The notes under the pieces were generated by a model. The model was not told the DNA's origin and made no database searches. It saw only the letters and a program-made list of their open reading frames with translations. The translations under genes were made by a program, and so were the position numbers. Below, in pieces: positions 1-64,000 of a DNA stretch of 64,000 nucleotides. Location: contig NZ_AP012322.1 in assembly GCF_001025155.1 (NCBI RefSeq), positions 1,922,001 through 1,986,000 of the forward strand, given 5' to 3'. This DNA comes from Bifidobacterium angulatum DSM 20098 = JCM 7096 (lineage in GTDB: Bacteria; Actinomycetota; Actinomycetes; Actinomycetales; Bifidobacteriaceae). Each line of letters begins with the position of its first letter. The first letter of the stretch is position 1.

Positions 1-391
1 TGAGAATACGCAGAATCCCCTGCGTACAGCACACCGCCGCATGACGCTCGTTACGACCGGTGGCAAACGCGTTGGGACTTTCGGTAGGCGCGATATAAAT
101 GCGAGGCATCGGCTTGCCCGCCCGAGCGGAAAGCTCGCGCACAATCTGATAGATCTGAGGCGCTTCCTGCTCACTGACCTCATGTGCGCCCATAGAAGCG
201 ATGGCAAGTTTATCGGAAAACCAGTACGACCCGAACGTAGTCGCCAAACCAATGAAAACGTAAATACCGAGGGTATTGCGGCTGGCACCAGTGCACAGCC
301 AGATGAGCATGATAATCGCCCACATCAACGCGAAAAGAAGCGTTGTCTTCAAGCCATTGCAATGGCCATGTACACGCATTTTGGCATTCAT
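1..391 (-). CDS. htpX: HtpX-type membrane zinc metalloprotease, 5' part only
   Basis: The minus strand reads open from an ATG at 391 to the window edge, giving about 130 residues. The N-terminus has two hydrophobic segments (about residues 15-33 and 38-55), followed by the conserved blocks YWFSDKLAIASMGAHEVSEQEAP and a stretch ending RIYIAPTESPNAFATGRN, which are typical of HtpX. HtpX is a membrane-bound M48 protease that degrades misfolded membrane proteins. The HExxH zinc site would lie just beyond the edge and is not visible, so activity cannot be judged. No strong Shine-Dalgarno sequence precedes the chosen ATG; another Met lies four codons downstream. Confidence 0.88.
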   Translation of the reverse strand, partial: MNAKMRVHGHCNGLKTTLLFALMWAIIMLIWLCTGASRNTLGIYVFIGLATTFGSYWFSDKLAIASMGAHEVSEQEAPQIYQIVRELSARAGKPMPRIYIAPTESPNAFATGRNERHAAVCCTQGILRIL

Positions 392-547
392 GTCTTCAGC
401 CTAAAGCGCCATCCTGAACGATTACTGGATACGCCCGGAGAGCCATCGGAACGCACACAGCGCGGAATACTGCACCAGCAAGGAGCTGTAGCGCACGCTG
501 CATGCTGATGTTTGCAGCGTCGCCTAGGGCCTCAGCCTACGCCACGA

Positions 548-722
548 TGTCCGATTCGGGAGAAACGGACAACCGGAACCCTCATGCAGTACCCCTACTT
601 GTCTAATTCGGGAGAAACGGACACACACAGCGAAAATCTACGCCGGATGTCATATTCACCAGAATCGGACAAGTAAGGCATCAATACAGCACCGCGGATG
701 ACCGATTCGGGGGAATCGGACA
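548..722. repeat. Phased palindromic repeat array 1 (4 units)
   Basis: Four 24-bp imperfect palindromes sit at 548-571, 600-623, 648-671 and 699-722. Their arms resemble TGTCCGATTC and GAATCGGACA around a variable 4-base centre. Start-to-start distances are 52, 48 and 51 bp, and the intervening sequences are unrelated. The array fills the space between htpX and the 3' end of the reductase gene. The last copy is the least degenerate. The rest of 392-790 shows no gene. Confidence 0.85.
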
Positions 723-790
723 TCCGCGGTCTGGGAAGTGCCACTATCGGCAACTCGGTCGCCGCTCAGACGACAAGCCGCAGCCGCACG

Positions 791-2236
791 TCACGCGTGT
801 GCGAGTTCGCGCATCTGATCCGGCTCGATGACCTTCTTGTGCTCGCGCCCTTCCTTCGCTCCCTCGGCACGCTCGTATGCGTCGACCTTCTTCCAACCGG
901 CAAAGTCGATCGGCTTGACGCCGCGCTCGGCCAGCAGCCTGTCGATGGATTTGGGATCGCGATCCTCGGCCACGCGACCGCCCTCGGCGGCCTTGGCGAG
1001 ATCTTCAAGCATGTTGGTCACAATGGCGAGCGCATCGGACTTGGTGGAACCGATCAGGCCGACCGGTCCGCGCTTGGCCCAACCGGTGGCGTACAGGCGT
1101 TCGCGCACTTCGCCGCCGTCTGCTTCGGTGGTGATGCGGCCGTCTTCGTTCGCGTTGGCGAGGTGGGCGTGTTTCTCGTCGTAGGCGATGCCGGGCGCGG
1201 TGGCCGGCTTGTATCCGATGGCATGGTACACGGCTTCGACCGGGTAATCCACGAATTCGCCGGTGCGGGTCATCTTGCCATCGGCGCTGGTCTCGGTCTT
1301 TTCCACGCGGATTGCCTTGACTTTGCCGTCTTCGCCCAGCACTTCGGTCGGTGCGGAGTTGAAGTGCACGTAGTATTTACGATCGGCGGGGTTGCCTTCG
1401 TAGTCGACGTCGCCGTCGTCTTCCATGTCTTCGGCCATCTCGCGAATTGCGAACAGTTCTTCGACCATTTGACGGGTCAGCTTGTTCTGGCCGGCAACTT
1501 CGATGGTTTCGTCGTCCAGATCGAAGTCGTCCTCGTTGATGATGAGCTGCACGCCCGGCAGCTTTTCCATCTCGCGTAGTTCCTGCACGCTGAACTTGGC
1601 TTGGGCCACGCCGCGGCGGATGAACAGGTGGAGCGTCTTGGCCTTGTTGGCTTTGATGCCTTCGTACACGTTGTCGGGAATGTCGGTTTTGGCTTTGAGG
1701 TCGTCCGCGTTGCGCATGAGTTCGCGGGCCACGTCCATGGCCACGTTGCCACCGCCGATCACGGCCACGTTTTCGGCGTCGAGCGGCCATTCGCGAGCGC
1801 CCGTGGGGTATCCGTCGTACCATTCGACGAATTTGGCGGCACCGTATACGCCGTCAAGGTCGGCACCAGGCAGGCCGAGCGGCTTGTCTTCTACGGCTCC
1901 GGTGGCGAACAGCACGGCGTCGTAGCGGGCGAGCAATTCGTCCAGGGTGACGTCCTTGCCAAATTCCACGTCGCAGTACAGGTGGATGTCGGGGTTGTCG
2001 AGCGTTTTTTCGAGCGCATCGGCGATGAATTTGATGGATGGGTGATCGGGGGCCACGCCGTAGCGCACCAGGCCGAACGGGACCGGCAGCTTTTCGAACA
2101 GGTCGATGCGGGCCTTGGTGCCCAGGCCGAGTTCGTCGCCGAGTTTCTTGAGTTGGCGGAGGAAGATGTCAGAGGAGTAGACGCCTGCGGGGCCGGCGCC
2201 GATTACAGCAATACGAAGTTCGTTAGTCTCAGTCAC
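791..2236 (-). CDS. fprA: FprA-type ferredoxin/flavodoxin-NADP+ reductase
   Basis: The 481-residue protein belongs to the adrenodoxin reductase-like family of FAD- and NADP-binding flavoproteins, which pass electrons between NADPH and ferredoxin or flavodoxin in the cytoplasm. The FAD dinucleotide motif GAGPAG is at residues 13-18 and the NADP-binding GGGNVA motif at 161-166. The C-terminal block ATGWAKRGPVGLIGSTKSDA (around 385-405) is the usual FAD-closing segment. Length fits the family. It is transcribed alone, with unrelated neighbours and about 245 empty bases upstream. The physiological partner cannot be inferred from the window. Confidence 0.9.
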   Translation of the reverse strand: MTETNELRIAVIGAGPAGVYSSDIFLRQLKKLGDELGLGTKARIDLFEKLPVPFGLVRYGVAPDHPSIKFIADALEKTLDNPDIHLYCDVEFGKDVTLDELLARYDAVLFATGAVEDKPLGLPGADLDGVYGAAKFVEWYDGYPTGAREWPLDAENVAVIGGGNVAMDVARELMRNADDLKAKTDIPDNVYEGIKANKAKTLHLFIRRGVAQAKFSVQELREMEKLPGVQLIINEDDFDLDDETIEVAGQNKLTRQMVEELFAIREMAEDMEDDGDVDYEGNPADRKYYVHFNSAPTEVLGEDGKVKAIRVEKTETSADGKMTRTGEFVDYPVEAVYHAIGYKPATAPGIAYDEKHAHLANANEDGRITTEADGGEVRERLYATGWAKRGPVGLIGSTKSDALAIVTNMLEDLAKAAEGGRVAEDRDPKSIDRLLAERGVKPIDFAGWKKVDAYERAEGAKEGREHKKVIEPDQMRELAHA

Positions 2237-2484
2237 GCGCTCTAGCCTAACGCAAACCGTCGAAACGTAAAAGGGTCATTTTGGCGGGGAATGACCGCTT
2301 GTGGGGTTCTGCGGGGTGGGTTTGCCGAGGGTGGCGATAGGGGCGTTATTCTCCGAGTGACCGATGAGTGCAGGTGCCGCGGGTTACCGGACGTGGCCAA
2401 ACACGGGCGAGACTCGGATATCGGCACATCTGGCGGACATGAGGGGAAACTCAGGAGATACACAGCGGGATCAACCGCACTCCC

Positions 2485-4227
2485 CTATCTGAGCCGTAGA
2501 CCGCGCAGCATATCCGTACGCACGTAGGCGGTGATATCGCCAGGAGTGACCCACGTTTTCCATGGCGTGCGTTTGGTGGCGATGGTGATTTTGCGATAAT
2601 CGCGCGTGCGGTACCTGAGCCGGCCAAAATAATAATCCGGAAAATCGGTGTCGCCGATCACGAATTCCGGCTCCCCCTTGGCCGCGCAAGCCGCAATTTC
2701 CCGGTTCATTTGCGCTGCGGACGGCACCTGATTCGGCTCGTAGGAGCGACCGCGGTAGGTGCAGTCCAGCAGACCGTGCGATCTGTGCGGGAAATACGGG
2801 TTGGCTGCGATCATCGCCCAACTGTAGCGATGCGTGTCTTCCTGCCGGGGAGTATGACTGCCGTCCGGCCATGTGGTTTCGGGGAAATACCGCCAGAACG
2901 ATACCCAGCGATCATGGTCGAGCCTGTTGCGCTCGACGAACGATGCCACGGCGCGCGCGCCCGAATAGTCGTACCGCATATCGCAGGCTGTGGCGGCAAC
3001 GTTCCAGCATAGGCTCGGCAGCAGCAGCACGGCGATTACGGTATTGCGCATGGCGGAGGCTCGACGCTGCAAGCCGTCATGTCGCTTGAGCAGACCGGCG
3101 ATGTAAAGGCGCGACCGTTCCGGCATGTCGACGGCGTCGAGCGGACGGTCACGCAGCATGATCCACCAGTCTGCAACGAACAGTGCGAAGATGATTCCCA
3201 GGTGGTGCAGGCTGAAATACCGCACCGCGCATACGGCGAACAACAGGTATGGCACCAGCACAATATCGAGATCACCTCGCCTGTGCGCAAGACGAACCAG
3301 CACGGCCCACACCAGCGCCGACAGCACCACACACACTATGAGCGGGAAAACACCCAGTCGCATACCATGCAGGGACACGTCGCCGGCGAATGCGGTGAAC
3401 AGACTTTCCGATGGCAGCACGAGCCAGAACATCAGGAATTTCGCCATGCCCGAATTGCCGTTCGCCCCCGGCGTGGCGCCAAACGTGTCAGGATATGGCA
3501 GAATGCACGCGGTCAGCACGATACCGGCGGCCATCAGCGCCAGCCATGTGGCAAAACGATGCAAGTCGGCGACCAATGCGCGTAGGGATCTCGCCTGCAG
3601 CACCGCGCGTATGACCCAAACCATCGCCATCGCGCAGGCCAGCGCAATACCGTAGCTGCTGGTGCAGCACAGCAGCAGCAAGACGAATACCAGCCTCCAC
3701 GGATGCCGGTCACGGTCTTTCCAACAATCGGCCGCCATGAACAGCGCGGCGCACATCAACGCGTACTGGCGCGACGTGACACCATATTGGAAGCACATGA
3801 AATACGTGAACGGCAGCAACGCCACGGCCACCGGCGGGAACGGCGAACGGAATATCAGCAATCCCGCCATCAGCGCGGCGCACGCCAATTGCACGCCCTT
3901 CAAACCGATCTCATAGGGCACGCCAAGCTTGGCGGGAACGGACAGCATAAGCCACCACAACGGTGGATGCCCCTCGTAATGCGGGCGCACCAGCAGCATG
4001 TCACGGAACGACGCATCACGGGCGATAAGCCATGATTGCGCCTCATCGAACCACGGCTCATGGAACGCCATCACGCACGCCACCACCGCAATATACGCCA
4101 CGAACACGGCGATACGCCAGTGGCAACGCATCACACGCGGCACAGGTCGCAACCGCCCCGCCACACACTTTTGAGATTCGCCTGCCACAGGCTCCCCCAC
4201 AATCCCGCTCGTCACTCCAGCTCCCAT
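2485..4227 (-). CDS. Polytopic membrane protein, probable GT-C glycosyltransferase
   Basis: This 580-residue protein has roughly ten hydrophobic segments and an early extracellular-loop motif FHEPWFDEAQSW (acidic residues near 61-62) followed by EGHPPLWW. That arrangement is typical of GT-C (PMT/ArnT-like) enzymes, which move sugars from polyprenyl-phosphate carriers on the outer face of the membrane. The ATG at 4227 is preferred to one 60 bases upstream because GAGGGG lies six bases before it. The substrate is unknown, and the family call rests on topology and this motif only. Confidence 0.55.
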   Translation of the reverse strand: MGAGVTSGIVGEPVAGESQKCVAGRLRPVPRVMRCHWRIAVFVAYIAVVACVMAFHEPWFDEAQSWLIARDASFRDMLLVRPHYEGHPPLWWLMLSVPAKLGVPYEIGLKGVQLACAALMAGLLIFRSPFPPVAVALLPFTYFMCFQYGVTSRQYALMCAALFMAADCWKDRDRHPWRLVFVLLLLCCTSSYGIALACAMAMVWVIRAVLQARSLRALVADLHRFATWLALMAAGIVLTACILPYPDTFGATPGANGNSGMAKFLMFWLVLPSESLFTAFAGDVSLHGMRLGVFPLIVCVVLSALVWAVLVRLAHRRGDLDIVLVPYLLFAVCAVRYFSLHHLGIIFALFVADWWIMLRDRPLDAVDMPERSRLYIAGLLKRHDGLQRRASAMRNTVIAVLLLPSLCWNVAATACDMRYDYSGARAVASFVERNRLDHDRWVSFWRYFPETTWPDGSHTPRQEDTHRYSWAMIAANPYFPHRSHGLLDCTYRGRSYEPNQVPSAAQMNREIAACAAKGEPEFVIGDTDFPDYYFGRLRYRTRDYRKITIATKRTPWKTWVTPGDITAYVRTDMLRGLRLR

Positions 4228-4562
4228 GTCATGCCCCTCACACCATAGTTGTCCCGAAGTCTTCTCTGCATACCAGTAAGCACACAATACGCAGGCATGT
4301 CAAACGCAAACGTGTTGCCATAGTGCCCCAACCGCCACTCGGCGACGTCAGTCAGCAACAGGAACCGGCGCATCACAGCGTTCAATCCTCCACCGTAATC
4401 ACACTGGTTGCGCATCATCCTTATAATGAGCCTGCTATTGCCATGATGGAACGTTTGACGGCACACCACTGCTTCTTCCGCGCACAACAGCACTATGGAA
4501 CAACGCCGAAGCAACACAAGGCAGCACAGCGAAACACAGAGAAAAGAGAAAAGAGAACAATA

Positions 4563-6041
4563 GTGAGCGACACAACACCGCATAACGCGGTCAAGCAAGA
4601 CAAAAGCGACTCCGGGTATTCCAAGGATCTGAAGCCGCGCCACATTCAGATGATCGCCATCGGCGGTTCCATCGGCACCGGCCTGTTCCTCGGAGCGGGC
4701 GGCCGACTGGCGCAAGGTGGCGCAGGACTGGCGATCGCCTACGCGGTATGCGGCATCTTCGCATTCCTCATGGTCCGCGCGCTGGGCGAACTGGCGATCC
4801 GCCGCCCCTCCTCCGGCGCATTCGTCTCCTACGCCCGCGAATTCCTGGGCGAAAAAGGCGCGTACATCACCGGCTGGCTGTTCTTCCTGGACTGGTCCGT
4901 TACCGTGATGGCCGACATCACCGCCGTGGCCGTGTACTTCCACTACTGGCAGGCCTTCCAGAATGTGCCGCAATGGCTGCTGGCCCTGTGCGCACTGGCC
5001 GTCGTGTTCGTGCTCAACATGCTGAGCGTGAAAATGTTCGGCGAAGCCGAATTCTGGTTCGCCGCCATCAAAGTGGCCACCATCATCGCATTCATGCTGA
5101 TCGCCATCTGGGCCATCGTCACCGGCGCCCCGGTCGGCTCATCGCACGCCGGCATCGCCAATATCACCGAACATGGCGGTCTCTTCCCGCAAGGCATCCC
5201 CACCGTATTCGCATTGACGCTCGGCGTGGTGTTCGCCTTCGGCGGCACCGAAATGGTCGGCGTGGCAGCCGGCGAGGCCAAGGACGCCGCCAAGGTATTG
5301 CCCAAGGCCATCAACTCGATGATCATCCGCATCTTCGTGTTCTACGTAGGCTCCGTGGTGCTCATGGCTCTCGTCCTGCCATACAACGCCTACTCCTCCA
5401 ACGAATCCCCGTTCGTCACCTTCTTCTCCGGCATCGGCATTCCGCACGCCGGCGACGTGATCCAGGTGGTCGTGCTCACCGCCGCGCTTTCGTCCCTGAA
5501 CGCCGGCCTGTACTCCACCGGGCGCACGCTGCGCTCGCTCGCCATCGCCGGTTCCGGCCCGAAGTTCGCCGCCCGTATGAACAAGCATCATGTGCCGTAT
5601 GGCGGCATTATCATCACGTCCGCTCTGGGCCTGATCGGCGTGGTGATGAACGCCGTGCTGCCTTCCGACGCGTTTGAGATCGTGATGAATCTGGCCGGTA
5701 TCGGCATCGCCGGAACGTGGGCCGCCATTCTGGTCACGCACCTGGCGTTCCTCAGGAAGGTCAAGGCCGGCAAGGAGACCCGACCCGCATACCGTATGCC
5801 GGGCGCCCCGTACACGAATTACATTTCCCTGGTGTTCTTCGCCGTGGTGGTGCTGTCGAATCTGACGAGTGCAGCAGGCCGTTGGACACTGGCCATGTTC
5901 GCCGTGGTCGTTATAGCCATGGTCGCCGGCTGGTTCTACGTGCGCGGCCGCATCGACGGCAATCTGATGGACGGGATGCTGGACGACAACGGCAACGACG
6001 TGCCTGACGTGCTGGAAACCACGGAAACCGCCGGCAAGTAA
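4563..6041 (+). CDS. ansP: L-asparagine permease (amino acid-polyamine-organocation family)
   Basis: The 492-residue protein has about 12 membrane segments. The first helix contains IGTGLFLGAGGRL, the family signature that contacts the substrate backbone and is characteristic of asparagine/GABA-type APC permeases. It ends in a short acidic cytoplasmic tail. The open frame continues far upstream, but homology-like sequence begins at the GTG at 4563 (VSDTTPHN), preceded by a purine-rich stretch without a strong Shine-Dalgarno site. The asparaginase gene follows 200 bp downstream on the same strand, which supports asparagine as the imported substrate. Confidence 0.8.
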   Translation: MSDTTPHNAVKQDKSDSGYSKDLKPRHIQMIAIGGSIGTGLFLGAGGRLAQGGAGLAIAYAVCGIFAFLMVRALGELAIRRPSSGAFVSYAREFLGEKGAYITGWLFFLDWSVTVMADITAVAVYFHYWQAFQNVPQWLLALCALAVVFVLNMLSVKMFGEAEFWFAAIKVATIIAFMLIAIWAIVTGAPVGSSHAGIANITEHGGLFPQGIPTVFALTLGVVFAFGGTEMVGVAAGEAKDAAKVLPKAINSMIIRIFVFYVGSVVLMALVLPYNAYSSNESPFVTFFSGIGIPHAGDVIQVVVLTAALSSLNAGLYSTGRTLRSLAIAGSGPKFAARMNKHHVPYGGIIITSALGLIGVVMNAVLPSDAFEIVMNLAGIGIAGTWAAILVTHLAFLRKVKAGKETRPAYRMPGAPYTNYISLVFFAVVVLSNLTSAAGRWTLAMFAVVVIAMVAGWFYVRGRIDGNLMDGMLDDNGNDVPDVLETTETAGK

Positions 6042-6079
6042 ACGGCAGGTACGATTCGCGTATCCGAATCGGCGGTACA

Positions 6080-6113
6080 GTGGACGGCGAAGGCGTAACG
6101 GCCCGCCGTCCAC
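6080..6113 (+). terminator. Hairpin after the asparagine permease
   Basis: A perfect 10-bp inverted repeat (GTGGACGGCG / CGCCGTCCAC) with a 14-base loop lies 39 bases after the permease stop. It has only a weak T-rich tail, so it may attenuate rather than fully stop transcription before the asparaginase gene. Confidence 0.55.
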
Positions 6114-6243
6114 TTGCGTTTCGTGGGTATTCGGCATGATTCGCCGCGTTTCGGTACGATTCATTACGGATTGCGCATGATTCGGCCGCAATCGGACGAT
6201 TGGACGGCGGCATGATTTCGCCAAGACTTCGAGGAGGTAGACC

Positions 6244-7254
6244 TTGCGTATTCACATCACGTACACCGGCGGCACCATCGGCATGATCGATTCGCCCAAC
6301 GGCTTGATTCCTGGCGCGGACATGCGCGGCTGGCTGCTTCGCCTGCTCGAGGACGCGCATATGGACAGCGACCTGTTCTCGTTCACCGAGCTTGATCCGC
6401 TGATCGATTCGTCGAATGCCACGCCAAGCAACTGGCAGACCATGATCGACGATCTCAAGGCGCACCGCGACGAGGCCGACGCATTCGTGGTGCTGCACGG
6501 CACCGACACGATGAGCTATTCGAGTGCCGCGCTCTCCTACGCGCTCACCGATTTCGGCAAGCCGATCATCTTCACCGGCTCCCAGCACCCGCTGGGCAAA
6601 ATCGAATCGGATGCCACCGCCAACGTGACCGGCGCGCTGAACGCCGCGATGAGCGAGCGCATGAACGGTGTCGGACTGTTCTTCGGCCATCACCTGTTCG
6701 CGGGCAACCGTGTGAGCAAGTCGTCGAGTTGGGCGTTCGAGGGGTTCTCCGCACCGTCGACCGGCCCGCTGGCCCGTACCGGAACGCCGTGGCACTGGTA
6801 TGCCGGCGGCACGCTGGCTGGCGAAGGGTGGAAGGATCCCAAGCCGTATACGCGGCATGATGTGGCCGTGATCGACATGGCACCGGGCATTACCGCCGCA
6901 CGTCTCGAGGCGATGCTCACGCCACGCCCGGAGGCTGCGATTCTGCGCGCATATGGCGTAGGCGATATTCCAAGCGACGAGCCGGGACTGACGGATGTGA
7001 TCGCCGATGCGCTGCACGACGGTGTGCCGGTGATCATCGCCTCGCAATGCCAGCAGGCGGAGGTGTTGCTGGGACATTACGAGGTGAGCGACGCCATCGC
7101 GCGTGCCGGTGCGATCGGTTCGGGCGATATGACGCTTGAGGCAGCGTATGCGAAGGTGATGTTCCTGCTCTCGCAGGGCGTGGATGCGGCTGATTTCGGC
7201 ACGTGGATGACGCGCTCCATCGCCGGTGAGATTTCGCCGGCCTCCACGCTGTAA
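6244..7254 (+). CDS. ansA: Type I (cytoplasmic-like) L-asparaginase
   Basis: The 336-residue enzyme hydrolyses L-asparagine to aspartate and ammonia. Both catalytic triad/threonine motifs are visible: TGGTIGM at residues 8-14 and HGTDTM at 85-90. No signal peptide is present, which suggests a cytoplasmic enzyme working on asparagine delivered by the preceding permease. The start is a TTG, chosen because a strong GAGGAGG lies seven bases upstream and the family begins just before TGGTIG. It is probably expressed with, or partly independently of, the permease. Confidence 0.9.
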   Translation: MRIHITYTGGTIGMIDSPNGLIPGADMRGWLLRLLEDAHMDSDLFSFTELDPLIDSSNATPSNWQTMIDDLKAHRDEADAFVVLHGTDTMSYSSAALSYALTDFGKPIIFTGSQHPLGKIESDATANVTGALNAAMSERMNGVGLFFGHHLFAGNRVSKSSSWAFEGFSAPSTGPLARTGTPWHWYAGGTLAGEGWKDPKPYTRHDVAVIDMAPGITAARLEAMLTPRPEAAILRAYGVGDIPSDEPGLTDVIADALHDGVPVIIASQCQQAEVLLGHYEVSDAIARAGAIGSGDMTLEAAYAKVMFLLSQGVDAADFGTWMTRSIAGEISPASTL

Positions 7255-7278
7255 CCGGCACCGCAGACTGCGATACGA

Positions 7279-7320
7279 ACGAAGGGCACGCCCATCATGG
7301 TGAATGGACGTGCCCTTCGT
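7279..7320. terminator. Bidirectional terminator between asparaginase and P-type ATPase genes
   Basis: Perfect 12-bp arms ACGAAGGGCACG and CGTGCCCTTCGT surround an 18-base loop between two convergent genes. The loop contains a short internal complementary stretch. Confidence 0.75.
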
Positions 7321-7368
7321 GTTACTCCGTACGGCTCAGTATTACCCGGTACGGCTCGCTGATTCCGC

Positions 7369-9552
7369 TCAGTCCTTGTCGATCAGCGCAGTAAGCGCCC
7401 ACAGGATGCTCACCACATCGATCGCCTCCTGCAGGAAGGCGCCAACCACCACCGGAATCAGGTTGAACGCGGCGCACAGCATCGCGATGATCGACAGCGA
7501 CAGGCCCACGACCACGGACTGCAGCATGATGCGCTTGGTGCGGCGCGAAATCGCGATCGCACGCGGTACGCAGGCGATATCGTCGTTCATGATGACCACC
7601 TGCGCCGATTCGGATGCGGCCGTGGACGTGCCGTCGGTGATCGCCATGCCGATGTCGGCGGAGGCCAGCACGGGGGCGTCGTTCACGCCGTCGCCCACCA
7701 TCATGGTGATGGACCGGGTGATCGATTCGCCGGTCAGCTTCTGAATGAGCCGATCCCACCACGGCTGTTCGGGCGCCTCCTCCTTGGATGCGTTCTTTAC
7801 TGCGGCGAGCTTGTCTTCGGGGAACAGTTCGGCGCGCACGTCGCTGATGCCGACCTCCTTGGCGATGATGTTGGCGGACGCCGCCTTGTCGCCGGTCAGC
7901 ATGGACAGCCGCCTGACACCGAGGGAACGCAGGCGTTCCAACGATTCCTTCGCATTGGCACGCGGAATGTCCTTCATTACGATACGCGCGGCAAGCCTGC
8001 CGTTGATGGATACGAACGTGGCCATTTCGTCGGCGGCGAGCGGCGTGGTGAACACGTCTGCGGGATTCGTTGGCACACCATGTTCGCCTTCGGTGACGTA
8101 GGCATACCGCCCTATGCGAATCATGCGACCGTTGACCATGCCACTCAGTCCCTTGCCGGAATCCTCCGATACGCCCTTGACCACCGGGTGCTCGATGTCA
8201 TGTCCGTCCCAATCGGAGCCGGGCAGGCGTCTGCCGCTGTCGGCGTAACGTTCGGCCAGGCGTGTAACCGCATCCTGGCCAGCGTTCACAATGCCCTGGG
8301 CGAGAATATGCACCGAATACGTTTCCAGCACGCCCGCCGACAGCAGGATCACATCCTCGTCGAGTCCGTCGTCGCCTGTCATGCCGTTCGTATGCGAACC
8401 GCCGCGCATATCCACGCGCACCACCTGCGGTTTCTTCACGGTCAACGTGCCGGTCTTGTCGAAGAAGATATGGCTCACACGCCCCAGCGTTTCCAATACT
8501 TCCTGCGTTTTGATCAGAATGCCGGATTTGGCAAGACGCCCGGTGCCGGCGATATAGGCGACAGGAGCGGCGATAAGCAGCGGGCATGGGGTGGCGATGA
8601 CCAGCACCTGCGCGAAACGCATCGGCACGCCGGAGCAGATCCATGCGAATCCGGCGATCAGGAACGCTACCACGGTGAACGGCACGGCAAGCAGATCGGC
8701 CACACGCACGACCGTGGCACGCGAGCTTTGCGCAGAGGAGACAAGTCCGAGAATGCGCTGATACTGCGAATCACGCGCCAACTGAGTGGCACGCATGGTG
8801 AGCGTGGACGAACCGTTGACTGCGCCGGAAAGCACGCGAGCGCCGGCGAATACCTCGCGCGGCACCGGTTCGCCGTTGATGTTGCTTAAATCGAGTGTTG
8901 CAGAGTCGGACAGCAGTTCGCCATCCACCGGCACTGTTTCGCCCGGCAATACGACGAGCACGTCACCCATACGCACCTTGTCGACCGGCACTGTTTCGAA
9001 ATGGGAGCTGGAGGATTGAATCTGCTGGATCTCGCCTTCGCCTACCGACCTGAACCCTGAGTCACCGGTATTCTGCCGGCCGGAACCGTTGATATGCCCG
9101 GCGTTCGAGCCGATGCCGGGAAGGTTGACCACGTGTGCGATGACCGGAGCGGCCTCCATCAACGAGGTCAGGTTGCCTTTGGCTTTGTCTTGCGCGTATT
9201 CCTCGATCGCCTCGCCGGAATACACCATGAGCACGATCGCCCAGCCGGCCCAGTATTCGCGTACGGCGATGGTCGATAGGATCGCGACGATCACCAGCAC
9301 GTCGACGCCGACGTACCCTTTGCGGATATCTTCGATCATGCCTTTGAGCGAGTCGAATGCCGTGTAGACGACCATGGCGATCACAATCCACTGGCCGATC
9401 GAGGGGTTCACGCTCCAGAAGAAATGTTTCCATGGCCGTGCATTCCACAGCAATGCCACGGGAATGGCTGCCAATACGGTGACGGGGAGCATTGGCACGA
9501 GTTTGCATGCCTGGAATAGTTTGGTAAAGAATGACGATACGTGTTTCATCAT
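7369..9552 (-). CDS. Heavy-metal translocating P-type ATPase (P1B, TPCP motif)
   Basis: The 727-residue membrane pump has the P1B layout: paired N-terminal helices, an actuator domain, the metal-site helix with TPCPLL at residues 321-326, the phosphorylated aspartate in DKTGT (365-369), MVGDGVNDAP in the P domain, and two C-terminal helices. No N-terminal CxxC metal-binding domain is present. The TPCP motif differs from the CPC of copper and zinc pumps and from the SPC of cobalt pumps, and resembles the P1B-5 group linked to Ni/Fe transport. A glycine/serine-rich loop of about 35 residues (147-182) lies between helix and actuator. The ATG has AAGGAG just upstream. Metal specificity is inferred only. 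Confidence 0.85.
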   Translation of the reverse strand: MMKHVSSFFTKLFQACKLVPMLPVTVLAAIPVALLWNARPWKHFFWSVNPSIGQWIVIAMVVYTAFDSLKGMIEDIRKGYVGVDVLVIVAILSTIAVREYWAGWAIVLMVYSGEAIEEYAQDKAKGNLTSLMEAAPVIAHVVNLPGIGSNAGHINGSGRQNTGDSGFRSVGEGEIQQIQSSSSHFETVPVDKVRMGDVLVVLPGETVPVDGELLSDSATLDLSNINGEPVPREVFAGARVLSGAVNGSSTLTMRATQLARDSQYQRILGLVSSAQSSRATVVRVADLLAVPFTVVAFLIAGFAWICSGVPMRFAQVLVIATPCPLLIAAPVAYIAGTGRLAKSGILIKTQEVLETLGRVSHIFFDKTGTLTVKKPQVVRVDMRGGSHTNGMTGDDGLDEDVILLSAGVLETYSVHILAQGIVNAGQDAVTRLAERYADSGRRLPGSDWDGHDIEHPVVKGVSEDSGKGLSGMVNGRMIRIGRYAYVTEGEHGVPTNPADVFTTPLAADEMATFVSINGRLAARIVMKDIPRANAKESLERLRSLGVRRLSMLTGDKAASANIIAKEVGISDVRAELFPEDKLAAVKNASKEEAPEQPWWDRLIQKLTGESITRSITMMVGDGVNDAPVLASADIGMAITDGTSTAASESAQVVIMNDDIACVPRAIAISRRTKRIMLQSVVVGLSLSIIAMLCAAFNLIPVVVGAFLQEAIDVVSILWALTALIDKD

Positions 9553-9909
9553 TGCTCCTTACGCTGCATCGGTCTACGTTCGGCATATGGCTTACGGGTC
9601 GCGCGAACGCAGAATTGCGTCACGCCTTGTTAACCCATCGGCTGCGTTGCCGGCTTGCGATATGCATTCCTGACTTGCGTTCCGATACACGGCGTAAAGA
9701 TTGTCATATTCAGTTGTTGTTCAGTTATGGGCAAGCTGTTTCACAGTCATGTTCGCTCTAGGATATCAATGCAAAGTGCCTTGCGCAACTTCGCCGGAAG
9801 TCACGCAAGGCACGTATTGCTGATGGTTGCAGGCCTTCTGCCATATGGGGTTTGCTGCTGCCGAGGCGCGCTGTTCATGCCGCTTGCGGCGCAGCACACC
9901 CCGTGGGAT
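9553..9909. other. Intergenic stretch with one hairpin
   Basis: No gene is supported here. A perfect 10-bp inverted repeat (GTGCCTTGCG at 9777-9786 and CGCAAGGCAC at 9805-9814) lies about 100 bases beyond the stop of the minus-strand HtrA gene and may be its terminator. The promoter of the ATPase gene should lie near the right of its start. Confidence 0.5.
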
Positions 9910-11787
9910 TTACCACAGGCTGAACGGGAAGCCGTTGCTGTAGCCGTCGGAACCGTTGCCGGAACCATCGGAACCGTTGCCGGAGTCGCCCTGGCCGTTC
10001 TGGTCGCCCTGGCCGTTCTGGTCGCCCTGGCCGTTCTGGTTCTGCTCCTGCTGGCTGTTCGATTCGGTGCGGTTGGAACCGTTGACCTTATCCTCCTGCT
10101 GGTCGAGCGTCACGTCCACATCCATGGTCTTGCCGTCACGCACGATGGTGAGCGTCGCCTTGTCGCCAAGGGCCGTAGCGCGCACGAAGCCGAGCAGGGA
10201 GGCCGTACTGTTGACCGCATGGCCGTCGAACGCCACGATGGTGTCGCCGGACTTCAGGCCGGCCTTGTCTGCCGGGCCGCCCTTGACTACGGCATTGCCG
10301 GTGGAGCTGGATGTGATGCGAGCGCCGGCGCGGGTCACGCCGTCGGCTTCGACGGTATCGGTTTTCACGGTGACGCCGAGTGCCACATGCTTGACGGAAC
10401 CGTCCTTGACGATTTCGTCGGCCACACGCTTGACGAGGTTCGACGGAATGGCGAAGCCGATGCCGATGGAGCCGGAAGAGCTGGAGTCGGAGGATCCAGA
10501 GGAGCCTGCGGTGGCGATGGACGAGTTGATGCCGATTACTTCACCGGCCGCGTTGAAGGTCGGGCCGCCGGAGTTGCCGGGGTTGACGGCCGCGTCGATC
10601 TGTACGGCGTTGGTGACGATGTTGTTGTTGTCATCATCCATCACGGTGACCGGGCGGTTCAGCGCGGAGACGATACCGGTGGTGGCGGTGTCGTCGTAGC
10701 CCAGCGGGTTGCCGACCGCCATCACGTTCTCGCCTACGGCGAGCTTGTCGGAATCAGCGAATTTCACGGCCTTCAGGTCGCTCGGCGGGTTTTCGAGCTT
10801 GATGACCGCAAGATCGGTGGTGGTGTCGGTGCCCACGACCTTGGCGGAGTACATCTGGCCGTTGCTTAGCGTGACGAGGATCTTCTGCGCGCCGGAGATC
10901 ACGTGGTTGTTGGTGACGATGTCTCCATCGGTGTTGATGATCGCGCCGGACCCCTTGGCCACGCCGTTGCTCAGCGTGGCCTGGATGGCCACCACGGAGC
11001 CGGAGACCTGCTTGGCCACGGCCTGCCAGTCGGGTGCTTCGCCGGACTTGGCGGTGGCGGAGCCCGAACCGGATTCGCTGGAGTTGATGTTCGCCATGGA
11101 ACTGGTGGTGGGGACCTTCACCGCGCCGCTGGTGATTGCTGCGTAGCCGACGCCGAGGCACAATGCCGCGGACAGCGCTGCCGCGATGACCGCGGTGAGC
11201 ACGGTGGTTGTGGTGCCTTTGCTGTTCTTGCTGCTGCCGGGCATTGCGGGCTGGCCGTTCTGGCCTGGCATATTCGGCTGGTCGCCTTGACCGCCTTGAC
11301 CGTTCTGCGGGGGAACGGGAGCGCCGAACATGCCGAAACGCTGCGTGGGCTGGCCGTTCTGATTCTGCCGTGCGCCGAAGGGGGTGCGCATGATGAACGG
11401 ATTGCCGTTGTTCTGGGCCGGCTGGGGATTCTGCTGCTGGATCGGCTGCGTGGGCTGAGCCTGCACGGGCTGGGTCGGTTGAGTCGGAACCGGGCCGTAG
11501 GCGCCGTATTCGGGAGCCGGGCGATACTGACCGTAGGCCGGAGTCGCCTGGGTCTGCGGAGCCTGCGGCTCGGATGCGGACGGCGCTGCGGCATCGCCTG
11601 CCGGCGCGGTTGCGAAATTCGTAGTCGGTGCAGCGTCGGCGGACGGCGCATCCGCTACCGGCGCGATCGGCTCGGTCTGTGCATCCTCAGCCTGCGTATT
11701 CTCAGCCTGCGTAGTCGCCGCGGATTCGATATGCTGCGTGGCCTGCGGATCATCCTGGATGTTCGGGGAGTTCTGCTCTTCAGCCAT
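9910..11787 (-). CDS. degP: HtrA/DegP-type membrane-anchored serine protease with PDZ domain
   Basis: The 625-residue protein has a long Pro/Gln/Ala-rich cytoplasmic region, one membrane helix (about residues 192-215) and an extracytoplasmic trypsin-like domain. The triad appears as TNNHVI (His), DLAVIKL (Asp) and GNSGGP (Ser). A PDZ domain follows. The C-terminus is low complexity, with three exact 18-bp repeats at 9985-10038 encoding a QNGQGD repeat. HtrA proteases clear misfolded exported proteins; in Actinobacteria such anchored forms act at the cell envelope. The number of C-terminal repeats is likely to vary between strains. Confidence 0.9.
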   Translation of the reverse strand: MAEEQNSPNIQDDPQATQHIESAATTQAENTQAEDAQTEPIAPVADAPSADAAPTTNFATAPAGDAAAPSASEPQAPQTQATPAYGQYRPAPEYGAYGPVPTQPTQPVQAQPTQPIQQQNPQPAQNNGNPFIMRTPFGARQNQNGQPTQRFGMFGAPVPPQNGQGGQGDQPNMPGQNGQPAMPGSSKNSKGTTTTVLTAVIAAALSAALCLGVGYAAITSGAVKVPTTSSMANINSSESGSGSATAKSGEAPDWQAVAKQVSGSVVAIQATLSNGVAKGSGAIINTDGDIVTNNHVISGAQKILVTLSNGQMYSAKVVGTDTTTDLAVIKLENPPSDLKAVKFADSDKLAVGENVMAVGNPLGYDDTATTGIVSALNRPVTVMDDDNNNIVTNAVQIDAAVNPGNSGGPTFNAAGEVIGINSSIATAGSSGSSDSSSSGSIGIGFAIPSNLVKRVADEIVKDGSVKHVALGVTVKTDTVEADGVTRAGARITSSSTGNAVVKGGPADKAGLKSGDTIVAFDGHAVNSTASLLGFVRATALGDKATLTIVRDGKTMDVDVTLDQQEDKVNGSNRTESNSQQEQNQNGQGDQNGQGDQNGQGDSGNGSDGSGNGSDGYSNGFPFSLW

Positions 11788-12125
11788 GTTCGCTCCTTAG
11801 AAGGTTGACGATGCGATTGGCCGCTGCTGACCTTCAGCAGGCTCATCGCCAACGCGTTTGCTACCTAAGAGTAAAGATACCCGTTCTGGATGTTTCCTGA
11901 ACGTTTGTTGGAAACCACGTTCGAATCCTCAAACGAAAACCTCCGACCCTTCCAGCATCACCGCGGACCTTCCCCCATCATCGCCCCCTCAACGCGGAAT
12001 CAGACCACGCAACCCATTGAAAAGCCGCCCATCATACGCCTCACAGCATCACCACAACGCCTCCGCCGCGCCCCTACCACGCCCCGCCGCACCGTTGTAT
12101 CGCCCATTCGCCTAAAGTAAAACGC
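11788..12125. promoter_or_regulatory. Divergent intergenic region between htrA and tgt
   Basis: This 338-bp stretch separates divergently transcribed genes, so it must hold both promoters. No convincing promoter hexamer pair or operator could be picked out by eye, and there is no supported gene. Confidence 0.5.
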
Positions 12126-13427
12126 ATGACTGATCTTGTGGAACACCCCCTGGGCGCGGAACCCGGCAAACCCGGCGACCGCAGCGCATTCTCCTTCGAA
12201 ACCATCACCCGCCTGCCCGACGCGGCAGACGGCAAAGGACGCGGTGGCGCACGCTATGGGCGCACCGGCATCATCCACACCCCGCACGGCGACATCCGCA
12301 CACCCGCCTTCGTGCCGGTCGGCACCCAGGCCGCCATGAAAGCCGTCCTGCCCGAACAAATGCGTGATCTTGGCGCGCAATGCCTGCTCGCCAACGCGTT
12401 CCACCTGTTCGAGCGGCCCGGCGAAGACGTGCTCGACGCCGCCGGCGGACTGGCGAAATTCATGAACTGGAACGGCCCCACCTTCACCGATTCAGGCGGC
12501 TTCCAAGTGATGTCGCTGGGCGTGGGCTTCAAGAAAACGCTCGCCATGGACGTGACCGGCATGAAATCCGACGAAGTGATCGCCAAAGGCAAGGAACGCA
12601 TGGCCTGGGTGGACGAGGACGGCGTAACGTTCAAATCCCCGCTCAACGGCGACCAGCATCGCTTCTCCGCCGAAATCTCCATGGGCATCCAGCACAAGCT
12701 CGGCGCGGACATCATGTTCGCCTTCGACGAACTCACCACGCTGATGAACACGCGCGGTTACCAGGAACAGTCCGTGGAACGCACCTACCGTTGGGCCCAG
12801 CGCTGCGTGGCCGAGCACAAGCGACTCACCGAAGAACGCCTCGGCAAGCCATACCAGGCGCTCTACGGCGTGGTGCAGGGCGCGAACTACGAGGATCTGC
12901 GCCGGCATGCGGCCGCACAGATCGCCTCGCTGGACTTCGACGGCGTGGGCATCGGCGGCGCGATCGAAAAACGCATCATCGGCGACACCTGCGCGTGGAT
13001 CTGCGACGAAATGCCGGAAAACCGGCCGCGTCACGTACTCGGCATCGCAGCGGTGGACGACATCTTCGCCTGCGTGGAGAACGGCGGCGACACCTTCGAC
13101 TGCGTGGCCCCGGCACGCTGCGGGCGTAACGGCGCGATCTTCACACGTCACGGGCGCTACAACATCAAGCGCGCGCAGTTCAAGTTCGACTTCGGGCCGC
13201 TTGAGGAGGGTTGCGACTGCTACACCTGCACGCACTACACGCGCGCCCACGTGACACATCTGCTGCGCGCCCGCGAATTCAACGGATTCACGCTGGCGAC
13301 GATCCACAACGAACGATTCTTCGTGAAGCTGCTCGACGACATCCGCGCCTCGATCGACGGCGGCTACTTCGAGGAATTCCGCGACGAGACGCTCGCGAAG
13401 TTCTACGAGAACGGTTCGAAGGGCTGA
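12126..13427 (+). CDS. tgt: tRNA-guanine transglycosylase
   Basis: The 433-residue enzyme exchanges guanine-34 of GUN-anticodon tRNAs for a queuosine precursor or queuine. The active-site block FTDSGGFQVMSLG lies near residues 119-131. The second catalytic region lies within the TIM barrel, and the zinc site is in the cysteine-rich stretch CDCYTCTHY near residues 361-369, followed by the HL..R and TIHN segments. Length is slightly above the family norm because of a 30-residue N-terminal extension. No queuosine synthesis genes are nearby, so the cell may salvage the base; this is inference. Confidence 0.93.
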   Translation: MTDLVEHPLGAEPGKPGDRSAFSFETITRLPDAADGKGRGGARYGRTGIIHTPHGDIRTPAFVPVGTQAAMKAVLPEQMRDLGAQCLLANAFHLFERPGEDVLDAAGGLAKFMNWNGPTFTDSGGFQVMSLGVGFKKTLAMDVTGMKSDEVIAKGKERMAWVDEDGVTFKSPLNGDQHRFSAEISMGIQHKLGADIMFAFDELTTLMNTRGYQEQSVERTYRWAQRCVAEHKRLTEERLGKPYQALYGVVQGANYEDLRRHAAAQIASLDFDGVGIGGAIEKRIIGDTCAWICDEMPENRPRHVLGIAAVDDIFACVENGGDTFDCVAPARCGRNGAIFTRHGRYNIKRAQFKFDFGPLEEGCDCYTCTHYTRAHVTHLLRAREFNGFTLATIHNERFFVKLLDDIRASIDGGYFEEFRDETLAKFYENGSKG

Positions 13428-13487
13428 GTGTGAACTAACGCAACGCCACCGCCAATTCGCCAAGTGTGACGAGGACGTCGGCATTGA

Positions 13488-13628
13488 CACAGACTGAACG
13501 ATCGTGGATCTGCGCCGGTGCCGCCGCGCGTGGAGTATTCGCTGACGGAGACCGGACAGACGCTGCAGCCGGTCATCGAGGTGATGAAAGACTGGGGCAC
13601 CCAGTACAAGGCCGCGCACGCCGCCTAG
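13488..13628 (+). pseudogene. C-terminal remnant of an HxlR-family transcriptional regulator
   Basis: The frame ending in the TAG at 13626-13628 encodes VPPRVEYSLTETGQTLQPV followed by IEVMKDWG. This is the winged-helix C-terminus conserved in HxlR (DUF24) regulators (V-P-P-x-V-E-Y-x-L-T-x-x-G and D-W-G). The same frame is closed by a TGA at 13485-13487, and no DNA-binding helices precede it. Only the last ~40 codons of a regulator remain, between tgt and the tRNA gene. Confidence 0.7.
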
Positions 13629-13713
13629 CCCGGCTTGGGGCGTATCCCTTTCATCAATCGCGACACGCCGATTTGCATCACAGATAGTAAAGGTGTAAAT
13701 TAGTTGATTGTCT

Positions 13714-13796
13714 GCGAGCGTGGCGGAATGGTAGACGCGCTGTCTTCAGGTGGCAGTGAGTGTATGCTCGTGGGGGTTCAACTCCCCCCGCTCGCA
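13714..13796 (+). tRNA. tRNA-Leu (anticodon CAG)
   Basis: The 83-nt class II tRNA has acceptor arms GCGAGCG / CGCTCGC, anticodon stem CTGTC / GGCAG with loop TTCAGGT (anticodon at 13747-13749), a variable arm and the T-loop GGTTCAACTCC. CCA is not encoded. It reads CUG, a heavily used codon in high-GC genomes. Confidence 0.95.
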
Positions 13797-13803
13797 CGAG
13801 CCG

Positions 13804-13837
13804 AAAAGGGCTGGAATCCAACGATTCCAGCCCTTTT
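13804..13837 (+). terminator. Terminator of tRNA-Leu
   Basis: The stem AAAAGGGCTGGAAT / ATTCCAGCCCTTTT with a six-base loop and a T run directly follows the tRNA. Confidence 0.9.
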
Positions 13838-13892
13838 GCTTTGCTCAAAATCGTAAAAATCTAACAAATGTACTAAAAATCTGCCGCAAGTG

Positions 13893-14070
13893 TGTCCGAT
13901 TCGGGAGAAAAAGACAAACACACACCCTCAACACAACCCCACATGTCCGAATCTGCAGAAACAGACACGCAGGGTGCGTCTTAGTGAGTTTGCGTGTCCG
14001 AATCACCAGAAACGGACGCATGGGGGTACAGATTTAGGGTTACACATATCCGAATCCGGAGAAACGGATA
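13893..14070. repeat. Phased palindromic repeat array 2 (4 units)
   Basis: Four 24-bp units of the same family as array 1 sit at 13893-13916, 13944-13967, 13995-14018 and 14047-14070. Start-to-start distances are 51, 51 and 52 bp. The right arms are more degenerate (for example GAAACGGACA) than the left. The units lie between the tRNA-Leu terminator and the hsp20 gene. Spacers are 27-28 bp and unrelated to one another. The rest of 13838-14330 has no gene. Confidence 0.88.
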
Positions 14071-14330
14071 CGCGGAACGGAACGTCCATTCCCTTTGCCG
14101 GCGCAATCGCAAGTACTTCACTGTGAGCATAATTCCGGAATGATCGTCGCCCGGAAGAGTTGGGTGGAGTGAAAGGTCAAGGTCAGGAGCCCGGAAGGGT
14201 TCCGGATGCAGCAACGAACCCGGTCGCCGATGTCGCTGGATGGTGACGCCGCAGCGGCAATCGCACGGCCGGCTGCCAAGCCGCATTACTCCGCGCGCAG
14301 AACGCGCATTTTGCTTAAGGAGCACCGATT

Positions 14331-14792
14331 ATGGCAATGTTTCCGGCTTTGATGAATGACACAATGTTCTCCGACCTGTTCGACGATCCGTTCTTCGAGG
14401 GTTGGCGCAACATGGACCGTGCTATTACGCGCGACCCAAACATGTCGATGGGCATGATGAGCACCGACGTGCGCGAGTCCGATAACGGATACACCGTCGA
14501 TATCGACATGCCCGGCTTCAAGAAGGACAACATTTCCCTGGAGCTGCAAAACGGGTATCTGACCGTTTCCGCACGCCGCGACAGCGCACACGAAGACAAG
14601 GACAACAACGGCAAGTGGCTGCGCCGCGAACGTTACGTCGGCTCCTGCTCGCGTAGTTTCTACGTTGGCGAAGACATGAAGGACTCCGACATTCACGCCA
14701 GCTACAAGGACGGTACGCTGTGCCTGGAACTGCCGAAGCCGCAAGAGCAACAGCAGGTCGAGTCCAAGCATCGCATCGCCATCGAAGGCTGA
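14331..14792 (+). CDS. hsp20: Hsp20/alpha-crystallin small heat shock protein
   Basis: The 153-residue cytoplasmic chaperone holds unfolding proteins in a refoldable state without ATP. The alpha-crystallin domain spans about residues 43-145, with the sHSP motifs DMPGFKKDNISLEL and LCLELPK, and a short Gln/His tail. The strong AAGGAG nine bases before the ATG sets the start. It sits alone between two repeat arrays. No CIRCE or HAIR operator was recognised upstream, so its heat regulation cannot be read from the sequence. Confidence 0.92.
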   Translation: MAMFPALMNDTMFSDLFDDPFFEGWRNMDRAITRDPNMSMGMMSTDVRESDNGYTVDIDMPGFKKDNISLELQNGYLTVSARRDSAHEDKDNNGKWLRRERYVGSCSRSFYVGEDMKDSDIHASYKDGTLCLELPKPQEQQQVESKHRIAIEG

Positions 14793-14887
14793 CGTCGGCA
14801 GACTGACGAAGCGGCGTATAGCTGCCAAGATCGTCTTGACTGCATGCAACCGCATACACGGCGCCACATACCAGAACAAGTAGCGCA

Positions 14888-14920
14888 CAAGCCGGGCACC
14901 CGCAACAGGTGTCCGGCTTG
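14888..14920 (+). terminator. Terminator of hsp20
   Basis: Arms CAAGCCGGGCACC and GGTGTCCGGCTTG pair over 13 positions with one G-T pair, about 95 bases after the hsp20 stop, and are followed by a T-rich run. Confidence 0.7.
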
Positions 14921-14986
14921 TTGCATTTCCAAGACTTCCCGCGTTTCCGGAATTTTTCGTCCGCCAGTAACGACCTACACCCCGCA

Positions 14987-15112
14987 TGTCCGATTCGGGA
15001 GAAATAGACATCCAAGCGCACTTCCCTATCCCCTGGATGACCGATTCACCAGAAACGGACATCCTGGCATATGCTTTCCTCTCCTGCATGACCGATTCGG
15101 GAGAATCGGACA
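14987..15112. repeat. Phased palindromic repeat array 3 (3 units)
   Basis: Three units of the 24-bp palindrome family sit at 14987-15010, 15038-15061 and 15089-15112, exactly 51 bp apart. The second and third carry TGACCGATTC as the left arm. They lie between the hsp20 terminator and the convergent EamA gene. Confidence 0.88.
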
Positions 15113-15150
15113 CTCGGAGGGTGAAAACCTGAAGAGCACGATCCCCGGCG

Positions 15151-15201
15151 CCAACCCAGAGATCCCGCCAACCCAGAGATCCCGCCAACCCAGAGATCCC
15201 G
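15151..15201. repeat. Three exact 17-bp tandem repeats
   Basis: The unit CCAACCCAGAGATCCCG occurs at 15151-15167, 15168-15184 and 15185-15201 without a mismatch, followed by two degenerate GCAACCCG pieces. The block is 51 bp in total, the same length as the period of the adjacent array. Confidence 0.95.
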
Positions 15202-15237
15202 GCAACCCGGCAACCCGACAAGCACGGCAGCCCGCAC

Positions 15238-16167
15238 CTAGCGCACTAGGAACACCATCACGATGATCAGGATGAAGCCCACTAGGTCAGCCGGCCCGAA
15301 CACCACACCGGTGAACAGCACCGCGGTCAGCGTCGCCATCACCGGTTCGATCGTGCCGAGCATGGTCGCGCGAATCGAGCCGATGCGCATCACGCCCGCC
15401 ATAAACAGCGCGTATGCGCCGAACGTTCCCAGAACCACGGTGAACAGCAGCATCGAAACGCTTGCCACGTCGAATTTCGGCAGGTGCGCCCATGGCTGCA
15501 CGAAGGGGCATAGCACCAGTCCGGAGATCAGGAACATGATGCCGTTGGTCACGAAATTGCCCCATTTGGCGATCATTGCGGTGGGCATGATCGATAGTGC
15601 CGATGTGGCGATGGCATTGGCCAATCCCCATGCCAGGCCTTGCGGCGGCAATGCCAGGGTGGATAGGTTGCCGCCGGTGGCGATGAGTACGGTGCCGATG
15701 AAAGCGAGTGCCACGCCGATTGTCTCGCGTTTGCGGGGCATGCGATGGCTCATGATGCACACCCAGGCAAGTACCACCAGCAAGTTCAGGCTTTGCAGAA
15801 TGGTCGCGGTGCCGGAGTTGGTCCAGTTGATGGATTGCAAATATGAGACTTGCCCGACGAGCACGCAGCATAGTGCGAGCGCAAGGTATTTAGGGTAGGA
15901 TGGCACGTCTTTGGCTGCGCCGACGAGTTTGTTTGGACTCATGATGCCGCCTGCGATAAGAAAGAGGAGTCCGGCGAAGAATTCACGTATGCAGGCCAGC
16001 CACAGCGGGTCCACGCTGTAATTGCTCATCAGCAGTTTCGATACTGTGGCGTTGCACCCCCATATTGCCCCGCCGATCAGCACCAAAGCCATGCCGACCA
16101 ATATGGATTTGGCGTCGCTGCTGAACGAGATGATGCGTGATGTTCCTGTCTTCTTGCTCCTGTTCAC
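15238..16167 (-). CDS. EamA/DMT-superfamily permease
   Basis: The 309-residue protein has ten hydrophobic helices arranged as two EamA repeats (about residues 20-150 and 175-308), typical of drug/metabolite transporters. It carries the usual early GAIWGCN stretch and a second-half motif, MLGTIEPVMATL, near the ninth helix. Members export or import amino acids, nucleotides or other small metabolites; the substrate cannot be told from sequence. The stop lies only 37 bases from the 17-bp tandem repeats. Confidence 0.85.
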   Translation of the reverse strand: MNRSKKTGTSRIISFSSDAKSILVGMALVLIGGAIWGCNATVSKLLMSNYSVDPLWLACIREFFAGLLFLIAGGIMSPNKLVGAAKDVPSYPKYLALALCCVLVGQVSYLQSINWTNSGTATILQSLNLLVVLAWVCIMSHRMPRKRETIGVALAFIGTVLIATGGNLSTLALPPQGLAWGLANAIATSALSIMPTAMIAKWGNFVTNGIMFLISGLVLCPFVQPWAHLPKFDVASVSMLLFTVVLGTFGAYALFMAGVMRIGSIRATMLGTIEPVMATLTAVLFTGVVFGPADLVGFILIIVMVFLVR

Positions 16168-16351
16168 AGTGCCAGTATGGCACTGGTACCGAACTGTGCT
16201 CGCAAGGCCGGCATCGTGCGGTTATGACGTATGGTCTGCCATTGACCATACCAGCCCAGCACCACGTGAAACATTGTGTGAAACATCGCAAGCGGCATGA
16301 TCGGGTCATCATCACAAGCACCACGGCCACAAGCACCGCGACCATGGAAAA

Positions 16352-16383
16352 GGCGCACGCCGGAAATCCTCCCGGCGTGCGCC
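16352..16383 (-). terminator. Terminator of the large surface-protein gene
   Basis: Perfect 12-bp arms GGCGCACGCCGG and CCGGCGTGCGCC with an eight-base loop lie 43 bases beyond the minus-strand stop at 16426, with a T-rich tail in that direction. Confidence 0.8.
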
Positions 16384-16425
16384 CGAAACACGCGCTCGCA
16401 AACCTTTCGGCGCTAAAACGCTGCG

Positions 16426-19023
16426 TCAGTCACGGCGACGCAGCTTCAGCATTACGCCAGCCGCAAGTACCAGTACTGCAGCGGCAAACGCCACACCAAA
16501 TACGGCGGAACCGGTGTTGGCAGTAGTGCCGTCGGTCTTGCCGGCGCTGGTCTTGTCTGCCTTGTCGGCCGCCGGCTTGCTTGGCGCTGCCGGGCTCGGC
16601 GACGGCTGTGGCGTGGATGGCGTGCCGTCTGTAATCGTCACCGTGAACTTCACGCGTGCACCACGGTTGAAGAAGACGGTCACAGAGCCTGTGCTTCCGG
16701 TCTTTTGCGCATTGAGGAACGTGCTGGTCAGGCTGATGCCGGATCCATCCGCGTTCACAACGTAATCCTTGCCTGCGGTGAGCGACGCGTAGTCATATTG
16801 CACATCGCTTACGGTGTTGCCGTTGAAGTTGATGCCGACGTTCAGACCGGCGCTATTCTGCCGCTTGGATGCAGCATCGTACTTATCGTAGGTGAACGCA
16901 TTGCCGGCGCTCAGCGTGGCGCTAGTCACCGTCGTACCGTCGTTCAGGTTCCAGATCTGCGTGCCGTGGTACGGATTGGCGGTGCCGACGCTCAACCCGG
17001 AATCGGTCACAGCAAAGACGCGCAGACCATGGTTGTTGTTATCGCCGAAACCGTTACGGGTGATGGTCTGGAAGTTCACGCCGTCAGCGGTGACGACCAG
17101 GTCGCAGCCGCGCTTGTCGGACGTTGCGGAACGCAGGTATTTGCACACGTTCACGAAGTAGCCGAAGTTGTCGACGTTCTCCTGGTTGAGCCATTTGTCA
17201 AGCTCGCTGGTGACGGAATCCGGCAGCATGGGCTTGATGGACTCGTAGATCTTGAGCAGTTCCTCAAGCATGGTCTGGAATCGGATGCGGTCTTCGAGCG
17301 TATAGCTGTCTGCGGAGAGCGTGGCGATGCCATCGGCATTCGCGTCGGTCTGTTTGGCGTTCAGATCCTCCTGCATGGAGCCCATCAGGGATTCCATCCG
17401 CTCCAGCTTGGCGATCTCGCCATTGGAGGCATCGGATTCGGCGCTTTGCGTGGCGATGCCGGCCTTGGCATCCGCAGAGGCGTTCGCGGATGAGGAACCG
17501 TCGCCCTTGATCTCCTCAAGGAACTTCTTGATGTATTCGATCTGCTTCTTCCACTGCTCCGGAGTGCGGTGGAGGATGTCGCCGTTGGCGAATTGGGTCA
17601 CAGGGTAGGACAGGTCGCTGATGTCGAAGGTGCCGGCATACATCTTGCCGTCATACGACTGCATACGCCATACGTACTGGTTGAGGTGGCGGCTCGTATC
17701 GCTTTCCGCGGCAAGACCGGCTCGCATGGTCTCACCGTCGATGGTTCCGATCGGATTGCCGAAGTACTTATTGTTATCTTCGCCTGCCACGAGTTCGAAG
17801 TTCTCGTCCGCATCCATACGCCACAGGTTGACCGGGTTGGCCATGTCGTTGTACAGGTTTTCGAACTTGCCTTTGAGCGCATCCGGCAAAGCCACCATCG
17901 GATCGTTATACCCTCCGATATACAGATGGTTCTTATACACCACCAGATTGGCCGCACCGGAACGGGTGGCACCAAAACCATAGTCGTAGCGGGCGCCGTC
18001 CTTCGGGCTGCCTACCAGCGGCGTGTACTTCCAGCTGCCGTCGTTGGTCTGCTCGCCGCGGAACAGCGCGAACGACTGCTTGGTGCCCGCGCGGCCGGTG
18101 ACAACGGAGATGTACAGTTTTCCATTGAATACGGTCATGTCCCAGATCGCACCGCCGAAGATGTTATCGGCGTAGCTACATGCCGGATAGTCGAGCAGAT
18201 CCTTCTGCGTGGCGATCACCTTGAACGAATCCTTGCCTTGGGAAGGATCCGAGGAGGCTACGATGTAAGCCCCGTCATCACCGATCATGCTGGCGACAAG
18301 CTGGTTGCCCAACACCGCAAGACCGCGAATGCCGACCGAGTAGCCCTTCTTCTGGGCTGCCGGAGACAGTGGCGAGGACTGGTAGACGATCTTGGTCGCG
18401 TCGGTTGCCGGATCGACCTCCAACAGGTACGGTTTGCCGGTGGCGGCCGCGGAGAAATACAGCTTGTCGTGGAATTCGATGGCCGCACGATACCCGTTCA
18501 CATTGATGTCGTCGCCCAAGGATTTCTGCACCGGCATGGCCACGATCTTGACTTCGCCGGTAGCGGTGTTGATCTTCAGCAGCAAACTGCGATTCTCGCC
18601 GTTGTCGAGGAACAGTTCACCATTGAACGCCACATCAAGTGCTGCCTTGAGTTTGCTGTAGGTGGTGCCCATCTTGCTGGCCATCAGTTTAAGCGTACTG
18701 CCCATGGCCGAATAGCACGTGCCCACATACATCCAGTCACCATAGCCAACGGACGCCCACGAATAATTCTGGCCACGATCCGCATCCGCGTCGGCGGCGG
18801 TAGGCGTGCCGTTGGCGTCCACGTTGACGATGCCGTCGTTCTCGCCAAGACCGGCGTTCGGATGCGAGATCTTCGTAGCGGTATAACCGGCGCCCTGCTT
18901 AACGCTTAGCCCCGGAGCCTGCGCGGCCGATGCAACCCCAGCCGGAAGAAGCATCGAGCATGCAGCAACCAATGCGACCGCTGCCGTCGCAATGCTATGG
19001 TGATGTGTTTTCGCCGATTGCAT
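16426..19023 (-). CDS. Large secreted surface protein with X2-like domain and sortase-like tail
   Basis: The 865-residue protein begins with a signal peptide (hydrophobic core around residues 12-33). Its central region has repeated Y/W-G-x-L-Y-hydrophobic strands suggesting a beta-propeller-like fold. A coiled, Ala/Asp-rich insert lies near 510-600, and a segment resembling the CBM_X2 immunoglobulin-like module near 715-795. It ends with a Pro/Ser/Lys linker, TANTG, a hydrophobic helix and LRRRD. The tail is built like a sortase signal, but with TANTG in place of LPxTG; class E sortases prefer LAxTG and such an enzyme is encoded at 32948-34054. Function is unknown, probably cell-surface binding. 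Confidence 0.7.
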   Translation of the reverse strand: MQSAKTHHHSIATAAVALVAACSMLLPAGVASAAQAPGLSVKQGAGYTATKISHPNAGLGENDGIVNVDANGTPTAADADADRGQNYSWASVGYGDWMYVGTCYSAMGSTLKLMASKMGTTYSKLKAALDVAFNGELFLDNGENRSLLLKINTATGEVKIVAMPVQKSLGDDINVNGYRAAIEFHDKLYFSAAATGKPYLLEVDPATDATKIVYQSSPLSPAAQKKGYSVGIRGLAVLGNQLVASMIGDDGAYIVASSDPSQGKDSFKVIATQKDLLDYPACSYADNIFGGAIWDMTVFNGKLYISVVTGRAGTKQSFALFRGEQTNDGSWKYTPLVGSPKDGARYDYGFGATRSGAANLVVYKNHLYIGGYNDPMVALPDALKGKFENLYNDMANPVNLWRMDADENFELVAGEDNNKYFGNPIGTIDGETMRAGLAAESDTSRHLNQYVWRMQSYDGKMYAGTFDISDLSYPVTQFANGDILHRTPEQWKKQIEYIKKFLEEIKGDGSSSANASADAKAGIATQSAESDASNGEIAKLERMESLMGSMQEDLNAKQTDANADGIATLSADSYTLEDRIRFQTMLEELLKIYESIKPMLPDSVTSELDKWLNQENVDNFGYFVNVCKYLRSATSDKRGCDLVVTADGVNFQTITRNGFGDNNNHGLRVFAVTDSGLSVGTANPYHGTQIWNLNDGTTVTSATLSAGNAFTYDKYDAASKRQNSAGLNVGINFNGNTVSDVQYDYASLTAGKDYVVNADGSGISLTSTFLNAQKTGSTGSVTVFFNRGARVKFTVTITDGTPSTPQPSPSPAAPSKPAADKADKTSAGKTDGTTANTGSAVFGVAFAAAVLVLAAGVMLKLRRRD

Positions 19024-19228
19024 AAGATTCCCTTCTCTTCGTGCTCAGACGAACGATACAAGCGATACAAAACACCTGCGATAGAGGGGTATACCCCCTA
19101 TTTAGCCATCCACTGTATGCAAGGCGCGCGACGTGCAGATTACCTGCGTCGATCGTGCTGCCGCATGCCAGGTCCCAACCTCACCACCATGCCCTATCAC
19201 AGGCCCGCCGAGACTGCCCCAATCCCTG

Positions 19229-20290
19229 CTACAGGCTTGGCGCCGGAGTATCGAAAAAATCAAGAATCCGCTCAACGTAAGGTCCGAGTATCGCGTTCGG
19301 CATGGAGAAGATCTCATGAAGCGAATCGTCGTACCGGACTTTTTCGATCGGGCTTCCACCCGCGCGCACACGCTCGACGAACCTGTCCTGCGGCTCGTTG
19401 AGCACCCACACGTCACGCCCGGATTGAAACAGCAGGATCGGCGTTTCGATACTGCCGCACGCATTTGGCGCAAGTATGGCACGACTGAGCTTCAACGCCT
19501 GACGCACCCACTGGAATGCGGGCTTATAGGTCTGGTACGCCACATTGTTGCACCGCAACCGGTGGAAATAGCGTTCACGCGGCTCGCTGGCACCCGGGTT
19601 TTCATCAAGATCAAGAGGCGCGGACGGATCGAAATCCTTCTTGCCGAATACAGGCCTGCGCCCCAACCCCAAGCCGCATAGCGCACCGACCAGCGGCCGG
19701 GCCAGCCACAGCGGCATGCCGGTCTGCGGGGCGATCATCGGCGAAGAAAGCACCGCCTTGTCGAACAAAGCGGGATGCTGTTCGAGCACCGCAGCGCCGA
19801 TGCCGCCGCCCATCGAATGGCAGTACAGGTACAGCGGCTGGCCGTTCGCGTATTCCTGCCCCACGGTTTCGGCGAATCCCGCAAGATCGGCCGCATACCT
19901 ACGCCAATCGTCGATCCACACGTTGCACCGGTCATCCGTGTCGCGCGCGGAGGCGCCATGCCCACGATGATCGATCGCACACACCGAATACCCGGCGAGC
20001 AGGAAATACCAGACCATTTCATCGTATTTTTCGGCGAACTCGGTGAACCCGTGGCTCAACACGATGCAACCGCGGAATCCGGCGGAAGCGCCCTGATTGT
20101 TTTCCGCGTCGAACTTTGCGGCATCATAGGCGAGATAGTGCAAGGTCCCACCCAACGGCCTGATCCCCGCGCCGCGTTCAGCAGGCGAGGGATCGAAACG
20201 CCCTTCGGTCAGACATGCCTTAAGCGCCGGCTTGACGGTATTCGCCATGGTTTCGGCGTAATCGTTCTCCTTGAGCAGGGTCACTTCCAT
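19229..20290 (-). CDS. Alpha/beta hydrolase, monoacylglycerol lipase/lysophospholipase type
   Basis: The 353-residue protein has the serine hydrolase fold of the PldB/Hydrolase_4 family: oxyanion-hole motif LSHGFTEFAEKYDEM (about 78-92), DHRGHGAS, nucleophile elbow CHSMGGG (Ser near 160), a late Asp in LLFQSGRD and a His in DDSLHEIF. These enzymes cleave acyl esters of glycerol or lysophospholipids. No signal peptide is seen. A Cys replaces the more usual Gly at the first position of the elbow, which is tolerated in the family. The gene is 117 bp from the S9 peptidase gene on the same strand. Confidence 0.85.
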   Translation of the reverse strand: MEVTLLKENDYAETMANTVKPALKACLTEGRFDPSPAERGAGIRPLGGTLHYLAYDAAKFDAENNQGASAGFRGCIVLSHGFTEFAEKYDEMVWYFLLAGYSVCAIDHRGHGASARDTDDRCNVWIDDWRRYAADLAGFAETVGQEYANGQPLYLYCHSMGGGIGAAVLEQHPALFDKAVLSSPMIAPQTGMPLWLARPLVGALCGLGLGRRPVFGKKDFDPSAPLDLDENPGASEPRERYFHRLRCNNVAYQTYKPAFQWVRQALKLSRAILAPNACGSIETPILLFQSGRDVWVLNEPQDRFVERVRAGGSPIEKVRYDDSLHEIFSMPNAILGPYVERILDFFDTPAPSL

Positions 20291-20407
20291 AATCGTCTCC
20301 CATCAGTCGCAGGCCGACTCGCACTCAGCCAGCAGGCCGGCCTGCAATCCGGTTCACCAGTCCGATTCATAAACCAGCCCACAGCCAGCCCGCAGCCATT
20401 CGGCGAG

Positions 20408-23050
20408 TCAGTCAGCGAGCGCCTTGCGTAGAAAATCGCGTTGCAGCAACAGCAGGTTCTCCGCCACGGTTTCGTCGTTGGTCATATGCGTGATGCCGGT
20501 GAGCGGCAGGAACGTGTGCTCACGACCGGCCGCCATCAGCGCCTGACTCAACCGCAGGCTGTGTGCGATGGTGACGTTGTCGTCCGCAAAACCGTGGATA
20601 AGCATGAGCGGGCGGGTGAGGCGCGGCGCGTCGGCGATGATGGAGTTGCGTTCGTAGACGACCGGATCGAGCCCCAGGTAGCGTTCCGTGTAGTGGGTAT
20701 CGTACAGAGTCCAGTCGGTAGGCGGGGCGCCGGCGCAGGCGGCATGGAACACGTTGGGCGCGTCGAGGACCGCGAGCGCGGAGAGGAATCCGCCGAAGCT
20801 CCAGCCGATAATCGCCACCTTGTCAAGGTCGGGCTTGGGGCCGTTCTCCCAATCCAGCTGCGGCAGCGCCTTCACCGCTTCGATCTGGTCGGCGAGCGAG
20901 ACGCCCTTCATATCCTCGAACATCTCACGATCCCACTTGGGGCCTCGACCGGTGGTGCCGCGACCGTCCGCAGTCAATACGATATAGCCTTGATCGGCCC
21001 ACCATTGCGCGTCCCAGTAGAAGGATGAACGGAACACGACCTGCTGGAAGCCGGGGCCGCCATACGGTTTGACCAGAACGGGCAGGGTGGCTGCATGCGC
21101 GTAGGGGCTGGCTTCGCTTGGCATGGTGATGGCGGCAAGCAGATGATGCTCGCCGGGCAGGGTGGCGAAGCTGGTGTTGGGGAGGAACCCTGGGTCGGCG
21201 GCGTTGCTGGTGATCACTGCCGCCACATCCCGAGTGTCCGATTCGGCCGAATCGGTCATCCATACCTGTTCTGCACCCGTCTGGATGTCCGATTCTCCAG
21301 AATCGGTCATGCGTGCTGAATCGGAGGCGCCACTGGTGTCCGATTCGGCCGAATCGGTCATCTGAGCAACATTGGATGGCGTAGGGATGTCCTTTTCGGG
21401 AGAATCGGACATCTGGGAGTCTTGGGGGGATGTCTGGATGTCCGATTCTCCAGAATCGGACATTTGGACTGCGGGCAGGTGCGCCACGTGGATCATGGTG
21501 GTCGCATTCGTGCCCATCATGCCGCCGCTGACCACTTCGCCGCGCATGCCGCGTGACGCGGTCCATACGCCGGGCTCTCCCACCAGGGGTTGCACGTTGC
21601 CGTTGTAGTCGATGCTGACCACATCATGGCATCGGGCGTCATGCAGTTCCGCGGTCTCCTGCCATGCTTCCGGCACGTCGGGCGCGAGCTCCGGATCACG
21701 CTGCACCACGCACAGCACGTCGCCATCGGTCACATCCAGCACGCTGCGCACGTTCCATCCGACCGGGGTGAAGGCTTTGCCGTCCACGGTCAGTCGATTC
21801 GTGTTCGCTTCCATGTCGTTCAGCGCGCATACGAGTCGCCCGTCGTCGGTGAGTGCGGGCAGTCCGTCGACGATGTCGATCCACTGGCCGTTCGCATGTT
21901 CTTCCAGCAGGTAGGTTGCGCCGTTGTCGTCTACGGCAAGTACCTGATCGTGGTTCTGGCGCCTGTTTTGCACGAGCAGCAGCGGGCAGCGGTTCTTCTG
22001 CCATACCACGCGCGCCACGTACTCGTAGGCTTCGCAGTCCCATTCGATTTCGTGGAATGCAACGATGGAGTGACGGCCCTGATCGTCGAAGTCGAGTCGC
22101 AGCAGGTCGAGGTGTACGTCGGCGTTGGCGGTCAGTGCACGCGGGTAGCGGCGTCCGGATGCTGGATTGCCTGGGTTGGCGGGGTCGCTGATGTACCACA
22201 TCGGTTCGGGCGCAGTGTCGAAGGATTCGACGATGATCTGGCGCGAATCCGGCCCCCACCAGAAGCCGTCGTATCGGTCCATTTCCTCTCCGGCTACGAA
22301 TTCGGCGAGTCCGACTTTCCAGGTGTTGGCGACTTCGTGCGTGCCGGTTTGCGCACCCTGGTTGTCCGATTCGGCCGAATCGGACAATACGGTATCGTCG
22401 TTGTCATCGTCATCGTCCGCTTCGACGCTGGCGGTCAGCAGGGTGACGTTGCCGTCGGCTTCGCCGTTGTCGGCATCCTTCCATTCGCGGATGCTTACCA
22501 GTTGCAGTCGTTCGCCGGTGGTGTAGAGCACGTGCTCGCCGTCTGGGCTGATGCGTGGGTTGAGCACGGGTGCGGTGCCGGCTTCGACGCTCAAACGTCC
22601 GGCGCACAGTTCGCGCACCGAGGCTTTGCCGTCGCCCGCATTGTCTGCGCTATCCGCGCTACATACATTGCCCAGTTCAGCCAGGAACAGGCGGCCGTTC
22701 AGCGTGAACACCACGCGTGAACCCGTCTCGTCCACCGAATAGCTGACGATGCCGGAGCCGCCTTCACGCGCACGCTCCCTACGGGCGCGTTCCTCGGCTG
22801 GCACGTTCTCACTGTCCGCGTTGGAGCCCAGCAGCACACGCGGGTCGGCGATCAGCGTCTCGTGATGCTGACCCGCATCGTCAAACCAGCTCATCCATAG
22901 GCTGGTTACGGTGTCTTCCGGCCCATCCGAACGGAGGAACAGGGCGCGCGTACCGTCGCCTATCGCCTGCGCGGAACGCGGGGCGCCGCAGGTGAAACGC
23001 AAGGTGCGGGCCTTCAAACGGGGGTATTCGTCAATCGCTTGCTCATTCAT
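20408..23050 (-). CDS. S9-family (prolyl oligopeptidase-like) serine peptidase with in-frame repeat insert
   Basis: The 880-residue cytosolic peptidase has an N-terminal beta-propeller (about 1-560) and a C-terminal alpha/beta hydrolase. KPYGGPGF and the nucleophile elbow GWSFGG are visible, with the late Asp in HGFADDNV and the His in GITHMTN. The ATG at 23050 is favoured over one 99 bases upstream because AAGGTGG precedes it and the family begins near there. Five units of 17 residues, each starting M(S/T)DS(G/A/P)E(S/K)D, are inserted between propeller and hydrolase, plus one SDSAESD in the propeller. They are encoded by the 51-bp palindrome repeats seen in the intergenic arrays. The catalytic regions look intact. 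Confidence 0.85.
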   Translation of the reverse strand: MNEQAIDEYPRLKARTLRFTCGAPRSAQAIGDGTRALFLRSDGPEDTVTSLWMSWFDDAGQHHETLIADPRVLLGSNADSENVPAEERARRERAREGGSGIVSYSVDETGSRVVFTLNGRLFLAELGNVCSADSADNAGDGKASVRELCAGRLSVEAGTAPVLNPRISPDGEHVLYTTGERLQLVSIREWKDADNGEADGNVTLLTASVEADDDDDNDDTVLSDSAESDNQGAQTGTHEVANTWKVGLAEFVAGEEMDRYDGFWWGPDSRQIIVESFDTAPEPMWYISDPANPGNPASGRRYPRALTANADVHLDLLRLDFDDQGRHSIVAFHEIEWDCEAYEYVARVVWQKNRCPLLLVQNRRQNHDQVLAVDDNGATYLLEEHANGQWIDIVDGLPALTDDGRLVCALNDMEANTNRLTVDGKAFTPVGWNVRSVLDVTDGDVLCVVQRDPELAPDVPEAWQETAELHDARCHDVVSIDYNGNVQPLVGEPGVWTASRGMRGEVVSGGMMGTNATTMIHVAHLPAVQMSDSGESDIQTSPQDSQMSDSPEKDIPTPSNVAQMTDSAESDTSGASDSARMTDSGESDIQTGAEQVWMTDSAESDTRDVAAVITSNAADPGFLPNTSFATLPGEHHLLAAITMPSEASPYAHAATLPVLVKPYGGPGFQQVVFRSSFYWDAQWWADQGYIVLTADGRGTTGRGPKWDREMFEDMKGVSLADQIEAVKALPQLDWENGPKPDLDKVAIIGWSFGGFLSALAVLDAPNVFHAACAGAPPTDWTLYDTHYTERYLGLDPVVYERNSIIADAPRLTRPLMLIHGFADDNVTIAHSLRLSQALMAAGREHTFLPLTGITHMTNDETVAENLLLLQRDFLRKALAD
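21235..21462. repeat. Phased palindromic repeat array 4, inside the S9 peptidase gene (5 units)
   Basis: Five 24-bp palindromes sit at 21235-21258, 21286-21309, 21337-21360, 21388-21411 and 21439-21462, every one exactly 51 bp (17 codons) apart. On the coding (minus) strand they encode M-S/T-D-S-x-E-S/K-D. Centres are GGCC, TCCA or GGGA. The spacers encode unrelated residues. Confidence 0.95.
22363..22386. repeat. Isolated perfect 24-bp palindrome of the same family
   Basis: TGTCCGATTCGG joined directly to CCGAATCGGACA is a perfect palindrome, in the frame of the peptidase gene and encoding SDSAESD. It is 1,128 bp from the first unit of array 4, which keeps the reading frame. Confidence 0.9.
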
Positions 23051-23304
23051 AACCACCACCTTACCTATCAGGTCTCTCCTATCGTGCGAAATACCCGCAT
23101 TTCCCGAAGAGAAACGGCTATTTTCCGCTCTTTTCGCCAGGTCGGCCACGACTGCCTGTTCTTCCCCGATTTCCGGACTGCCTGCAACGTTTCAAGCATG
23201 GAATCCACCGAATCATCGGCAAAAAATCACAATTCCTCAACGTATTAATTAGCACCTGTTGCGCCCATTGCGTACACTGGTGAAAGATATAGAAAGGGAT
23301 GACT

Positions 23305-24006
23305 ATGAGCGTTCTCGACCGTTTTGAGAAAAGCGTGGAAGGCGCAGTGAATGGAGTGTTCTCGAAGTTCGGCTCCAAAGACCTGCAACCTGTGGACCTA
23401 TCCAGCGCACTGGAACGTGAGATTGACAACGAGGCCATGCCCGTGGGCCGCGACCGTACAGTCGCCCCGAATGAGTATCGCTTTAAGCTGAGTACACCCG
23501 ACTTCGACCATATCGAACAGTGGGGCAGCGAAACGCTCGCAGATGAGCTTGCCGATAACCTCACCAATTATGCGCGCAGCCAGCATTATGCATTCGTGGG
23601 TCCTGTTGTGGTGATTTTCGAGGAGGATCTCGATCTCGCCAAGGGAAGTTTCAAGCTCACCGCAGCATCCGTGCAGGGCAACGCCGTTCCCGTCACCACT
23701 GACGAGCAGAGCCAGGATTGCCCGCTGCTGGAGATCAATGGCAGCCAGTATCTGCTCACTAAGGAGAAGACGATTCTGGGTCGTGGCTCCGGCTGCGACA
23801 TCGTTATCGACGACCCGGGCATTTCCCGCAAGCATTTGGAAATCGACGTCACGCCCAACGGTGTGATCGCCCGCGATCTGGGTTCCACCAACGGAACGTA
23901 TGTCGAAGGCCATCAGGTTCCCGCCGCCACATTGCTGGACGGCAACACCATCACCATTGGCCGTACCCGCATCCTCTACTGGGCTTCGTCTCAGGAACAG
24001 GAGTGA
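23305..24006 (+). CDS. fhaA: FHA-domain protein FhaA (DUF3662 + FHA)
   Basis: The 233-residue cytoplasmic protein has an N-terminal DUF3662 domain (MSVLDRFEKSVEGAVNGVF onward, to about 115) and a C-terminal FHA phosphothreonine-binding domain (about 150-230), with the GRGSGCDI, ISRKHLEI and STNGT signatures. In mycobacteria FhaA binds phosphorylated MviN and PBPA to tune peptidoglycan synthesis. The second ATG (23305) is chosen because AAAGGGA is properly spaced from it and not from the ATG two codons earlier. It opens the kinase/elongasome cluster. Confidence 0.92.
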   Translation: MSVLDRFEKSVEGAVNGVFSKFGSKDLQPVDLSSALEREIDNEAMPVGRDRTVAPNEYRFKLSTPDFDHIEQWGSETLADELADNLTNYARSQHYAFVGPVVVIFEEDLDLAKGSFKLTAASVQGNAVPVTTDEQSQDCPLLEINGSQYLLTKEKTILGRGSGCDIVIDDPGISRKHLEIDVTPNGVIARDLGSTNGTYVEGHQVPAATLLDGNTITIGRTRILYWASSQEQE

Positions 24007-24030
24007 TGCCGCTGACGTCAAGGCCTTAGT

Positions 24031-24561
24031 ATGACTGAACTTACGTTTGCGCTGCTGAAATATGGTTTTCTAATCCTGTTATGGGTGTTCGCATGGCTTG
24101 CCGTGCGGTCCCTGCGTAAGGATATCGAATCGTTCAGCCCGCGCCCATCCCGTTCGCGCCAGCGCCGGAAACGTCGCGCCCATCAGGCGTCTTCCGCCAC
24201 AGCCAATGCCATGGCGGAACCGCAACGGTCGAATGTCTCCTCACCGCGCCCAACGGCTTCCGGCAACGAACCCACACTGCTGGTGATTATCGACGGGCCG
24301 TTGGTCGGCTCGTCCATTCCTCTCAACGGCGAGGCGATCACCATGGGGCGTTCCGCGTCGAATACCGTGGTGTTGGACGATGAATTCGTTTCCTCGCACC
24401 ATGCCCGCATATACCCTGATGCGGCATCCGGGCAGTGGGTCATCGAGGATCTCGGTTCGACCAATGGCACTATCGTCAACGATCAGCGTCTTAACGTTCC
24501 GACGATTCTTCCGCCACGCATGCCGGTACGCATCGGTGCTACGACCTTCGAGCTGAGGTGA
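24031..24561 (+). CDS. fhaB: FHA-domain protein FhaB (FipA-like) with N-terminal membrane helix
   Basis: The 176-residue protein has one N-terminal membrane helix (about 8-28), a basic linker and a C-terminal FHA domain (about 85-176) with the GRSASNTV, SSHHARI and DLGSTNGT signatures. FhaB-type proteins recruit phosphorylated partners to the membrane and, in mycobacteria, to the division septum. It lies 24 bp after fhaA and 7 bp before the phosphatase gene. Confidence 0.92.
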   Translation: MTELTFALLKYGFLILLWVFAWLAVRSLRKDIESFSPRPSRSRQRRKRRAHQASSATANAMAEPQRSNVSSPRPTASGNEPTLLVIIDGPLVGSSIPLNGEAITMGRSASNTVVLDDEFVSSHHARIYPDAASGQWVIEDLGSTNGTIVNDQRLNVPTILPPRMPVRIGATTFELR

Positions 24562-24568
24562 TACGCGC

Positions 24569-26221
24569 ATGACTGACGACACCCAGCAGACCCTGCCATT
24601 GCAGCAGGCTTCCCCCGCTGCGACGAGCCAACTGTTCCTATATTCCACTACCGTGTCCGACGTTGGCACGGTGCGTGCGAACAATCAGGATTCCTCTTTT
24701 GCCGGCGAGCATCTTGTGGCCATCTGCGACGGTATGGGCGGCCATGCCGGAGGCGATACGGCATCCACTATCGCCATCCGGTCGCTGGCGCATATCGAGC
24801 GTGAGGATCGCGAGCAGGATGTCGCCGCGATCGCCTCGATGATGGAGACGTCCGTCATGGCGGCGCATGACGCCATTGTCGGCAAGGCGAGGCATGAGCG
24901 CAAGCTTTCCGGCATGGGTACGACGGTGACCGCCGTCGCTCTGGTGGACGATTACTGGGTGCTCTCCCATATCGGCGACTCCCGCGCGTATCTGCTGCGT
25001 GACGGTGCACTCTGCCAGGTGTCCCAGGATCATAGTTATGTCCAGCATCTGATTAATACCGGCCGCATCACCGAGCAGGAGGCGAAGAACCATCCGCAGC
25101 GCAATGTGGTGATGCGCGTGCTCGGCGATTTCGATATCGACCCGCATCCCGATATCGCCGTGCTGAAGGCGCATCCTGCCGATCGTTGGCTGTTGTGCTC
25201 GGATGGCTTGTGCGGCGTGCTGGAGAATTCCACCATTGCCGACGCTTTGTTGTCCATGTCGAATCTGACCGAATGCGCGCAGCATTTGGTGAGCATGGCG
25301 TTGCGTGCGGGAAGCACCGATAACGTCACGGCTGTGATTGCGGATGCGACCCTGGCTCTTGACGTGCATGCGTTCGACCTGCCGCATCAGACCCCGCTTG
25401 TCGGTGGCGCGGCGAGCTCCAGCCTCGAACCCATTGCGGATATCGTCAACGAACCGGTGGCTGCGGCTCCGGCCTTGCGCGACGAAGGATCCCCCGCGCA
25501 GCGTGCCGCGGCGCTGATGCAATCCTCCGAGGCGCGTAAGGCGCGTCACGACGACGATGACAAGCCGAAACTCGCGCATCCTTCGGCGGCACGCGAAGAG
25601 GAAAGCACGCTATCCACGCCTGATACCGGTGAGATTCCCATCGTACAGAAGGCCGATGGCGCGTTGTCTTCCGACCCCAATGACCCACAGGTGGCCAAAG
25701 CCATCGAGGTCCAGCAGGAGAAGCAGCGCAAAACCGCGCATAAGCATAAGCGCAACAGGCGCATTACCGTGATCATTGCCATTCTGGTGCTGCTGCTCGC
25801 CGGCGCGGGCGCAGGGTATACCACCTACCGGTGGAGCCAAACCCGCTACTATGTTGGCGAATCCAACGGCAAAGTGGCGATTTTCCAAGGCGTTCCCACG
25901 AATATTTTCGGGTTCAGCCTGTCTCACGAGGTGGAGCGCACGTCGATAAGCACCAGTGATCTTCCGCAGACATGGCGCGACGAACTCACCGAAGGCATTA
26001 CACGCGACAATCTCGACGAGGCGCGGGCGCATGTGAAGTATCTGCGCAGCGAGAACGACAAGCTGCACAGCACCAAGGATGCCGGCAATTCCGGCGATTC
26101 CAAGGATTCCGGCGACGCTTCGAAGGGCGGCGCAAAGGATTCATCGCAGCGCAACGATTCGAGCGGCACTACCGGCAATAGCGGCTCGACCAACTCCAAG
26201 CAGAGCGAGGACAAGCAATGA
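24569..26221 (+). CDS. pstP: PP2C-type Ser/Thr phosphatase
   Basis: The 550-residue membrane phosphatase reverses the action of the PknA/PknB kinases. The cytoplasmic PP2C domain (about 25-255) shows VRANNQDS, ICDGMGGHAGG, HIGDSRAYL and GSTDNVTAV, the metal-binding aspartates of the family. A long acidic/basic linker precedes one membrane helix (about 392-415) and a short extracellular domain ending in a Ser/Gly/Asp-rich tail. The stop overlaps the rodA start by ATGA, so translation is likely coupled. Confidence 0.94.
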   Translation: MTDDTQQTLPLQQASPAATSQLFLYSTTVSDVGTVRANNQDSSFAGEHLVAICDGMGGHAGGDTASTIAIRSLAHIEREDREQDVAAIASMMETSVMAAHDAIVGKARHERKLSGMGTTVTAVALVDDYWVLSHIGDSRAYLLRDGALCQVSQDHSYVQHLINTGRITEQEAKNHPQRNVVMRVLGDFDIDPHPDIAVLKAHPADRWLLCSDGLCGVLENSTIADALLSMSNLTECAQHLVSMALRAGSTDNVTAVIADATLALDVHAFDLPHQTPLVGGAASSSLEPIADIVNEPVAAAPALRDEGSPAQRAAALMQSSEARKARHDDDDKPKLAHPSAAREEESTLSTPDTGEIPIVQKADGALSSDPNDPQVAKAIEVQQEKQRKTAHKHKRNRRITVIIAILVLLLAGAGAGYTTYRWSQTRYYVGESNGKVAIFQGVPTNIFGFSLSHEVERTSISTSDLPQTWRDELTEGITRDNLDEARAHVKYLRSENDKLHSTKDAGNSGDSKDSGDASKGGAKDSSQRNDSSGTTGNSGSTNSKQSEDKQ

Positions 26222-27645
26222 TCATGCGCCGTCTTCGCCAGCTTTCACTGCTGCTGTTCTCTTTTCTTATCTGCGGCATGGCCTTTTTCCAGCTGTTCGC
26301 CCGCACCGGCAGCACCATACCCACGAATTTCGCGGTGCTGCTTGGCCTGGTCGTCGCACTGTCGCTGGTGTTCTGGGGGCTGGTGCTGCATTTCCTGCCG
26401 TATGCGAGTCAGGTGATCCAACCTTGCGTACTGCTGCTGACCGGGCTCGGCACGGTGATGATCGCCCGTATCGATCATGAGCACGACACCGAGGTCGCCA
26501 CACGGCAGCTGATGTTCGTCTGTCTGGCAATCGTGTTGAGTTCGATACTGATCGTGGCCATGCGCGACTACCGTATTCTGCGCAGGTTCTCCTATGTCAG
26601 CATGGTGGTCGGCCTGGTGTTGCTGCTTTCCCCCATGCTTCCCGTGCTCGGCCAGAATATCAACGGCGCGCGCATCTGGATCCGCATCCCCGGTCTCGGC
26701 TCCCTGCAGCCGGGTGAATTCGCCAAGCTGTTCCTTGCGTTCTTCTTCGCGGCCTACCTGTTCGACCATCGCGACCAGCTGGCTGTCGGAGGCAAGAAGA
26801 TCCTTGGCCTGCAATTGCCTCGAATCCGCGATCTTGGCCCGATCATCATCGTGTGGATCGCCTCGATGGGCGTTCTGGTGCTGCAGCATGATCTGGGTAC
26901 GTCGCTGATGTTCTTCGCTATGTTCGTCTCGATGCTGTATGTGGCGACGGGCCGTGCCAGCTGGATTGTGATCGGCGGCGTTGCATTCGCCGCCGGAGCG
27001 GTCGCGGCGTCCTCGCTGTTCAGCCATGTCGGCGCACGCGTAGAGGCATGGCTGCATCCGTTCGACAACACGTTGTACAACCGTGCCGTCGGCGGGTCCT
27101 ATCAGATCGTCACAGGCCTGTTCGGTCTGGCTTCCGGCGGCCTGTTCGGCACCGGCCTGGGCCAGGGGCATCCGTATCTTACGCCGTTCGCCAATTCCGA
27201 TTACATTTACGCCTCGTTGGGCGAGGAATTCGGTCTGGTCGGCTGTTTCGGCATTCTGCTGCTGTATATCATCATCATCGCCTCGGGATTCATCACCGCC
27301 ATGAAGGTCAAGGATGGTTTCGGCAAGCTGCTGTCCTCCGGTCTGGTGTTCACCATGGCGTTCCAGGTGTTCACCGTGGTCGGCGGCATTACGCTGGTGA
27401 TTCCACTGACCGGCCTTACGCTGCCGTATATGGCGGCAGGTGGCTCGTCCATGGTCGCCAACTACCTGTTGGCGACACTGCTGATTATCATTTCGAACGC
27501 CGCGAACAAGCCCGCTCCCGAGACGCTTTCCGAAACGTTCCAGCATGAAGCGCTTGCCGCGCTGCGCGATCGTGAATTGAAGGAACGGGAAGCCGAACGC
27601 GCATCCAAAACCGCTCGCAGGGCAAAGGGAGGTGCGCAATCATGA
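26218..27645 (+). CDS. rodA: SEDS-family peptidoglycan glycosyltransferase RodA
   Basis: The 475-residue protein has about 12 membrane helices of the FtsW/RodA/SpoVE family and polymerises lipid II glycan strands. The conserved stretch NGARIWIRIPGLGSLQPGEFAK (SEDS signature) is near residues 145-165, followed by the large extracellular loop and the GxGxG(Q/H) motif GTGLGQGHP. The pairing with pbpA by ATGA overlap points to RodA rather than FtsW. It ends in a Lys/Arg/Glu-rich cytoplasmic tail. Confidence 0.93.
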   Translation: MIMRRLRQLSLLLFSFLICGMAFFQLFARTGSTIPTNFAVLLGLVVALSLVFWGLVLHFLPYASQVIQPCVLLLTGLGTVMIARIDHEHDTEVATRQLMFVCLAIVLSSILIVAMRDYRILRRFSYVSMVVGLVLLLSPMLPVLGQNINGARIWIRIPGLGSLQPGEFAKLFLAFFFAAYLFDHRDQLAVGGKKILGLQLPRIRDLGPIIIVWIASMGVLVLQHDLGTSLMFFAMFVSMLYVATGRASWIVIGGVAFAAGAVAASSLFSHVGARVEAWLHPFDNTLYNRAVGGSYQIVTGLFGLASGGLFGTGLGQGHPYLTPFANSDYIYASLGEEFGLVGCFGILLLYIIIIASGFITAMKVKDGFGKLLSSGLVFTMAFQVFTVVGGITLVIPLTGLTLPYMAAGGSSMVANYLLATLLIIISNAANKPAPETLSETFQHEALAALRDRELKEREAERASKTARRAKGGAQS

Positions 27646-29108
27646 ACAAGATGCTGCGCCAATTGTTCGTCGCGGTAATCGTATTGTTCACCATTCTGGG
27701 GCTTTCCTCGTCGATTATCACCGCGATCCGAGCCAACGAGCTGAATGCCGACCCGCGCAACGTGCGTGCGCTGTACCACGAGTACGGTACCCAACGTGGG
27801 TTCATTCTCACGTCCGACGGCGCCATCATGGCCAAATCCGATGCGACGAACGATGCGTTCAAATTCCAGCGCTCCTACCCGAACGGACCGTTGTATGCGC
27901 CCGTGACCGGCTACTTCTCCATCAGCCAGCGTGCCGACCGTGGCATTGAGGCGTCGCGTAATTCGCTGCTGTCGGGAGAATCCGATTCGCTGTTCTGGCA
28001 GCGCATCAAATCGGTGCTTACCGGTTCGGAGGCGAAGGGCGCCACCATCGAAACCTCCATCGATTCGAAGCTGCAGAACGCGGCCTACCAGGCACTAGGC
28101 TCCCAGTCCGGCGCCGCAGTGGCCATGGAGGTCAAGACCGGCCGCATTCTGGCCATGGCGTCAACGCCCAGCTATGATCCGAACGAGCTGACCTCGCACA
28201 ACAACAAGACGTTGAACGAAAACTATGCCCGGCTGACGCAATCCGCGTCCAGCCCCATGGTGAACAATGTGACCAGCCAGCTGTTCCCACCCGGCTCGAC
28301 GTTCAAAACCGTGGTGGCCGCCGCGGCGTTGGAAAGCGGCAAATACGATACGAACACGCAGATTCCGGCCGGCGCCAGCTACACGCTGCCCGGTACCGTC
28401 ACACAGCTGACCAACGTGGAATGGCAGGCCAACGGTTCCAATGGCAAGATCAGTCTCGAGGATGCTCTCGCCTACTCTTCCAACACGGCGTTCGCCCAGC
28501 TGGGCGTAAGCCTCGGTCAGGAGGCGATCGCCAAACAGGCCACCAAGCTTGGTTTCGGCAGTTCGGTTGTGGTCGACGGCACGTCGTCGACCGGCTCGCC
28601 GATGAAGGCCACCGCTTCGGTGTTCCCCTCGTCCATGACCGAAGACAAGCTTGCTCTGGCATCCATCGGGCAGGGCGATGTGACCGAAACGCCGTTGCAG
28701 AACGTGATGATCGCCTCGGCCATCGCCAACGGCGGCAAGCTTATGCACCCCACGCTGGTGGATCGCGTACGCGCCAATGATCTTTCCGTGCTGAGCGAAA
28801 CCAAATCCTCGGTGATGAGCACCGCGTTCAGTTCCGATACCGCTAGCAAGCTCACCACCATGATGAAATCGGTGGTTACGAAGGATTCGCCGTCGTTGGC
28901 TCCCAGCGGCGTCAGCGTAGCCGCGAAAACCGGTACGGCGCAGATCGGTGTTGCGAACAATGCCATCGACGGCTGGGTGATGGGCTTCGCCCCGGCTGAT
29001 GATCCGAAGATCGCCGTAGCCGTAGTGGTGCATAACACCACCGGGTATGGTGTTGACGCGGCCGGCCCGATTTTCCGTTCCATGATTCAGGAGGCGATGC
29101 AGCAATGA
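27642..29108 (+). CDS. pbpA: Class B penicillin-binding protein (transpeptidase) PbpA
   Basis: The 488-residue protein has an N-terminal membrane anchor (about 7-28), a short non-penicillin-binding region, and a transpeptidase domain. Catalytic motifs are SxxK (STFKTV, Ser near 220), SxN (SSN in YSSNTAF) and KTG (AAKTGTAQ). It crosslinks the glycan made by RodA and is a known target of PknB phosphorylation in mycobacteria. Start and stop both overlap neighbouring genes by ATGA. Length is normal for actinobacterial PbpA. Confidence 0.94.
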   Translation: MNKMLRQLFVAVIVLFTILGLSSSIITAIRANELNADPRNVRALYHEYGTQRGFILTSDGAIMAKSDATNDAFKFQRSYPNGPLYAPVTGYFSISQRADRGIEASRNSLLSGESDSLFWQRIKSVLTGSEAKGATIETSIDSKLQNAAYQALGSQSGAAVAMEVKTGRILAMASTPSYDPNELTSHNNKTLNENYARLTQSASSPMVNNVTSQLFPPGSTFKTVVAAAALESGKYDTNTQIPAGASYTLPGTVTQLTNVEWQANGSNGKISLEDALAYSSNTAFAQLGVSLGQEAIAKQATKLGFGSSVVVDGTSSTGSPMKATASVFPSSMTEDKLALASIGQGDVTETPLQNVMIASAIANGGKLMHPTLVDRVRANDLSVLSETKSSVMSTAFSSDTASKLTTMMKSVVTKDSPSLAPSGVSVAAKTGTAQIGVANNAIDGWVMGFAPADDPKIAVAVVVHNTTGYGVDAAGPIFRSMIQEAMQQ

Positions 29109-30064
29109 AACTCGTTGAAGGACGACTCATTCACGGCCGATACCGTCTCGATGCACGACTCGCGCAAGGCGGTATGGGCGAAGTATGGAAGGGCTGGGAT
29201 ATCCAGCTGAACCGCCCGGTGGCCATCAAGGCGTTGCGTTCCGACATCACCAACGCCGAGGCCAAACTGCGCCGTCTGCGTGCGGAAGCGCATAATTCCG
29301 CCAATCTTGCGCATCCGAATATCGCCGCGCTGTTTGAATACTACGAGCATGACGGCATCGGCTTCCTCATTATGGAATATGTGCCGTCGAAGTCGCTGGC
29401 TGATCTGTACCACGAGTATCCGGGCGGTATGGATCCGTTGCAGCTGCTGCCGATCCTTATCCAGACGGCCCGAGGATTGTTCGTGGCGCACAGCCATGGT
29501 GTGGTGCACCGTGACGTCAAGCCGGCGAACATCATGGTCGGCAGCAATGGCGATGTCAAAATCACGGATTTCGGAGTGAGCTATTCCACCAATCAGGAGC
29601 AGATCACTCAGGACGGCATGGTGGTCGGCACCGCGCAATACATCTCGCCCGAGCAGGCGCAGGGCGAGCAGGCGACACCGCAGTCCGACATCTACTCGCT
29701 GGGCGTCGTCGCCTACGAGGGAATCGCCGGGCATCGCCCATTCACCGGTGCCACGCCTGTCGATATCGCCGCGGCGCACGTCAACGACACAGTGCCGCCG
29801 TTGCCCGATGCCGTGGATTTCCAGTTGCGTGAGTTCATCATGTCGATGCTTTCCAAGGATCCGCGTGACCGCCCTGCCGATGCGCTGGTAGTCTCCCGCA
29901 CCCTGGCCCGCATCGAACGCCGACTGCTCGACCAGCAGACCGAGCTCAACGAGGCGACCATCGTCTCGGGGCGCATGCCGCGCAGGATTTCCAGCACGCC
30001 GCATCTGCCATCCATCATCACTTCCGCCCCCGCTAAACATAATCTTTGGAAGGAGCAGCAATGA
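29105..30064 (+). CDS. pknA: Ser/Thr protein kinase PknA-like, without membrane domain
   Basis: The 319-residue kinase has the Gly-rich loop GGMGEVW, the catalytic Lys in AIKAL, HRDVKPANIM and DFG (KITDFGVSY), and the APE-equivalent SPEQA. The kinase domain covers about 10-275. Only about 45 residues follow it and no membrane helix is present, whereas mycobacterial PknA is membrane-anchored. The enzyme may therefore act in the cytoplasm or be recruited by partners. It starts in the ATGA overlap with pbpA and overlaps pknB likewise. Confidence 0.92.
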   Translation: MKLVEGRLIHGRYRLDARLAQGGMGEVWKGWDIQLNRPVAIKALRSDITNAEAKLRRLRAEAHNSANLAHPNIAALFEYYEHDGIGFLIMEYVPSKSLADLYHEYPGGMDPLQLLPILIQTARGLFVAHSHGVVHRDVKPANIMVGSNGDVKITDFGVSYSTNQEQITQDGMVVGTAQYISPEQAQGEQATPQSDIYSLGVVAYEGIAGHRPFTGATPVDIAAAHVNDTVPPLPDAVDFQLREFIMSMLSKDPRDRPADALVVSRTLARIERRLLDQQTELNEATIVSGRMPRRISSTPHLPSIITSAPAKHNLWKEQQ

Positions 30065-32115
30065 ACATGCCCTCTTCTCTGGCCAACGGTCGCTATCAGA
30101 TAGGCCAGCTCATCGGGCGCGGCGGCATGGCCGAGGTGCACGTCGGCCTTGACACCCGTCTCGGCCGCACAATCGCCATTAAGATTATGCGCGCCGATCT
30201 GGCGAACGATGAGATCTTCCTGACCCGCTTCCGCCGTGAAGCGCATTCCGTCGCCCAGATGAACAACGCGAATATCGTGAACATCTACGATTCCGGCGAG
30301 GAGATGGTCACCGACGAGAACGGCCAGTCCGAACGCCTGCCGTATCTGGTGATGGAGTATGTGAAGGGTCAGACCCTGCGTGACATCATCCGTGTGAACG
30401 GACCGTTGTCGCAACGCGACGCCGCGCAGGTGATGCTGGGCATGCTCAGCGCGTTGGAGTATTCGCATCGCATGGGCGTGATTCATCGTGACATCAAGCC
30501 GGCGAACATCATGATCTCCGATCAGGGTGCCGTGAAGGTGATGGATTTCGGCATCGCCCGCGCATTGGACGACTCCGTTGCCACCATGACCCAGTCTCAG
30601 GGCGTGGTCGGCACCGCGCAGTACCTCTCCCCCGAGCAGGCGCGCGGCGAGACCGTGGATATGCGTTCCGACCTGTATTCCGCCGGTTGCGTGCTGTATG
30701 AGATGCTGACCGGCAAGCCGCCGTTCACCGGCGATTCGGCGGTGGCTATCGCATACCAGCATGTGTCCGAAGTGGCGACCCCGCCTTCCGCGGTGGTGCC
30801 CGGACTGCCGAAGATGTGGGATTCGATCTGCGCCAAGGCCATGGCCAAGGATCGTCAGAACCGCTATGCCACGGCCACCGAGTTCAAGCAGGACATCCTC
30901 ACCTTTATGAACGGCGGCGAACCGGTTGCGGCCGCGTTCAACCCGCTCACGGATCTGACCAATATGAAGGCGCGCAAGCAGGCCGAACAGGATGCTGCCA
31001 CCGTTGCCTTAAACCAGGGGGAAAGCGGGACCGCAACCCAGGCGTTCAATCCGGTGACAGGCCAGTTCCAGCAGGTTTCGCCGTCGAATACGCTGGCGCA
31101 GACCCGTGCGGCGCAACGCGCCCAGGCGGCTAAGGCCAAGCGCAAGAAGCAGATCATCATCGGTTCGGTGATCGGCGTGATCGTGCTGCTGTGCGTGATT
31201 GCCGGCGCGTGGTTCCTGCTGAATCCAAGCAAGTCGAAGACGGAGCAGATGGTCACCGTGCCGACCATCACCTCGTCCATGACCAAGGATCGCGCGGAGG
31301 CCGCCATAGAAGCCGCCGGATTCGAGTTCAAGGCCATGACCGACAACGATTCCACCGAGCCTGCCGGCACGTTCACCAAGCAGAATCCGGCCGGTGGTGC
31401 CAAGGCCAAGAAGGGTTCCCTGATCAAGGTGTGGTTCTCCGCGGGCCCGCAGAACGCCCAGATTCCCGATGTGAAGGGACTAAGCCAAAGTGAGGCGCGC
31501 AATAGGCTCGAATCGTATGGGTTCAAGGTGCAGACCAGTGTGAACTCCGAAGACAGCGCCACAGTGGACAAGGACAAGGTGACTCGCACCGATCCCGCCG
31601 CCGGCACGTCGCAGCCCAAGGGCACGTCGATTCTGCTGTTCGTCTCCTCAGGCATGACCAAGGTGCCGGACGGCTTGGCCGGCCAGACCAAGGATGCCGT
31701 CATCAAGTCCTTGCAGAGCCTTCAGTTCAGTGTGATCACCGAAGAGGCATATTCCGATTCGGTGGCCGAGAACATGGTGATCAGCGTGAATCCTAATTCC
31801 GGCACGTCGGTGGCGCAACGTTCCACGATCACCATCACGATCTCCAAGGGCAAGGAGCCCACGCCGAAGGTCACGGTTCCCTATGTCACCGGGCAGACGT
31901 TCTCCAGCGCCAAGCAGATCTTGGAATCGCTGGGGTTCACGGTGAAGCAGCAGGGGTCTACCGATGAGACCGATCAGGTGATCGGCCAGAATCCTGCTTC
32001 CGGTGAGGCCGATAAGGGCGCCACCATCACGTTGACCACGAAGTCGAGCAGCACTGGCGGCGGCACGACTCCAGGCACTACGAACGGCAATACCGGCAAC
32101 AATTCCAACAGCTGA
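30061..32115 (+). CDS. pknB: Ser/Thr protein kinase PknB with four PASTA domains
   Basis: The 684-residue membrane kinase senses peptidoglycan fragments or lipid II and phosphorylates cell-wall and division proteins. The kinase domain (about 9-280) has GGMAEVH, HRDIKPANIM and DFG. One membrane helix lies near 362-384, followed by four extracellular PASTA repeats (about 395-655), then a Ser/Thr/Gly/Asn tail. The ATG at 30061 is chosen over an upstream TTG because GGAAGGAG precedes it and it gives the ATGA overlap with pknA. Confidence 0.95.
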   Translation: MNMPSSLANGRYQIGQLIGRGGMAEVHVGLDTRLGRTIAIKIMRADLANDEIFLTRFRREAHSVAQMNNANIVNIYDSGEEMVTDENGQSERLPYLVMEYVKGQTLRDIIRVNGPLSQRDAAQVMLGMLSALEYSHRMGVIHRDIKPANIMISDQGAVKVMDFGIARALDDSVATMTQSQGVVGTAQYLSPEQARGETVDMRSDLYSAGCVLYEMLTGKPPFTGDSAVAIAYQHVSEVATPPSAVVPGLPKMWDSICAKAMAKDRQNRYATATEFKQDILTFMNGGEPVAAAFNPLTDLTNMKARKQAEQDAATVALNQGESGTATQAFNPVTGQFQQVSPSNTLAQTRAAQRAQAAKAKRKKQIIIGSVIGVIVLLCVIAGAWFLLNPSKSKTEQMVTVPTITSSMTKDRAEAAIEAAGFEFKAMTDNDSTEPAGTFTKQNPAGGAKAKKGSLIKVWFSAGPQNAQIPDVKGLSQSEARNRLESYGFKVQTSVNSEDSATVDKDKVTRTDPAAGTSQPKGTSILLFVSSGMTKVPDGLAGQTKDAVIKSLQSLQFSVITEEAYSDSVAENMVISVNPNSGTSVAQRSTITITISKGKEPTPKVTVPYVTGQTFSSAKQILESLGFTVKQQGSTDETDQVIGQNPASGEADKGATITLTTKSSSTGGGTTPGTTNGNTGNNSNS

Positions 32116-32153
32116 TTCCAATCGCTGCAATGTAGAATCGCAAAAAGGCCGGT

Positions 32154-32201
32154 ATGAGTGATGCCGCCTGTTTCCATAGAGGAACAGGCGGCATCACTCA
32201 T
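32154..32201. terminator. Strong bidirectional terminator after pknB/trpG
   Basis: Two nearly perfect 20-base arms (beginning ATGAGTGATGCCGCCTG) form a long stem between the convergent pknB and trpG genes. Confidence 0.85.
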
Positions 32202-32240
32202 ATCGGCGTGCTATGGCGCCGTATAGGTGCCGTATCGGCG

Positions 32241-32885
32241 TTATTTGTTGACGCGCGGCTTAAGCCCTGCGGCATTGGCCACTGCAGTGGTCTGCCCGCA
32301 CACGGCCAGCCAGTTCGCCAGCAGACGGTACCCGCCTTCGGTCATCACCGATTCGGGGTGGAATTGCACGGCGTACATCGGCTTGTTCTTCACGCGAATG
32401 CCTTGCACGATATGGTCGCCTTGCGTCCATGCGGTCACTTCCAGCGTGTCCGGCACGGAGTCCGGTTCCACGGCCAGCGAATGGTAGCGCGTGGCGGTCA
32501 TCGGATTGGCGATGCCCGCGAAGATCTCATCGTCCACATGCTCTACCGGGCTGGTTTTGCCGTGCATGATCGTCGGCGCATGGCTGACGGTGCATCCATA
32601 CACCTCTGCGAGCGCCTGCAGGCCGAGGCAGACCCCGAACATCGGCTTGTTCTGTTTGGCACATAGGCGGATCATGTCTTCGCTGGCGCCGGATTCGGCG
32701 GGTGCGCCCGGCCCGGGGCTGATCAGTACGCCGTCGTAGTCCGCGGTCACGGTTTCGTCGCTGGGGTCGATGGCGTCGTTGCGTACCACGTCTACGGTGG
32801 CGCCGAGCGTCTTGAGGTAGCCGACGATGGTGTAGACGAAGGAATCGTAGTTGTCGATCACGAGGATGCGTGCCGAATCGGTCAT
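32241..32885 (-). CDS. trpG: Class I glutamine amidotransferase, anthranilate/aminodeoxychorismate synthase component II
   Basis: The 214-residue enzyme supplies ammonia from glutamine to a chorismate-using synthase. It begins ILVIDNYDSFVYTIV, has the nucleophile Cys in GVCLGLQAL (near residue 84), and the triad His/Glu in AVQFHPESV. The ATG at 32885 has AAGGAG upstream; the longer frame has no supported start. The partner subunit is not in the window, so tryptophan versus folate use is undecided. The gene sits at its usual place next to pknB in Actinobacteria. Confidence 0.88.
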   Translation of the reverse strand: MTDSARILVIDNYDSFVYTIVGYLKTLGATVDVVRNDAIDPSDETVTADYDGVLISPGPGAPAESGASEDMIRLCAKQNKPMFGVCLGLQALAEVYGCTVSHAPTIMHGKTSPVEHVDDEIFAGIANPMTATRYHSLAVEPDSVPDTLEVTAWTQGDHIVQGIRVKNKPMYAVQFHPESVMTEGGYRLLANWLAVCGQTTAVANAAGLKPRVNK

Positions 32886-32947
32886 GGTGTCTCCTTTGGG
32901 AAGCTTGGTTTGGCGGCTGGTGTGCGTGTGTGCGGGCGGTGTGCCGA

Positions 32948-34054
32948 CTAGTTCAATGCGACGTAGTTGCTCATTTGCTGCATGATGGGTATGTGGGACG
33001 CTGCCCAAGGGAAGCCCCATTCGAACAGTGATGCCGCGGCGGCGAACAGCAGCAGTGCCGTCAGTAGGATTCGGATGGGCAGCACGCCCGGTTGGAGTCG
33101 CATCAGCGTGCCGTAGATGCTCGCGTCGGGCTGCGGGCGCTCACCTTGCCTGATGGCGCGTATCGCCGGCCACTGCCAGGCCACTGCGGCCGCGATGAAG
33201 AAGATGAGCCAGGCGAGGAGCGCTCCGCGCACGTAGGGGGCGAGGGAGCCCATTTTGGCTGCCGGGGAGAGGTATGCGGTGGAGTTGGCGGCGAATTTCA
33301 CTGTGCCGTCGTTGCCGGTGGTGGCGAGTTCCTGTGGCATGCCGTCGGCTACTTTCGCCCAGTATTTCAGTTCGCCCCATACGATCCATCGGCTGGTCGG
33401 CGTGCTGTATTTGGGTTCGCATGTGGTCAGGGTGATCATGCGTGTTGTTGCGGCGGCTCCCGGGTTTTCGGGGTTCGCGGCGATGACTTCGGTGTCTTTG
33501 GGCGACACGATTTTGTATTTGGTATAGGTGTATACGTACCAGTAATCCTGCGAGCGCACGATGATCGGGTCGCCGGTCTGGAGCTTGTCCACGTCTCCCA
33601 GCGGCTGGCCGTAGCCATTGCGGTGCCCTGCCACGGCAAAGTTGCCTACCTGCCCGGGCATCTGCGTGTCCGTGTAGTGGCCGAGTCCGTGCCGGGCCAG
33701 TTGTGCGGCGTCGGTGCCTTCTACGATATTGCGTTCCCAGTTCTGGCCGAAGCGTGGAATGTAGATTTGCGCCACCAGATCGCCGTAGTTGGCGCTTTCC
33801 GGCTGTACGGGGGCGTCTGCCTGCTGTGCCTGGGCGATTTTCGCGTTGGCTGCCGAAGCCGGGTCGGACCAGCTGGTCTGTTCGCGGGTCTGCGCCTGCA
33901 CACGTTCCGCCTGCACGCCGGTCCACCACATCTGCCATGCGATGTATAGGGCACATATCACGGCCAGGGTGATGAGTATCTCCGCTATTATGCCCATAAG
34001 CTGGCGCATGATGCCGGGTCGGCGTTGTGCTTGCGGCTGTGCTCCATGCTTCAC
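32948..34054 (-). CDS. srtE: Class E sortase
   Basis: The 368-residue transpeptidase has an N-terminal membrane helix (about residues 17-40), the catalytic domain with His in GHRNGYGQPLG, Cys in TLTTCEPKYS and Arg in TSRWIVWGEL, and two C-terminal membrane helices. Class E enzymes attach or tailor surface proteins, often at LAxTG signals. The GTG at 34054 is chosen: it overlaps the stop of the DUF881 gene (GTGA) and has AGGGAG upstream. The two extra C-terminal helices are unusual for a sortase but are seen in some bifidobacterial forms, as I recall. Confidence 0.88.
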   Translation of the reverse strand: MKHGAQPQAQRRPGIMRQLMGIIAEILITLAVICALYIAWQMWWTGVQAERVQAQTREQTSWSDPASAANAKIAQAQQADAPVQPESANYGDLVAQIYIPRFGQNWERNIVEGTDAAQLARHGLGHYTDTQMPGQVGNFAVAGHRNGYGQPLGDVDKLQTGDPIIVRSQDYWYVYTYTKYKIVSPKDTEVIAANPENPGAAATTRMITLTTCEPKYSTPTSRWIVWGELKYWAKVADGMPQELATTGNDGTVKFAANSTAYLSPAAKMGSLAPYVRGALLAWLIFFIAAAVAWQWPAIRAIRQGERPQPDASIYGTLMRLQPGVLPIRILLTALLLFAAAASLFEWGFPWAASHIPIMQQMSNYVALN

Positions 34055-34851
34055 TGGTCGTCGTCTCCCTTTGCCGTGTTGGTGTCCGTCGATTCCGATT
34101 CCTGGCTGCCGCCTACCGCCTTCGCGTATTTCAATGGCTGCAGCAGCTTGGCGCACTGATCGAAATGCAGGTTCTTCTTCCGGTCGACCTTCCATCCAAG
34201 ACCGAAGGCACTCACGTATTGCTTGTAGATCTTAATGGTAGGCGAAGCGTCCAGAGCCTGGATGAGATCGTCCGGATTGCCGATGGCGGAAATGGTGAAT
34301 GGCGGCGAGTATTTTTTGCCGTGCAGTGAGATGACGTTGCCTGAGCACATGACCGCCGAGTTGAACAGCACGCGCTGGTCCATGACCTTCATGTATTCGG
34401 CGCCGCCTTCCCATAGGGCGTTGATCACGGCTTCGATGTCTTGCTGGTGGATCACGTATTTGTCGATGTCCGCCGACGACCCGGATGAGTCCACCGCCTG
34501 TTTCCACATCGGCGAATCATCCAGGGTGACCGTTACGCCGGGGCCTTCCACGGCCGGCATCACGGTGCTGGAGTCTCCGCCGTCGTCTTTGTTGTTGGGC
34601 TCGTTGTCGTTGGTCGATAGTTTGGTCATGGTGTTCACGTCGTTGCTGAGCGCGTTCACTTCTTTTTGCAGGGTGTTGACCTGTTTGACGCGTTGTTCGA
34701 CCAATCCGGCCGTGTCGGACGAGACGGTGCTGGTTTGGTTCACGCGTAGATTGGTGACGAACAGGTAGCCGGTGATTGCCACGACGACCAGCACTGCGAC
34801 GCTGCCCACCATGGAGCGCCTGACACCGTGTTTAGTGCTGTGCCTGCTCAT
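34051..34851 (-). CDS. DUF881 (YlxW-like) membrane protein
   Basis: The 266-residue protein has one N-terminal membrane helix (about 16-38), a coiled-coil stretch (about 50-80) and an extracytoplasmic DUF881 domain. The domain includes PGVTVTLDDSP and a segment from VIHQQDIEAVINALW to GNVISLHGKKYSPPFTISAIG. The function of the family is not established; it is regularly found beside crgA, trpG and the pknB cluster. The ATG at 34851 has AAAGG upstream. It is translationally coupled to the sortase gene. Confidence 0.85.
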   Translation of the reverse strand: MSRHSTKHGVRRSMVGSVAVLVVVAITGYLFVTNLRVNQTSTVSSDTAGLVEQRVKQVNTLQKEVNALSNDVNTMTKLSTNDNEPNNKDDGGDSSTVMPAVEGPGVTVTLDDSPMWKQAVDSSGSSADIDKYVIHQQDIEAVINALWEGGAEYMKVMDQRVLFNSAVMCSGNVISLHGKKYSPPFTISAIGNPDDLIQALDASPTIKIYKQYVSAFGLGWKVDRKKNLHFDQCAKLLQPLKYAKAVGGSQESESTDTNTAKGDDDQ

Positions 34852-34979
34852 ACACGACCTTTCGACGGCAATACGGATGCTGCGCATACATCTTTTGAGA
34901 TATAGGGCAAGCCTTATTCGCTGCTTTCGAGTGTAGCCACTATGATAACTTCTAGCCTACTTGAATGGAGCAAATACTG

Positions 34980-35423
34980 ATGGCTGACGAAGAACTGCAA
35001 GCAAACGGTGCGGAGGAGCAGAAGGACCTGCAGTCCGCAACCGACCAGACCGATCTCATCGACGACGCTGCCGATGACGATACGGATAGAGCTTCCGAAG
35101 ACGATTACAGTGTCGATATGGATCAGGTCGAGGCCGTGCTGAACGCCACTGCGGATAAGAACATGATGACCCCGCAGATGCAGCGCATGATGGCTCGTCA
35201 GGCGGAAAGCACCAAGCGCGTGGAAGAGTCCATTAAGGGCACCAAGTCGAATCCGCGCTGGTTCGTCCCCCTGTTCTGTGTGCTGATGGTGATCGGCCTG
35301 ATCTGGGTCGTCGCCTATTACCTGACCGGCAAGTTCCCGATTCCGGCCATCGGCGTGTGGAATCTGGCTGTTGGTTTCGTCATCATCATGATCGGCTTCC
35401 TTATGACAATGTGGTGGCGATGA
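34980..35423 (+). CDS. crgA: CrgA-family cell division protein
   Basis: The 147-residue protein has an acidic N-terminal region and two membrane helices (about 97-119 and 126-145) with the family sequence NPRWFVPLFCVLMVIGLIW before the first helix and GVWNLAVGFVIIMIGFLMTMWW at the end. CrgA scaffolds divisome and elongasome proteins in Actinobacteria. The acidic N-terminal extension is longer than in mycobacterial CrgA. The ATG at 34980 is preferred because GGAG is spaced nine bases before it. It is transcribed divergently from the DUF881 gene. Confidence 0.9.
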   Translation: MADEELQANGAEEQKDLQSATDQTDLIDDAADDDTDRASEDDYSVDMDQVEAVLNATADKNMMTPQMQRMMARQAESTKRVEESIKGTKSNPRWFVPLFCVLMVIGLIWVVAYYLTGKFPIPAIGVWNLAVGFVIIMIGFLMTMWWR

Positions 35424-35437
35424 TTGTCGGATAGATG

Positions 35438-35632
35438 TTATCCACATTATCCACATTATCCACAAAGGCCTGAAGCGTTATGTTTCAGGCCTTTTCTGTA
35501 CTTCCACACCGAGTTATCCACATGTTATCCACCACTTATCCACTATCCGGCCACCAGTTACCCACACCCAAAGCACACTTACCCACAAGTTACCCACAGG
35601 TTATCCACAATCTTTTCCACAGGTGTGGAAAA
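35438..35632. promoter_or_regulatory. Cluster of at least twelve DnaA boxes (candidate oriC or DnaA-binding locus)
   Basis: TTATCCACA occurs at 35438, 35447 and 35456 (three abutting copies), 35514 and 35601. One-base variants are TTATCCACC at 35525, TTATCCACT at 35536, and TTACCCACA at 35558, 35579 and 35590. TTTTCCACA is at 35613, with its inverse at 35624. All but the last share one orientation. The cluster occupies the region between crgA and the rhomboid gene. No dnaA or dnaN is in the window, so origin function is not proven. Confidence 0.8.
35465..35495 (+). terminator. Terminator of crgA within the DnaA-box cluster
   Basis: Arms AAAGGCCTGAA and TTCAGGCCTTT with a T run lie 42 bases after the crgA stop, separating the three abutting boxes from the remaining nine. 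Confidence 0.8.
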
Positions 35633-35773
35633 CTACATGTGTGTAATTACGCGACGGTGGTTTCCAACCGCCGTACGAATGCGCATACAGCGATGCCCCG
35701 GCCGTTCAGACCAGCCAGGGCATCGAAACTAACCTCATATGCGACAAGCGGCTCCTGCCACCAGTCGAACCTG

Positions 35774-36493
35774 TCACAACAGACGCGACGGCGCGCACAG
35801 TAGCACCACGGCCACCAACACCACCACGACGGCACCACCGAATACGCCCATGCGCCAGGTCAGCGAGCGGCCCCGCGTTCCCGGAACGGCCGCCGTCAAC
35901 AGCGCGGCCAGCACCCCGCCGGTCACGAACCCGCCCACATGCGCCTGCCAGGCGATGCCGCCCATCACGAACGGCATGGCGAAGTTCACCGCCATCCACA
36001 CCAGCATCGATCGAATATCCGCGCCCACACGTCGGAACACCACCAGCATCGCCGCAAACAGGCCGAACAGCGCCCCGGAAGCGCCATACGCGGCGGTCCC
36101 CCAGTCGCCGGTCAGGCGAGCCCATACCATCAAGCCCGCGGCTCCGCCAAAACCGGAAATAAGGTAGAACGCCAGAAAACGCCAATGGCCGAGCATACGT
36201 TCCAGCATCGGACCGACCGACCACAGTGCCAGCATATTGAACAGGATATGCAGCACGCTTGGCGCATGCAGGAACATGGATGTCAGCCACGTCCATGGGC
36301 GCTGCACCATAAGCACCGGAGCGACCATGCCCCAATTCACGATTGCGGCGAATACGGGGGGCATAAGGTAACGGGCGATGATCTCCACCAGCCACACGGC
36401 CACGCACGCCACGATAATCGCCGTGGTGACGACCGGCTCACCGGCGGCCCAAGCGTACCTGATCTCCTTTTTGCTGGGAATCTTGAAATTCAT
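35774..36493 (-). CDS. Rhomboid-family intramembrane serine protease
   Basis: The 239-residue protein has six or more membrane helices. The catalytic Ser is in GASGALFG and the His in AHVGGFVTG. The helix-2 sequence ILFNMLALWSVGPMLE contains the conserved Asn. Rhomboids cleave membrane proteins within the bilayer; the substrates here are unknown. The ATG at 36493 fits the family start, but no Shine-Dalgarno site precedes it, so a leaderless message is possible. A rhomboid gene near the pknB/crgA locus is common in Actinobacteria. Confidence 0.9.
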   Translation of the reverse strand: MNFKIPSKKEIRYAWAAGEPVVTTAIIVACVAVWLVEIIARYLMPPVFAAIVNWGMVAPVLMVQRPWTWLTSMFLHAPSVLHILFNMLALWSVGPMLERMLGHWRFLAFYLISGFGGAAGLMVWARLTGDWGTAAYGASGALFGLFAAMLVVFRRVGADIRSMLVWMAVNFAMPFVMGGIAWQAHVGGFVTGGVLAALLTAAVPGTRGRSLTWRMGVFGGAVVVVLVAVVLLCAPSRLL

Positions 36494-36647
36494 GGCATTT
36501 ATGGTATCGGGCGCGTTGCCCAATAACCGACCGTATTCGGCGAAGCCGCGGCACACTCCACCCAATCGTTACAAAATTCGTTTTATCATAGTGAGCAGAG
36601 TTGGTTTGAATGGGCATGCCAACAAGACACCTCGGAAAGGAGCCGTC

Positions 36648-36878
36648 ATGGAGAAGAATTCTTCGAACGGTTGGAAGTTCTTTGCGATTCTGTTCGGCGC
36701 ACTGCTCGCCGGCGTCGTGGGTCTGTATGTGTACAAGCAGCAGAATCCTGATTACGACCCGTGGGAGGAACCGTGGGAGAACAGCTCTTCCCCGGTGGAT
36801 CTCGGCTTGGACAAGGCCGAGGAGGCACCTGTCGAAACCGGCACCGCCGAGGCTGAAACCGCTGCGGAAGCCGCCTGA
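36648..36878 (+). CDS. Small single-pass membrane protein of unknown function
   Basis: The 76-residue product has a basic N-terminus, one membrane helix (about 8-28) and an acidic, Glu/Ala-rich extracellular tail. A strong GGAAAGGAG precedes the ATG and a clear terminator follows, so it is very probably expressed. I do not recognise the family. The helix followed by a Tyr/Lys-rich and then acidic tail suggests an envelope-associated accessory protein. Confidence 0.75.
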   Translation: MEKNSSNGWKFFAILFGALLAGVVGLYVYKQQNPDYDPWEEPWENSSSPVDLGLDKAEEAPVETGTAEAETAAEAA

Positions 36879-36908
36879 TTCGCGAGTCCGCAAACATTAC
36901 CCGTACCG

Positions 36909-36937
36909 GCCGCACACCCACTTCTTCGGTGTGCGGC
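36909..36937 (+). terminator. Terminator of the small membrane protein gene
   Basis: Arms GCCGCACACC and GGTGTGCGGC with an eight-base loop, followed by TTTATT. Confidence 0.85.
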
Positions 36938-37096
36938 TTTATTGTTGCCTACGCATTATCATTGTCTGCGCAATTCTCATAGGTCACCCGCATACGCCCT
37001 GTCTACGGGCTTGCCAAGGCGTTCCGCTTCGCACCCGTAACCCCCCAAGCATTGCACAGTATGGCGAATTGTAAGCCGTTTTGCGGGCGTATATAG

Positions 37097-37132
37097 CGAC
37101 AGGGGAACAACCCGAAGGCTGTTCCCCTGTCG
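37097..37132 (-). terminator. Terminator of glgP
   Basis: Perfect 13-bp arms CGACAGGGGAACA and TGTTCCCCTGTCG with a ten-base loop lie 35 bases beyond the glgP stop. Confidence 0.85.
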
Positions 37133-37167
37133 TTGTGAGCACATTTTTTGATTTTCTGCGCACGCCG

Positions 37168-39624
37168 TCAGGCGAGCGGGCCGGTGTGCCAGATGCGCTC
37201 CAGATAATCCTCGATGGAACGGTCGGAGCTGAAGTAGCCGGAGTTGGCCACGTTGAGCACGGCCATGCGGCTCCACTTCATCGGATCGCGGTAGGTCTCC
37301 TCGATCTGGGCCTGGATGTCCATGTACGCGCGGAAGTCGGCGAGCGTCATGAAGTAGTCCTTGGTCAGCCAGTCGTTGACGAGGTCCTTGTAGGTGTCCT
37401 TGTCGCCGTCGGAGAAGGTGCCGTCGGCAACCATGTCGATGGCGGCCTTGAGCTGCGGGTCCTTCTCGTAGTATTCGCGGGACAGGCCCTTGGTGTCGTA
37501 GCCCTTGGCGTACAGGGCGGAGACTTCCGGCTCGGTCATGCCGAAGAGGAAGAAGTTCTCGGCGCCTACGCGCTCACGGATCTCGACGTTGGCGCCGTCG
37601 AGGGTGCCGACGGTCAGAGCGCCGTTGAGGGCGAACTTCATGTTGCCGGTACCGGAGGCTTCCTTGCCGGCCTGGGAGATCTGCTCGTCGAGGTCGGTGG
37701 CCGGGATGAGGTTCTGGGCCAGTTCGATGTTGTAGTTCCACGGGAAGTAGACGTTCAGCTTGCCCTTGACGTCCGGGTCGTTGTTGACGACGCGGGCGAC
37801 GTTGTTGATCAGCTGGATGGTCTGCTTGGCCAGGTAGTAGCCCGGGGCGGCCTTGGCGCCGAACACGATGGTGCGCGGCATGACGTCGTCGGCGGAGACC
37901 TTGCCGGACTTGATGTCGGCGTAGTCGGCGATGACGGACAGGATCTTCAGAGCCTGGCGCTTGTACTCGTGCAGGCGCTTGACCATGGTGTTGATCATGG
38001 TGTTCGGGTCGATGTCGAAGCCGTACTTGCGCTTGGCGAAGTTGGAGAAGTCGACCTTGTTGGCCTGCTTGACGGCGGCGAACTTCTTGACGAACTCGTC
38101 GTCATCGGCCAGCGGGATGAGGCCCTTGAGCAGCTCGAGGTCGGACAGCCACTTGTCGGTGCCCAGGCCTTCGGTGATGAGGTCGGACAGGCGCGGGTTG
38201 GCGAGCTTGATGAAGCGACGCGGGGTCACGCCGTTGGTCACGTTGGTGAACTTGTCCGGGTAGGCGTCGGAGAAGTTCTTCAGGGTGACGTCCTTGAGCA
38301 GCTGGGAGTGCAGTTCGGCCACGCCGTTGACATGGGAGCCGCCGTAGGTGGCCAGGTAGGCCATGCGCACGGCGTCACCGGTGTAGATGGCCATGTCCTT
38401 GGCGGTGCCGTCGGCGATGCCCTTGGCCTTGAGCTCGGCCGCGAACTGGTCCTGGATCTTCTCGATGATCTCGAGGTGACGCGGCAGCAGTTCGCCGATG
38501 AGCTTGGACGGCCAGACTTCCAGGGCTTCCGGAAGCAGGGTGTGGCAGGTGTAGTTGAAGGTGTGACGGGTGATGTCCCAAGCGGTATCCCAGTCGTAGT
38601 CGTATTCGTCCATGAGGACGCGCATGAGTTCCGGAATGCCGATGACCGGGTGGGTGTCGTTGAGCTGGAAGTTGATCTTGTTCGGGAAGGTGGTCAGATC
38701 CGGCTTGTCCTGGCCCGGGTAGAAGACGCGGATGGCGTCGTGGATGGAGGCGGACACGAAGAAGTACTGCTGCTCGAGGCGCAGTGCCTTGCCCTGCGGG
38801 GTGGAGTCTTCCGGATACAGGATCTTGGAGATGTTCTCGGCTTCGACCTGAGGCTTGACGGCGTCGAGGTATTCGGACTTGTTGAAGGTGAGCAGGTCGA
38901 ACTCGTCGTAGCTCTTGGCGGTCCACAGGCGCAGAGTGTTCACACGGCCGGAGGCGTAGCCCGGAACCATGTAGTCGACCGGGACGGCGCGCACGGACCA
39001 AGCCGGCTTCCAGACCTTCTTGCCGTTCTCCTCGACGACTTCGCCGCCGAAGGAGACCTTCTGGTCGCGGTTGTAATCGATGTGGCCCCAAGGTTCCTCG
39101 TTGGCCAGCCAGTAATCCGGGGTTTCGACCTGCTTGCCGTTCTCGTCGAACTCCTGCTTGAAGATGCCGTACTTGTACTGGATGCCGTAGCCGAATGCCG
39201 GCACGCCCAGGGAAGCGAGGGAGTCGATGAAGCAGGCGGCCAGACGACCCAGACCGCCGTTGCCGAGGCCCGGTTCGTATTCGGCGTCGATGACTTCCTG
39301 CGCGTCGAAGCCCAGAGCCTTCACGGCCTTATCGAACTGGTCGGTGAGACCGGCGTTGAGCAGTGCGTTCTCCAGCTGCTTGCCCATCAGGAACTCGGCG
39401 GACAGGTAACCGACGGCCTTGGTGTTGCCGTTGACCATATCGGTCTGGGTCTTCATCCAGGAATCCATGAGATGGCGACGCACGGCGGTGGCGGTGGCGA
39501 CATACACGTCCGCTGGCTTAGCCTGCTCTACAGTGACGCCTTGGGTGTACTTCAGTTGCTCGCGAATCTCATCAGCGAACTGTTCAGCCGTAACGGGAGA
39601 TTGCGGTGCAGTGATCTCGGCCAT
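37168..39624 (-). CDS. glgP: Glycogen/starch/maltodextrin phosphorylase (GT35)
   Basis: The 818-residue cytoplasmic enzyme releases glucose-1-phosphate from alpha-1,4-glucans using pyridoxal phosphate. The N-terminal catalytic region has GNGGLGRLAACFIDS, and the PLP-binding block near residues 640-680 includes EASGTGNMKFALNGALTVGTLDGANVEI. The length is typical. It is monocistronic. Codon use is strongly biased to C/G-ending preferred codons, in line with high expression. Bifidobacteria use such enzymes for glycogen and imported maltodextrins. Confidence 0.95.
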   Translation of the reverse strand: MAEITAPQSPVTAEQFADEIREQLKYTQGVTVEQAKPADVYVATATAVRRHLMDSWMKTQTDMVNGNTKAVGYLSAEFLMGKQLENALLNAGLTDQFDKAVKALGFDAQEVIDAEYEPGLGNGGLGRLAACFIDSLASLGVPAFGYGIQYKYGIFKQEFDENGKQVETPDYWLANEEPWGHIDYNRDQKVSFGGEVVEENGKKVWKPAWSVRAVPVDYMVPGYASGRVNTLRLWTAKSYDEFDLLTFNKSEYLDAVKPQVEAENISKILYPEDSTPQGKALRLEQQYFFVSASIHDAIRVFYPGQDKPDLTTFPNKINFQLNDTHPVIGIPELMRVLMDEYDYDWDTAWDITRHTFNYTCHTLLPEALEVWPSKLIGELLPRHLEIIEKIQDQFAAELKAKGIADGTAKDMAIYTGDAVRMAYLATYGGSHVNGVAELHSQLLKDVTLKNFSDAYPDKFTNVTNGVTPRRFIKLANPRLSDLITEGLGTDKWLSDLELLKGLIPLADDDEFVKKFAAVKQANKVDFSNFAKRKYGFDIDPNTMINTMVKRLHEYKRQALKILSVIADYADIKSGKVSADDVMPRTIVFGAKAAPGYYLAKQTIQLINNVARVVNNDPDVKGKLNVYFPWNYNIELAQNLIPATDLDEQISQAGKEASGTGNMKFALNGALTVGTLDGANVEIRERVGAENFFLFGMTEPEVSALYAKGYDTKGLSREYYEKDPQLKAAIDMVADGTFSDGDKDTYKDLVNDWLTKDYFMTLADFRAYMDIQAQIEETYRDPMKWSRMAVLNVANSGYFSSDRSIEDYLERIWHTGPLA

Positions 39625-39882
39625 TTGCTCTGACTTTCTCTATCAATAGGTTGTACGGAACAATCATATGTGCATGGCGTAACGTGAACCAAGTTCTTGA
39701 TTCGCTTGGACATTCGTTGTCCGCAGGGACAGTCGTCGTCCTCCAACGTCATGCATACGTTGTCATAGACACCATACCACACACCCATGCACAACTCCAC
39801 TCGAATAGTAAACAATATGACAACGTGGGCACATAACTAGGCAAATCGCCGCGATCAGGTGGGCAAGTGGCACAATGGAGCC

Positions 39883-40281
39883 ATGCCCGTAATTTTGGAA
39901 AAAGACCTGGCACAAGGCCGAGCGGCGTTCGAACAGTGGAAGCAAGCCGCACGCCAAGAACCCGACGGCCATACCGCCAATCCGCGCCTGCCCCGGCAAG
40001 TCAAGGCCATGGCCGTCCGTTTTTCGCTTCACCTGCTGGAGCAGAAGGCCCCCGGCCCTGGCGTCGAAGTGCGCGTGGCGCCATGGGGCGCCGTCAAGAT
40101 TCTCGACGGACCGGCCTCGGACCCGCACAACCTCACACCCCCCGACGTGATCGAGCTCGACCCCGAGGTATGGCTGCGCCTCGCCACCGGCATCACCACA
40201 TGGGCGGACGAAAAAGACGCCGGGCATATCACCGCAGTCGGCGAACGCGACGATCTGAGCGACCTGCTGCCCCTCTACTGA
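39883..40281 (+). CDS. Bacterial SCP-like (sterol carrier protein family) protein
   Basis: The 132-residue protein has the central MAVRFSLHLLEQKAPGPGVEVRVAPWGAVK followed by the DVIELDPEVWLRLATG segment, characteristic of the small actinobacterial SCP_3 family. The family shares the sterol carrier fold, but its ligand and role are unknown; no transmembrane segment is present. The start is uncertain: the ATG at 39883 is chosen, while a GTG 24 bases upstream is also in frame and neither has a good Shine-Dalgarno site. Confidence 0.7.
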   Translation: MPVILEKDLAQGRAAFEQWKQAARQEPDGHTANPRLPRQVKAMAVRFSLHLLEQKAPGPGVEVRVAPWGAVKILDGPASDPHNLTPPDVIELDPEVWLRLATGITTWADEKDAGHITAVGERDDLSDLLPLY

Positions 40282-40290
40282 CCCATCATT

Positions 40291-40392
40291 TCCCCAAACC
40301 ACCGACGCCTAGCATCCCCTCACCGTCGGTAAATTGAGGAATCCCCAAACCGTTGACGCTCAGAGGTGTCTCAGCGTCGGTAGTTTGAGGGA
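40291..40392. repeat. Two tandem imperfect hairpin units, 51 bp apart
   Basis: Two ~50-bp units (40291-40340 and 40342-40392) each begin TCCCCAAACC, have a GACGC / (A)GCGTC or CGTCGG core, and end in TTGAGG. Each folds as an inverted repeat. The unit-to-unit distance is 51 bp. They occupy the space between the convergent SCP-like and DUF3073 genes. Confidence 0.7.
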
Positions 40393-40413
40393 GGCGAAAC
40401 GGAGCATATGCAA

Positions 40414-40455
40414 AAGAGCCGTCCGCAATGGCTTTGCACCATGCAAACGGCTCTT
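40414..40455 (-). terminator. Terminator of the DUF3073 gene
   Basis: Arms AAGAGCCGT and ACGGCTCTT lie about 20 bases beyond the minus-strand stop, with a larger imperfect pairing around them (GCATATG and ATATGC). Confidence 0.65.
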
Positions 40456-40474
40456 CGATACAGGTTATATGCAG

Positions 40475-40846
40475 TCAGTCCTGCTTCTTCGGCTTCAGTG
40501 CACTAGGCACCGGCATCGGAATGGGCTTGTGGGGCTTCGGAGCGGCCTTGGTCACCGGCATTTCGCCGCTGGTGGCCTTTGCCGCGGCTTCTGCGGCCCA
40601 CTTCGCATACTCATCGAGGTCATCCTCGGCAGTGGAAGACGACTGCACGTCACCGGCAGTCTCATCTTCACTGTCCACATCGTGAGAATACTTGGCCTCG
40701 ATATCGGCGAATGGGTCGAAAGAACCCGAACCGGGCTCCTGTGCACCGAGCTCCTTGGCAAGCTCATCGTAATCGGTGTCGGTGGTCAGGTACTTCAGCT
40801 TACGAGCAATTTTCTGTTGTTTTGCTTTCTGACGTCCGCGGCCCAT
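40475..40846 (-). CDS. DUF3073-family protein
   Basis: The 123-residue protein starts MGRGRQKAKQQKIARKLKY, followed by the DTDYDELAKELG block, which defines the actinobacterial DUF3073 family. A longer acidic, then Lys/Pro-rich C-terminal region follows. The basic N-terminus suggests nucleic-acid or ribosome contact, but no function is established. The common size in other Actinobacteria is smaller (about 60-90 residues), so the tail is an extension. Confidence 0.85.
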   Translation of the reverse strand: MGRGRQKAKQQKIARKLKYLTTDTDYDELAKELGAQEPGSGSFDPFADIEAKYSHDVDSEDETAGDVQSSSTAEDDLDEYAKWAAEAAAKATSGEMPVTKAAPKPHKPIPMPVPSALKPKKQD

Positions 40847-40992
40847 CTGACCCCCTGATACTGTTGCTTGCTATCAATTCATCACATAGAAGAGTACCAC
40901 TTGTTTACGCCTTATGGCTTGTCTTCTCGCACTTTTACGATAAAAGCAATATTTTACAAGGCCATTTTCCTTATTTATAAAGGGGCACACGC

Positions 40993-42093
40993 ATGACGGA
41001 TGAAGCTCACAACAACCAGATCACGGCTGTCGGCAACGAAATGAGCGCCAGCTTCCTGGCGGCAAAGAAGCGCTCGGATGCGACACTGGCCGAGATCGAG
41101 AAGAATCCGGGCAAGTTCACTATGCTGACCGGCGACCGACCGACAGGCCGCCTGCACATGGGCCATTACTTCGGCACGCTTCGCAGCCGCGTGGAGATGC
41201 AGAACAAGGGCGTGCACACCAATATCATTATCGCCGACTACCAGGTGATCACCGACCGCGACACCACCGAGCACATCCAAGACAACGTGCTCAACCTGAT
41301 TCTCGACTACATGGCCGCCGGCATCGACCCGGAAAAGACCATGATCTACACGCATTCCTCCGTACCGGCCGAAAACCAGCTCATGCTGCCGTTCCTGTCG
41401 CTGGTCACCGAATCGGAGCTGCACCGCAATCCGACCGTCAAGGCCGAGATGGAAGCCTCCGGCCACGCGCTGACCGGCCTGCTGCTCACCTACCCGGTGC
41501 ACCAGGCATGCGACATTCTGTTCTGCAAGGGCAACATCGTGCCGGTGGGCAAGGATCAGCTGCCGCATATCGAACTGACCCGCACCATCGCACGCCGTTT
41601 CAACGAACGCTACGCCAAGAAGAACCCCGTGTTCCCGGAGCCGGACGCCATTCTGTCCGACGCACCGGAGATCCCGGGTCTTGACGGCCAGAAGATGAGC
41701 AAATCCCGTGGCAACTCCATCATGCTGAGCGCCACCGCCCAGGAAACCGCCAAGCTCATCAAGAAGAGCCGCACCGATTCCGAACGCCGCATCACTTTCG
41801 ACCCGATCAACCGCCCGGAAGTCTCCGCCCTGCTGACCACCGCGGCGTTGACCACCGGCCGCAAGCCCGAAGAGATCGCCGAGGAGATCGGCGATTCCGG
41901 CGCCGGCGCGCTGAAAATGTACGTGGTGGAATCCGTGAACAACTTCCTGGCCCCGATGCGCGAGCGCCGCGCCGAGCTGGCTCAGGATATGGATTATGTG
42001 CGCGACGTGCTGGCCGAAGGCAACAGAAAGGCCAACGCCATCGCCAACGAAACACTGGAGCAGGTGCGCGACGCCATGGGCATGTGCTACTGA
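40993..42093 (+). CDS. trpS: Tryptophanyl-tRNA synthetase
   Basis: The 366-residue class I aminoacyl-tRNA synthetase charges tRNA-Trp. The HIGH-type motif appears as TGRLHMGHYFG (about 53-63), and KMSKS is intact in GLDGQKMSKSRGNS. Substrate-pocket segments DYQVITDRD and GKDQLPHIELTR are present. An AAAGGGG sequence eight bases upstream supports the ATG. A very strong terminator follows. It has no tryptophan biosynthesis genes beside it. Confidence 0.95.
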   Translation: MTDEAHNNQITAVGNEMSASFLAAKKRSDATLAEIEKNPGKFTMLTGDRPTGRLHMGHYFGTLRSRVEMQNKGVHTNIIIADYQVITDRDTTEHIQDNVLNLILDYMAAGIDPEKTMIYTHSSVPAENQLMLPFLSLVTESELHRNPTVKAEMEASGHALTGLLLTYPVHQACDILFCKGNIVPVGKDQLPHIELTRTIARRFNERYAKKNPVFPEPDAILSDAPEIPGLDGQKMSKSRGNSIMLSATAQETAKLIKKSRTDSERRITFDPINRPEVSALLTTAALTTGRKPEEIAEEIGDSGAGALKMYVVESVNNFLAPMRERRAELAQDMDYVRDVLAEGNRKANAIANETLEQVRDAMGMCY

Positions 42094-42120
42094 GCATGCG
42101 GCAACATTCTGACGATCTGA

Positions 42121-42177
42121 AGTGAGTTGGCTGTGTTTTGGGGCTTATGCAAAGCCCCAAAACACAGCCAACTCACT
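42121..42177. terminator. Long hairpin 1 after trpS
   Basis: Perfect 26-base arms (starting AGTGAGTTGGCTGTGTTTTG) with a five-base loop follow the trpS stop. Confidence 0.85.
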
Positions 42178-42207
42178 TATCTAGCTTATTTGTGGCATGC
42201 CAATGGG

Positions 42208-42257
42208 GAAGCCCTGTGTATGTTCGTTGGAATTCCAACGAACATACACAGGGCTTC
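42208..42257. repeat. Perfect 50-bp palindrome (hairpin 2)
   Basis: GAAGCCCTGTGTATGTTCG continues through a central GGAATTCC to an exact inverse; there is no loop beyond the central bases. It lies between convergent trpS and the symporter gene. Confidence 0.9.
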
Positions 42258-42341
42258 GTGAATTAGGCGCCACCAATAAGCCACCTAGTGTTTCCCAAAT
42301 GCTGGAATCCGCCACAAGCAGACGATAGAGCACCAGGACAG

Positions 42342-42368
42342 CCGCCTTCTGGTGTCGCCAGAAGGCGG
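42342..42368 (-). terminator. Hairpin 3, terminator of the symporter gene
   Basis: Perfect 11-bp arms CCGCCTTCTGG and CCAGAAGGCGG with a five-base loop lie 21 bases beyond the symporter stop. Confidence 0.75.
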
Positions 42369-42388
42369 AACACCCGCCAGGGGTCGCC

Positions 42389-44017
42389 TCAGATCTGCGC
42401 GCGCTTCTCCCCCGCGGCGATTTCGGCGGCGACCAGATCGTCGTCAACCTGCTTGTCGTTCGGGTCGTCAAGATAATGGTCGAACTCATGCAGCACTTCG
42501 GCGCTTGGTGCCGGAGTGAGCAGCGAAACCACCACGATGAACAGCAGCGAGACAATGAACGCCGGCAACAGCTCGTAGATGGCGAACACACCGCCCAACG
42601 GCTTGATGAGATTGTGCCAGATAAGCACGGTCGCAGTGCCGGAAAGCATGCCGGCGATAGCACCATACTTGTTGGTGCGCCGCCAATACAGCGAGGTAAG
42701 CATCAGCGGCCCGAAGGAAGCGCCGAGCCCCGCCCACGCATACGACACCACCTGGAAGATGGAGGAGTTCTGGTCGAAGGCGACCACGATACCGAAGATG
42801 AACATGACCAGCAGCGTGATTCGCGCCACCATCATCACCTGCCGGTCCGTGGCCTTACGATGCAGCAACCCGTGGAAGATGTTCTCCGCCACGGCCGAAG
42901 CGCCGATGATCATATATGACGAGGATGAGCTCATGGACGCGGCGAAGATGCCGGATACCACAATGCCGCACATAAAGCTCGGCAGCAACGCCTGCGAGAC
43001 CACGATGAAGATGTTCTCGGCGGCCGACTGGGTGGCGAACTGGGTGGGCATCATGGCACGACCGACCAGACCGATGCACACGCCGCACGCCAGCGAGACC
43101 ACGCACCAGGTGGTGGCGATGATGCGGGACTTCTTGATCTCCTCGGAACTGCGAATGGACAGGAAACGTACCAGCACCTGCGGCATGCCGAAATACCCCA
43201 GTCCCCACGCAAGCATGGAGATGATGGTGATGATGCCGTAATCGGCGGGCGCGCCGAACATGGCCTGCCCGGCCTTGACGATCTGCTCACCGGCGTCGTT
43301 GAGCACCGGCGTGGCCACGTGGGTGCCGTCAAGGAAGCCGGGGATGCCCTGGAGGAACGCCACGGTGTTGTCGATGCCACCGGCGGAGGCGATGGAGCCG
43401 ATGAACACCACGGCAAGGGCGAAGAACATGAGCAGCCCTTGAATGAAGTCGGTCACAACCACCGACAGGTAGCCGCCGATGATGGTGTAGGCGAACACGA
43501 TGGCAGCGCCGATCACCATGGTCAGATGGTAGTCCCAGCCGAACAGGGTGGAGAACAGCTTGCCGACCGTCACGAAGCAGCTGCCGACGTACACGCAGAA
43601 GAACGCGAGGATGATCAGCGCGGCGATGGTGGAAACGATGTTCTTCTTGTCGTGGAAGCGCCTGGAGAAGAAGTCGGGGATGGTGATGGCGTCGCCGGCG
43701 ACCACGGAGTAGCGGCGCAGTCGACGGGCCACGAGCTTCCAATTGAGGTAGGTGCCGAGGGCAAGGCCGATGGCGGTCCACATCGGGTCGGCGGCACCGG
43801 TGAAATAGGCGACACCGGGCAGGCCCATAAGCAGCCAGCCGCTCATATCGGACGCTTCGGCGCTCAGCGCGGTCAGCCACGGGCCGACGCCTCTGCCACC
43901 TGCGAAATACTGTCTGGTGGACGAATTCGACCGTTTGGAGTAGACGAATCCAATGGTCAGCATGGCCGCAAAGTAAATGACCATGGCCACCAGCACCCAG
44001 ATGTCTTTGGAAACCAC
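42389..44017 (-). CDS. putP: Sodium/proline symporter (SSS family)
   Basis: The 542-residue membrane protein has about 13 helices of the solute:sodium symporter family. The early block QYFAGGRGVGPWLTALSAEASDMSGWLLMG is typical of PutP, including the residues that form the sodium and proline sites. It imports L-proline with sodium. The start is a GTG at 44017, supported by GAGGAAGAGG upstream. No proline dehydrogenase gene is nearby, so proline may serve biosynthesis or osmotic balance; this is inference. Confidence 0.87.
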   Translation of the reverse strand: MVSKDIWVLVAMVIYFAAMLTIGFVYSKRSNSSTRQYFAGGRGVGPWLTALSAEASDMSGWLLMGLPGVAYFTGAADPMWTAIGLALGTYLNWKLVARRLRRYSVVAGDAITIPDFFSRRFHDKKNIVSTIAALIILAFFCVYVGSCFVTVGKLFSTLFGWDYHLTMVIGAAIVFAYTIIGGYLSVVVTDFIQGLLMFFALAVVFIGSIASAGGIDNTVAFLQGIPGFLDGTHVATPVLNDAGEQIVKAGQAMFGAPADYGIITIISMLAWGLGYFGMPQVLVRFLSIRSSEEIKKSRIIATTWCVVSLACGVCIGLVGRAMMPTQFATQSAAENIFIVVSQALLPSFMCGIVVSGIFAASMSSSSSYMIIGASAVAENIFHGLLHRKATDRQVMMVARITLLVMFIFGIVVAFDQNSSIFQVVSYAWAGLGASFGPLMLTSLYWRRTNKYGAIAGMLSGTATVLIWHNLIKPLGGVFAIYELLPAFIVSLLFIVVVSLLTPAPSAEVLHEFDHYLDDPNDKQVDDDLVAAEIAAGEKRAQI

Positions 44018-44157
44018 GTCCTCTTCCTCTCTTCAAAAACAACGATTCGACTCAATGTAATCATTCGGCATCGTATCAATCCCGAACGTCTCACGCTAAG
44101 ATCCGAGACATGGACCATTGCCCGCTACCGGACGCCGCCGAGCCTTCAGATGGATCT

Positions 44158-46014
44158 TCAGATGTCATAGCGCCAGGATTTGTCGGTGATCACACGCGCC
44201 ATCGCCAGGCCGATCGGCAGGCAGATGATCACCATGAACGCACGGAACGCCCAGTCCAGCGCGTTCAGGGTATCGAACTGACCGAGATGGAACATGGCCT
44301 GGTACATATACAGGCCGGGAACCATGATGACGATGGACGGCACGGTCAGGCAGATGCGCGGATAGCCGAGGTGCGGGGCGAGCCAGCCTCGGCGGACGGC
44401 GGAACGCCAGGCGGAAGCGAGCAGACCCGCGAGCAGCGCGCCGATGAAGGCGCCGGCTTCGGCGGGAACGCCCGCATCAACGATTTCCAGACGCAAAGTA
44501 TCGGTGATCAGGCCGATGGTCGCGGCCACCAGGCACATGCGCTGAGGCGAATTGAACATGACGGAGAAGCCCCAGACCCCAATGAACGCGAACACCATGC
44601 GCAGCAGGCAGTTGACGACGGGGTTCAGCCCAAGCGGTTCGAAGCCTTCGGGGTTCAGATGCACAATGGAGGCGACCATCCAGCCGGCGAGTGTGGCCAT
44701 GAGGATGATGCACAGCACGTAGGTGATGCGTTGCACGCCCGAGGGGAAGTCGATCTTCGCCATATCCAAGCCGCCCGTAATAAGCGGGAAGCCGGGGATC
44801 ACGAACAGCATGGCACCGATGTACGCAGTGTCATGCTGCAAGGCGACGGGATTGTACAAGCCGATGAGTCGCAGGGTGCCGGTGCAGGCCAAGGCCGCGA
44901 CGGCAACGCATATAAAGGTGACGAAGAACTGGTTGAGATGGTGCGCGAACAGTTTGCGACGCAACCAGTGACCAAGCCCTGCACCGACGAACGCGCCGAT
45001 CATGTCGAAGGGACCGCCACCGAGCAGGAACACGAAGGAGGCGCAGGCACAGGCCGAGGCGAGTCCGGCAAACAGCGGGGAATACAACGGCTTACGGCGT
45101 TCGATCATGTCGAGTCGTTCATGAGCCTGACGCACGGTGATGCCGGACTGATTGCCTGCGTCCCTGCCGGGGTCCGCGAAATGCTCCGCATACTCCTTCG
45201 GCGGCTTGTGCGCACGTTCTTTGATACGATTACGAGCCTCCTCACGCCGTTTGCGAACGGTGCTGGCCGGCGATGCGCCCTGCGATTCCCGGTCGGCTGC
45301 AGAAGCGCCGGTTGCAGAGGCAACGGAGACAGCAGCCGCATAATCGGCGCGATACTGCGCCTCTTCGATATCATGCAGATGCAACGGCCTGGCCACCGGT
45401 TCGCTTTCCTCGGTTTGGGCACTGACCTCCTCAAGCACATCGAGTACAGGATCATCCTGCTGGGCTCGCTGTTTGGACTTCTTCTGCGCTCGCAGCTGTT
45501 TGGACAGGTCGGCGGAGACCTGCGAGGCGTCTTTTTGATCGAGGTGTTCCATGAGCCCTTCGGACACGTCGGCCTGACGGTGGTACATCGAACCGGTGCC
45601 GAGATTCACGTTGAACCAGTCGGCGAAATGTTCCAGCAGCCAGATACGTTCCGTGTTCACGCCGGTGGTGGGCAGGTCGACGACTTCGGTGATACGGTCC
45701 TTGCCGTCGGTGCAGGATGCCTCGATATCGGTCAGGTTCACGTCGGCACGGACATGCACGCCCAGCGGGTAGGCGATGCGATGCATCATCTCACGGACGC
45801 GGAAGCTTCCGGTTCCGGCTGCGAGATCGAGCATGCCGACGCGCACGATCACACTGGTTTTCGCTGCGATGCCGGCTTCGGTAACCGGCTTATCCCAGTC
45901 GCGTTCGATGTCCTCCATATCCAGGGGGATGGAGTGGGTGTGGAATTTGCTGACGGCGGAGGCTCCTTGGAGCTGTGCGCCGTGTTCTGCTTCTTCTTCG
46001 TTCTGTTCGCTCAC
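44158..46014 (-). CDS. ThrE-family threonine/serine exporter
   Basis: The 618-residue protein has an N-terminal cytoplasmic region with the ThrE signature (MLDLAAGTGSFRVREMMHRIA and TDIEASCTDG), a charged Gln/Ala/Arg-rich insert (about 220-300), then about ten membrane helices (DUF1212 plus DUF3815 regions). In Corynebacterium ThrE exports threonine and serine using the proton gradient. The start is a GTG with AAAGGA before it. The gene lies divergently from ppc, 272 bp away. Confidence 0.85.
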   Translation of the reverse strand: MSEQNEEEAEHGAQLQGASAVSKFHTHSIPLDMEDIERDWDKPVTEAGIAAKTSVIVRVGMLDLAAGTGSFRVREMMHRIAYPLGVHVRADVNLTDIEASCTDGKDRITEVVDLPTTGVNTERIWLLEHFADWFNVNLGTGSMYHRQADVSEGLMEHLDQKDASQVSADLSKQLRAQKKSKQRAQQDDPVLDVLEEVSAQTEESEPVARPLHLHDIEEAQYRADYAAAVSVASATGASAADRESQGASPASTVRKRREEARNRIKERAHKPPKEYAEHFADPGRDAGNQSGITVRQAHERLDMIERRKPLYSPLFAGLASACACASFVFLLGGGPFDMIGAFVGAGLGHWLRRKLFAHHLNQFFVTFICVAVAALACTGTLRLIGLYNPVALQHDTAYIGAMLFVIPGFPLITGGLDMAKIDFPSGVQRITYVLCIILMATLAGWMVASIVHLNPEGFEPLGLNPVVNCLLRMVFAFIGVWGFSVMFNSPQRMCLVAATIGLITDTLRLEIVDAGVPAEAGAFIGALLAGLLASAWRSAVRRGWLAPHLGYPRICLTVPSIVIMVPGLYMYQAMFHLGQFDTLNALDWAFRAFMVIICLPIGLAMARVITDKSWRYDI

Positions 46015-46286
46015 AGTTCCTTTTCTACTCCCTGCACCGAACCGCGATCGCCCCTGCCGCCGGCGATCGTCAACCCACGCGCATGTTCACAGACGGCGGT
46101 CACATAGTGACCAAAAATGAACGCCGTAACACAGAAGTTGTTGTGCGCGCAGTAGACTATGCAATCGCAATAACCACGTTGAACCAAGGGCTGTGGGCTC
46201 GCAACGATTTGGCCTCAACAACCGTGGAGGAGCCACGGGCGACCAAATAGACCGAGCAACCCGTCGTTCGACTAAGGAGGTTTATT

Positions 46287-49034
46287 TTGGCAAAAGATGA
46301 ACAGCAAATCGTGCCTGCCGACGCTTCCATCGTGGAAACCGGCACCGGCCGCAAGGCTCCGGAAGAGCACGATCTTCCTGAGAATCTGAAATACGATATG
46401 GATCTGTGTCTGAAGATCCTTCGTGATGTGCTCAATGAGTACGATCCCAAGCTGCTCACCACTTTCGACACCGTGCGCAAATATGCGGTCGAAGCAAGCG
46501 ACGAGCATTTCGGCGGCAACACAAACACGGACGAGGACGGTCTGGCCGAGGCCGTGAAGATCATCGACGAGATGAATCTGCACGATGCCCAGCTGCTTGC
46601 CCGCGCATTCGCCACCCACTTCCACCTCGCCAATCTTTCCGAGGAGAACTACCGCGTTTCCGTGCTGCGTGAACGCGAGTCCGAAGTGGACGACATCAAC
46701 GCCGTGGATCCGGTCAACGAGCTCACCGTCGCCTACCATAAGCTCATCAACGAGATGGGCCCGGCCAAGGCCAAGGAGCTGCTGGACCGCCTGGAGTTCC
46801 ACCCGGTGTTCACCGCGCACCCGACCGAGGCACGCCGCAAGGCCGTGGAAGGCAAGATCCGCAGGATCTCCGAACTGCTCGAACAGCACAACAAGCTTGG
46901 CGGCTCCGACAAGAAGGAGAACAGCCGTCGCCTGTACAACGAGATCGACGCGCTGTTCCGCACCTCCCCGATCGCGCTGAAGAAGCCGACCCCCGTCGAG
47001 GAAGCCGACACCATTCTTGACATTTTCGATTCCACGCTGTTCCACACCATCCCGCAGGTGTACCGCCGTTTCGACGACTGGCTGCTGGGCGACAAGGCCG
47101 GCCTGGAACCGCCAGTGTGCCCGGCATTCTTCCACCCGGGAAGCTGGATCGGCTCCGACCGCGACGGCAACCCGAACGTCACCGCCAAGGTGAGCCGTCA
47201 GGTGGCTCGCAAGTTCAGCGATCATGTGGTCTCCGCCCTTGAAGAGGCGACCCGCACCGTGGGCAGGAACCTGACGATGGAAGCCGGCACCACGCCGGCC
47301 AGCACCGAGCTCAAGGACCTGTGGAACCATCAGAAGGAAATGAGCGAACGCCTGACCGAAAAGGCCGCCCTGATCTCCAGCAAGGAACTGCACCGCGCGG
47401 TCATGCTGGTCATGGCCGACCGCCTGCATTACACGGTCGTGCGCGACGCCGATCTGATGTACCACTCCTGCGAGGATTTCATCGCCGATCTGAAGACCGT
47501 GCAGCGTTCCCTCGCCGCGGCAGGCGCCAAGCGTTCCGCCTATGGCCCGCTGCAGGACCTGATCTGGCAGGCCGAAACCTTCGGCTTCCACATGGTCGAG
47601 ATGGAGTTCCGTCAGCACTCCGTGGTGCATTCCCGCGCGCTGGAGGATATCCGCGAGCATGGTCTGCATGGCGAACGCGGCGAACTGCAGCCGATGACCC
47701 ACGAGGTGCTCGACACCTTCCGCGCACTCGGCTCCATCCAGAAGCGCAACGGCATGAAGGCCGCCCGCCGTTACATCATCTCCTTCACCAAGAGCGCCCA
47801 GAACATCAAGGACGTGTACGAGCTGAACCGTCTGGCGTTCGCCCACCCGGAGGACGTGCCGACCATCGACGTGATCCCGCTGTTCGAACAGCTGGAGGAT
47901 CTGCAGAACTCGGTGAACGTGCTTGAGGAAATGATCAAGATTCCTGAAGTGCAGGCTCGTCTGAAGGCGACCGGCGGCAAGCTGGAAGTCATGCTCGGCT
48001 ACTCCGATTCCTCGAAGGACGCCGGCCCGACCTCCGCCACGCTGGCCCTGCACTCCGCGCAGGAGCGCATTGCCAAGTGGGCGGAATCACACGACATTGA
48101 CCTGACCCTGTTCCATGGCCGCGGCGGTGCCGTAGGTCGTGGCGGCGGCCCCGCCAACCGCGCGGTGCTCGCTCAGCCGGTCGGTTCCGTGAAATGCCGT
48201 TTCAAGCTCACCGAGCAGGGCGAGGTCATTTTCGCCCGCTACGGCAACCCGACCCTGGCCATCCGCCACGTCGAGTCCGTTGCGGCCGCGACGCTGCTGC
48301 AGTCCGCTCCGAGCGTGGAGAAACGCAACACGGATATGACCGAGAAGTACGCCGACATGGCCAGCAAGCTCGACGAAGCCGCCCATGAGCGCTTCCTCGA
48401 CCTGCTGAACACCGACGGTTTCGCCCCGTGGTTCTCCACCGTGACGCCGCTGACCGAGATCGGCTTGCTGCCGATCGGCTCCCGCCCGGCGAAGCGTGGC
48501 CTCGGCGCCAAGTCCCTCGACGATCTGCGTACCATCCCGTGGATCTTCTCCTGGGCCCAGGCCCGCATCAACCTGGCCGCATGGTACGGCCTGGGCACCG
48601 CCTGCGAGAAGTTCGGTGATCTGGACACGCTGCGCAAGGCGTACGAGGAGTGGCCGCTGTTCTCGACGTTCATCGACAACATCGAAATGTCGATTGCCAA
48701 GACCGATGAGCGTATCGCCCGCATGTACCTCGCCCTCGACGACCGCGAGGATCTGCCGGAAAAGGTGCTCACCGAGATGAAGCTGACCCGCAAGTGGGTG
48801 CTCGCCATCGTCGGCGACAAGTGGCCGCTGCAGCACCGTCACGTGCTTGGCCGCGCCGTGCGCATCCGTTCCCCGTACGTGGACGTGCTCTCGCTCACCC
48901 AGGTGCTGGCGCTCAAGTCGCTGCGCAAGAAGGTGGACAAGGAAGAGCTCAGCCACGGCAAGAGGGAGGGGTACACGTACCTCATCCTGTGCACCGTTTC
49001 GGGTGTCGCCGCAGGCCTGCAGAACACGGGCTGA
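46287..49034 (+). CDS. ppc: Phosphoenolpyruvate carboxylase
   Basis: The 915-residue enzyme makes oxaloacetate from PEP and bicarbonate, replenishing C4 acids. The catalytic motifs are present: FTAHPTEARRK with the active-site His, HPGSWIGSDRDGNPNVT, GYSDSSKDAG, and FHGRGGAVGRGGGPA. The C-terminus ends LQNTG, matching the usual ending at the active-site tail. The start is TTG, with a strong AAGGAGG. The last ~11 codons and the terminator are duplicated at 50435-50552. Codon use is that of a highly expressed gene. Confidence 0.96.
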   Translation: MAKDEQQIVPADASIVETGTGRKAPEEHDLPENLKYDMDLCLKILRDVLNEYDPKLLTTFDTVRKYAVEASDEHFGGNTNTDEDGLAEAVKIIDEMNLHDAQLLARAFATHFHLANLSEENYRVSVLRERESEVDDINAVDPVNELTVAYHKLINEMGPAKAKELLDRLEFHPVFTAHPTEARRKAVEGKIRRISELLEQHNKLGGSDKKENSRRLYNEIDALFRTSPIALKKPTPVEEADTILDIFDSTLFHTIPQVYRRFDDWLLGDKAGLEPPVCPAFFHPGSWIGSDRDGNPNVTAKVSRQVARKFSDHVVSALEEATRTVGRNLTMEAGTTPASTELKDLWNHQKEMSERLTEKAALISSKELHRAVMLVMADRLHYTVVRDADLMYHSCEDFIADLKTVQRSLAAAGAKRSAYGPLQDLIWQAETFGFHMVEMEFRQHSVVHSRALEDIREHGLHGERGELQPMTHEVLDTFRALGSIQKRNGMKAARRYIISFTKSAQNIKDVYELNRLAFAHPEDVPTIDVIPLFEQLEDLQNSVNVLEEMIKIPEVQARLKATGGKLEVMLGYSDSSKDAGPTSATLALHSAQERIAKWAESHDIDLTLFHGRGGAVGRGGGPANRAVLAQPVGSVKCRFKLTEQGEVIFARYGNPTLAIRHVESVAAATLLQSAPSVEKRNTDMTEKYADMASKLDEAAHERFLDLLNTDGFAPWFSTVTPLTEIGLLPIGSRPAKRGLGAKSLDDLRTIPWIFSWAQARINLAAWYGLGTACEKFGDLDTLRKAYEEWPLFSTFIDNIEMSIAKTDERIARMYLALDDREDLPEKVLTEMKLTRKWVLAIVGDKWPLQHRHVLGRAVRIRSPYVDVLSLTQVLALKSLRKKVDKEELSHGKREGYTYLILCTVSGVAAGLQNTG

Positions 49035-49121
49035 TCCGCGGCTGTCCGACCGCCTAGATGACGCGAGCGGGGAGGTTCCGTACCGATAAATGGCGCGGGC
49101 CTCCCCGCTCGCGTTATCCGG
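49000..49121. repeat. Left copy of the ppc 3'-end duplication (includes the ppc terminator)
   Basis: This ~122-bp stretch covers the last codons of ppc and its terminator (arms CGCGAGCGGGGAGG and CCTCCCCGCTCGCG, loop of ~28 bases). A near-identical copy lies at 50435-50552, with only a few substitutions and one 3-bp gap. Between the two copies is AT-rich DNA. Confidence 0.9.
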
Positions 49122-49247
49122 CGTTTTGTCCTATTCTTATGGAATCAAACATAAGATTGAAATAGCTTAGAAGAGGAACTACAGCATTACACTGAACCTT
49201 TTCTTATACGTTTTCCAATCTGGTCGGGTTCGTCAAGGAGGACGTCA

Positions 49248-49649
49248 ATGGGGAAAATATGGTGTCGCAGAGCAGCGGCATATATTCTTCGCATAATACT
49301 GCCAACTTCATTGCTATCACAATTAATAAACAGCGTTTTATATGGGAGATCTTCCATAGATGGAACCACGGGAATCTGGATTAACTGCGTCTCCATAATC
49401 ATAGTTTGCGTGATTTCTGCCTGTTCTACGCGCAACGGACAAGCTTGGTCGCATCATTTTCTAGGACTGCAGGTAGTCGATCAATATTCCAACCTGCCCA
49501 TATCGGGAGTAAGGATGGGTTTACGCGAGATAGCTCACTGCGTTGATTTCGTGCCATGTTTCATTGGGTTTCTTTGGCCTTTATGGGACACCAAAGGACA
49601 AACCTTCGCCGACAAAATTATGAGAACAACGATAATCAGTATAGAATAG
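49248..49649 (+). CDS. RDD-like small membrane protein
   Basis: The 133-residue protein has three to four hydrophobic segments. It ends with GLQVVDQYSNLPISGVRMGLRE and GQTFADKIMRTTII, which resemble the second half of RDD-family membrane proteins (G-L-x-V-V-D and Q-T-x-x-D-K-x-x-x-T). The Arg-Asp-Asp residues that name the family are not clearly kept at the N-terminus. A strong AAGGAGG precedes the ATG. Base composition is much lower in GC than neighbouring genes, which suggests recent transfer. Function unknown. Confidence 0.6.
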   Translation: MGKIWCRRAAAYILRIILPTSLLSQLINSVLYGRSSIDGTTGIWINCVSIIIVCVISACSTRNGQAWSHHFLGLQVVDQYSNLPISGVRMGLREIAHCVDFVPCFIGFLWPLWDTKGQTFADKIMRTTIISIE

Positions 49650-49718
49650 ATATAATTAAAGTGACGCAAAGACGCATCACTGGATAAAAAATACTTTCGA
49701 AGCCAAAGGAGACTACGA

Positions 49719-50358
49719 ATGAACCTTCATAAAAAAAATCACGTTCACCGCAGTACTGGTGGCAATACTGGCGTTCTCTGGTGCCCCATCAGCAATGGCT
49801 AGCACTTCTGGACATGACCGAAGTACCTTCAATTCTTCCGCAGAAGTCGCTCTGTAAGAAAAACTCTCTAACATTGCTTCCACGAATAACTTAGACGTCG
49901 AATTCGGCGAATTTAAAATCGATGCTCCTCAAAGTACGATTGATGAATACCACGGTGATGCCAATCTATACGCTGAATCTATTGCGAAAGCATACGAAGA
50001 AGATACAGCTTCTAATACCAGAGAAACCAAAAACGCAAGCACACGCGGTACGGCAACATATACCTCAAGCGTCTTTTCTGGAGTCCCAGCAGGAGGAGCT
50101 TGTTGGGTAAAGCAAGATTTTCGAGCTACAGTAACGAATTACAAAGTTACCTCAAAATCCTTGCTTGGAAGCTCATACCAGACCGGGGTCTGTGTTTTCC
50201 AATGGTCTCCAAATTATTCCTGGTTTGAAGGAAATCTGAATGTTCTTAGCAAAGGAACTTTTCATGCGGTTGTCAAAGGAGGTCCCGTTTCTTTCGCCGC
50301 AACTTTCAAAGCATTTTTTCATACCAATAAAGCATCGTTGTATCAAGAATTTCAATGA
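49719..50358 (+). pseudogene. Broken gene for a small secreted protein
   Basis: An AAAGGAG-led ATG starts a frame that shifts after an eight-A run (49731-49738). With one A removed the frame encodes a signal peptide ending around SAMA. A TAA stop follows at about codon 46, yet the same frame then stays open for another ~165 codons to 50358, with Cys residues in GGACW and TGVCVFQW and a Tyr/Trp/Phe-rich core. It therefore carries a frameshift and a nonsense codon. The family is not recognised; a secreted or bacteriocin-like product is possible. Confidence 0.7.
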
Positions 50359-50434
50359 ATAACAGCAAATATTGCAATTACATGAAGTGCAATGATCATC
50401 GCTGAATCCATATGGCAACGCCCAAATCAGGCGC

Positions 50435-50552
50435 CGGGTGTCGCAGCAGGCCTGCAGAACACGGGCTGATCTTCGGCTGGCCGCCTAGATGACGCGAGCG
50501 GGGAGGTTCCGTACCGATAAATGGCGCGGGCCTCCCCGCTCGCATTGCCCGG
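50435..50552. repeat. Right copy of the ppc 3'-end duplication
   Basis: The copy encodes the last eleven ppc residues (GVAAGLQNTG and stop) in frame with differences such as GCA for GCC, then the same terminator stem. It has no gene body upstream, so it marks the far edge of an inserted segment. Confidence 0.9.
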
Positions 50553-50683
50553 CCCTAGATTGGTCGGCGACGACGCACGTGGAACGGGCCTCGGATAATC
50601 GGAGGGGACATGGATAAGCCAGCGGACGAGCGCAGGAACACTGGATTCCGATATGACAATAAATGGTTCGAAGACCGCCACAC

Positions 50684-50712
50684 TTGCATTATTGTATCCC
50701 GTAGGATACAAT
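50684..50712 (+). promoter_or_regulatory. Promoter and overlapping operator of the toxin-antitoxin operon
   Basis: TTGCAT (50684-50689) and TACAAT (50707-50712) are spaced by 17 bp, a good sigma-70-type promoter. The spacer and -10 contain the perfect inverted repeat ATTGTATCC-CGTA-GGATACAAT (50691-50712), well placed for autorepression by the antitoxin complex. The first in-frame ATG follows at once, with another at 50720, so the message may be leaderless. Confidence 0.75.
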
Positions 50713-50713
50713 A

Positions 50714-51031
50714 ATGCATATGGAAATCCAACAAACCGATCAGTTCCGCAAGTGGTTGCACAGACTGCGCGACCATGCCGCCAAAGCGCGGATCACTACC
50801 CGGATCAGACAGTGCGGACTGGCGGGACAACCGGTCGGCGATATGCACCCGGTCGGTAAAGGCGTGAACGAATTGCGTTTTTTCTTCGGCCCAGGCTACC
50901 GCGTCTACTTCGCCCAGAAAGGCAATCAAATCATGTTGCTGCTCGCCGGCGGGGACAAAACCGGACAGGATAAGGCCATAAAAGAGGCCCAGGAAATGCT
51001 CGAATCACTTATCAAGGAGGGACAATGGTAA
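50714..51031 (+). CDS. Type II toxin, RelE/HigB-like addiction module killer protein
   Basis: The 105-residue protein begins MEIQQTDQFRKWLHRLRDHAAKARI (from the second Met) and contains GVNELRFFFGPGYRVYFAQKG and LLLAGGDKTGQDKDI-like sequence, typical of the COG3657 toxins related to RelE/ParE. Such toxins cleave mRNA at the ribosome or poison gyrase; the exact target is not readable here. Translation may start at 50714 or 50720. The stop overlaps the antitoxin start (51025), giving the toxin-first order seen in hig-type modules. Confidence 0.88.
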   Translation: MHMEIQQTDQFRKWLHRLRDHAAKARITTRIRQCGLAGQPVGDMHPVGKGVNELRFFFGPGYRVYFAQKGNQIMLLLAGGDKTGQDKAIKEAQEMLESLIKEGQW

Positions 51032-51318
51032 ACATCAGCAGTTTTGACGCCAGCGAATACATCGAAAACGAAGAAGACGCCATCGCATACCTCAACGCCG
51101 CCGCGGAAACCGGCGACCCGGCGCTTCTGCAGGCCGCCATCGGCGACATAGCCAAGGCACGTGGCATGGGCCAAATCGCCAAGGAAGCCGGAGTCGGCCG
51201 CGAAAGCCTCTACAAAAGCCTCAACAAAGAAGGCAACCCAAGTTTCCGCACCATCGTCAAGGTCGTCGATGCACTTGGAGGCCGACTTGTCATCGAGCCC
51301 GCGCCCGCCACGGCATGA
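51025..51318 (+). CDS. Type II antitoxin, HTH-type (addiction module antidote, HigA-like)
   Basis: The 97-residue protein has an acidic N-terminus and a helix-turn-helix (GMGQIAKEAGVGRESLYKSL) ending GRLVIEPAP, matching the TIGR02684-type antidote proteins. It neutralises the toxin encoded just before and probably represses the operon at the inverted repeat upstream. A GGAGGGACA sequence before the ATG lies within the toxin gene. It shares four bases with the following gene (ATGA). Confidence 0.88.
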   Translation: MVNISSFDASEYIENEEDAIAYLNAAAETGDPALLQAAIGDIAKARGMGQIAKEAGVGRESLYKSLNKEGNPSFRTIVKVVDALGGRLVIEPAPATA

Positions 51319-51758
51319 AAGATATACCAGAAAATTTTTCCGACGAGAAATTTGCTTTGGCGCCGAAAATAGATGCCAAATTCCTTAAGGCAAGTAGATG
51401 CTATGTGGCTTTGGGCAAGGCCAGACGTGCGCTATGGTGGCTGGGATTACTGTTGCTTTCACCAGCAGTAATGACATGGGCTGAACGCGATAATTACAGC
51501 CTCGTTTGCAGCGTGTTGACACTTTCTCCCCCACCCTGCAGTGATTTGAATACGTATGGCTCCAGACTTACAGCAGCGCTGGGCTTAGGTTCTCTCTGTT
51601 GGGTGATGATGCCGGTTGTTTCTTGCGTGAAATCCGTCATTCGAAGCTTATATCCCAATGTGTCCGACTTAGATACGCCGATGGCTTCACATGTTGTAAT
51701 CGGAATTGTGTCATTTTTCATGCTCTGCGTATCTTTGCCTCTTCTTTTTTGGGCATAA
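51315..51758 (+). CDS. Small membrane protein of unknown function in the TA operon
   Basis: The 147-residue protein has three hydrophobic segments (about 38-56, 84-108 and 120-145) and a short charged N-terminus. Its ATGA overlap with the antitoxin gene suggests coupled translation. No family is recognised. Its GC content is lower than that of the chromosome around it, so it may have arrived with the neighbouring DNA. Confidence 0.6.
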   Translation: MKDIPENFSDEKFALAPKIDAKFLKASRCYVALGKARRALWWLGLLLLSPAVMTWAERDNYSLVCSVLTLSPPPCSDLNTYGSRLTAALGLGSLCWVMMPVVSCVKSVIRSLYPNVSDLDTPMASHVVIGIVSFFMLCVSLPLLFWA

Positions 51759-51779
51759 TTACAATGCATATATAAACGA

Positions 51780-51825
51780 ACAGGCCTGCTCAAATCTTGG
51801 GGTGAAATAGGTCGAGCAGGCCTGT
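51780..51825. terminator. Bidirectional terminator
   Basis: Perfect 12-bp arms ACAGGCCTGCTC and GAGCAGGCCTGT with a 22-base loop separate two convergent genes. Confidence 0.8.
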
Positions 51826-51837
51826 GAGTTGTTCAGG

Positions 51838-52803
51838 TTAGCGTCCCATGTTTTCAAGGAATGCCGCATAGATCAGTGCAAGGGTATCAGTTTCCATTTG
51901 ATTCGGAAGACGGCTGGCATGTGCCACTTGAGTCAATAGCCACTGGGTGAAAGACGCAGCAATATTTTCGAACTTACCTACATCGATTCCATCAACGAGC
52001 TTTCGAAATGCGATGACCAGGTTGTCCGCGCTTCCCTTGAACCGGGACTGATAGAACCGTTTAATTCGATTCGTTTCGCTTTGCACGAACGTGTCCCGCA
52101 TAGCGGCGGACAATGACCTTTCGGAAGAATTGCTCTGCATGGACCGCGCCAGCAACCATGCATCGCAGTACGCGAGAACATCGCTGTAACTGAATCCCAT
52201 ACGGGCATCTTGCTCGCCGAGATGAGTGTGCAGCCATGATGCCCGGTCCCCTTTCGGGGCATTCGCCAGGTAGCTTCCCCAGATCTGCAACAAATCCAGG
52301 GCCCATCCACCTAGATCACCGAGACCATAGTCCATTGGATCGTTCGTAACGCCCCATGTCAGGTATCCCAAGGATGTGGCGGCCATATGGGCGATGTCCC
52401 GATTGGACAGCGTGCCTTTGACGACAGGTTGTGCATCACATGCGACACCGCATGCCTGACGCGACAAGGCCAATTCGCTGGGAGTAACCGGCTCCGGGGT
52501 GTACGCATGCCATAGTGCCTGTGTGCCGGAACCACCTTCCGACCAGTACTCAGGTTTGCGGAGCCATTCCAGGATGAATGTTCCAGTAAGGCTTGTATAT
52601 GCCGAGGCTTGCGTCCCCAAATCAGAGAGCGTCTTGACACAAGCATTTTCCGTAGTGACAGTCCATTTCAGCAGAGGGTTGGAATCGGGCGATTCCGGAG
52701 CCGGCGTCGTCTGGTATCGGTTCCCGTTAAGGTAGGCATCGGAAGTCCAGAAAGCAGTCAGGGACCGGAGGCAAATCATGGGTAAGGCGAAGGTTGCGTT
52801 CAT
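51838..52803 (-). CDS. Uncharacterised protein, possibly 5'-truncated
   Basis: The open frame of 321 codons encodes a protein rich in Trp, Tyr and Leu, with GYLTWGVTNDPMDYGLGDLGGWALDLLQIWGSY in the middle and no signal peptide or membrane helix. I do not recognise the family. Its 5' end overlaps the start of the oppositely oriented ArsC-like gene, and no ribosome-binding site precedes the available ATGs. The reading begins rather abruptly (…SDAYLNGNRYQTTPAP), so the true N-terminus may have been lost when the neighbouring DNA was joined. Confidence 0.5.
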   Translation of the reverse strand: MNATFALPMICLRSLTAFWTSDAYLNGNRYQTTPAPESPDSNPLLKWTVTTENACVKTLSDLGTQASAYTSLTGTFILEWLRKPEYWSEGGSGTQALWHAYTPEPVTPSELALSRQACGVACDAQPVVKGTLSNRDIAHMAATSLGYLTWGVTNDPMDYGLGDLGGWALDLLQIWGSYLANAPKGDRASWLHTHLGEQDARMGFSYSDVLAYCDAWLLARSMQSNSSERSLSAAMRDTFVQSETNRIKRFYQSRFKGSADNLVIAFRKLVDGIDVGKFENIAASFTQWLLTQVAHASRLPNQMETDTLALIYAAFLENMGR

Positions 52804-53173
52804 CTGCGTGCATAATTCCTGCCGCAGCCAGATTGCCGAAGCGCTCGGGAAACTGCTTGCGGGCGATGCGCTCGACTGCTATTCGGCGGGAACCGAAACG
52901 AAGCCGCACATCAATCAGGACGCCGTCCGACTGATGAAGGAACTGTACGGCATCGACATGGAACGCACGCAGTACAGCAAGACGATCGATGCGATCCCCG
53001 CCCCGGACATCGCCATATCGATGGGCTGCGACGTGGGCTGCCCGTACATAGGCAGACCGTTCGACGCCGATTGGGGGTTGCCCGATCCCACAGGCTGCGA
53101 CGACGCCACGTTCATCGCGGTGATCCACCAAATCGAACAACACATCCTGCAGCTTCGCGACACCTACCGGTAA
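52778..53173 (+). CDS. ArsC/low-molecular-weight protein tyrosine phosphatase family protein
   Basis: The 131-residue protein has the P-loop CVHNSCRSQIAEA (catalytic Cys near residue 10), and the late VGCPYIGRPFDADWGLPDP with a second Cys and the general-acid Asp. These features fit thioredoxin-linked arsenate reductases and related phosphatases. The likely activity is arsenate reduction or protein dephosphorylation; no arsenite exporter or ArsR gene is adjacent, so the arsenic role is not secure. GGAGG lies upstream of the ATG. Confidence 0.82.
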   Translation: MGKAKVAFICVHNSCRSQIAEALGKLLAGDALDCYSAGTETKPHINQDAVRLMKELYGIDMERTQYSKTIDAIPAPDIAISMGCDVGCPYIGRPFDADWGLPDPTGCDDATFIAVIHQIEQHILQLRDTYR

Positions 53174-53276
53174 CGGCCATCCTGCCGGTACTCTCTCCGC
53201 CCGCAGCTTCAGAACGCATCCCGGACAGCCCTGACCGTAAGATATCCGTAGCCTGAGCAATGGAGGGACGGAATCA

Positions 53277-53972
53277 ATGGCAGATGAGATGTTTGTAGAC
53301 CAGAACGAGGTCGAGGGCACGGCGAGCGGCGTTTGGAACCGCCTACTGGCGGGGAATCGTAGATTCGCGGAGGGCAAGCCGGTGCACCCGAACCGCAGTG
53401 CGGAAGCGCGCGAGGCGGTTATCGACGCGCATGAGCCGGATGCGGCGATATTGAGCTGCTCTGATGCGCGCGTCAGCCCTGACATCATTTTCGACGCGGG
53501 AATAGGCGACCTGTTCACCGTGCGCACAGCCGGGCACATTGTTGACGATGCCGTGCTCGCTTCACTGGAATACGCCGTCTCCTCGCTGGGCGTGCGCCTG
53601 CTGGTGGTTCTGGGCCATCAGAACTGTGGGGCCATCAAGCAGGGCGTCAAGGAGTATGAGAATCTGTTGCATGAGATGACCGCCGACGCCGAGGATTCGC
53701 TCATGGCCGCCGACAGCATCACCGATCTTGACGAGCGCATCGTCGAAGCGGAATCCATTATGCTGCGCACCGTCGGTTTCTCCATCTGGCAGGCGCACGA
53801 ATCCGAACTCGAATCGAATGAGGATTTCGAACGCGTACACATCGCGCGCACCATCGAGGAACTGGTCGACCGTTCCGACGTGATTCGCCAGGCTTTGGCC
53901 GAGGACCGACTCATGCTGGTCGGCGCACGCTATCAGTTGGATTCCGGCAAGGTCGAGGTTCTGAGCTTCTAG
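53277..53972 (+). CDS. Beta-class carbonic anhydrase
   Basis: The 231-residue zinc enzyme interconverts carbon dioxide and bicarbonate, the substrate of the PEP carboxylase encoded nearby. The zinc ligands are visible: Cys and Asp in SCSDARVSPD and His and Cys in GHQNCGAI, with the Asp-Arg dyad of the type. No signal peptide is present, so it is cytoplasmic. A GAGGGACGG sequence precedes the ATG. The bicarbonate link to PPC is inferred from chemistry and proximity. Confidence 0.93.
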   Translation: MADEMFVDQNEVEGTASGVWNRLLAGNRRFAEGKPVHPNRSAEAREAVIDAHEPDAAILSCSDARVSPDIIFDAGIGDLFTVRTAGHIVDDAVLASLEYAVSSLGVRLLVVLGHQNCGAIKQGVKEYENLLHEMTADAEDSLMAADSITDLDERIVEAESIMLRTVGFSIWQAHESELESNEDFERVHIARTIEELVDRSDVIRQALAEDRLMLVGARYQLDSGKVEVLSF

Positions 53973-54002
53973 CCCCTGAAGCTGTACCATTCTGGATTCT
54001 GC

Positions 54003-54036
54003 GCCATCTCGGGCATATATTTTGCCCAGAGGTGGC
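54003..54036 (+). terminator. Terminator of the carbonic anhydrase gene
   Basis: Arms GCCATCTCGGGCA and TGCCC(A)GAGGTGGC pair with G-T pairs and are followed by GTTTTTC. Confidence 0.7.
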
Positions 54037-54057
54037 GTTTTTCATGTCTGCACTCGG

Positions 54058-54190
54058 TTCCGTAGGTGGTTTTGCCGTTCCGTAGGGGGTTGCGCTTCTA
54101 CACCCCGGTATAAAACCGCTGAAAATAAGCCTTTGTTCAACCGCAGTACTGCGAACAACCACCTACGGAAGCCCGAAACCCCCTACGGAA
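54058..54190. repeat. Four copies of a 14-bp element in a symmetric inverted layout
   Basis: TTCCGTAGGTGGTT (54058-54071) and TTCCGTAGGGGGTT (54078-54091) on the plus strand are matched by their exact inverses at 54157-54170 and 54177-54190. Both pairs are 20 bp apart. The inverses come in the same order, so the pairings cross. Confidence 0.9.
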
Positions 54191-54226
54191 TGCGATAAGT
54201 GCTGTCAATGCCGATTCATTTGCGAG

Positions 54227-54922
54227 TCATGCCGCCTTTTCGGCAGTCGTATCGCCCTTTTCGGCGGTCCCCGCTGCTCCAGCAGCATCGCCGCCAGCAG
54301 CAGCATCGTCATACCGGCGATCGCGCCAGTAATACTCGTAATCATGCTGCCCGATCGGCCGCACCACCTTGCATGGGCTGCCATACGCGACACTATTCGC
54401 CGGGATGTCCTTGGTGACCAGGCTGTTCGCGCCGATCACCGAATTGTCGCCGATGCTCACGCCCGGCAGCACAACCACGCCGGCACCGATCCACACGTTG
54501 CGGCCGATATGGATGGGTTCGGAATATTGGGCGATCCGTTCGCGCAGATCCGGGCGAATCGGATGACCGGTGGTGGTGAGTGTCACGTTCGGGCCGATCA
54601 TGGTGTGCTCGCCGATGAAGATCTCGCCGTCATCCACCAAGGTGAGGTTGAAATTCGCATAGCAGTGCGCGCCCCAATGGGTGCTGCACCCCCAGTTGGC
54701 GTGCAGCGGCGGCTCGATGTACAGTCCCTCCCCCACTTCGGCGAAGAACCGCTCCAGCAGTTCGCGCCTGCGTGAGACCTCGCGCGGCCTGGTGGCGTTG
54801 AAATCGTACAGTATCTCCAGTTGCGCGGTCTGCGCCTCGCCCATGCCTGGCATATCGCAGTAGTACACGCCCGGATTGTGCATCACATCAAGAATGTCCT
54901 GCGGAATCTGTGAGGCATCCAT
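54227..54922 (-). CDS. Maltose/galactoside O-acetyltransferase-type hexapeptide acetyltransferase
   Basis: The 231-residue enzyme belongs to the LacA/Maa trimeric left-handed beta-helix family and transfers acetyl from acetyl-CoA to a sugar hydroxyl. The N-terminal cap has ARPREVSRRRELLERFF-like sequence; the catalytic His lies in GHPIRPDLRE. Hexapeptide repeats (I/V-G-x-x-x) fill about 95-200. An Ala-rich 25-residue tail follows the domain. The ATG at 54922 has AAAGG upstream. Confidence 0.88.
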   Translation of the reverse strand: MDASQIPQDILDVMHNPGVYYCDMPGMGEAQTAQLEILYDFNATRPREVSRRRELLERFFAEVGEGLYIEPPLHANWGCSTHWGAHCYANFNLTLVDDGEIFIGEHTMIGPNVTLTTTGHPIRPDLRERIAQYSEPIHIGRNVWIGAGVVVLPGVSIGDNSVIGANSLVTKDIPANSVAYGSPCKVVRPIGQHDYEYYWRDRRYDDAAAGGDAAGAAGTAEKGDTTAEKAA

Positions 54923-55117
54923 GTCTCGCCTTTCGTTCGCCGTTGACACGTTCCACACTACCTATTTACCACCACTCCAAGCTTGGTTTTACTGGGGTTT
55001 TACCCGGCCGTAAGACTGACGACCGCACGCTACACAGAAAACGACACGCCGAAGTTTTGCTTTACGTGTACACCTCTGGTATCTTAACTGCTTGTGCGCT
55101 TTTGAAGTGCATGGTTC

Positions 55118-55191
55118 GGGCCCGTAGCTCAGGTGGTTAGAGCGCATCCCTGATAAGGATGAGGTCGAAGGTTCAAGTCCTTCCGGGCCCA
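55118..55191 (+). tRNA. tRNA-Ile (anticodon GAT)
   Basis: The 74-nt cloverleaf has acceptor arms GGGCCCG / CGGGCCC, anticodon loop CTGATAA between CATCC and GGATG, and T-arm AGGTTCAAGTCCTT. It stands outside any rRNA operon, directly before tRNA-Ala. Confidence 0.95.
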
Positions 55192-55229
55192 CGAAAAAAC
55201 GGCGACTTCAGGTCGCTATTTTTTTCACT

Positions 55230-55302
55230 GGGGCATTGGCGCAGCTGGTAGCGCATCTGCTTTGCAAGCAGAGGGTCGCCGGTTCGAACCCGGCATGCTC
55301 CA
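55230..55302 (+). tRNA. tRNA-Ala (anticodon TGC)
   Basis: The 73-nt cloverleaf has acceptor arms GGGGCAT / ATGCTCC, anticodon loop TTTGCAA and T-arm CCGGTTCGAACCCGG. It follows tRNA-Ile by 38 bp, probably in one transcript. Confidence 0.95.
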
Positions 55303-55308
55303 CAATAC

Positions 55309-55342
55309 AACCCTCGAAACCGCATGGTTTCGAGGGTTTTTC
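55309..55342 (+). terminator. Terminator of the tRNA-Ile/tRNA-Ala unit
   Basis: Arms AACCCTCGAAACC and GGTTTCGAGGGTT with a four-base loop and a T run. Confidence 0.9.
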
Positions 55343-55369
55343 AATTTCTACGCCGTCTGCCGGCGATGT

Positions 55370-56692
55370 TCACGAATGTGCGACTGCGCCTTCGTCCGTC
55401 TCTTCGGCCTTACGCACCTCGATCATGGCAATACGCCGCCCGTCGACCTGCGTGACGGTCATATCGTAGCCTTCGTCGGAGTGCAGTACGTCGCTCACAG
55501 CGCCCATTTTGCCGGTATGCGCAAGGAAGTAGCCGGCCACCGTCTCATACGGCCCATCCTCCAGCTCAATGCCGGTCAGGTCTTCGAAGTCTTCCAATGT
55601 GGTGCCGCCTTCAATGGCAGCAACACCGTTCACGAACGCGCTGTGCCTGGTTCGTTCGCCGCCTTTTTCGGTGGGCAGATCGTATTCGTCGCGGATATCG
55701 CCAACCAGTTCCTCGGTCATGTCTTCCAAGGTGACGATGCCGTCGGTGCCGCCGTATTCGTCGATCACCACTGCCAGGTGGATGCCGCGTTTGCGCAGCA
55801 GTTCAAGGCTGGGCAGCAGTTTGGAGGTGCCCGGCAACGAGATGCCCTCACGCGTTACGTCGGAAACGGTTTTCGCATTCGGATCGCGCACGTCGAGCAG
55901 ATCACGCACGTGTACGAAGCCGATCACGTCGTCGAAGTCCTTGCCGGTGACCGGATAGCGCGAATACGGTTGGTCGCGCACGAAAGCGGCGGCCTCGTCC
56001 AGGCTCATCGCCCCGTCGATGAACACGACGTCGGCACGCGGGCGCATCACTTCGGCCACAATCGTTTCGGAAGCGTCGAACACGTCGTCAAGGATCGTAC
56101 GCTCGTCCTTGCTCAGGTTGGTGTTGGAGTTGACGAGCACGCGCAGCTCATCGTCGGATACCTCGGTTTCCGTTTCGTTCGGGTCGAAGCCGAGCAGACG
56201 CACCAAACCGTTGGTGTTCTTGCCAATCAGCCAGATGAGCGGACGGCACACCTTGGAGAAGACGTCGATGGCCGGCACGACCGCGCGGGCGATGGCCTCG
56301 TTGCGCTGCATGGCGATACGCTTGGGCACCAGCTCGGAGATCACGATCGAGCAGTAGGAGATGATGAGCGTCAGGCCGATGGTGGTCAGCGGCGCGGCGA
56401 TATGGTGCGGCACACCCCAGCCTTCCACGACGGGCACTACGAATGGTGCGATGGAGGATTCGCCGAACGAGGCGGAGAGGAAGCCCGAGAGCGTGACGCC
56501 GATCTGCACGCTGGACAGGAAGGTGTTGGGGTCGCGGGCGATTTTGGCGACGCGTGCACCGCGGGCGTCCTGCAATTCCATCTGGTCGATCTGCGAGCCG
56601 CGCAGACTCACCAGCGCAAGTTCGGTGCCGGCGAATACCGATCCGAGCAGCAGGAAGATGAAGATCAGCAGGATGTTCAAACCAAGTGACAT
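55370..56692 (-). CDS. CNNM/CorC-family membrane protein (DUF21, CBS pair, CorC-HlyC domain)
   Basis: The 440-residue protein has four membrane helices in the DUF21 domain (about 1-180), two CBS domains (about 205-330) and a C-terminal CorC/HlyC domain (about 350-430). The annotation hemolysin-like is historical; relatives take part in magnesium or cobalt efflux. The CBS pair probably senses Mg-ATP. It overlaps the following oppositely oriented frame only at non-coding length. No operon partner is evident. Confidence 0.88.
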   Translation of the reverse strand: MSLGLNILLIFIFLLLGSVFAGTELALVSLRGSQIDQMELQDARGARVAKIARDPNTFLSSVQIGVTLSGFLSASFGESSIAPFVVPVVEGWGVPHHIAAPLTTIGLTLIISYCSIVISELVPKRIAMQRNEAIARAVVPAIDVFSKVCRPLIWLIGKNTNGLVRLLGFDPNETETEVSDDELRVLVNSNTNLSKDERTILDDVFDASETIVAEVMRPRADVVFIDGAMSLDEAAAFVRDQPYSRYPVTGKDFDDVIGFVHVRDLLDVRDPNAKTVSDVTREGISLPGTSKLLPSLELLRKRGIHLAVVIDEYGGTDGIVTLEDMTEELVGDIRDEYDLPTEKGGERTRHSAFVNGVAAIEGGTTLEDFEDLTGIELEDGPYETVAGYFLAHTGKMGAVSDVLHSDEGYDMTVTQVDGRRIAMIEVRKAEETDEGAVAHS

Positions 56693-56811
56693 GCGGCCAG
56701 TCTATCTTTTCGGCTTGTCAAGACGTGCATGAGGCAGCCGGGCGGCGAATGGCAGGCGAACCCGCTGGGAGCCGCGAATGTTCGCGGCAAGCCTCACAAT
56801 GGTTTGCTGTG

Positions 56812-57372
56812 ATGATTGACGGCCTTGACGTGCATGTGGTGCGCAAACCCATCAGGAACATGTATCTGCGCATTAAACCGCCTGAAGGACGAGTGGAGAT
56901 ATCCGCGCCCGTGCGCATGGCGGATGCCGCTATCGTCTCGTTTGTGCGCAGCCGCCGCTCGTGGATCGACGCCAATCGGAACGCTATACGGCGGCAAGCG
57001 CAGCAGGCAGCGACGACGGGTGCCGTGGAATGGAACGACGATCTTCGCCGCGCGGCTGCGGCATCGATCAACAAGGCCCTTCCCGCCCTGCTTGCACGCT
57101 GGGAGCCGATTATCGGCAGATCCCCTACCCACATCACCCTACGTACCATGACCTCGCGCTGGGGGTCATGCACGCCGAAGACGGGGCGTATCCGCTTGAA
57201 TCTGCAACTGGGGCTGATGGATCGGAGATTCCTGGAATACGTGCTGGTGCATGAGATGACGCATCTATGGGAGCACGGCCACGGTGCCGGTTTTCAGCGC
57301 CGCATGAGCGCATATCTGCCGGATTGGCGGCAGCTGCGCCGCGAGCTCAACCAACATATGGTGTTGCGGTAG
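56812..57372 (+). CDS. YgjP/WLM-type M48-like metallopeptidase (SprT-like)
   Basis: The 186-residue protein ends with the zinc-binding VHEMTHLWEHGHGAGF (HExxH plus a third His), preceded by MTSRWGSCTPKTGRIRLNLQL, the characteristic DUF45/YgjP block. Such proteins are cytoplasmic metallopeptidases of unclear role, some linked to repair of DNA-protein crosslinks. The start is uncertain: the ATG at 56812 begins where family similarity does, but no Shine-Dalgarno site is near; in-frame ATGs lie upstream at 56749 and 56686. Confidence 0.82.
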   Translation: MIDGLDVHVVRKPIRNMYLRIKPPEGRVEISAPVRMADAAIVSFVRSRRSWIDANRNAIRRQAQQAATTGAVEWNDDLRRAAAASINKALPALLARWEPIIGRSPTHITLRTMTSRWGSCTPKTGRIRLNLQLGLMDRRFLEYVLVHEMTHLWEHGHGAGFQRRMSAYLPDWRQLRRELNQHMVLR

Positions 57373-57488
57373 TGGGAGTGCGGCGGCGGAATGCACTTGC
57401 TGACACATGCCCCTATCGAACGCCGCTGATATTCACCATCCGACACACACTCAACACACGTTCAACACACGTGCACTGCGATGCCGTT

Positions 57489-57517
57489 TTGCATTTAGGC
57501 GGGGGTCGTACTACAGT
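57489..57517 (+). promoter_or_regulatory. Promoter of tRNA-Ala(CGC)
   Basis: TTGCAT (57489-57494), a 17-bp spacer and TACAGT (57512-57517) lie 36 bases before the tRNA start. Confidence 0.6.
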
Positions 57518-57553
57518 GAATTGAGTTGTTCTGCGGAGCAGTACAACACCCAA

Positions 57554-57626
57554 GGGGCTGTAGCTCAGTTGGTAGAGCGCTTCGTTCGCATCGAAGAGGT
57601 CGTGGTTTCGACTACCATCAGCTCCA
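57554..57626 (+). tRNA. tRNA-Ala (anticodon CGC)
   Basis: The 73-nt cloverleaf has acceptor arms GGGGCTG / CAGCTCC, anticodon stem CTTCG / CGAAG with loop TTCGCAT (CGC), and D-arm TAGCTCAGTTGGTAGAGC. Confidence 0.95.
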
Positions 57627-57629
57627 CGA

Positions 57630-57661
57630 AAGCCTTTCGGAATTCCACCTCCGGAAGGCTT
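57630..57661 (+). terminator. Terminator of tRNA-Ala(CGC)
   Basis: Arms AAGCCTTTCGG and CCGGAAGGCTT (one mismatch) with a T run. Confidence 0.8.
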
Positions 57662-57714
57662 TTTTCTTTTCCGGTTCCCTATCATGCGCAGCGTGAACTC
57701 ACACATCGCGCAAA

Positions 57715-57948
57715 CTACTCGTCGTCACGATTCCATTCTTCGAGAAGGTAATAGTTGCGAACAAGGGTTTCCTCGTCGAGATGCTCCATCTCACGTGTGC
57801 TTCCGTCAAGTTCGCCATAGAGCGATCCGATGTAACGGTCGCCGCGCTCGATTGCGTCCACCAGATCGTTGATGGTCTCGGCCGTGATTTCCGGTATCGG
57901 GAAAGGCCAATCCTCTGGCCTTCGAATAAACGGTTTGTTCTCGCTCAT
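57715..57948 (-). CDS. Small acidic protein of unknown function
   Basis: The 77-residue product begins MSENKPFIRRPEDWPFPIPEIT and is rich in Glu and Asp, without a membrane helix. The ATG at 57948 has GGGGTG upstream; another Met lies four codons earlier. I do not recognise the family. A neighbouring terminator on the opposite strand and its clean frame support expression. Confidence 0.6.
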   Translation of the reverse strand: MSENKPFIRRPEDWPFPIPEITAETINDLVDAIERGDRYIGSLYGELDGSTREMEHLDEETLVRNYYLLEEWNRDDE

Positions 57949-58193
57949 AAGGCACCCCATCGATTGCCTACCTATTGGCCAATCCCATCGTCGGCCATCA
58001 CCCATTCTATCCACGCTTTCGTCTCCGTACCGCCACATCCGCATCAGATTACCGGGAATGACGATGACGGCGCATCCGCACTGATGCCGCCGCTCCCGCC
58101 CAGACGCAGCTCACGTAAACGGGCACAGGACCCGGCCACGCTACGGCTAGACTTGAGCGTATTCGGATGAGAGCGTTCAACAGGAGGTGTCAC

Positions 58194-59282
58194 ATGACCG
58201 GCATCAAAGACGTCGCAGCGAAGGCCCACGTGTCCATCAGCACGGTCTCGTACGTAATGAGCGGCAAACGTTCCATCGGCGACGACACCAAGCATGCCGT
58301 ACTGGACGCGGCCAAGGAACTCGGCTACCGTCCGCGCAAGGCCACACCGGACGTCATGGCGTTCCTCACCGGCCAGCCGTACACGGAGCACACCGGCCAA
58401 GGCGGCCAGTCCCCCGCATCCGGCACGCGCGCCCGCACCAAGGTTTTGGCGCTCAGCTCCCCCGTGCACGGGTACACGGATTATTCGAACTATGCGACGT
58501 TCTTCTTCGCGCTCGCCGCCCGCGCCCGGCGCTACGGCTACGACATCCTGCTGCTCATGCATGAGTATGGCGATCAGGAACTCGTCCGCGTCACACGCAA
58601 CGGCATGGTCGACGGCATTCTGCTGTTGGATGTGCTGATGCATGATTCCCGCGCCGAAGTGGCTTCCCTGCTCGACGTTCCGGTGGTGTCCGTGGGGTAC
58701 CCGTCGAATTCGGAATCGGTGTATTCCGTCGACTTGGATTTCGAATGGATGGGTCGCGAGGCGGTAGAGAAGGCAGCCACGCTCGGCCATACGCACGTGC
58801 TGATCATCGGCACCAACGAATTCGCTTACGAGGACGGCTCGAACTATCTCATTCGTTTCCGCGACGCCGCCATCAAACATGGTTCGGATTTAGGCGTCAA
58901 GGTCATGTTCATGGCGTCGACCGGTTACGGCATGGCCGACGTGCGCCTGTTGCTCGATTCGGCGTTCGCAAGTGACGCCGATATCACCGCGATCATCTGC
59001 CAGACCAATCCCACGCATGTGAACAATACGCTGATCGCATTGCAGGAGCGGGGTTTGCGCGTACCGCAGGATATTTCGCTGATGGCCGCGTGCACGCAGG
59101 GGGTGCATCAGTTGTCGCAGGGCGTCGACGAGATGCCCATGGATCCGCACGCCTCGTGCGTCCGCGCGATCGACATCATGATGGAGGTTCTGGATGGCAA
59201 GCGGCATGATGTGGGGGCCGTCGAACTGTTGCCGGGCAAGTACATCGCGCGAGGCACGATGGGGCCGCGGCGTGCCGGATGA
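58194..59282 (+). CDS. LacI-family transcriptional regulator of the adjacent sugar locus
   Basis: The 362-residue regulator has the N-terminal helix-turn-helix MTGIKDVAAKAHVSISTVSYVMSGK and a periplasmic-binding-protein-like sugar-sensing domain (about 85-355). An insert rich in Gln/Gly/Ser precedes the sensor. AGGAGG lies seven bases before the ATG. It stands upstream of the ABC transporter and alpha-xylosidase genes on the same strand, so it probably represses them until an alpha-xyloside-containing sugar is present. Confidence 0.9.
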   Translation: MTGIKDVAAKAHVSISTVSYVMSGKRSIGDDTKHAVLDAAKELGYRPRKATPDVMAFLTGQPYTEHTGQGGQSPASGTRARTKVLALSSPVHGYTDYSNYATFFFALAARARRYGYDILLLMHEYGDQELVRVTRNGMVDGILLLDVLMHDSRAEVASLLDVPVVSVGYPSNSESVYSVDLDFEWMGREAVEKAATLGHTHVLIIGTNEFAYEDGSNYLIRFRDAAIKHGSDLGVKVMFMASTGYGMADVRLLLDSAFASDADITAIICQTNPTHVNNTLIALQERGLRVPQDISLMAACTQGVHQLSQGVDEMPMDPHASCVRAIDIMMEVLDGKRHDVGAVELLPGKYIARGTMGPRRAG

Positions 59283-59307
59283 CAGATTTCACACATTTCG
59301 ATAGCCA

Positions 59308-59358
59308 TGTAAACGATTGCTTTTTCCTGACATGGTGTAAACAAAGGGAAACCCTTTG
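59308..59358. promoter_or_regulatory. Candidate LacI-type operator and second palindrome upstream of the ABC genes
   Basis: TGTAAACGATTGCT (59308-59321) resembles LacI-family half-sites with a central CG. The exact palindrome CAAAGGGAAACCCTTTG (59342-59358) follows 20 bases later. Both lie in the 250-bp space between the regulator gene and the substrate-binding protein gene. No third copy was seen in the window. Confidence 0.55.
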
Positions 59359-59532
59359 AAATCAGCGGATACGCACGACAACGTTTGCAAGGTAAATCAT
59401 TAAACTAATTAATCGAAATCAATCGAAATAAGTTGAACGCTTCATCGAAAACCCGTAGCGTAACAGGCAATGAGGTTCCCGAGAAATCCCAGAGTCTCAT
59501 TTCAGTAAAGGCGCTGAAAGAAGGAGCACACG

Positions 59533-60849
59533 ATGAAGTTCACCCGTAAAATCGTCGCAGCCGGACTGGCGGCGGCGACCATGCTCGGCACGCTCGGCCT
59601 GGCAGGCTGCGGCAGCAGCAGCGACACCGCCCAGGAGGAGAACCCGAAGTCCATCAAGATCTGGCACTACGAAGAGGACAACGGCGCACAGGGCAAGGCC
59701 TGGGCGAAGGCCATGGAAATCTTCGAGAAGAAGACCGGCGTCAAGGTCGAATTCGAGAAGAAGTCCTTCGAACAGATCCGCCAGAACGCAGCCCAGATCC
59801 TCAACTCCGACGAAGCCCCCGACGTCATGGAATACAACAAGGGCAACGCCACCGCCGGCCTGCTGGCCAGCCAGGGCCTGCTCACCAACCTGAACGACTA
59901 CGTCAGCAAGTACAACTGGGACAAGAAGGTCAGCGGCACGCTCGCCGACACCGGCAAGTACGACGACAAGGGCGTCATGGGTTCCGGCGACTGGTACGGC
60001 ATCACGAACTACGGCGAAGACATCGTGATGTACTACAACAAGGACATGTTCGACAAGTACGGCATCGAAATCCCGAAGACCCTCGACGATCTTGAGGCCG
60101 CGATGCAGAAGTTCGTCGACAACGGCGTCACCCCGCTCTCCGAAGGCGTCGCCGAATACCCGCTGCAGCACCTGTGGTGGCAGCTGGTCCTCTCCAAGGC
60201 GAACGACAAGTTCATCAAGGCCTACGAAATGTACGACGGTGACGTTGACTGGCAGGGCGAGGCGACCACCTACGCCACCAAGACCATCAAGGATTGGGTC
60301 AACAAGGGCTACATCTCCAAGGACTGCACCGGCACCAAGGCCGAGGACGCAGGCCAGGCCTTCATGAACGGCACCTACCCGATGTTCTTCTCCGGCACCT
60401 GGTGGTTCGGCCGCTTCCAGAGCGACATGAAGAACGCCAACTGGACCTTCGCCACCTTCCCCGACACCGACAAGGTCGTAGGCTCCTCCGGCAACATCTG
60501 GGTCATCCCCGAGAACTCCAAGAAGAAGGATCTCGCCGCGCAGTTCATCGACATCACCCTGAGCGACGAAGTCCAGAACCTCATGGGCAACTCCGGCGGC
60601 CTGCCGATCGCCGCCGATCCGGACAAGATCACCGACGAGAAGACCAAGGAACTCATCACCTCCTTCAACGGCGTGCTTGAGAAGAACGCCCTCGGCTTCT
60701 ACCCGGATTGGCCAACCTCCACCTTCTACGACGAGCTCAACTCCTCGCTGCAGGAACTGGTCAACGGCACCACGGACGTGAAGGGCGTGCTCAACCAGAT
60801 GAAGGACAACTACGACAAGGGCGTTGAAGCCGCCGGCGTCAAGTCCTGA
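59533..60849 (+). CDS. ABC sugar transporter substrate-binding lipoprotein
   Basis: The 438-residue protein begins with a lipoprotein signal (lipobox LAGC, Cys near residue 26) and has the SBP family 1 fold. Sequences include DVMEYNKGNATAGLLASQGLL, TLDDLEAAMQKF and FSGTWWFGRFQSDM typical of multiple-sugar binders. It captures an oligosaccharide outside the membrane and hands it to the two permeases downstream. GAAAGAAGGAG precedes the ATG. Codons are strongly biased to preferred ones, suggesting high expression. Confidence 0.92.
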   Translation: MKFTRKIVAAGLAAATMLGTLGLAGCGSSSDTAQEENPKSIKIWHYEEDNGAQGKAWAKAMEIFEKKTGVKVEFEKKSFEQIRQNAAQILNSDEAPDVMEYNKGNATAGLLASQGLLTNLNDYVSKYNWDKKVSGTLADTGKYDDKGVMGSGDWYGITNYGEDIVMYYNKDMFDKYGIEIPKTLDDLEAAMQKFVDNGVTPLSEGVAEYPLQHLWWQLVLSKANDKFIKAYEMYDGDVDWQGEATTYATKTIKDWVNKGYISKDCTGTKAEDAGQAFMNGTYPMFFSGTWWFGRFQSDMKNANWTFATFPDTDKVVGSSGNIWVIPENSKKKDLAAQFIDITLSDEVQNLMGNSGGLPIAADPDKITDEKTKELITSFNGVLEKNALGFYPDWPTSTFYDELNSSLQELVNGTTDVKGVLNQMKDNYDKGVEAAGVKS

Positions 60850-61066
60850 ACCACAAGCACAAGCGCATAGCGCACACATAACTGAATCCATCGCCAGTGC
60901 GCCGCCCACCATCGCGGCGGCGCACCAGGCACCCCATACTCTCAACAACCGTCCGACAGGCAATGAAGCCCGCGACGGACCCCACGCTGTTCAACCCAAC
61001 CGCACCCGTCAAGGAGCATCGAAGCCCCGATGGCACCGGTGCGAATCATGAAAGCGACTGACGCAC

Positions 61067-62038
61067 ATGAACGCTCACACCAAGAAAACCCGCCCGCGCG
61101 GCCAGCAGCCGACCGTCAGGGAGAAGGGAATGTCGAGGATCCCCGGCAGCCCCTCCAACCGTTTCTGGCTGTACATGCTCCCCGGCCTGCTCATGCTGCT
61201 GTGGATCATCATCATTCCGGCGGTCTGGAACATCTACCTCAGCTTCACCAACTACCGCGGCATCAAACCGCCCAAGTTCATCGGCCTCGACAACTGGGCA
61301 CGACTGATGAAGGACACCACGTTCTGGGTGTCGTTCCGCAACTCGATCTGGATGATCATCGCCATGGTGGTCGTACCGATCCTGCTCGGCTTGATCCTCT
61401 CCTCGCTGGTATTCGACGTGGTGCAGAAGAAGTTCGGCACGAAGGCCGCCTCCACCATGCGCGCCATCTACTACTTCCCGCAGCTGCTGCCGATTGCGGT
61501 CGCCTCCCTGGTCATGGGCTGGATCTTCCGCCCGGAAAACGGCGCGTTGAACGCGTTGCTCAAGGCGATAGGCCTCGGCGGATTGCAACATGATTGGCTC
61601 GGCAAACCCGACACCTCGCTGATCTTCCTGATGCTCATCATGATCTGGATCCAGGTCGGCTACCCGCTGGTCATCTTCATGTCCGGCCTGCAGCGCGTCG
61701 ATCCGGAACTGTACGAGGCCGCCAGCCTCGACGGCGCCAACTGGTGGCAGCGCTTCCTCGCCATCACTCTGCCGTCCATCAAGCCGGAGATCTTCGTGGT
61801 CGCACTGACCTGCACCATCGCCGCACTCAAGGTGTTCGGCCCGGTCTACATGCTGACCAAGGGCGGCCCCGGCACCAGCACCATCGTGCCGTCGTACTAC
61901 TCCTACGTGCAGTTCTTCCAGTCCCAGCAGGTCGGCTACGGCGCCGCGATCGCAACCGCGCTGACCGTCGTCATCATCGTCGTCGCCATTATCTTCACGA
62001 ACCTTCAGGAGAAGGTCGCGAAGGAAGATGAGGAGTAA
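61067..62038 (+). CDS. ABC sugar transporter permease (MalF-like)
   Basis: The 323-residue inner-membrane protein has six helices and the EAA loop (about 220-250, with EAASLDGANWWQRF) that docks the ATPase. It starts 217 bp after the binding-protein gene. The first ATG gives an extra basic N-terminus; the ATG at 61130 has a better Shine-Dalgarno (GGGAGAAGGGA) and could be the true start. No ATPase gene is present in the locus, so a shared MsiK-type ATPase is likely. Confidence 0.88.
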   Translation: MNAHTKKTRPRGQQPTVREKGMSRIPGSPSNRFWLYMLPGLLMLLWIIIIPAVWNIYLSFTNYRGIKPPKFIGLDNWARLMKDTTFWVSFRNSIWMIIAMVVVPILLGLILSSLVFDVVQKKFGTKAASTMRAIYYFPQLLPIAVASLVMGWIFRPENGALNALLKAIGLGGLQHDWLGKPDTSLIFLMLIMIWIQVGYPLVIFMSGLQRVDPELYEAASLDGANWWQRFLAITLPSIKPEIFVVALTCTIAALKVFGPVYMLTKGGPGTSTIVPSYYSYVQFFQSQQVGYGAAIATALTVVIIVVAIIFTNLQEKVAKEDEE

Positions 62039-62043
62039 GGATC

Positions 62044-62904
62044 ATGACTTCCGCAACCAATATCCCCGTGCATATCAAGAAAAACCGCACCGCAGGCGAC
62101 TGGGTGATCCTCATCCTGCTCATCGTGGGCGGCCTGGTCATGCTGTTCCCGTTTATCGTGCTGCTGCTCAACGCGTTCAAGACGACCGCCGACTACAATT
62201 CGTCCGGCCCGCTGTCCTGGCCGCATGAATTCAGCACCGACGGTCTGATGAAATTCTGGAACCGCGTCAACTACCCCGAAAAGCTGTGGAACAGCATCTG
62301 GACCTCCGGCCTCGTGGCGGTGCTCGCCGTGATCCTCTCCATGCTCAACGCCTTCGCGCTGGGCATCGGCCGGGTCAAGGGCCGCCGTTGGATCGTGCTG
62401 CTCATCATGCTCGCCAACATGCTGCCGCAGGAAGCCATGCTGTACCCGCTGTACATCATGTTCAAGAAGATCGGCCTGTACAACTCGCCATGGGCAATCG
62501 TGATCATCTTCACGGTCATCCAAAGCGCCTTCGGCACCTACCTGCTTTCGTCGGTGTACGGCACGTTCCCCAAGTCCATCCTTGAAGCGGCGTCGATTGA
62601 CGGCGCAAGCCGCTGGACCATCTTCCGCAAGATCGTGTTCCCGATCTCCAAGCCGACGCTGAGCGTCATGCTCGTCTTCTTCTTCATCTGGACGTGGAAC
62701 GAGTACATGATCCCGATGGCCTTCCTCATCGACAATTCGACGCAGACCATCCCGATCGCGGTCAGCTCGCTGACCGGTGACCGTCTGATGGATGTGACGA
62801 CGACCGCCGCCGCATCGCTGATCAGCATCGTGCCGACCCTCATCTTCTACTTGATCTTCCAGCGCACGCTGTCCCGCGGCATCACCGCCGGCGCGGTCAA
62901 GTAG
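62044..62904 (+). CDS. ABC sugar transporter permease (MalG-like)
   Basis: The 286-residue permease has six helices and the EAA loop LEAASIDGASRWTIF. It starts five bases after the MalF-like gene and completes the transporter heterodimer. A strong GAGGAGTAAGG sequence lies in the end of the preceding gene. Confidence 0.9.
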   Translation: MTSATNIPVHIKKNRTAGDWVILILLIVGGLVMLFPFIVLLLNAFKTTADYNSSGPLSWPHEFSTDGLMKFWNRVNYPEKLWNSIWTSGLVAVLAVILSMLNAFALGIGRVKGRRWIVLLIMLANMLPQEAMLYPLYIMFKKIGLYNSPWAIVIIFTVIQSAFGTYLLSSVYGTFPKSILEAASIDGASRWTIFRKIVFPISKPTLSVMLVFFFIWTWNEYMIPMAFLIDNSTQTIPIAVSSLTGDRLMDVTTTAAASLISIVPTLIFYLIFQRTLSRGITAGAVK

Positions 62905-62930
62905 CACCAACAAACCAACCACCATTCATT

Positions 62931-62974
62931 CCCGGCTCCGGAAGTCCTTTTCTCTCTTCCTGTCCGGAGCCGGG
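62931..62974 (+). terminator. Intercistronic hairpin before the alpha-xylosidase gene
   Basis: Perfect 12-bp arms CCCGGCTCCGGA and TCCGGAGCCGGG with a 20-base T/C-rich loop have no T run after them. It may protect or attenuate the message between transporter and hydrolase. Confidence 0.6.
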
Positions 62975-63020
62975 ATTACACCATCACACACCCCATCACA
63001 CATCACCAGGAGCAACAACA

Positions 63021-64000
63021 ATGAAGTTCACCAATGGTTACTGGCTGACCCGCGACGGCGTCGACGCCCTGTACGCACGCGAAGCCTACGAGCTCGGCAT
63101 CGGCGAGGACAAGGAAAGCCTGAACATCCTCGCCCCGACCTCTGTGGTCCGCGGCCGTTACGACACCCTCAACCTGCCCACTTTCAACATCGACGTGACC
63201 TCGCCCGCCGAAGGCGTGATCCGCGTGACCGCCGGCCATTGGCAGGGCGCGACCGACCAGCCCGGATTCCCGCTGCACGCCGATCAGCCGGGCGACCGCG
63301 CTTACGTCCACGCCGACGCGGACGGCAACGGCGATGGCGAAGTGGGCCAGAACGGTGCGAGCGTCTCGCTGACCTCCGGCGGCCTGACCGCCAAGGTGGT
63401 CAAGGGCTCGCCGTGGAACCTGACCCTCCTCGACGAGCACGGCAAGGTGCTCACCGAATCCTCCGGCAAGTCGCTCGGCAGATTCGCGTTGAACAAGCTG
63501 TCCAACGTCACCGCGCAGCCGGTCGGCGAGTTCGGTGTGACTATGGATGGCTCCGCATACGACGAATCCGACGTGTTCACCGGCATCCAGCTGCATCTCG
63601 GCGTCGGCGAGAACGTTTACGGTTTCGGCGAGCGCTTCGGCGCGTATGTGAAGAACGGCCAGACCGTCGACATTTGGAACGAGGATGGCGGCACCGCCTC
63701 CGAGCAGGGGTATAAGGATATTCCGTTCTACATGACCTCTAACGGCTATGGCGTGCTGGTGAACAACCGCGGCCACGTCTCGTTCGAGGTCGGTTCCGAG
63801 AACACGGAGGCCGTGCAGTTCTCCGTTCCCGGCGAAACCATCGACTTCTGCGTGATCTATGGCCCGACCCCCAAGCAGATCCTCGACCGTTACACCGCGT
63901 TGGTGGGCCGCCCCGCCAACGTGCCGGCCTGGAGCTACGGCCTGTGGCTGACCACCTCGTTCACCACCAAGTACGACGAGAAGACCATCAACTCCTTCAT
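63021..64000 (+). CDS. xylS: GH31 alpha-xylosidase (YicI/XylS type), 5' part
   Basis: The first 326 residues are visible. The N-terminal beta-sandwich is followed by the GVGENVYGFGERFGAYVKNGQ block and GRPANVPAWSYGLWLTTSF, closely matching YicI-type alpha-xylosidases, which remove alpha-xylose from xyloglucan oligosaccharides or isoprimeverose. The catalytic Asp residues lie beyond the window. AGGAG precedes the ATG. The upstream transporter and LacI regulator support a role in using alpha-xylose-containing oligosaccharides. Confidence 0.88.
   Translation, partial: MKFTNGYWLTRDGVDALYAREAYELGIGEDKESLNILAPTSVVRGRYDTLNLPTFNIDVTSPAEGVIRVTAGHWQGATDQPGFPLHADQPGDRAYVHADADGNGDGEVGQNGASVSLTSGGLTAKVVKGSPWNLTLLDEHGKVLTESSGKSLGRFALNKLSNVTAQPVGEFGVTMDGSAYDESDVFTGIQLHLGVGENVYGFGERFGAYVKNGQTVDIWNEDGGTASEQGYKDIPFYMTSNGYGVLVNNRGHVSFEVGSENTEAVQFSVPGETIDFCVIYGPTPKQILDRYTALVGRPANVPAWSYGLWLTTSFTTKYDEKTINSF

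Follow-up and report, generated by a model that had tools for sequence, protein, structure and literature searches.

REP and REPIN sequences, which go with RAYT transposases, are small dispersed palindromes that are often clustered. STAR elements of Staphylococcus and the STAR-like false-CRISPRs, in the passages of PMC3532100 and PMC5294841 that describe them, are short repeats that lie 40 bp or more from one another, occur at many loci, expand and contract, carry locus-specific spacers and have been mistaken for CRISPR; in all of this they resemble the palindromes reported here. Their own features, according to the same passages, are a 14-bp GC-rich direct repeat with the consensus T(G/A/T)TGTTG(G/T)GGCCC(C/A) and an intergenic position. 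Rickettsia palindromic elements are similar in being palindromic and in being found both between genes and as in-frame fusions within genes of unrelated kinds; they differ in measuring 105-146 bp, and the relevant passages of PMC2229807 describe no phased arrays.

In Bifidobacterium, Table 1 of PMC4521832 gives two repeats, TGTCCGATTCTCCAGAATCGGACA of B. dentium LMG 11045 (24 bp, 8 repeats) and ATGTCCGATTCTGCAGAATCGGACA of B. ruminantium LMG 21811 (25 bp, 16 repeats), both as 'Undetermined' CRISPR with cas1 'N'. These are the same repeat as the palindromes of the present study. An earlier note on this DNA, which knew of no described family with this layout, was not quite right, because the repeat is in print under that CRISPR label; the parts of PMC4521832 that concern it file it as CRISPR and are silent on dispersal, phasing, copies in genes and mobility. 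The CRISPR passages of the B. dentium genome paper (PMC2788695) report only two CRISPR loci, with cas genes, the relevant portions of the breve promoter paper (PMC5746004) hold nothing that bears on the family, and no named Bifidobacterium palindrome family was found among the open-licence papers listed.

The palindrome unit and its copies in Bifidobacterium angulatum

The window analysed here is the whole stretch of 64,000 nt from B. angulatum. Copies were counted with the query TGTCCGATTCNNNNGAATCGGACA at up to 3 mismatches, which gave 16 matches in the window, every one within 548-22386, vs 0.01 expected from 100 dinucleotide shuffles. One further copy, at 14047-14070, has 4 mismatches to the query, so that the 17 copies of the earlier note and their grouping as 4 + 4 + 3 + 5 + 1 were correct (table below). 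The note had also given the same arms to all copies; the family is real, but in many copies one arm is imperfect. Under the 3-mismatch limit the whole genome contains 44 copies. When as many as 4 mismatches were allowed, or 5 where phased, the B. angulatum stretches that were fetched gave 47 copies, forming 12 arrays and 4 single copies, some of them within genes.

As read from the sequences, the unit consensus is a 24-bp palindrome, TG[T/A]CCGATTC-NSSN-GAA[T/A]CGGACA. The central dinucleotide over 338 copies is GG in 132, CC in 116, GC in 84, CG in 1 and another in 5, i.e., GG, CC or GC in 332.

Palindrome arrays, single unit and host gene in the window
Feature	Position	Strand	Details
Four-unit array	548..722	.	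Units at 548, 600, 648, 699; intervals 52, 48, 51; intergenic by our own gene calls
Four-unit array	13893..14070	.	Units at 13893, 13944, 13995, 14047; intervals 51, 51, 52
Three-unit array	14987..15112	.	Intervals 51 and 51; gap between Hsp20 gene and EamA-type transporter gene
S9 family peptidase gene	20408..23149	-	Host of the five-unit array and the single unit
Five-unit array	21235..21462	.	Four intervals of 51; in frame within S9 peptidase gene
Single perfect unit	22363..22386	.	Within S9 peptidase gene 20408..23149; encodes LSDSAESD

The array at 548..722 is apparently missing at the aligned place in B. merycicum (G045), where the flanks are 87/92% identical, and the one at 13893..14070 sits between a tRNA gene and the Hsp20 gene. 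The five-unit array codes for M[ST]DSxE[SK]D once per 17 residues and, in an alignment of 30 loci, fills a hypervariable linker of the S9 peptidase. Five units are present in this linker in B. angulatum, three in each of two other loci (L173, L174) and a remnant in a further one (L175), while the other 26 have none.

Spacing of the units and gene context

Within the arrays of the window, 9 of the 12 intervals are exactly 51 bp and the remaining three are 52, 48 and 52; the earlier note had the right period with a wrong count (8 of 11). An interval of exactly 51 bp was also found in 28 of 31 cases in the fetched B. angulatum stretches and in 162 of 180 when the stretches of nine genomes were pooled, the others being 48-52 bp. 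Random spacing in other genomes, which according to the earlier note would speak against phasing, was thus not observed, and phasing stands. The period is not confined to genes either, just as had been claimed: 68 of 80 intergenic intervals are exactly 51 bp, as are 42 of 43 within genes (coding and intergenic positions were separated throughout with our own simple, rough hexamer gene caller).

The spacers, previously thought to be unrelated, share a consensus of 7.6 bits vs 1.2 in shuffled controls, a figure inflated by the orthologous members among the 278 oriented 27-nt spacers (from a set of 219 groups). This consensus shows pyrimidine-purine steps at a distance of 3-4 bp from each arm and is rich in A at mid-spacer, and most spacers are no near-copy of another. 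None of 14 intergenic orthologous spacers has changed in length; the constraint that this implies is suggestive only, because 7.4 changes are expected from the indel-to-substitution ratio of the flanks yet just 2.1 from the site count.

Among 135 groups from eight genomes, 57 lie within genes and 78 are intergenic. Nearly all coding groups (56 of 57) share a single frame giving SDSxESD-like peptides, presumably the one frame that host genes tolerate. The hosts and neighbours are unrelated and include S9 peptidase, CrcB, chloride channel, adenylosuccinate synthetase, Hsp20, ApbE and aldo-keto reductase, among others, and neither a transposase nor a cas gene was found among the neighbour proteins scanned. 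Of the intergenic groups, 76 have a called gene to either side, and every orientation of the flanking genes is represented (+- 26, ++ 21, -+ 19, -- 10), comprising convergent, divergent and both tandem settings.

Distribution and position relative to the origin

In a survey of the genus at up to 2 mismatches, 26 of 112 genomes had at least one match, and 13 of the 112 are array-rich, each with 13 or more forward matches. A class sample of 394 genomes, B. angulatum included, contained three others with one isolated two-mismatch site each. An exact scan of a species-genome collection returned 52 stretches, with seven Bifidobacterium names (erythrocebi, moukalabense, catenulatum subsp. kashiwanohense, ruminantium, pongonis, merycicum and sp. 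N4G05) and, outside Bifidobacterium, one match each in two other bacterial MAGs. The latter two loci (L048, L060) were left out of the counts, as were arrays lying too close to the end of a locus and contexts present more than once. The exact unit was not found in viral contigs, and the five-unit array as query had no match in plasmids and phages.

A gene for DnaA lies at the start of the contig in G000, G001, G014, G019, G027, G040 and G060, and G018 has the same ORF layout as these genomes. The copies lie almost entirely on one side of dnaA in G027 (68 of 74 at 10-391 kb), G018 (28 of 30 at 32-250 kb) and G019 (32 of 34 at 44-290 kb); G014 has just 5 copies. In B. angulatum, 41 of the 44 copies fall between 1.750 and 1.944 Mb of the 2.02-Mb genome, i.e., on the other arm, as if this segment had been inverted about the origin.

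Turnover and recurrence of arrays

The number of units differs in 42 of 120 orthologous array pairs from eight genomes, where only pairs on the same strand were taken and most B. angulatum arrays were consequently left out. The five-unit array of the window has three units in B. merycicum, and a second B. angulatum array has two units vs three in B. merycicum, with flanks of both arrays 98.75-99.75% identical between the two species. An array of three units in G014 corresponds to one of two units in G018. In the 78 orthologous pairs of equal number, the arms have diverged by 4.4% and the flanks by 8.1% (coding) and 13.0% (intergenic). Divergence in coding and intergenic pairs, respectively, is 25.2% and 21.4% for the spacers and 22.4% and 19.4% for the central two bases.

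Arrays were also found to recur within genomes. In B. moukalabense, L071:2825-2899 and L071:3980-4054 are identical at 75/75 positions, spacer included, in inverted orientation and 1.15 kb apart, and the likeness stops 5-7 bp outside the arrays with one mismatch allowed. Arrays 12266 and 18163 of G027 are identical at 70/75 positions, 5.9 kb apart, with likeness for 4-5 bp beyond, and in B. pongonis (L087) two places 1.35 kb apart have a two-unit part in common at 73/75 identity. As arrays or parts of them thus recur with their spacer 1-6 kb away between unrelated flanks in three genomes, arrays seem to be copied locally. A fourth recurrent pair (L057) is weaker, with 70/75 identity and without likeness outside, and multi-unit segments are duplicated inside the arrays of L080, L065 and L074, which illustrates the way in which arrays become longer. 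A spacer pair of G040 and B. ruminantium, considered as a further full copy, was not counted because its flanks are shifted homologues. Neither a target duplication nor a clean empty site was demonstrable, no clean empty site being close enough. Extrapolated gaps had hinted at a target duplication of 3 bases, but this was lost once matches had to reach the junction.

Half-sites and candidate proteins

Perfect sequence was seen in 152 of 196 outermost half-sites and in 158 of 360 inner ones. In terminal units the inner half is worse than the outer in 95 cases, better in 22 and equal in 79, and in arrays of at least three units the mean number of mismatches climbs inward from 0.22 (outer) to 0.58 and then to 0.8-1.1. 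This outer-inner rule is also seen when B. angulatum is taken by itself (16 worse, 2 better, 6 tied) and is without significance in G001, G019, G040 and G045, each taken alone; because of the non-independence of orthologous arrays, pooled P-values overstate it. In single copies the sequence is less perfect than in the outer halves of arrays (from sets of 161 and of 219 groups, 162 of the 219 being in the oriented table).

Symmetric (compensatory) substitutions are depleted, with 10 observed vs 24.4 ± 4.5 expected in all units and 3 vs 13.1 ± 3.0 in internal units, and are at chance in single copies (4 observed vs 4.0 expected). Their rarity argues that the dyad is not maintained by base pairing. 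Variants common to both half-sites flanking a spacer were not above chance (19 observed vs 22.8 expected), and inverted symmetry of whole arrays, striking in some arrays of G027 and B. moukalabense, was not significant overall.

A TetR gene adjoining one B. angulatum array was rejected as the cognate binder, since its presence in 99 of 112 genomes extends well past the 13 that are array-rich; near this gene, G045 and G059 are without a copy and G029 has one very weak copy. A small HTH protein of 153 aa (L216:10106-10567), which is PF20310-like with a score just under the Pfam cut-off, is matched at E < 1e-40 in 11 of the 13 array-rich genomes; of the 99 others, just one has such a match (G100, which has no arrays). 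It is missing from the array-rich G001 and G029, and in G069 only residues 1-86 are present. This protein may be a candidate cognate, as a lead only, the association being confounded by kinship. RAYT was also rejected, with Y1 genes in 7 of 112 genomes, including 4 of the 13 array-rich ones, and none in B. angulatum.

Interpretation of the arrays

On balance, the palindrome family is probably a small, lineage-restricted mobile palindromic repeat, with units read by a protein and outer half-sites as its ends. The observations behind this reading are the recurrence of blocks, the 51-bp steps, the outer-inner rule, the constraint on the centre and the restriction to a clade and to one arm. Each unit would be a 24-bp site read as DNA by a putative dimeric protein; units would amplify in tandem at the fixed 51-bp period, most simply via unequal recombination between units, and arrays or parts of them would be copied to sites 1-6 kb away. 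Such local copying would build a cluster on one side of the origin, which would explain the near-origin cluster without any function for the place. The outermost half-sites may owe their perfection to a role as termini of the moving unit, and in genes only the acidic SDSxESD frame would be tolerated, as a disordered linker. A decayed mobile repeat had been among the suggestions of the earlier note; mobility is the best supported of them, owing to the recurrence at new nearby places, but the family is changing (unit number in 42 of 120 pairs) and not merely decayed. Against mobility, clear recurrence was seen in just three cases, part of which could be mimicked by conversion between pre-existing arrays, no transposase was found among Y1 genes or the neighbours scanned, no target duplication and no binder were found, most spacers are not near-copies of another, and single copies are less perfect than outer halves. 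The unchanged spacing in the 14 orthologous spacers is, moreover, not obviously needed by a purely selfish repeat.

The main rival is a cooperative DNA-binding array, with matS, SlmA and Noc sites as analogues, in which a putative lineage protein bound to phased palindromes on one DNA face would organise or mark the origin-proximal arm. We regard it as possible but rather doubtful, and it ranks below the mobile repeat, although this suggestion of the earlier note has support: the 51-bp phase is kept outside genes (68/80), the arms diverge by 4.4% vs 8-13% in the flanks, and the centre is GG, CC or GC in 332/338 copies, with CG once. The pyrimidine-purine steps 3-4 bp outside the arms, the A-rich mid-spacer and the clustering on the origin side also agree with it, and the lower quality of inner half-sites could be tolerated under cooperative binding. 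However, nearly all copies are on one side of the origin, the number of units turns over fast, arrays recur as blocks, G014 has just 5 copies, and the TetR gene is found in 99/112 genomes with no good copy near it in G029, G045 and G059. The mobile and cooperative readings can be compatible if the binder is itself a recombinase. A more tentative and, in our view, unlikely extension is that the arrays are sites of a putative Bifidobacterium DNA-binding/recombinase system, where a dimer would sit on each palindrome (SS centre, TG...CA ends), neighbours would contact each other over roughly five turns of the helix, and their complex would mark, shape or rearrange one origin-proximal arm while the sites are copied locally.

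The remaining explanations fare worse. An RNA-level element, which the earlier note had thought possible, would have each unit fold as a 10-bp hairpin in transcripts; perfect units can do so and arrays within genes are presumably transcribed, but the depletion of compensatory changes (10 vs 24.4 ± 4.5) and the occurrence of intergenic arrays in convergent, divergent and both tandem settings make this improbable. No Rfam match above the gathering score was found over the arrays, the single sub-threshold match being to a miRNA family over part of the five-unit array (E 0.26). Selection for SDSxESD peptides every 17 residues would agree with the single frame of 56/57 coding groups, but it is contradicted by the 78/135 groups that are intergenic by our own gene calls, unless those prove coding; frequent variants alter an Asp codon (SVS and SFS forms, by our own reading) and the host proteins are unrelated, so that a protein-level repeat is very improbable. 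We give hardly any credence to an orphan CRISPR array, despite the 24- and 25-bp 'Undetermined' CRISPR repeats printed for two species in Table 1 of PMC4521832. The repeats are not near-identical, as half-sites vary and just 158/360 inner ones are perfect, and the spacers are not unrelated, given their 7.6-bit consensus. B. angulatum alone has 12 arrays and 4 single copies, and 57/135 groups are within genes; cas genes are absent from the neighbours scanned and cas1 is 'N' in that table. The five-unit array is unmatched in plasmids and phages, and the exact unit is absent from viral contigs.

What has been listed under CRISPR for two species behaves otherwise, with phased palindromes, apparent local movement and 51-bp steps, and its arrays enter genes in one tolerated frame. 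The family lends itself to studying the spread of small repeats that lack a visible transposase and the reason for their perfect ends, and it provides a variable marker for typing bifidobacteria. If the binding reading is true, it would also provide a handle on origin-side chromosome organisation in array-rich bifidobacteria.

Comparison with known repeat systems

Unlike in REP and REPIN systems, the Y1 transposase is missing from B. angulatum and from 9 of the 13 array-rich genomes. Two features of MITEs are present, namely recurrence of one element at new positions with unrelated flanks (in three genomes) and terminal inverted repeats, the outermost half-sites being inverted and perfect in 152/196 cases. 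In contrast to STAR elements as described in the relevant passages of PMC3532100 and PMC5294841, the family has a 24-bp palindrome of other sequence, a fixed 51-bp period and 57/135 groups in genes. In the way it works, the palindrome family is most like STAR and the Rickettsia palindromic elements, as these are portrayed in the passages cited, while by sequence and layout it is a member of neither.

Position and Possible Exchange of the Arrays

The array-bearing segment lies to the left of the origin in the B. angulatum genome (G000) and to the right in relatives, such as G019, and its placement on opposite sides suggests an inversion about the origin. The palindrome has only five copies in genome G014, all within the stretch of purA, chloride channel, crcB, and sucrose phosphorylase genes. 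Because the flanks of these copies share 91-99% identity with G018, this stretch looks, from sequence, as if it had been exchanged between species.

Candidate and Rejected Binders and Other Repeats

A close match to the small HTH protein, a candidate array binder with a coiled-coil-like C-terminal end, accompanies the array-rich genomes; several genomes carry multiple members of its family, with 22 matches in G055 alone. The conserved TetR gene, rejected as cognate binder, occurs twice with equal scores in G059, which is listed with 8% contamination.

A 17-bp tandem repeat (three near-identical copies) immediately adjoins a three-unit array. An 18-bp unit (three copies, no mismatches) lies within a gene called by our own simple hexamer gene caller. 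In two direct repeat pairs, of 49 bp and 73 bp (92% and 96% identity, respectively), the copies of each pair are ~1.43 kb apart, and the 73-mer contains an inverted, terminator-like GC-rich stretch.

Coordinates of the arrays, candidate and rejected binders, and short repeats
Feature	Location	Coordinates
Array-bearing segment	G000	1.75-1.944 Mb
Array-bearing segment	G019	44-290 kb
Palindrome copies	G014 (L154)	118024-121235
Small HTH protein	L216	10106-10567
Conserved TetR genes	G059	C1:23397-24059 and 212382-213044
Three-unit array	window	14987-15112
17-bp repeat	window	15149-15208
18-bp repeat	window	9985-10040
Direct repeat pairs	window	49000-49122 / 50435-50553
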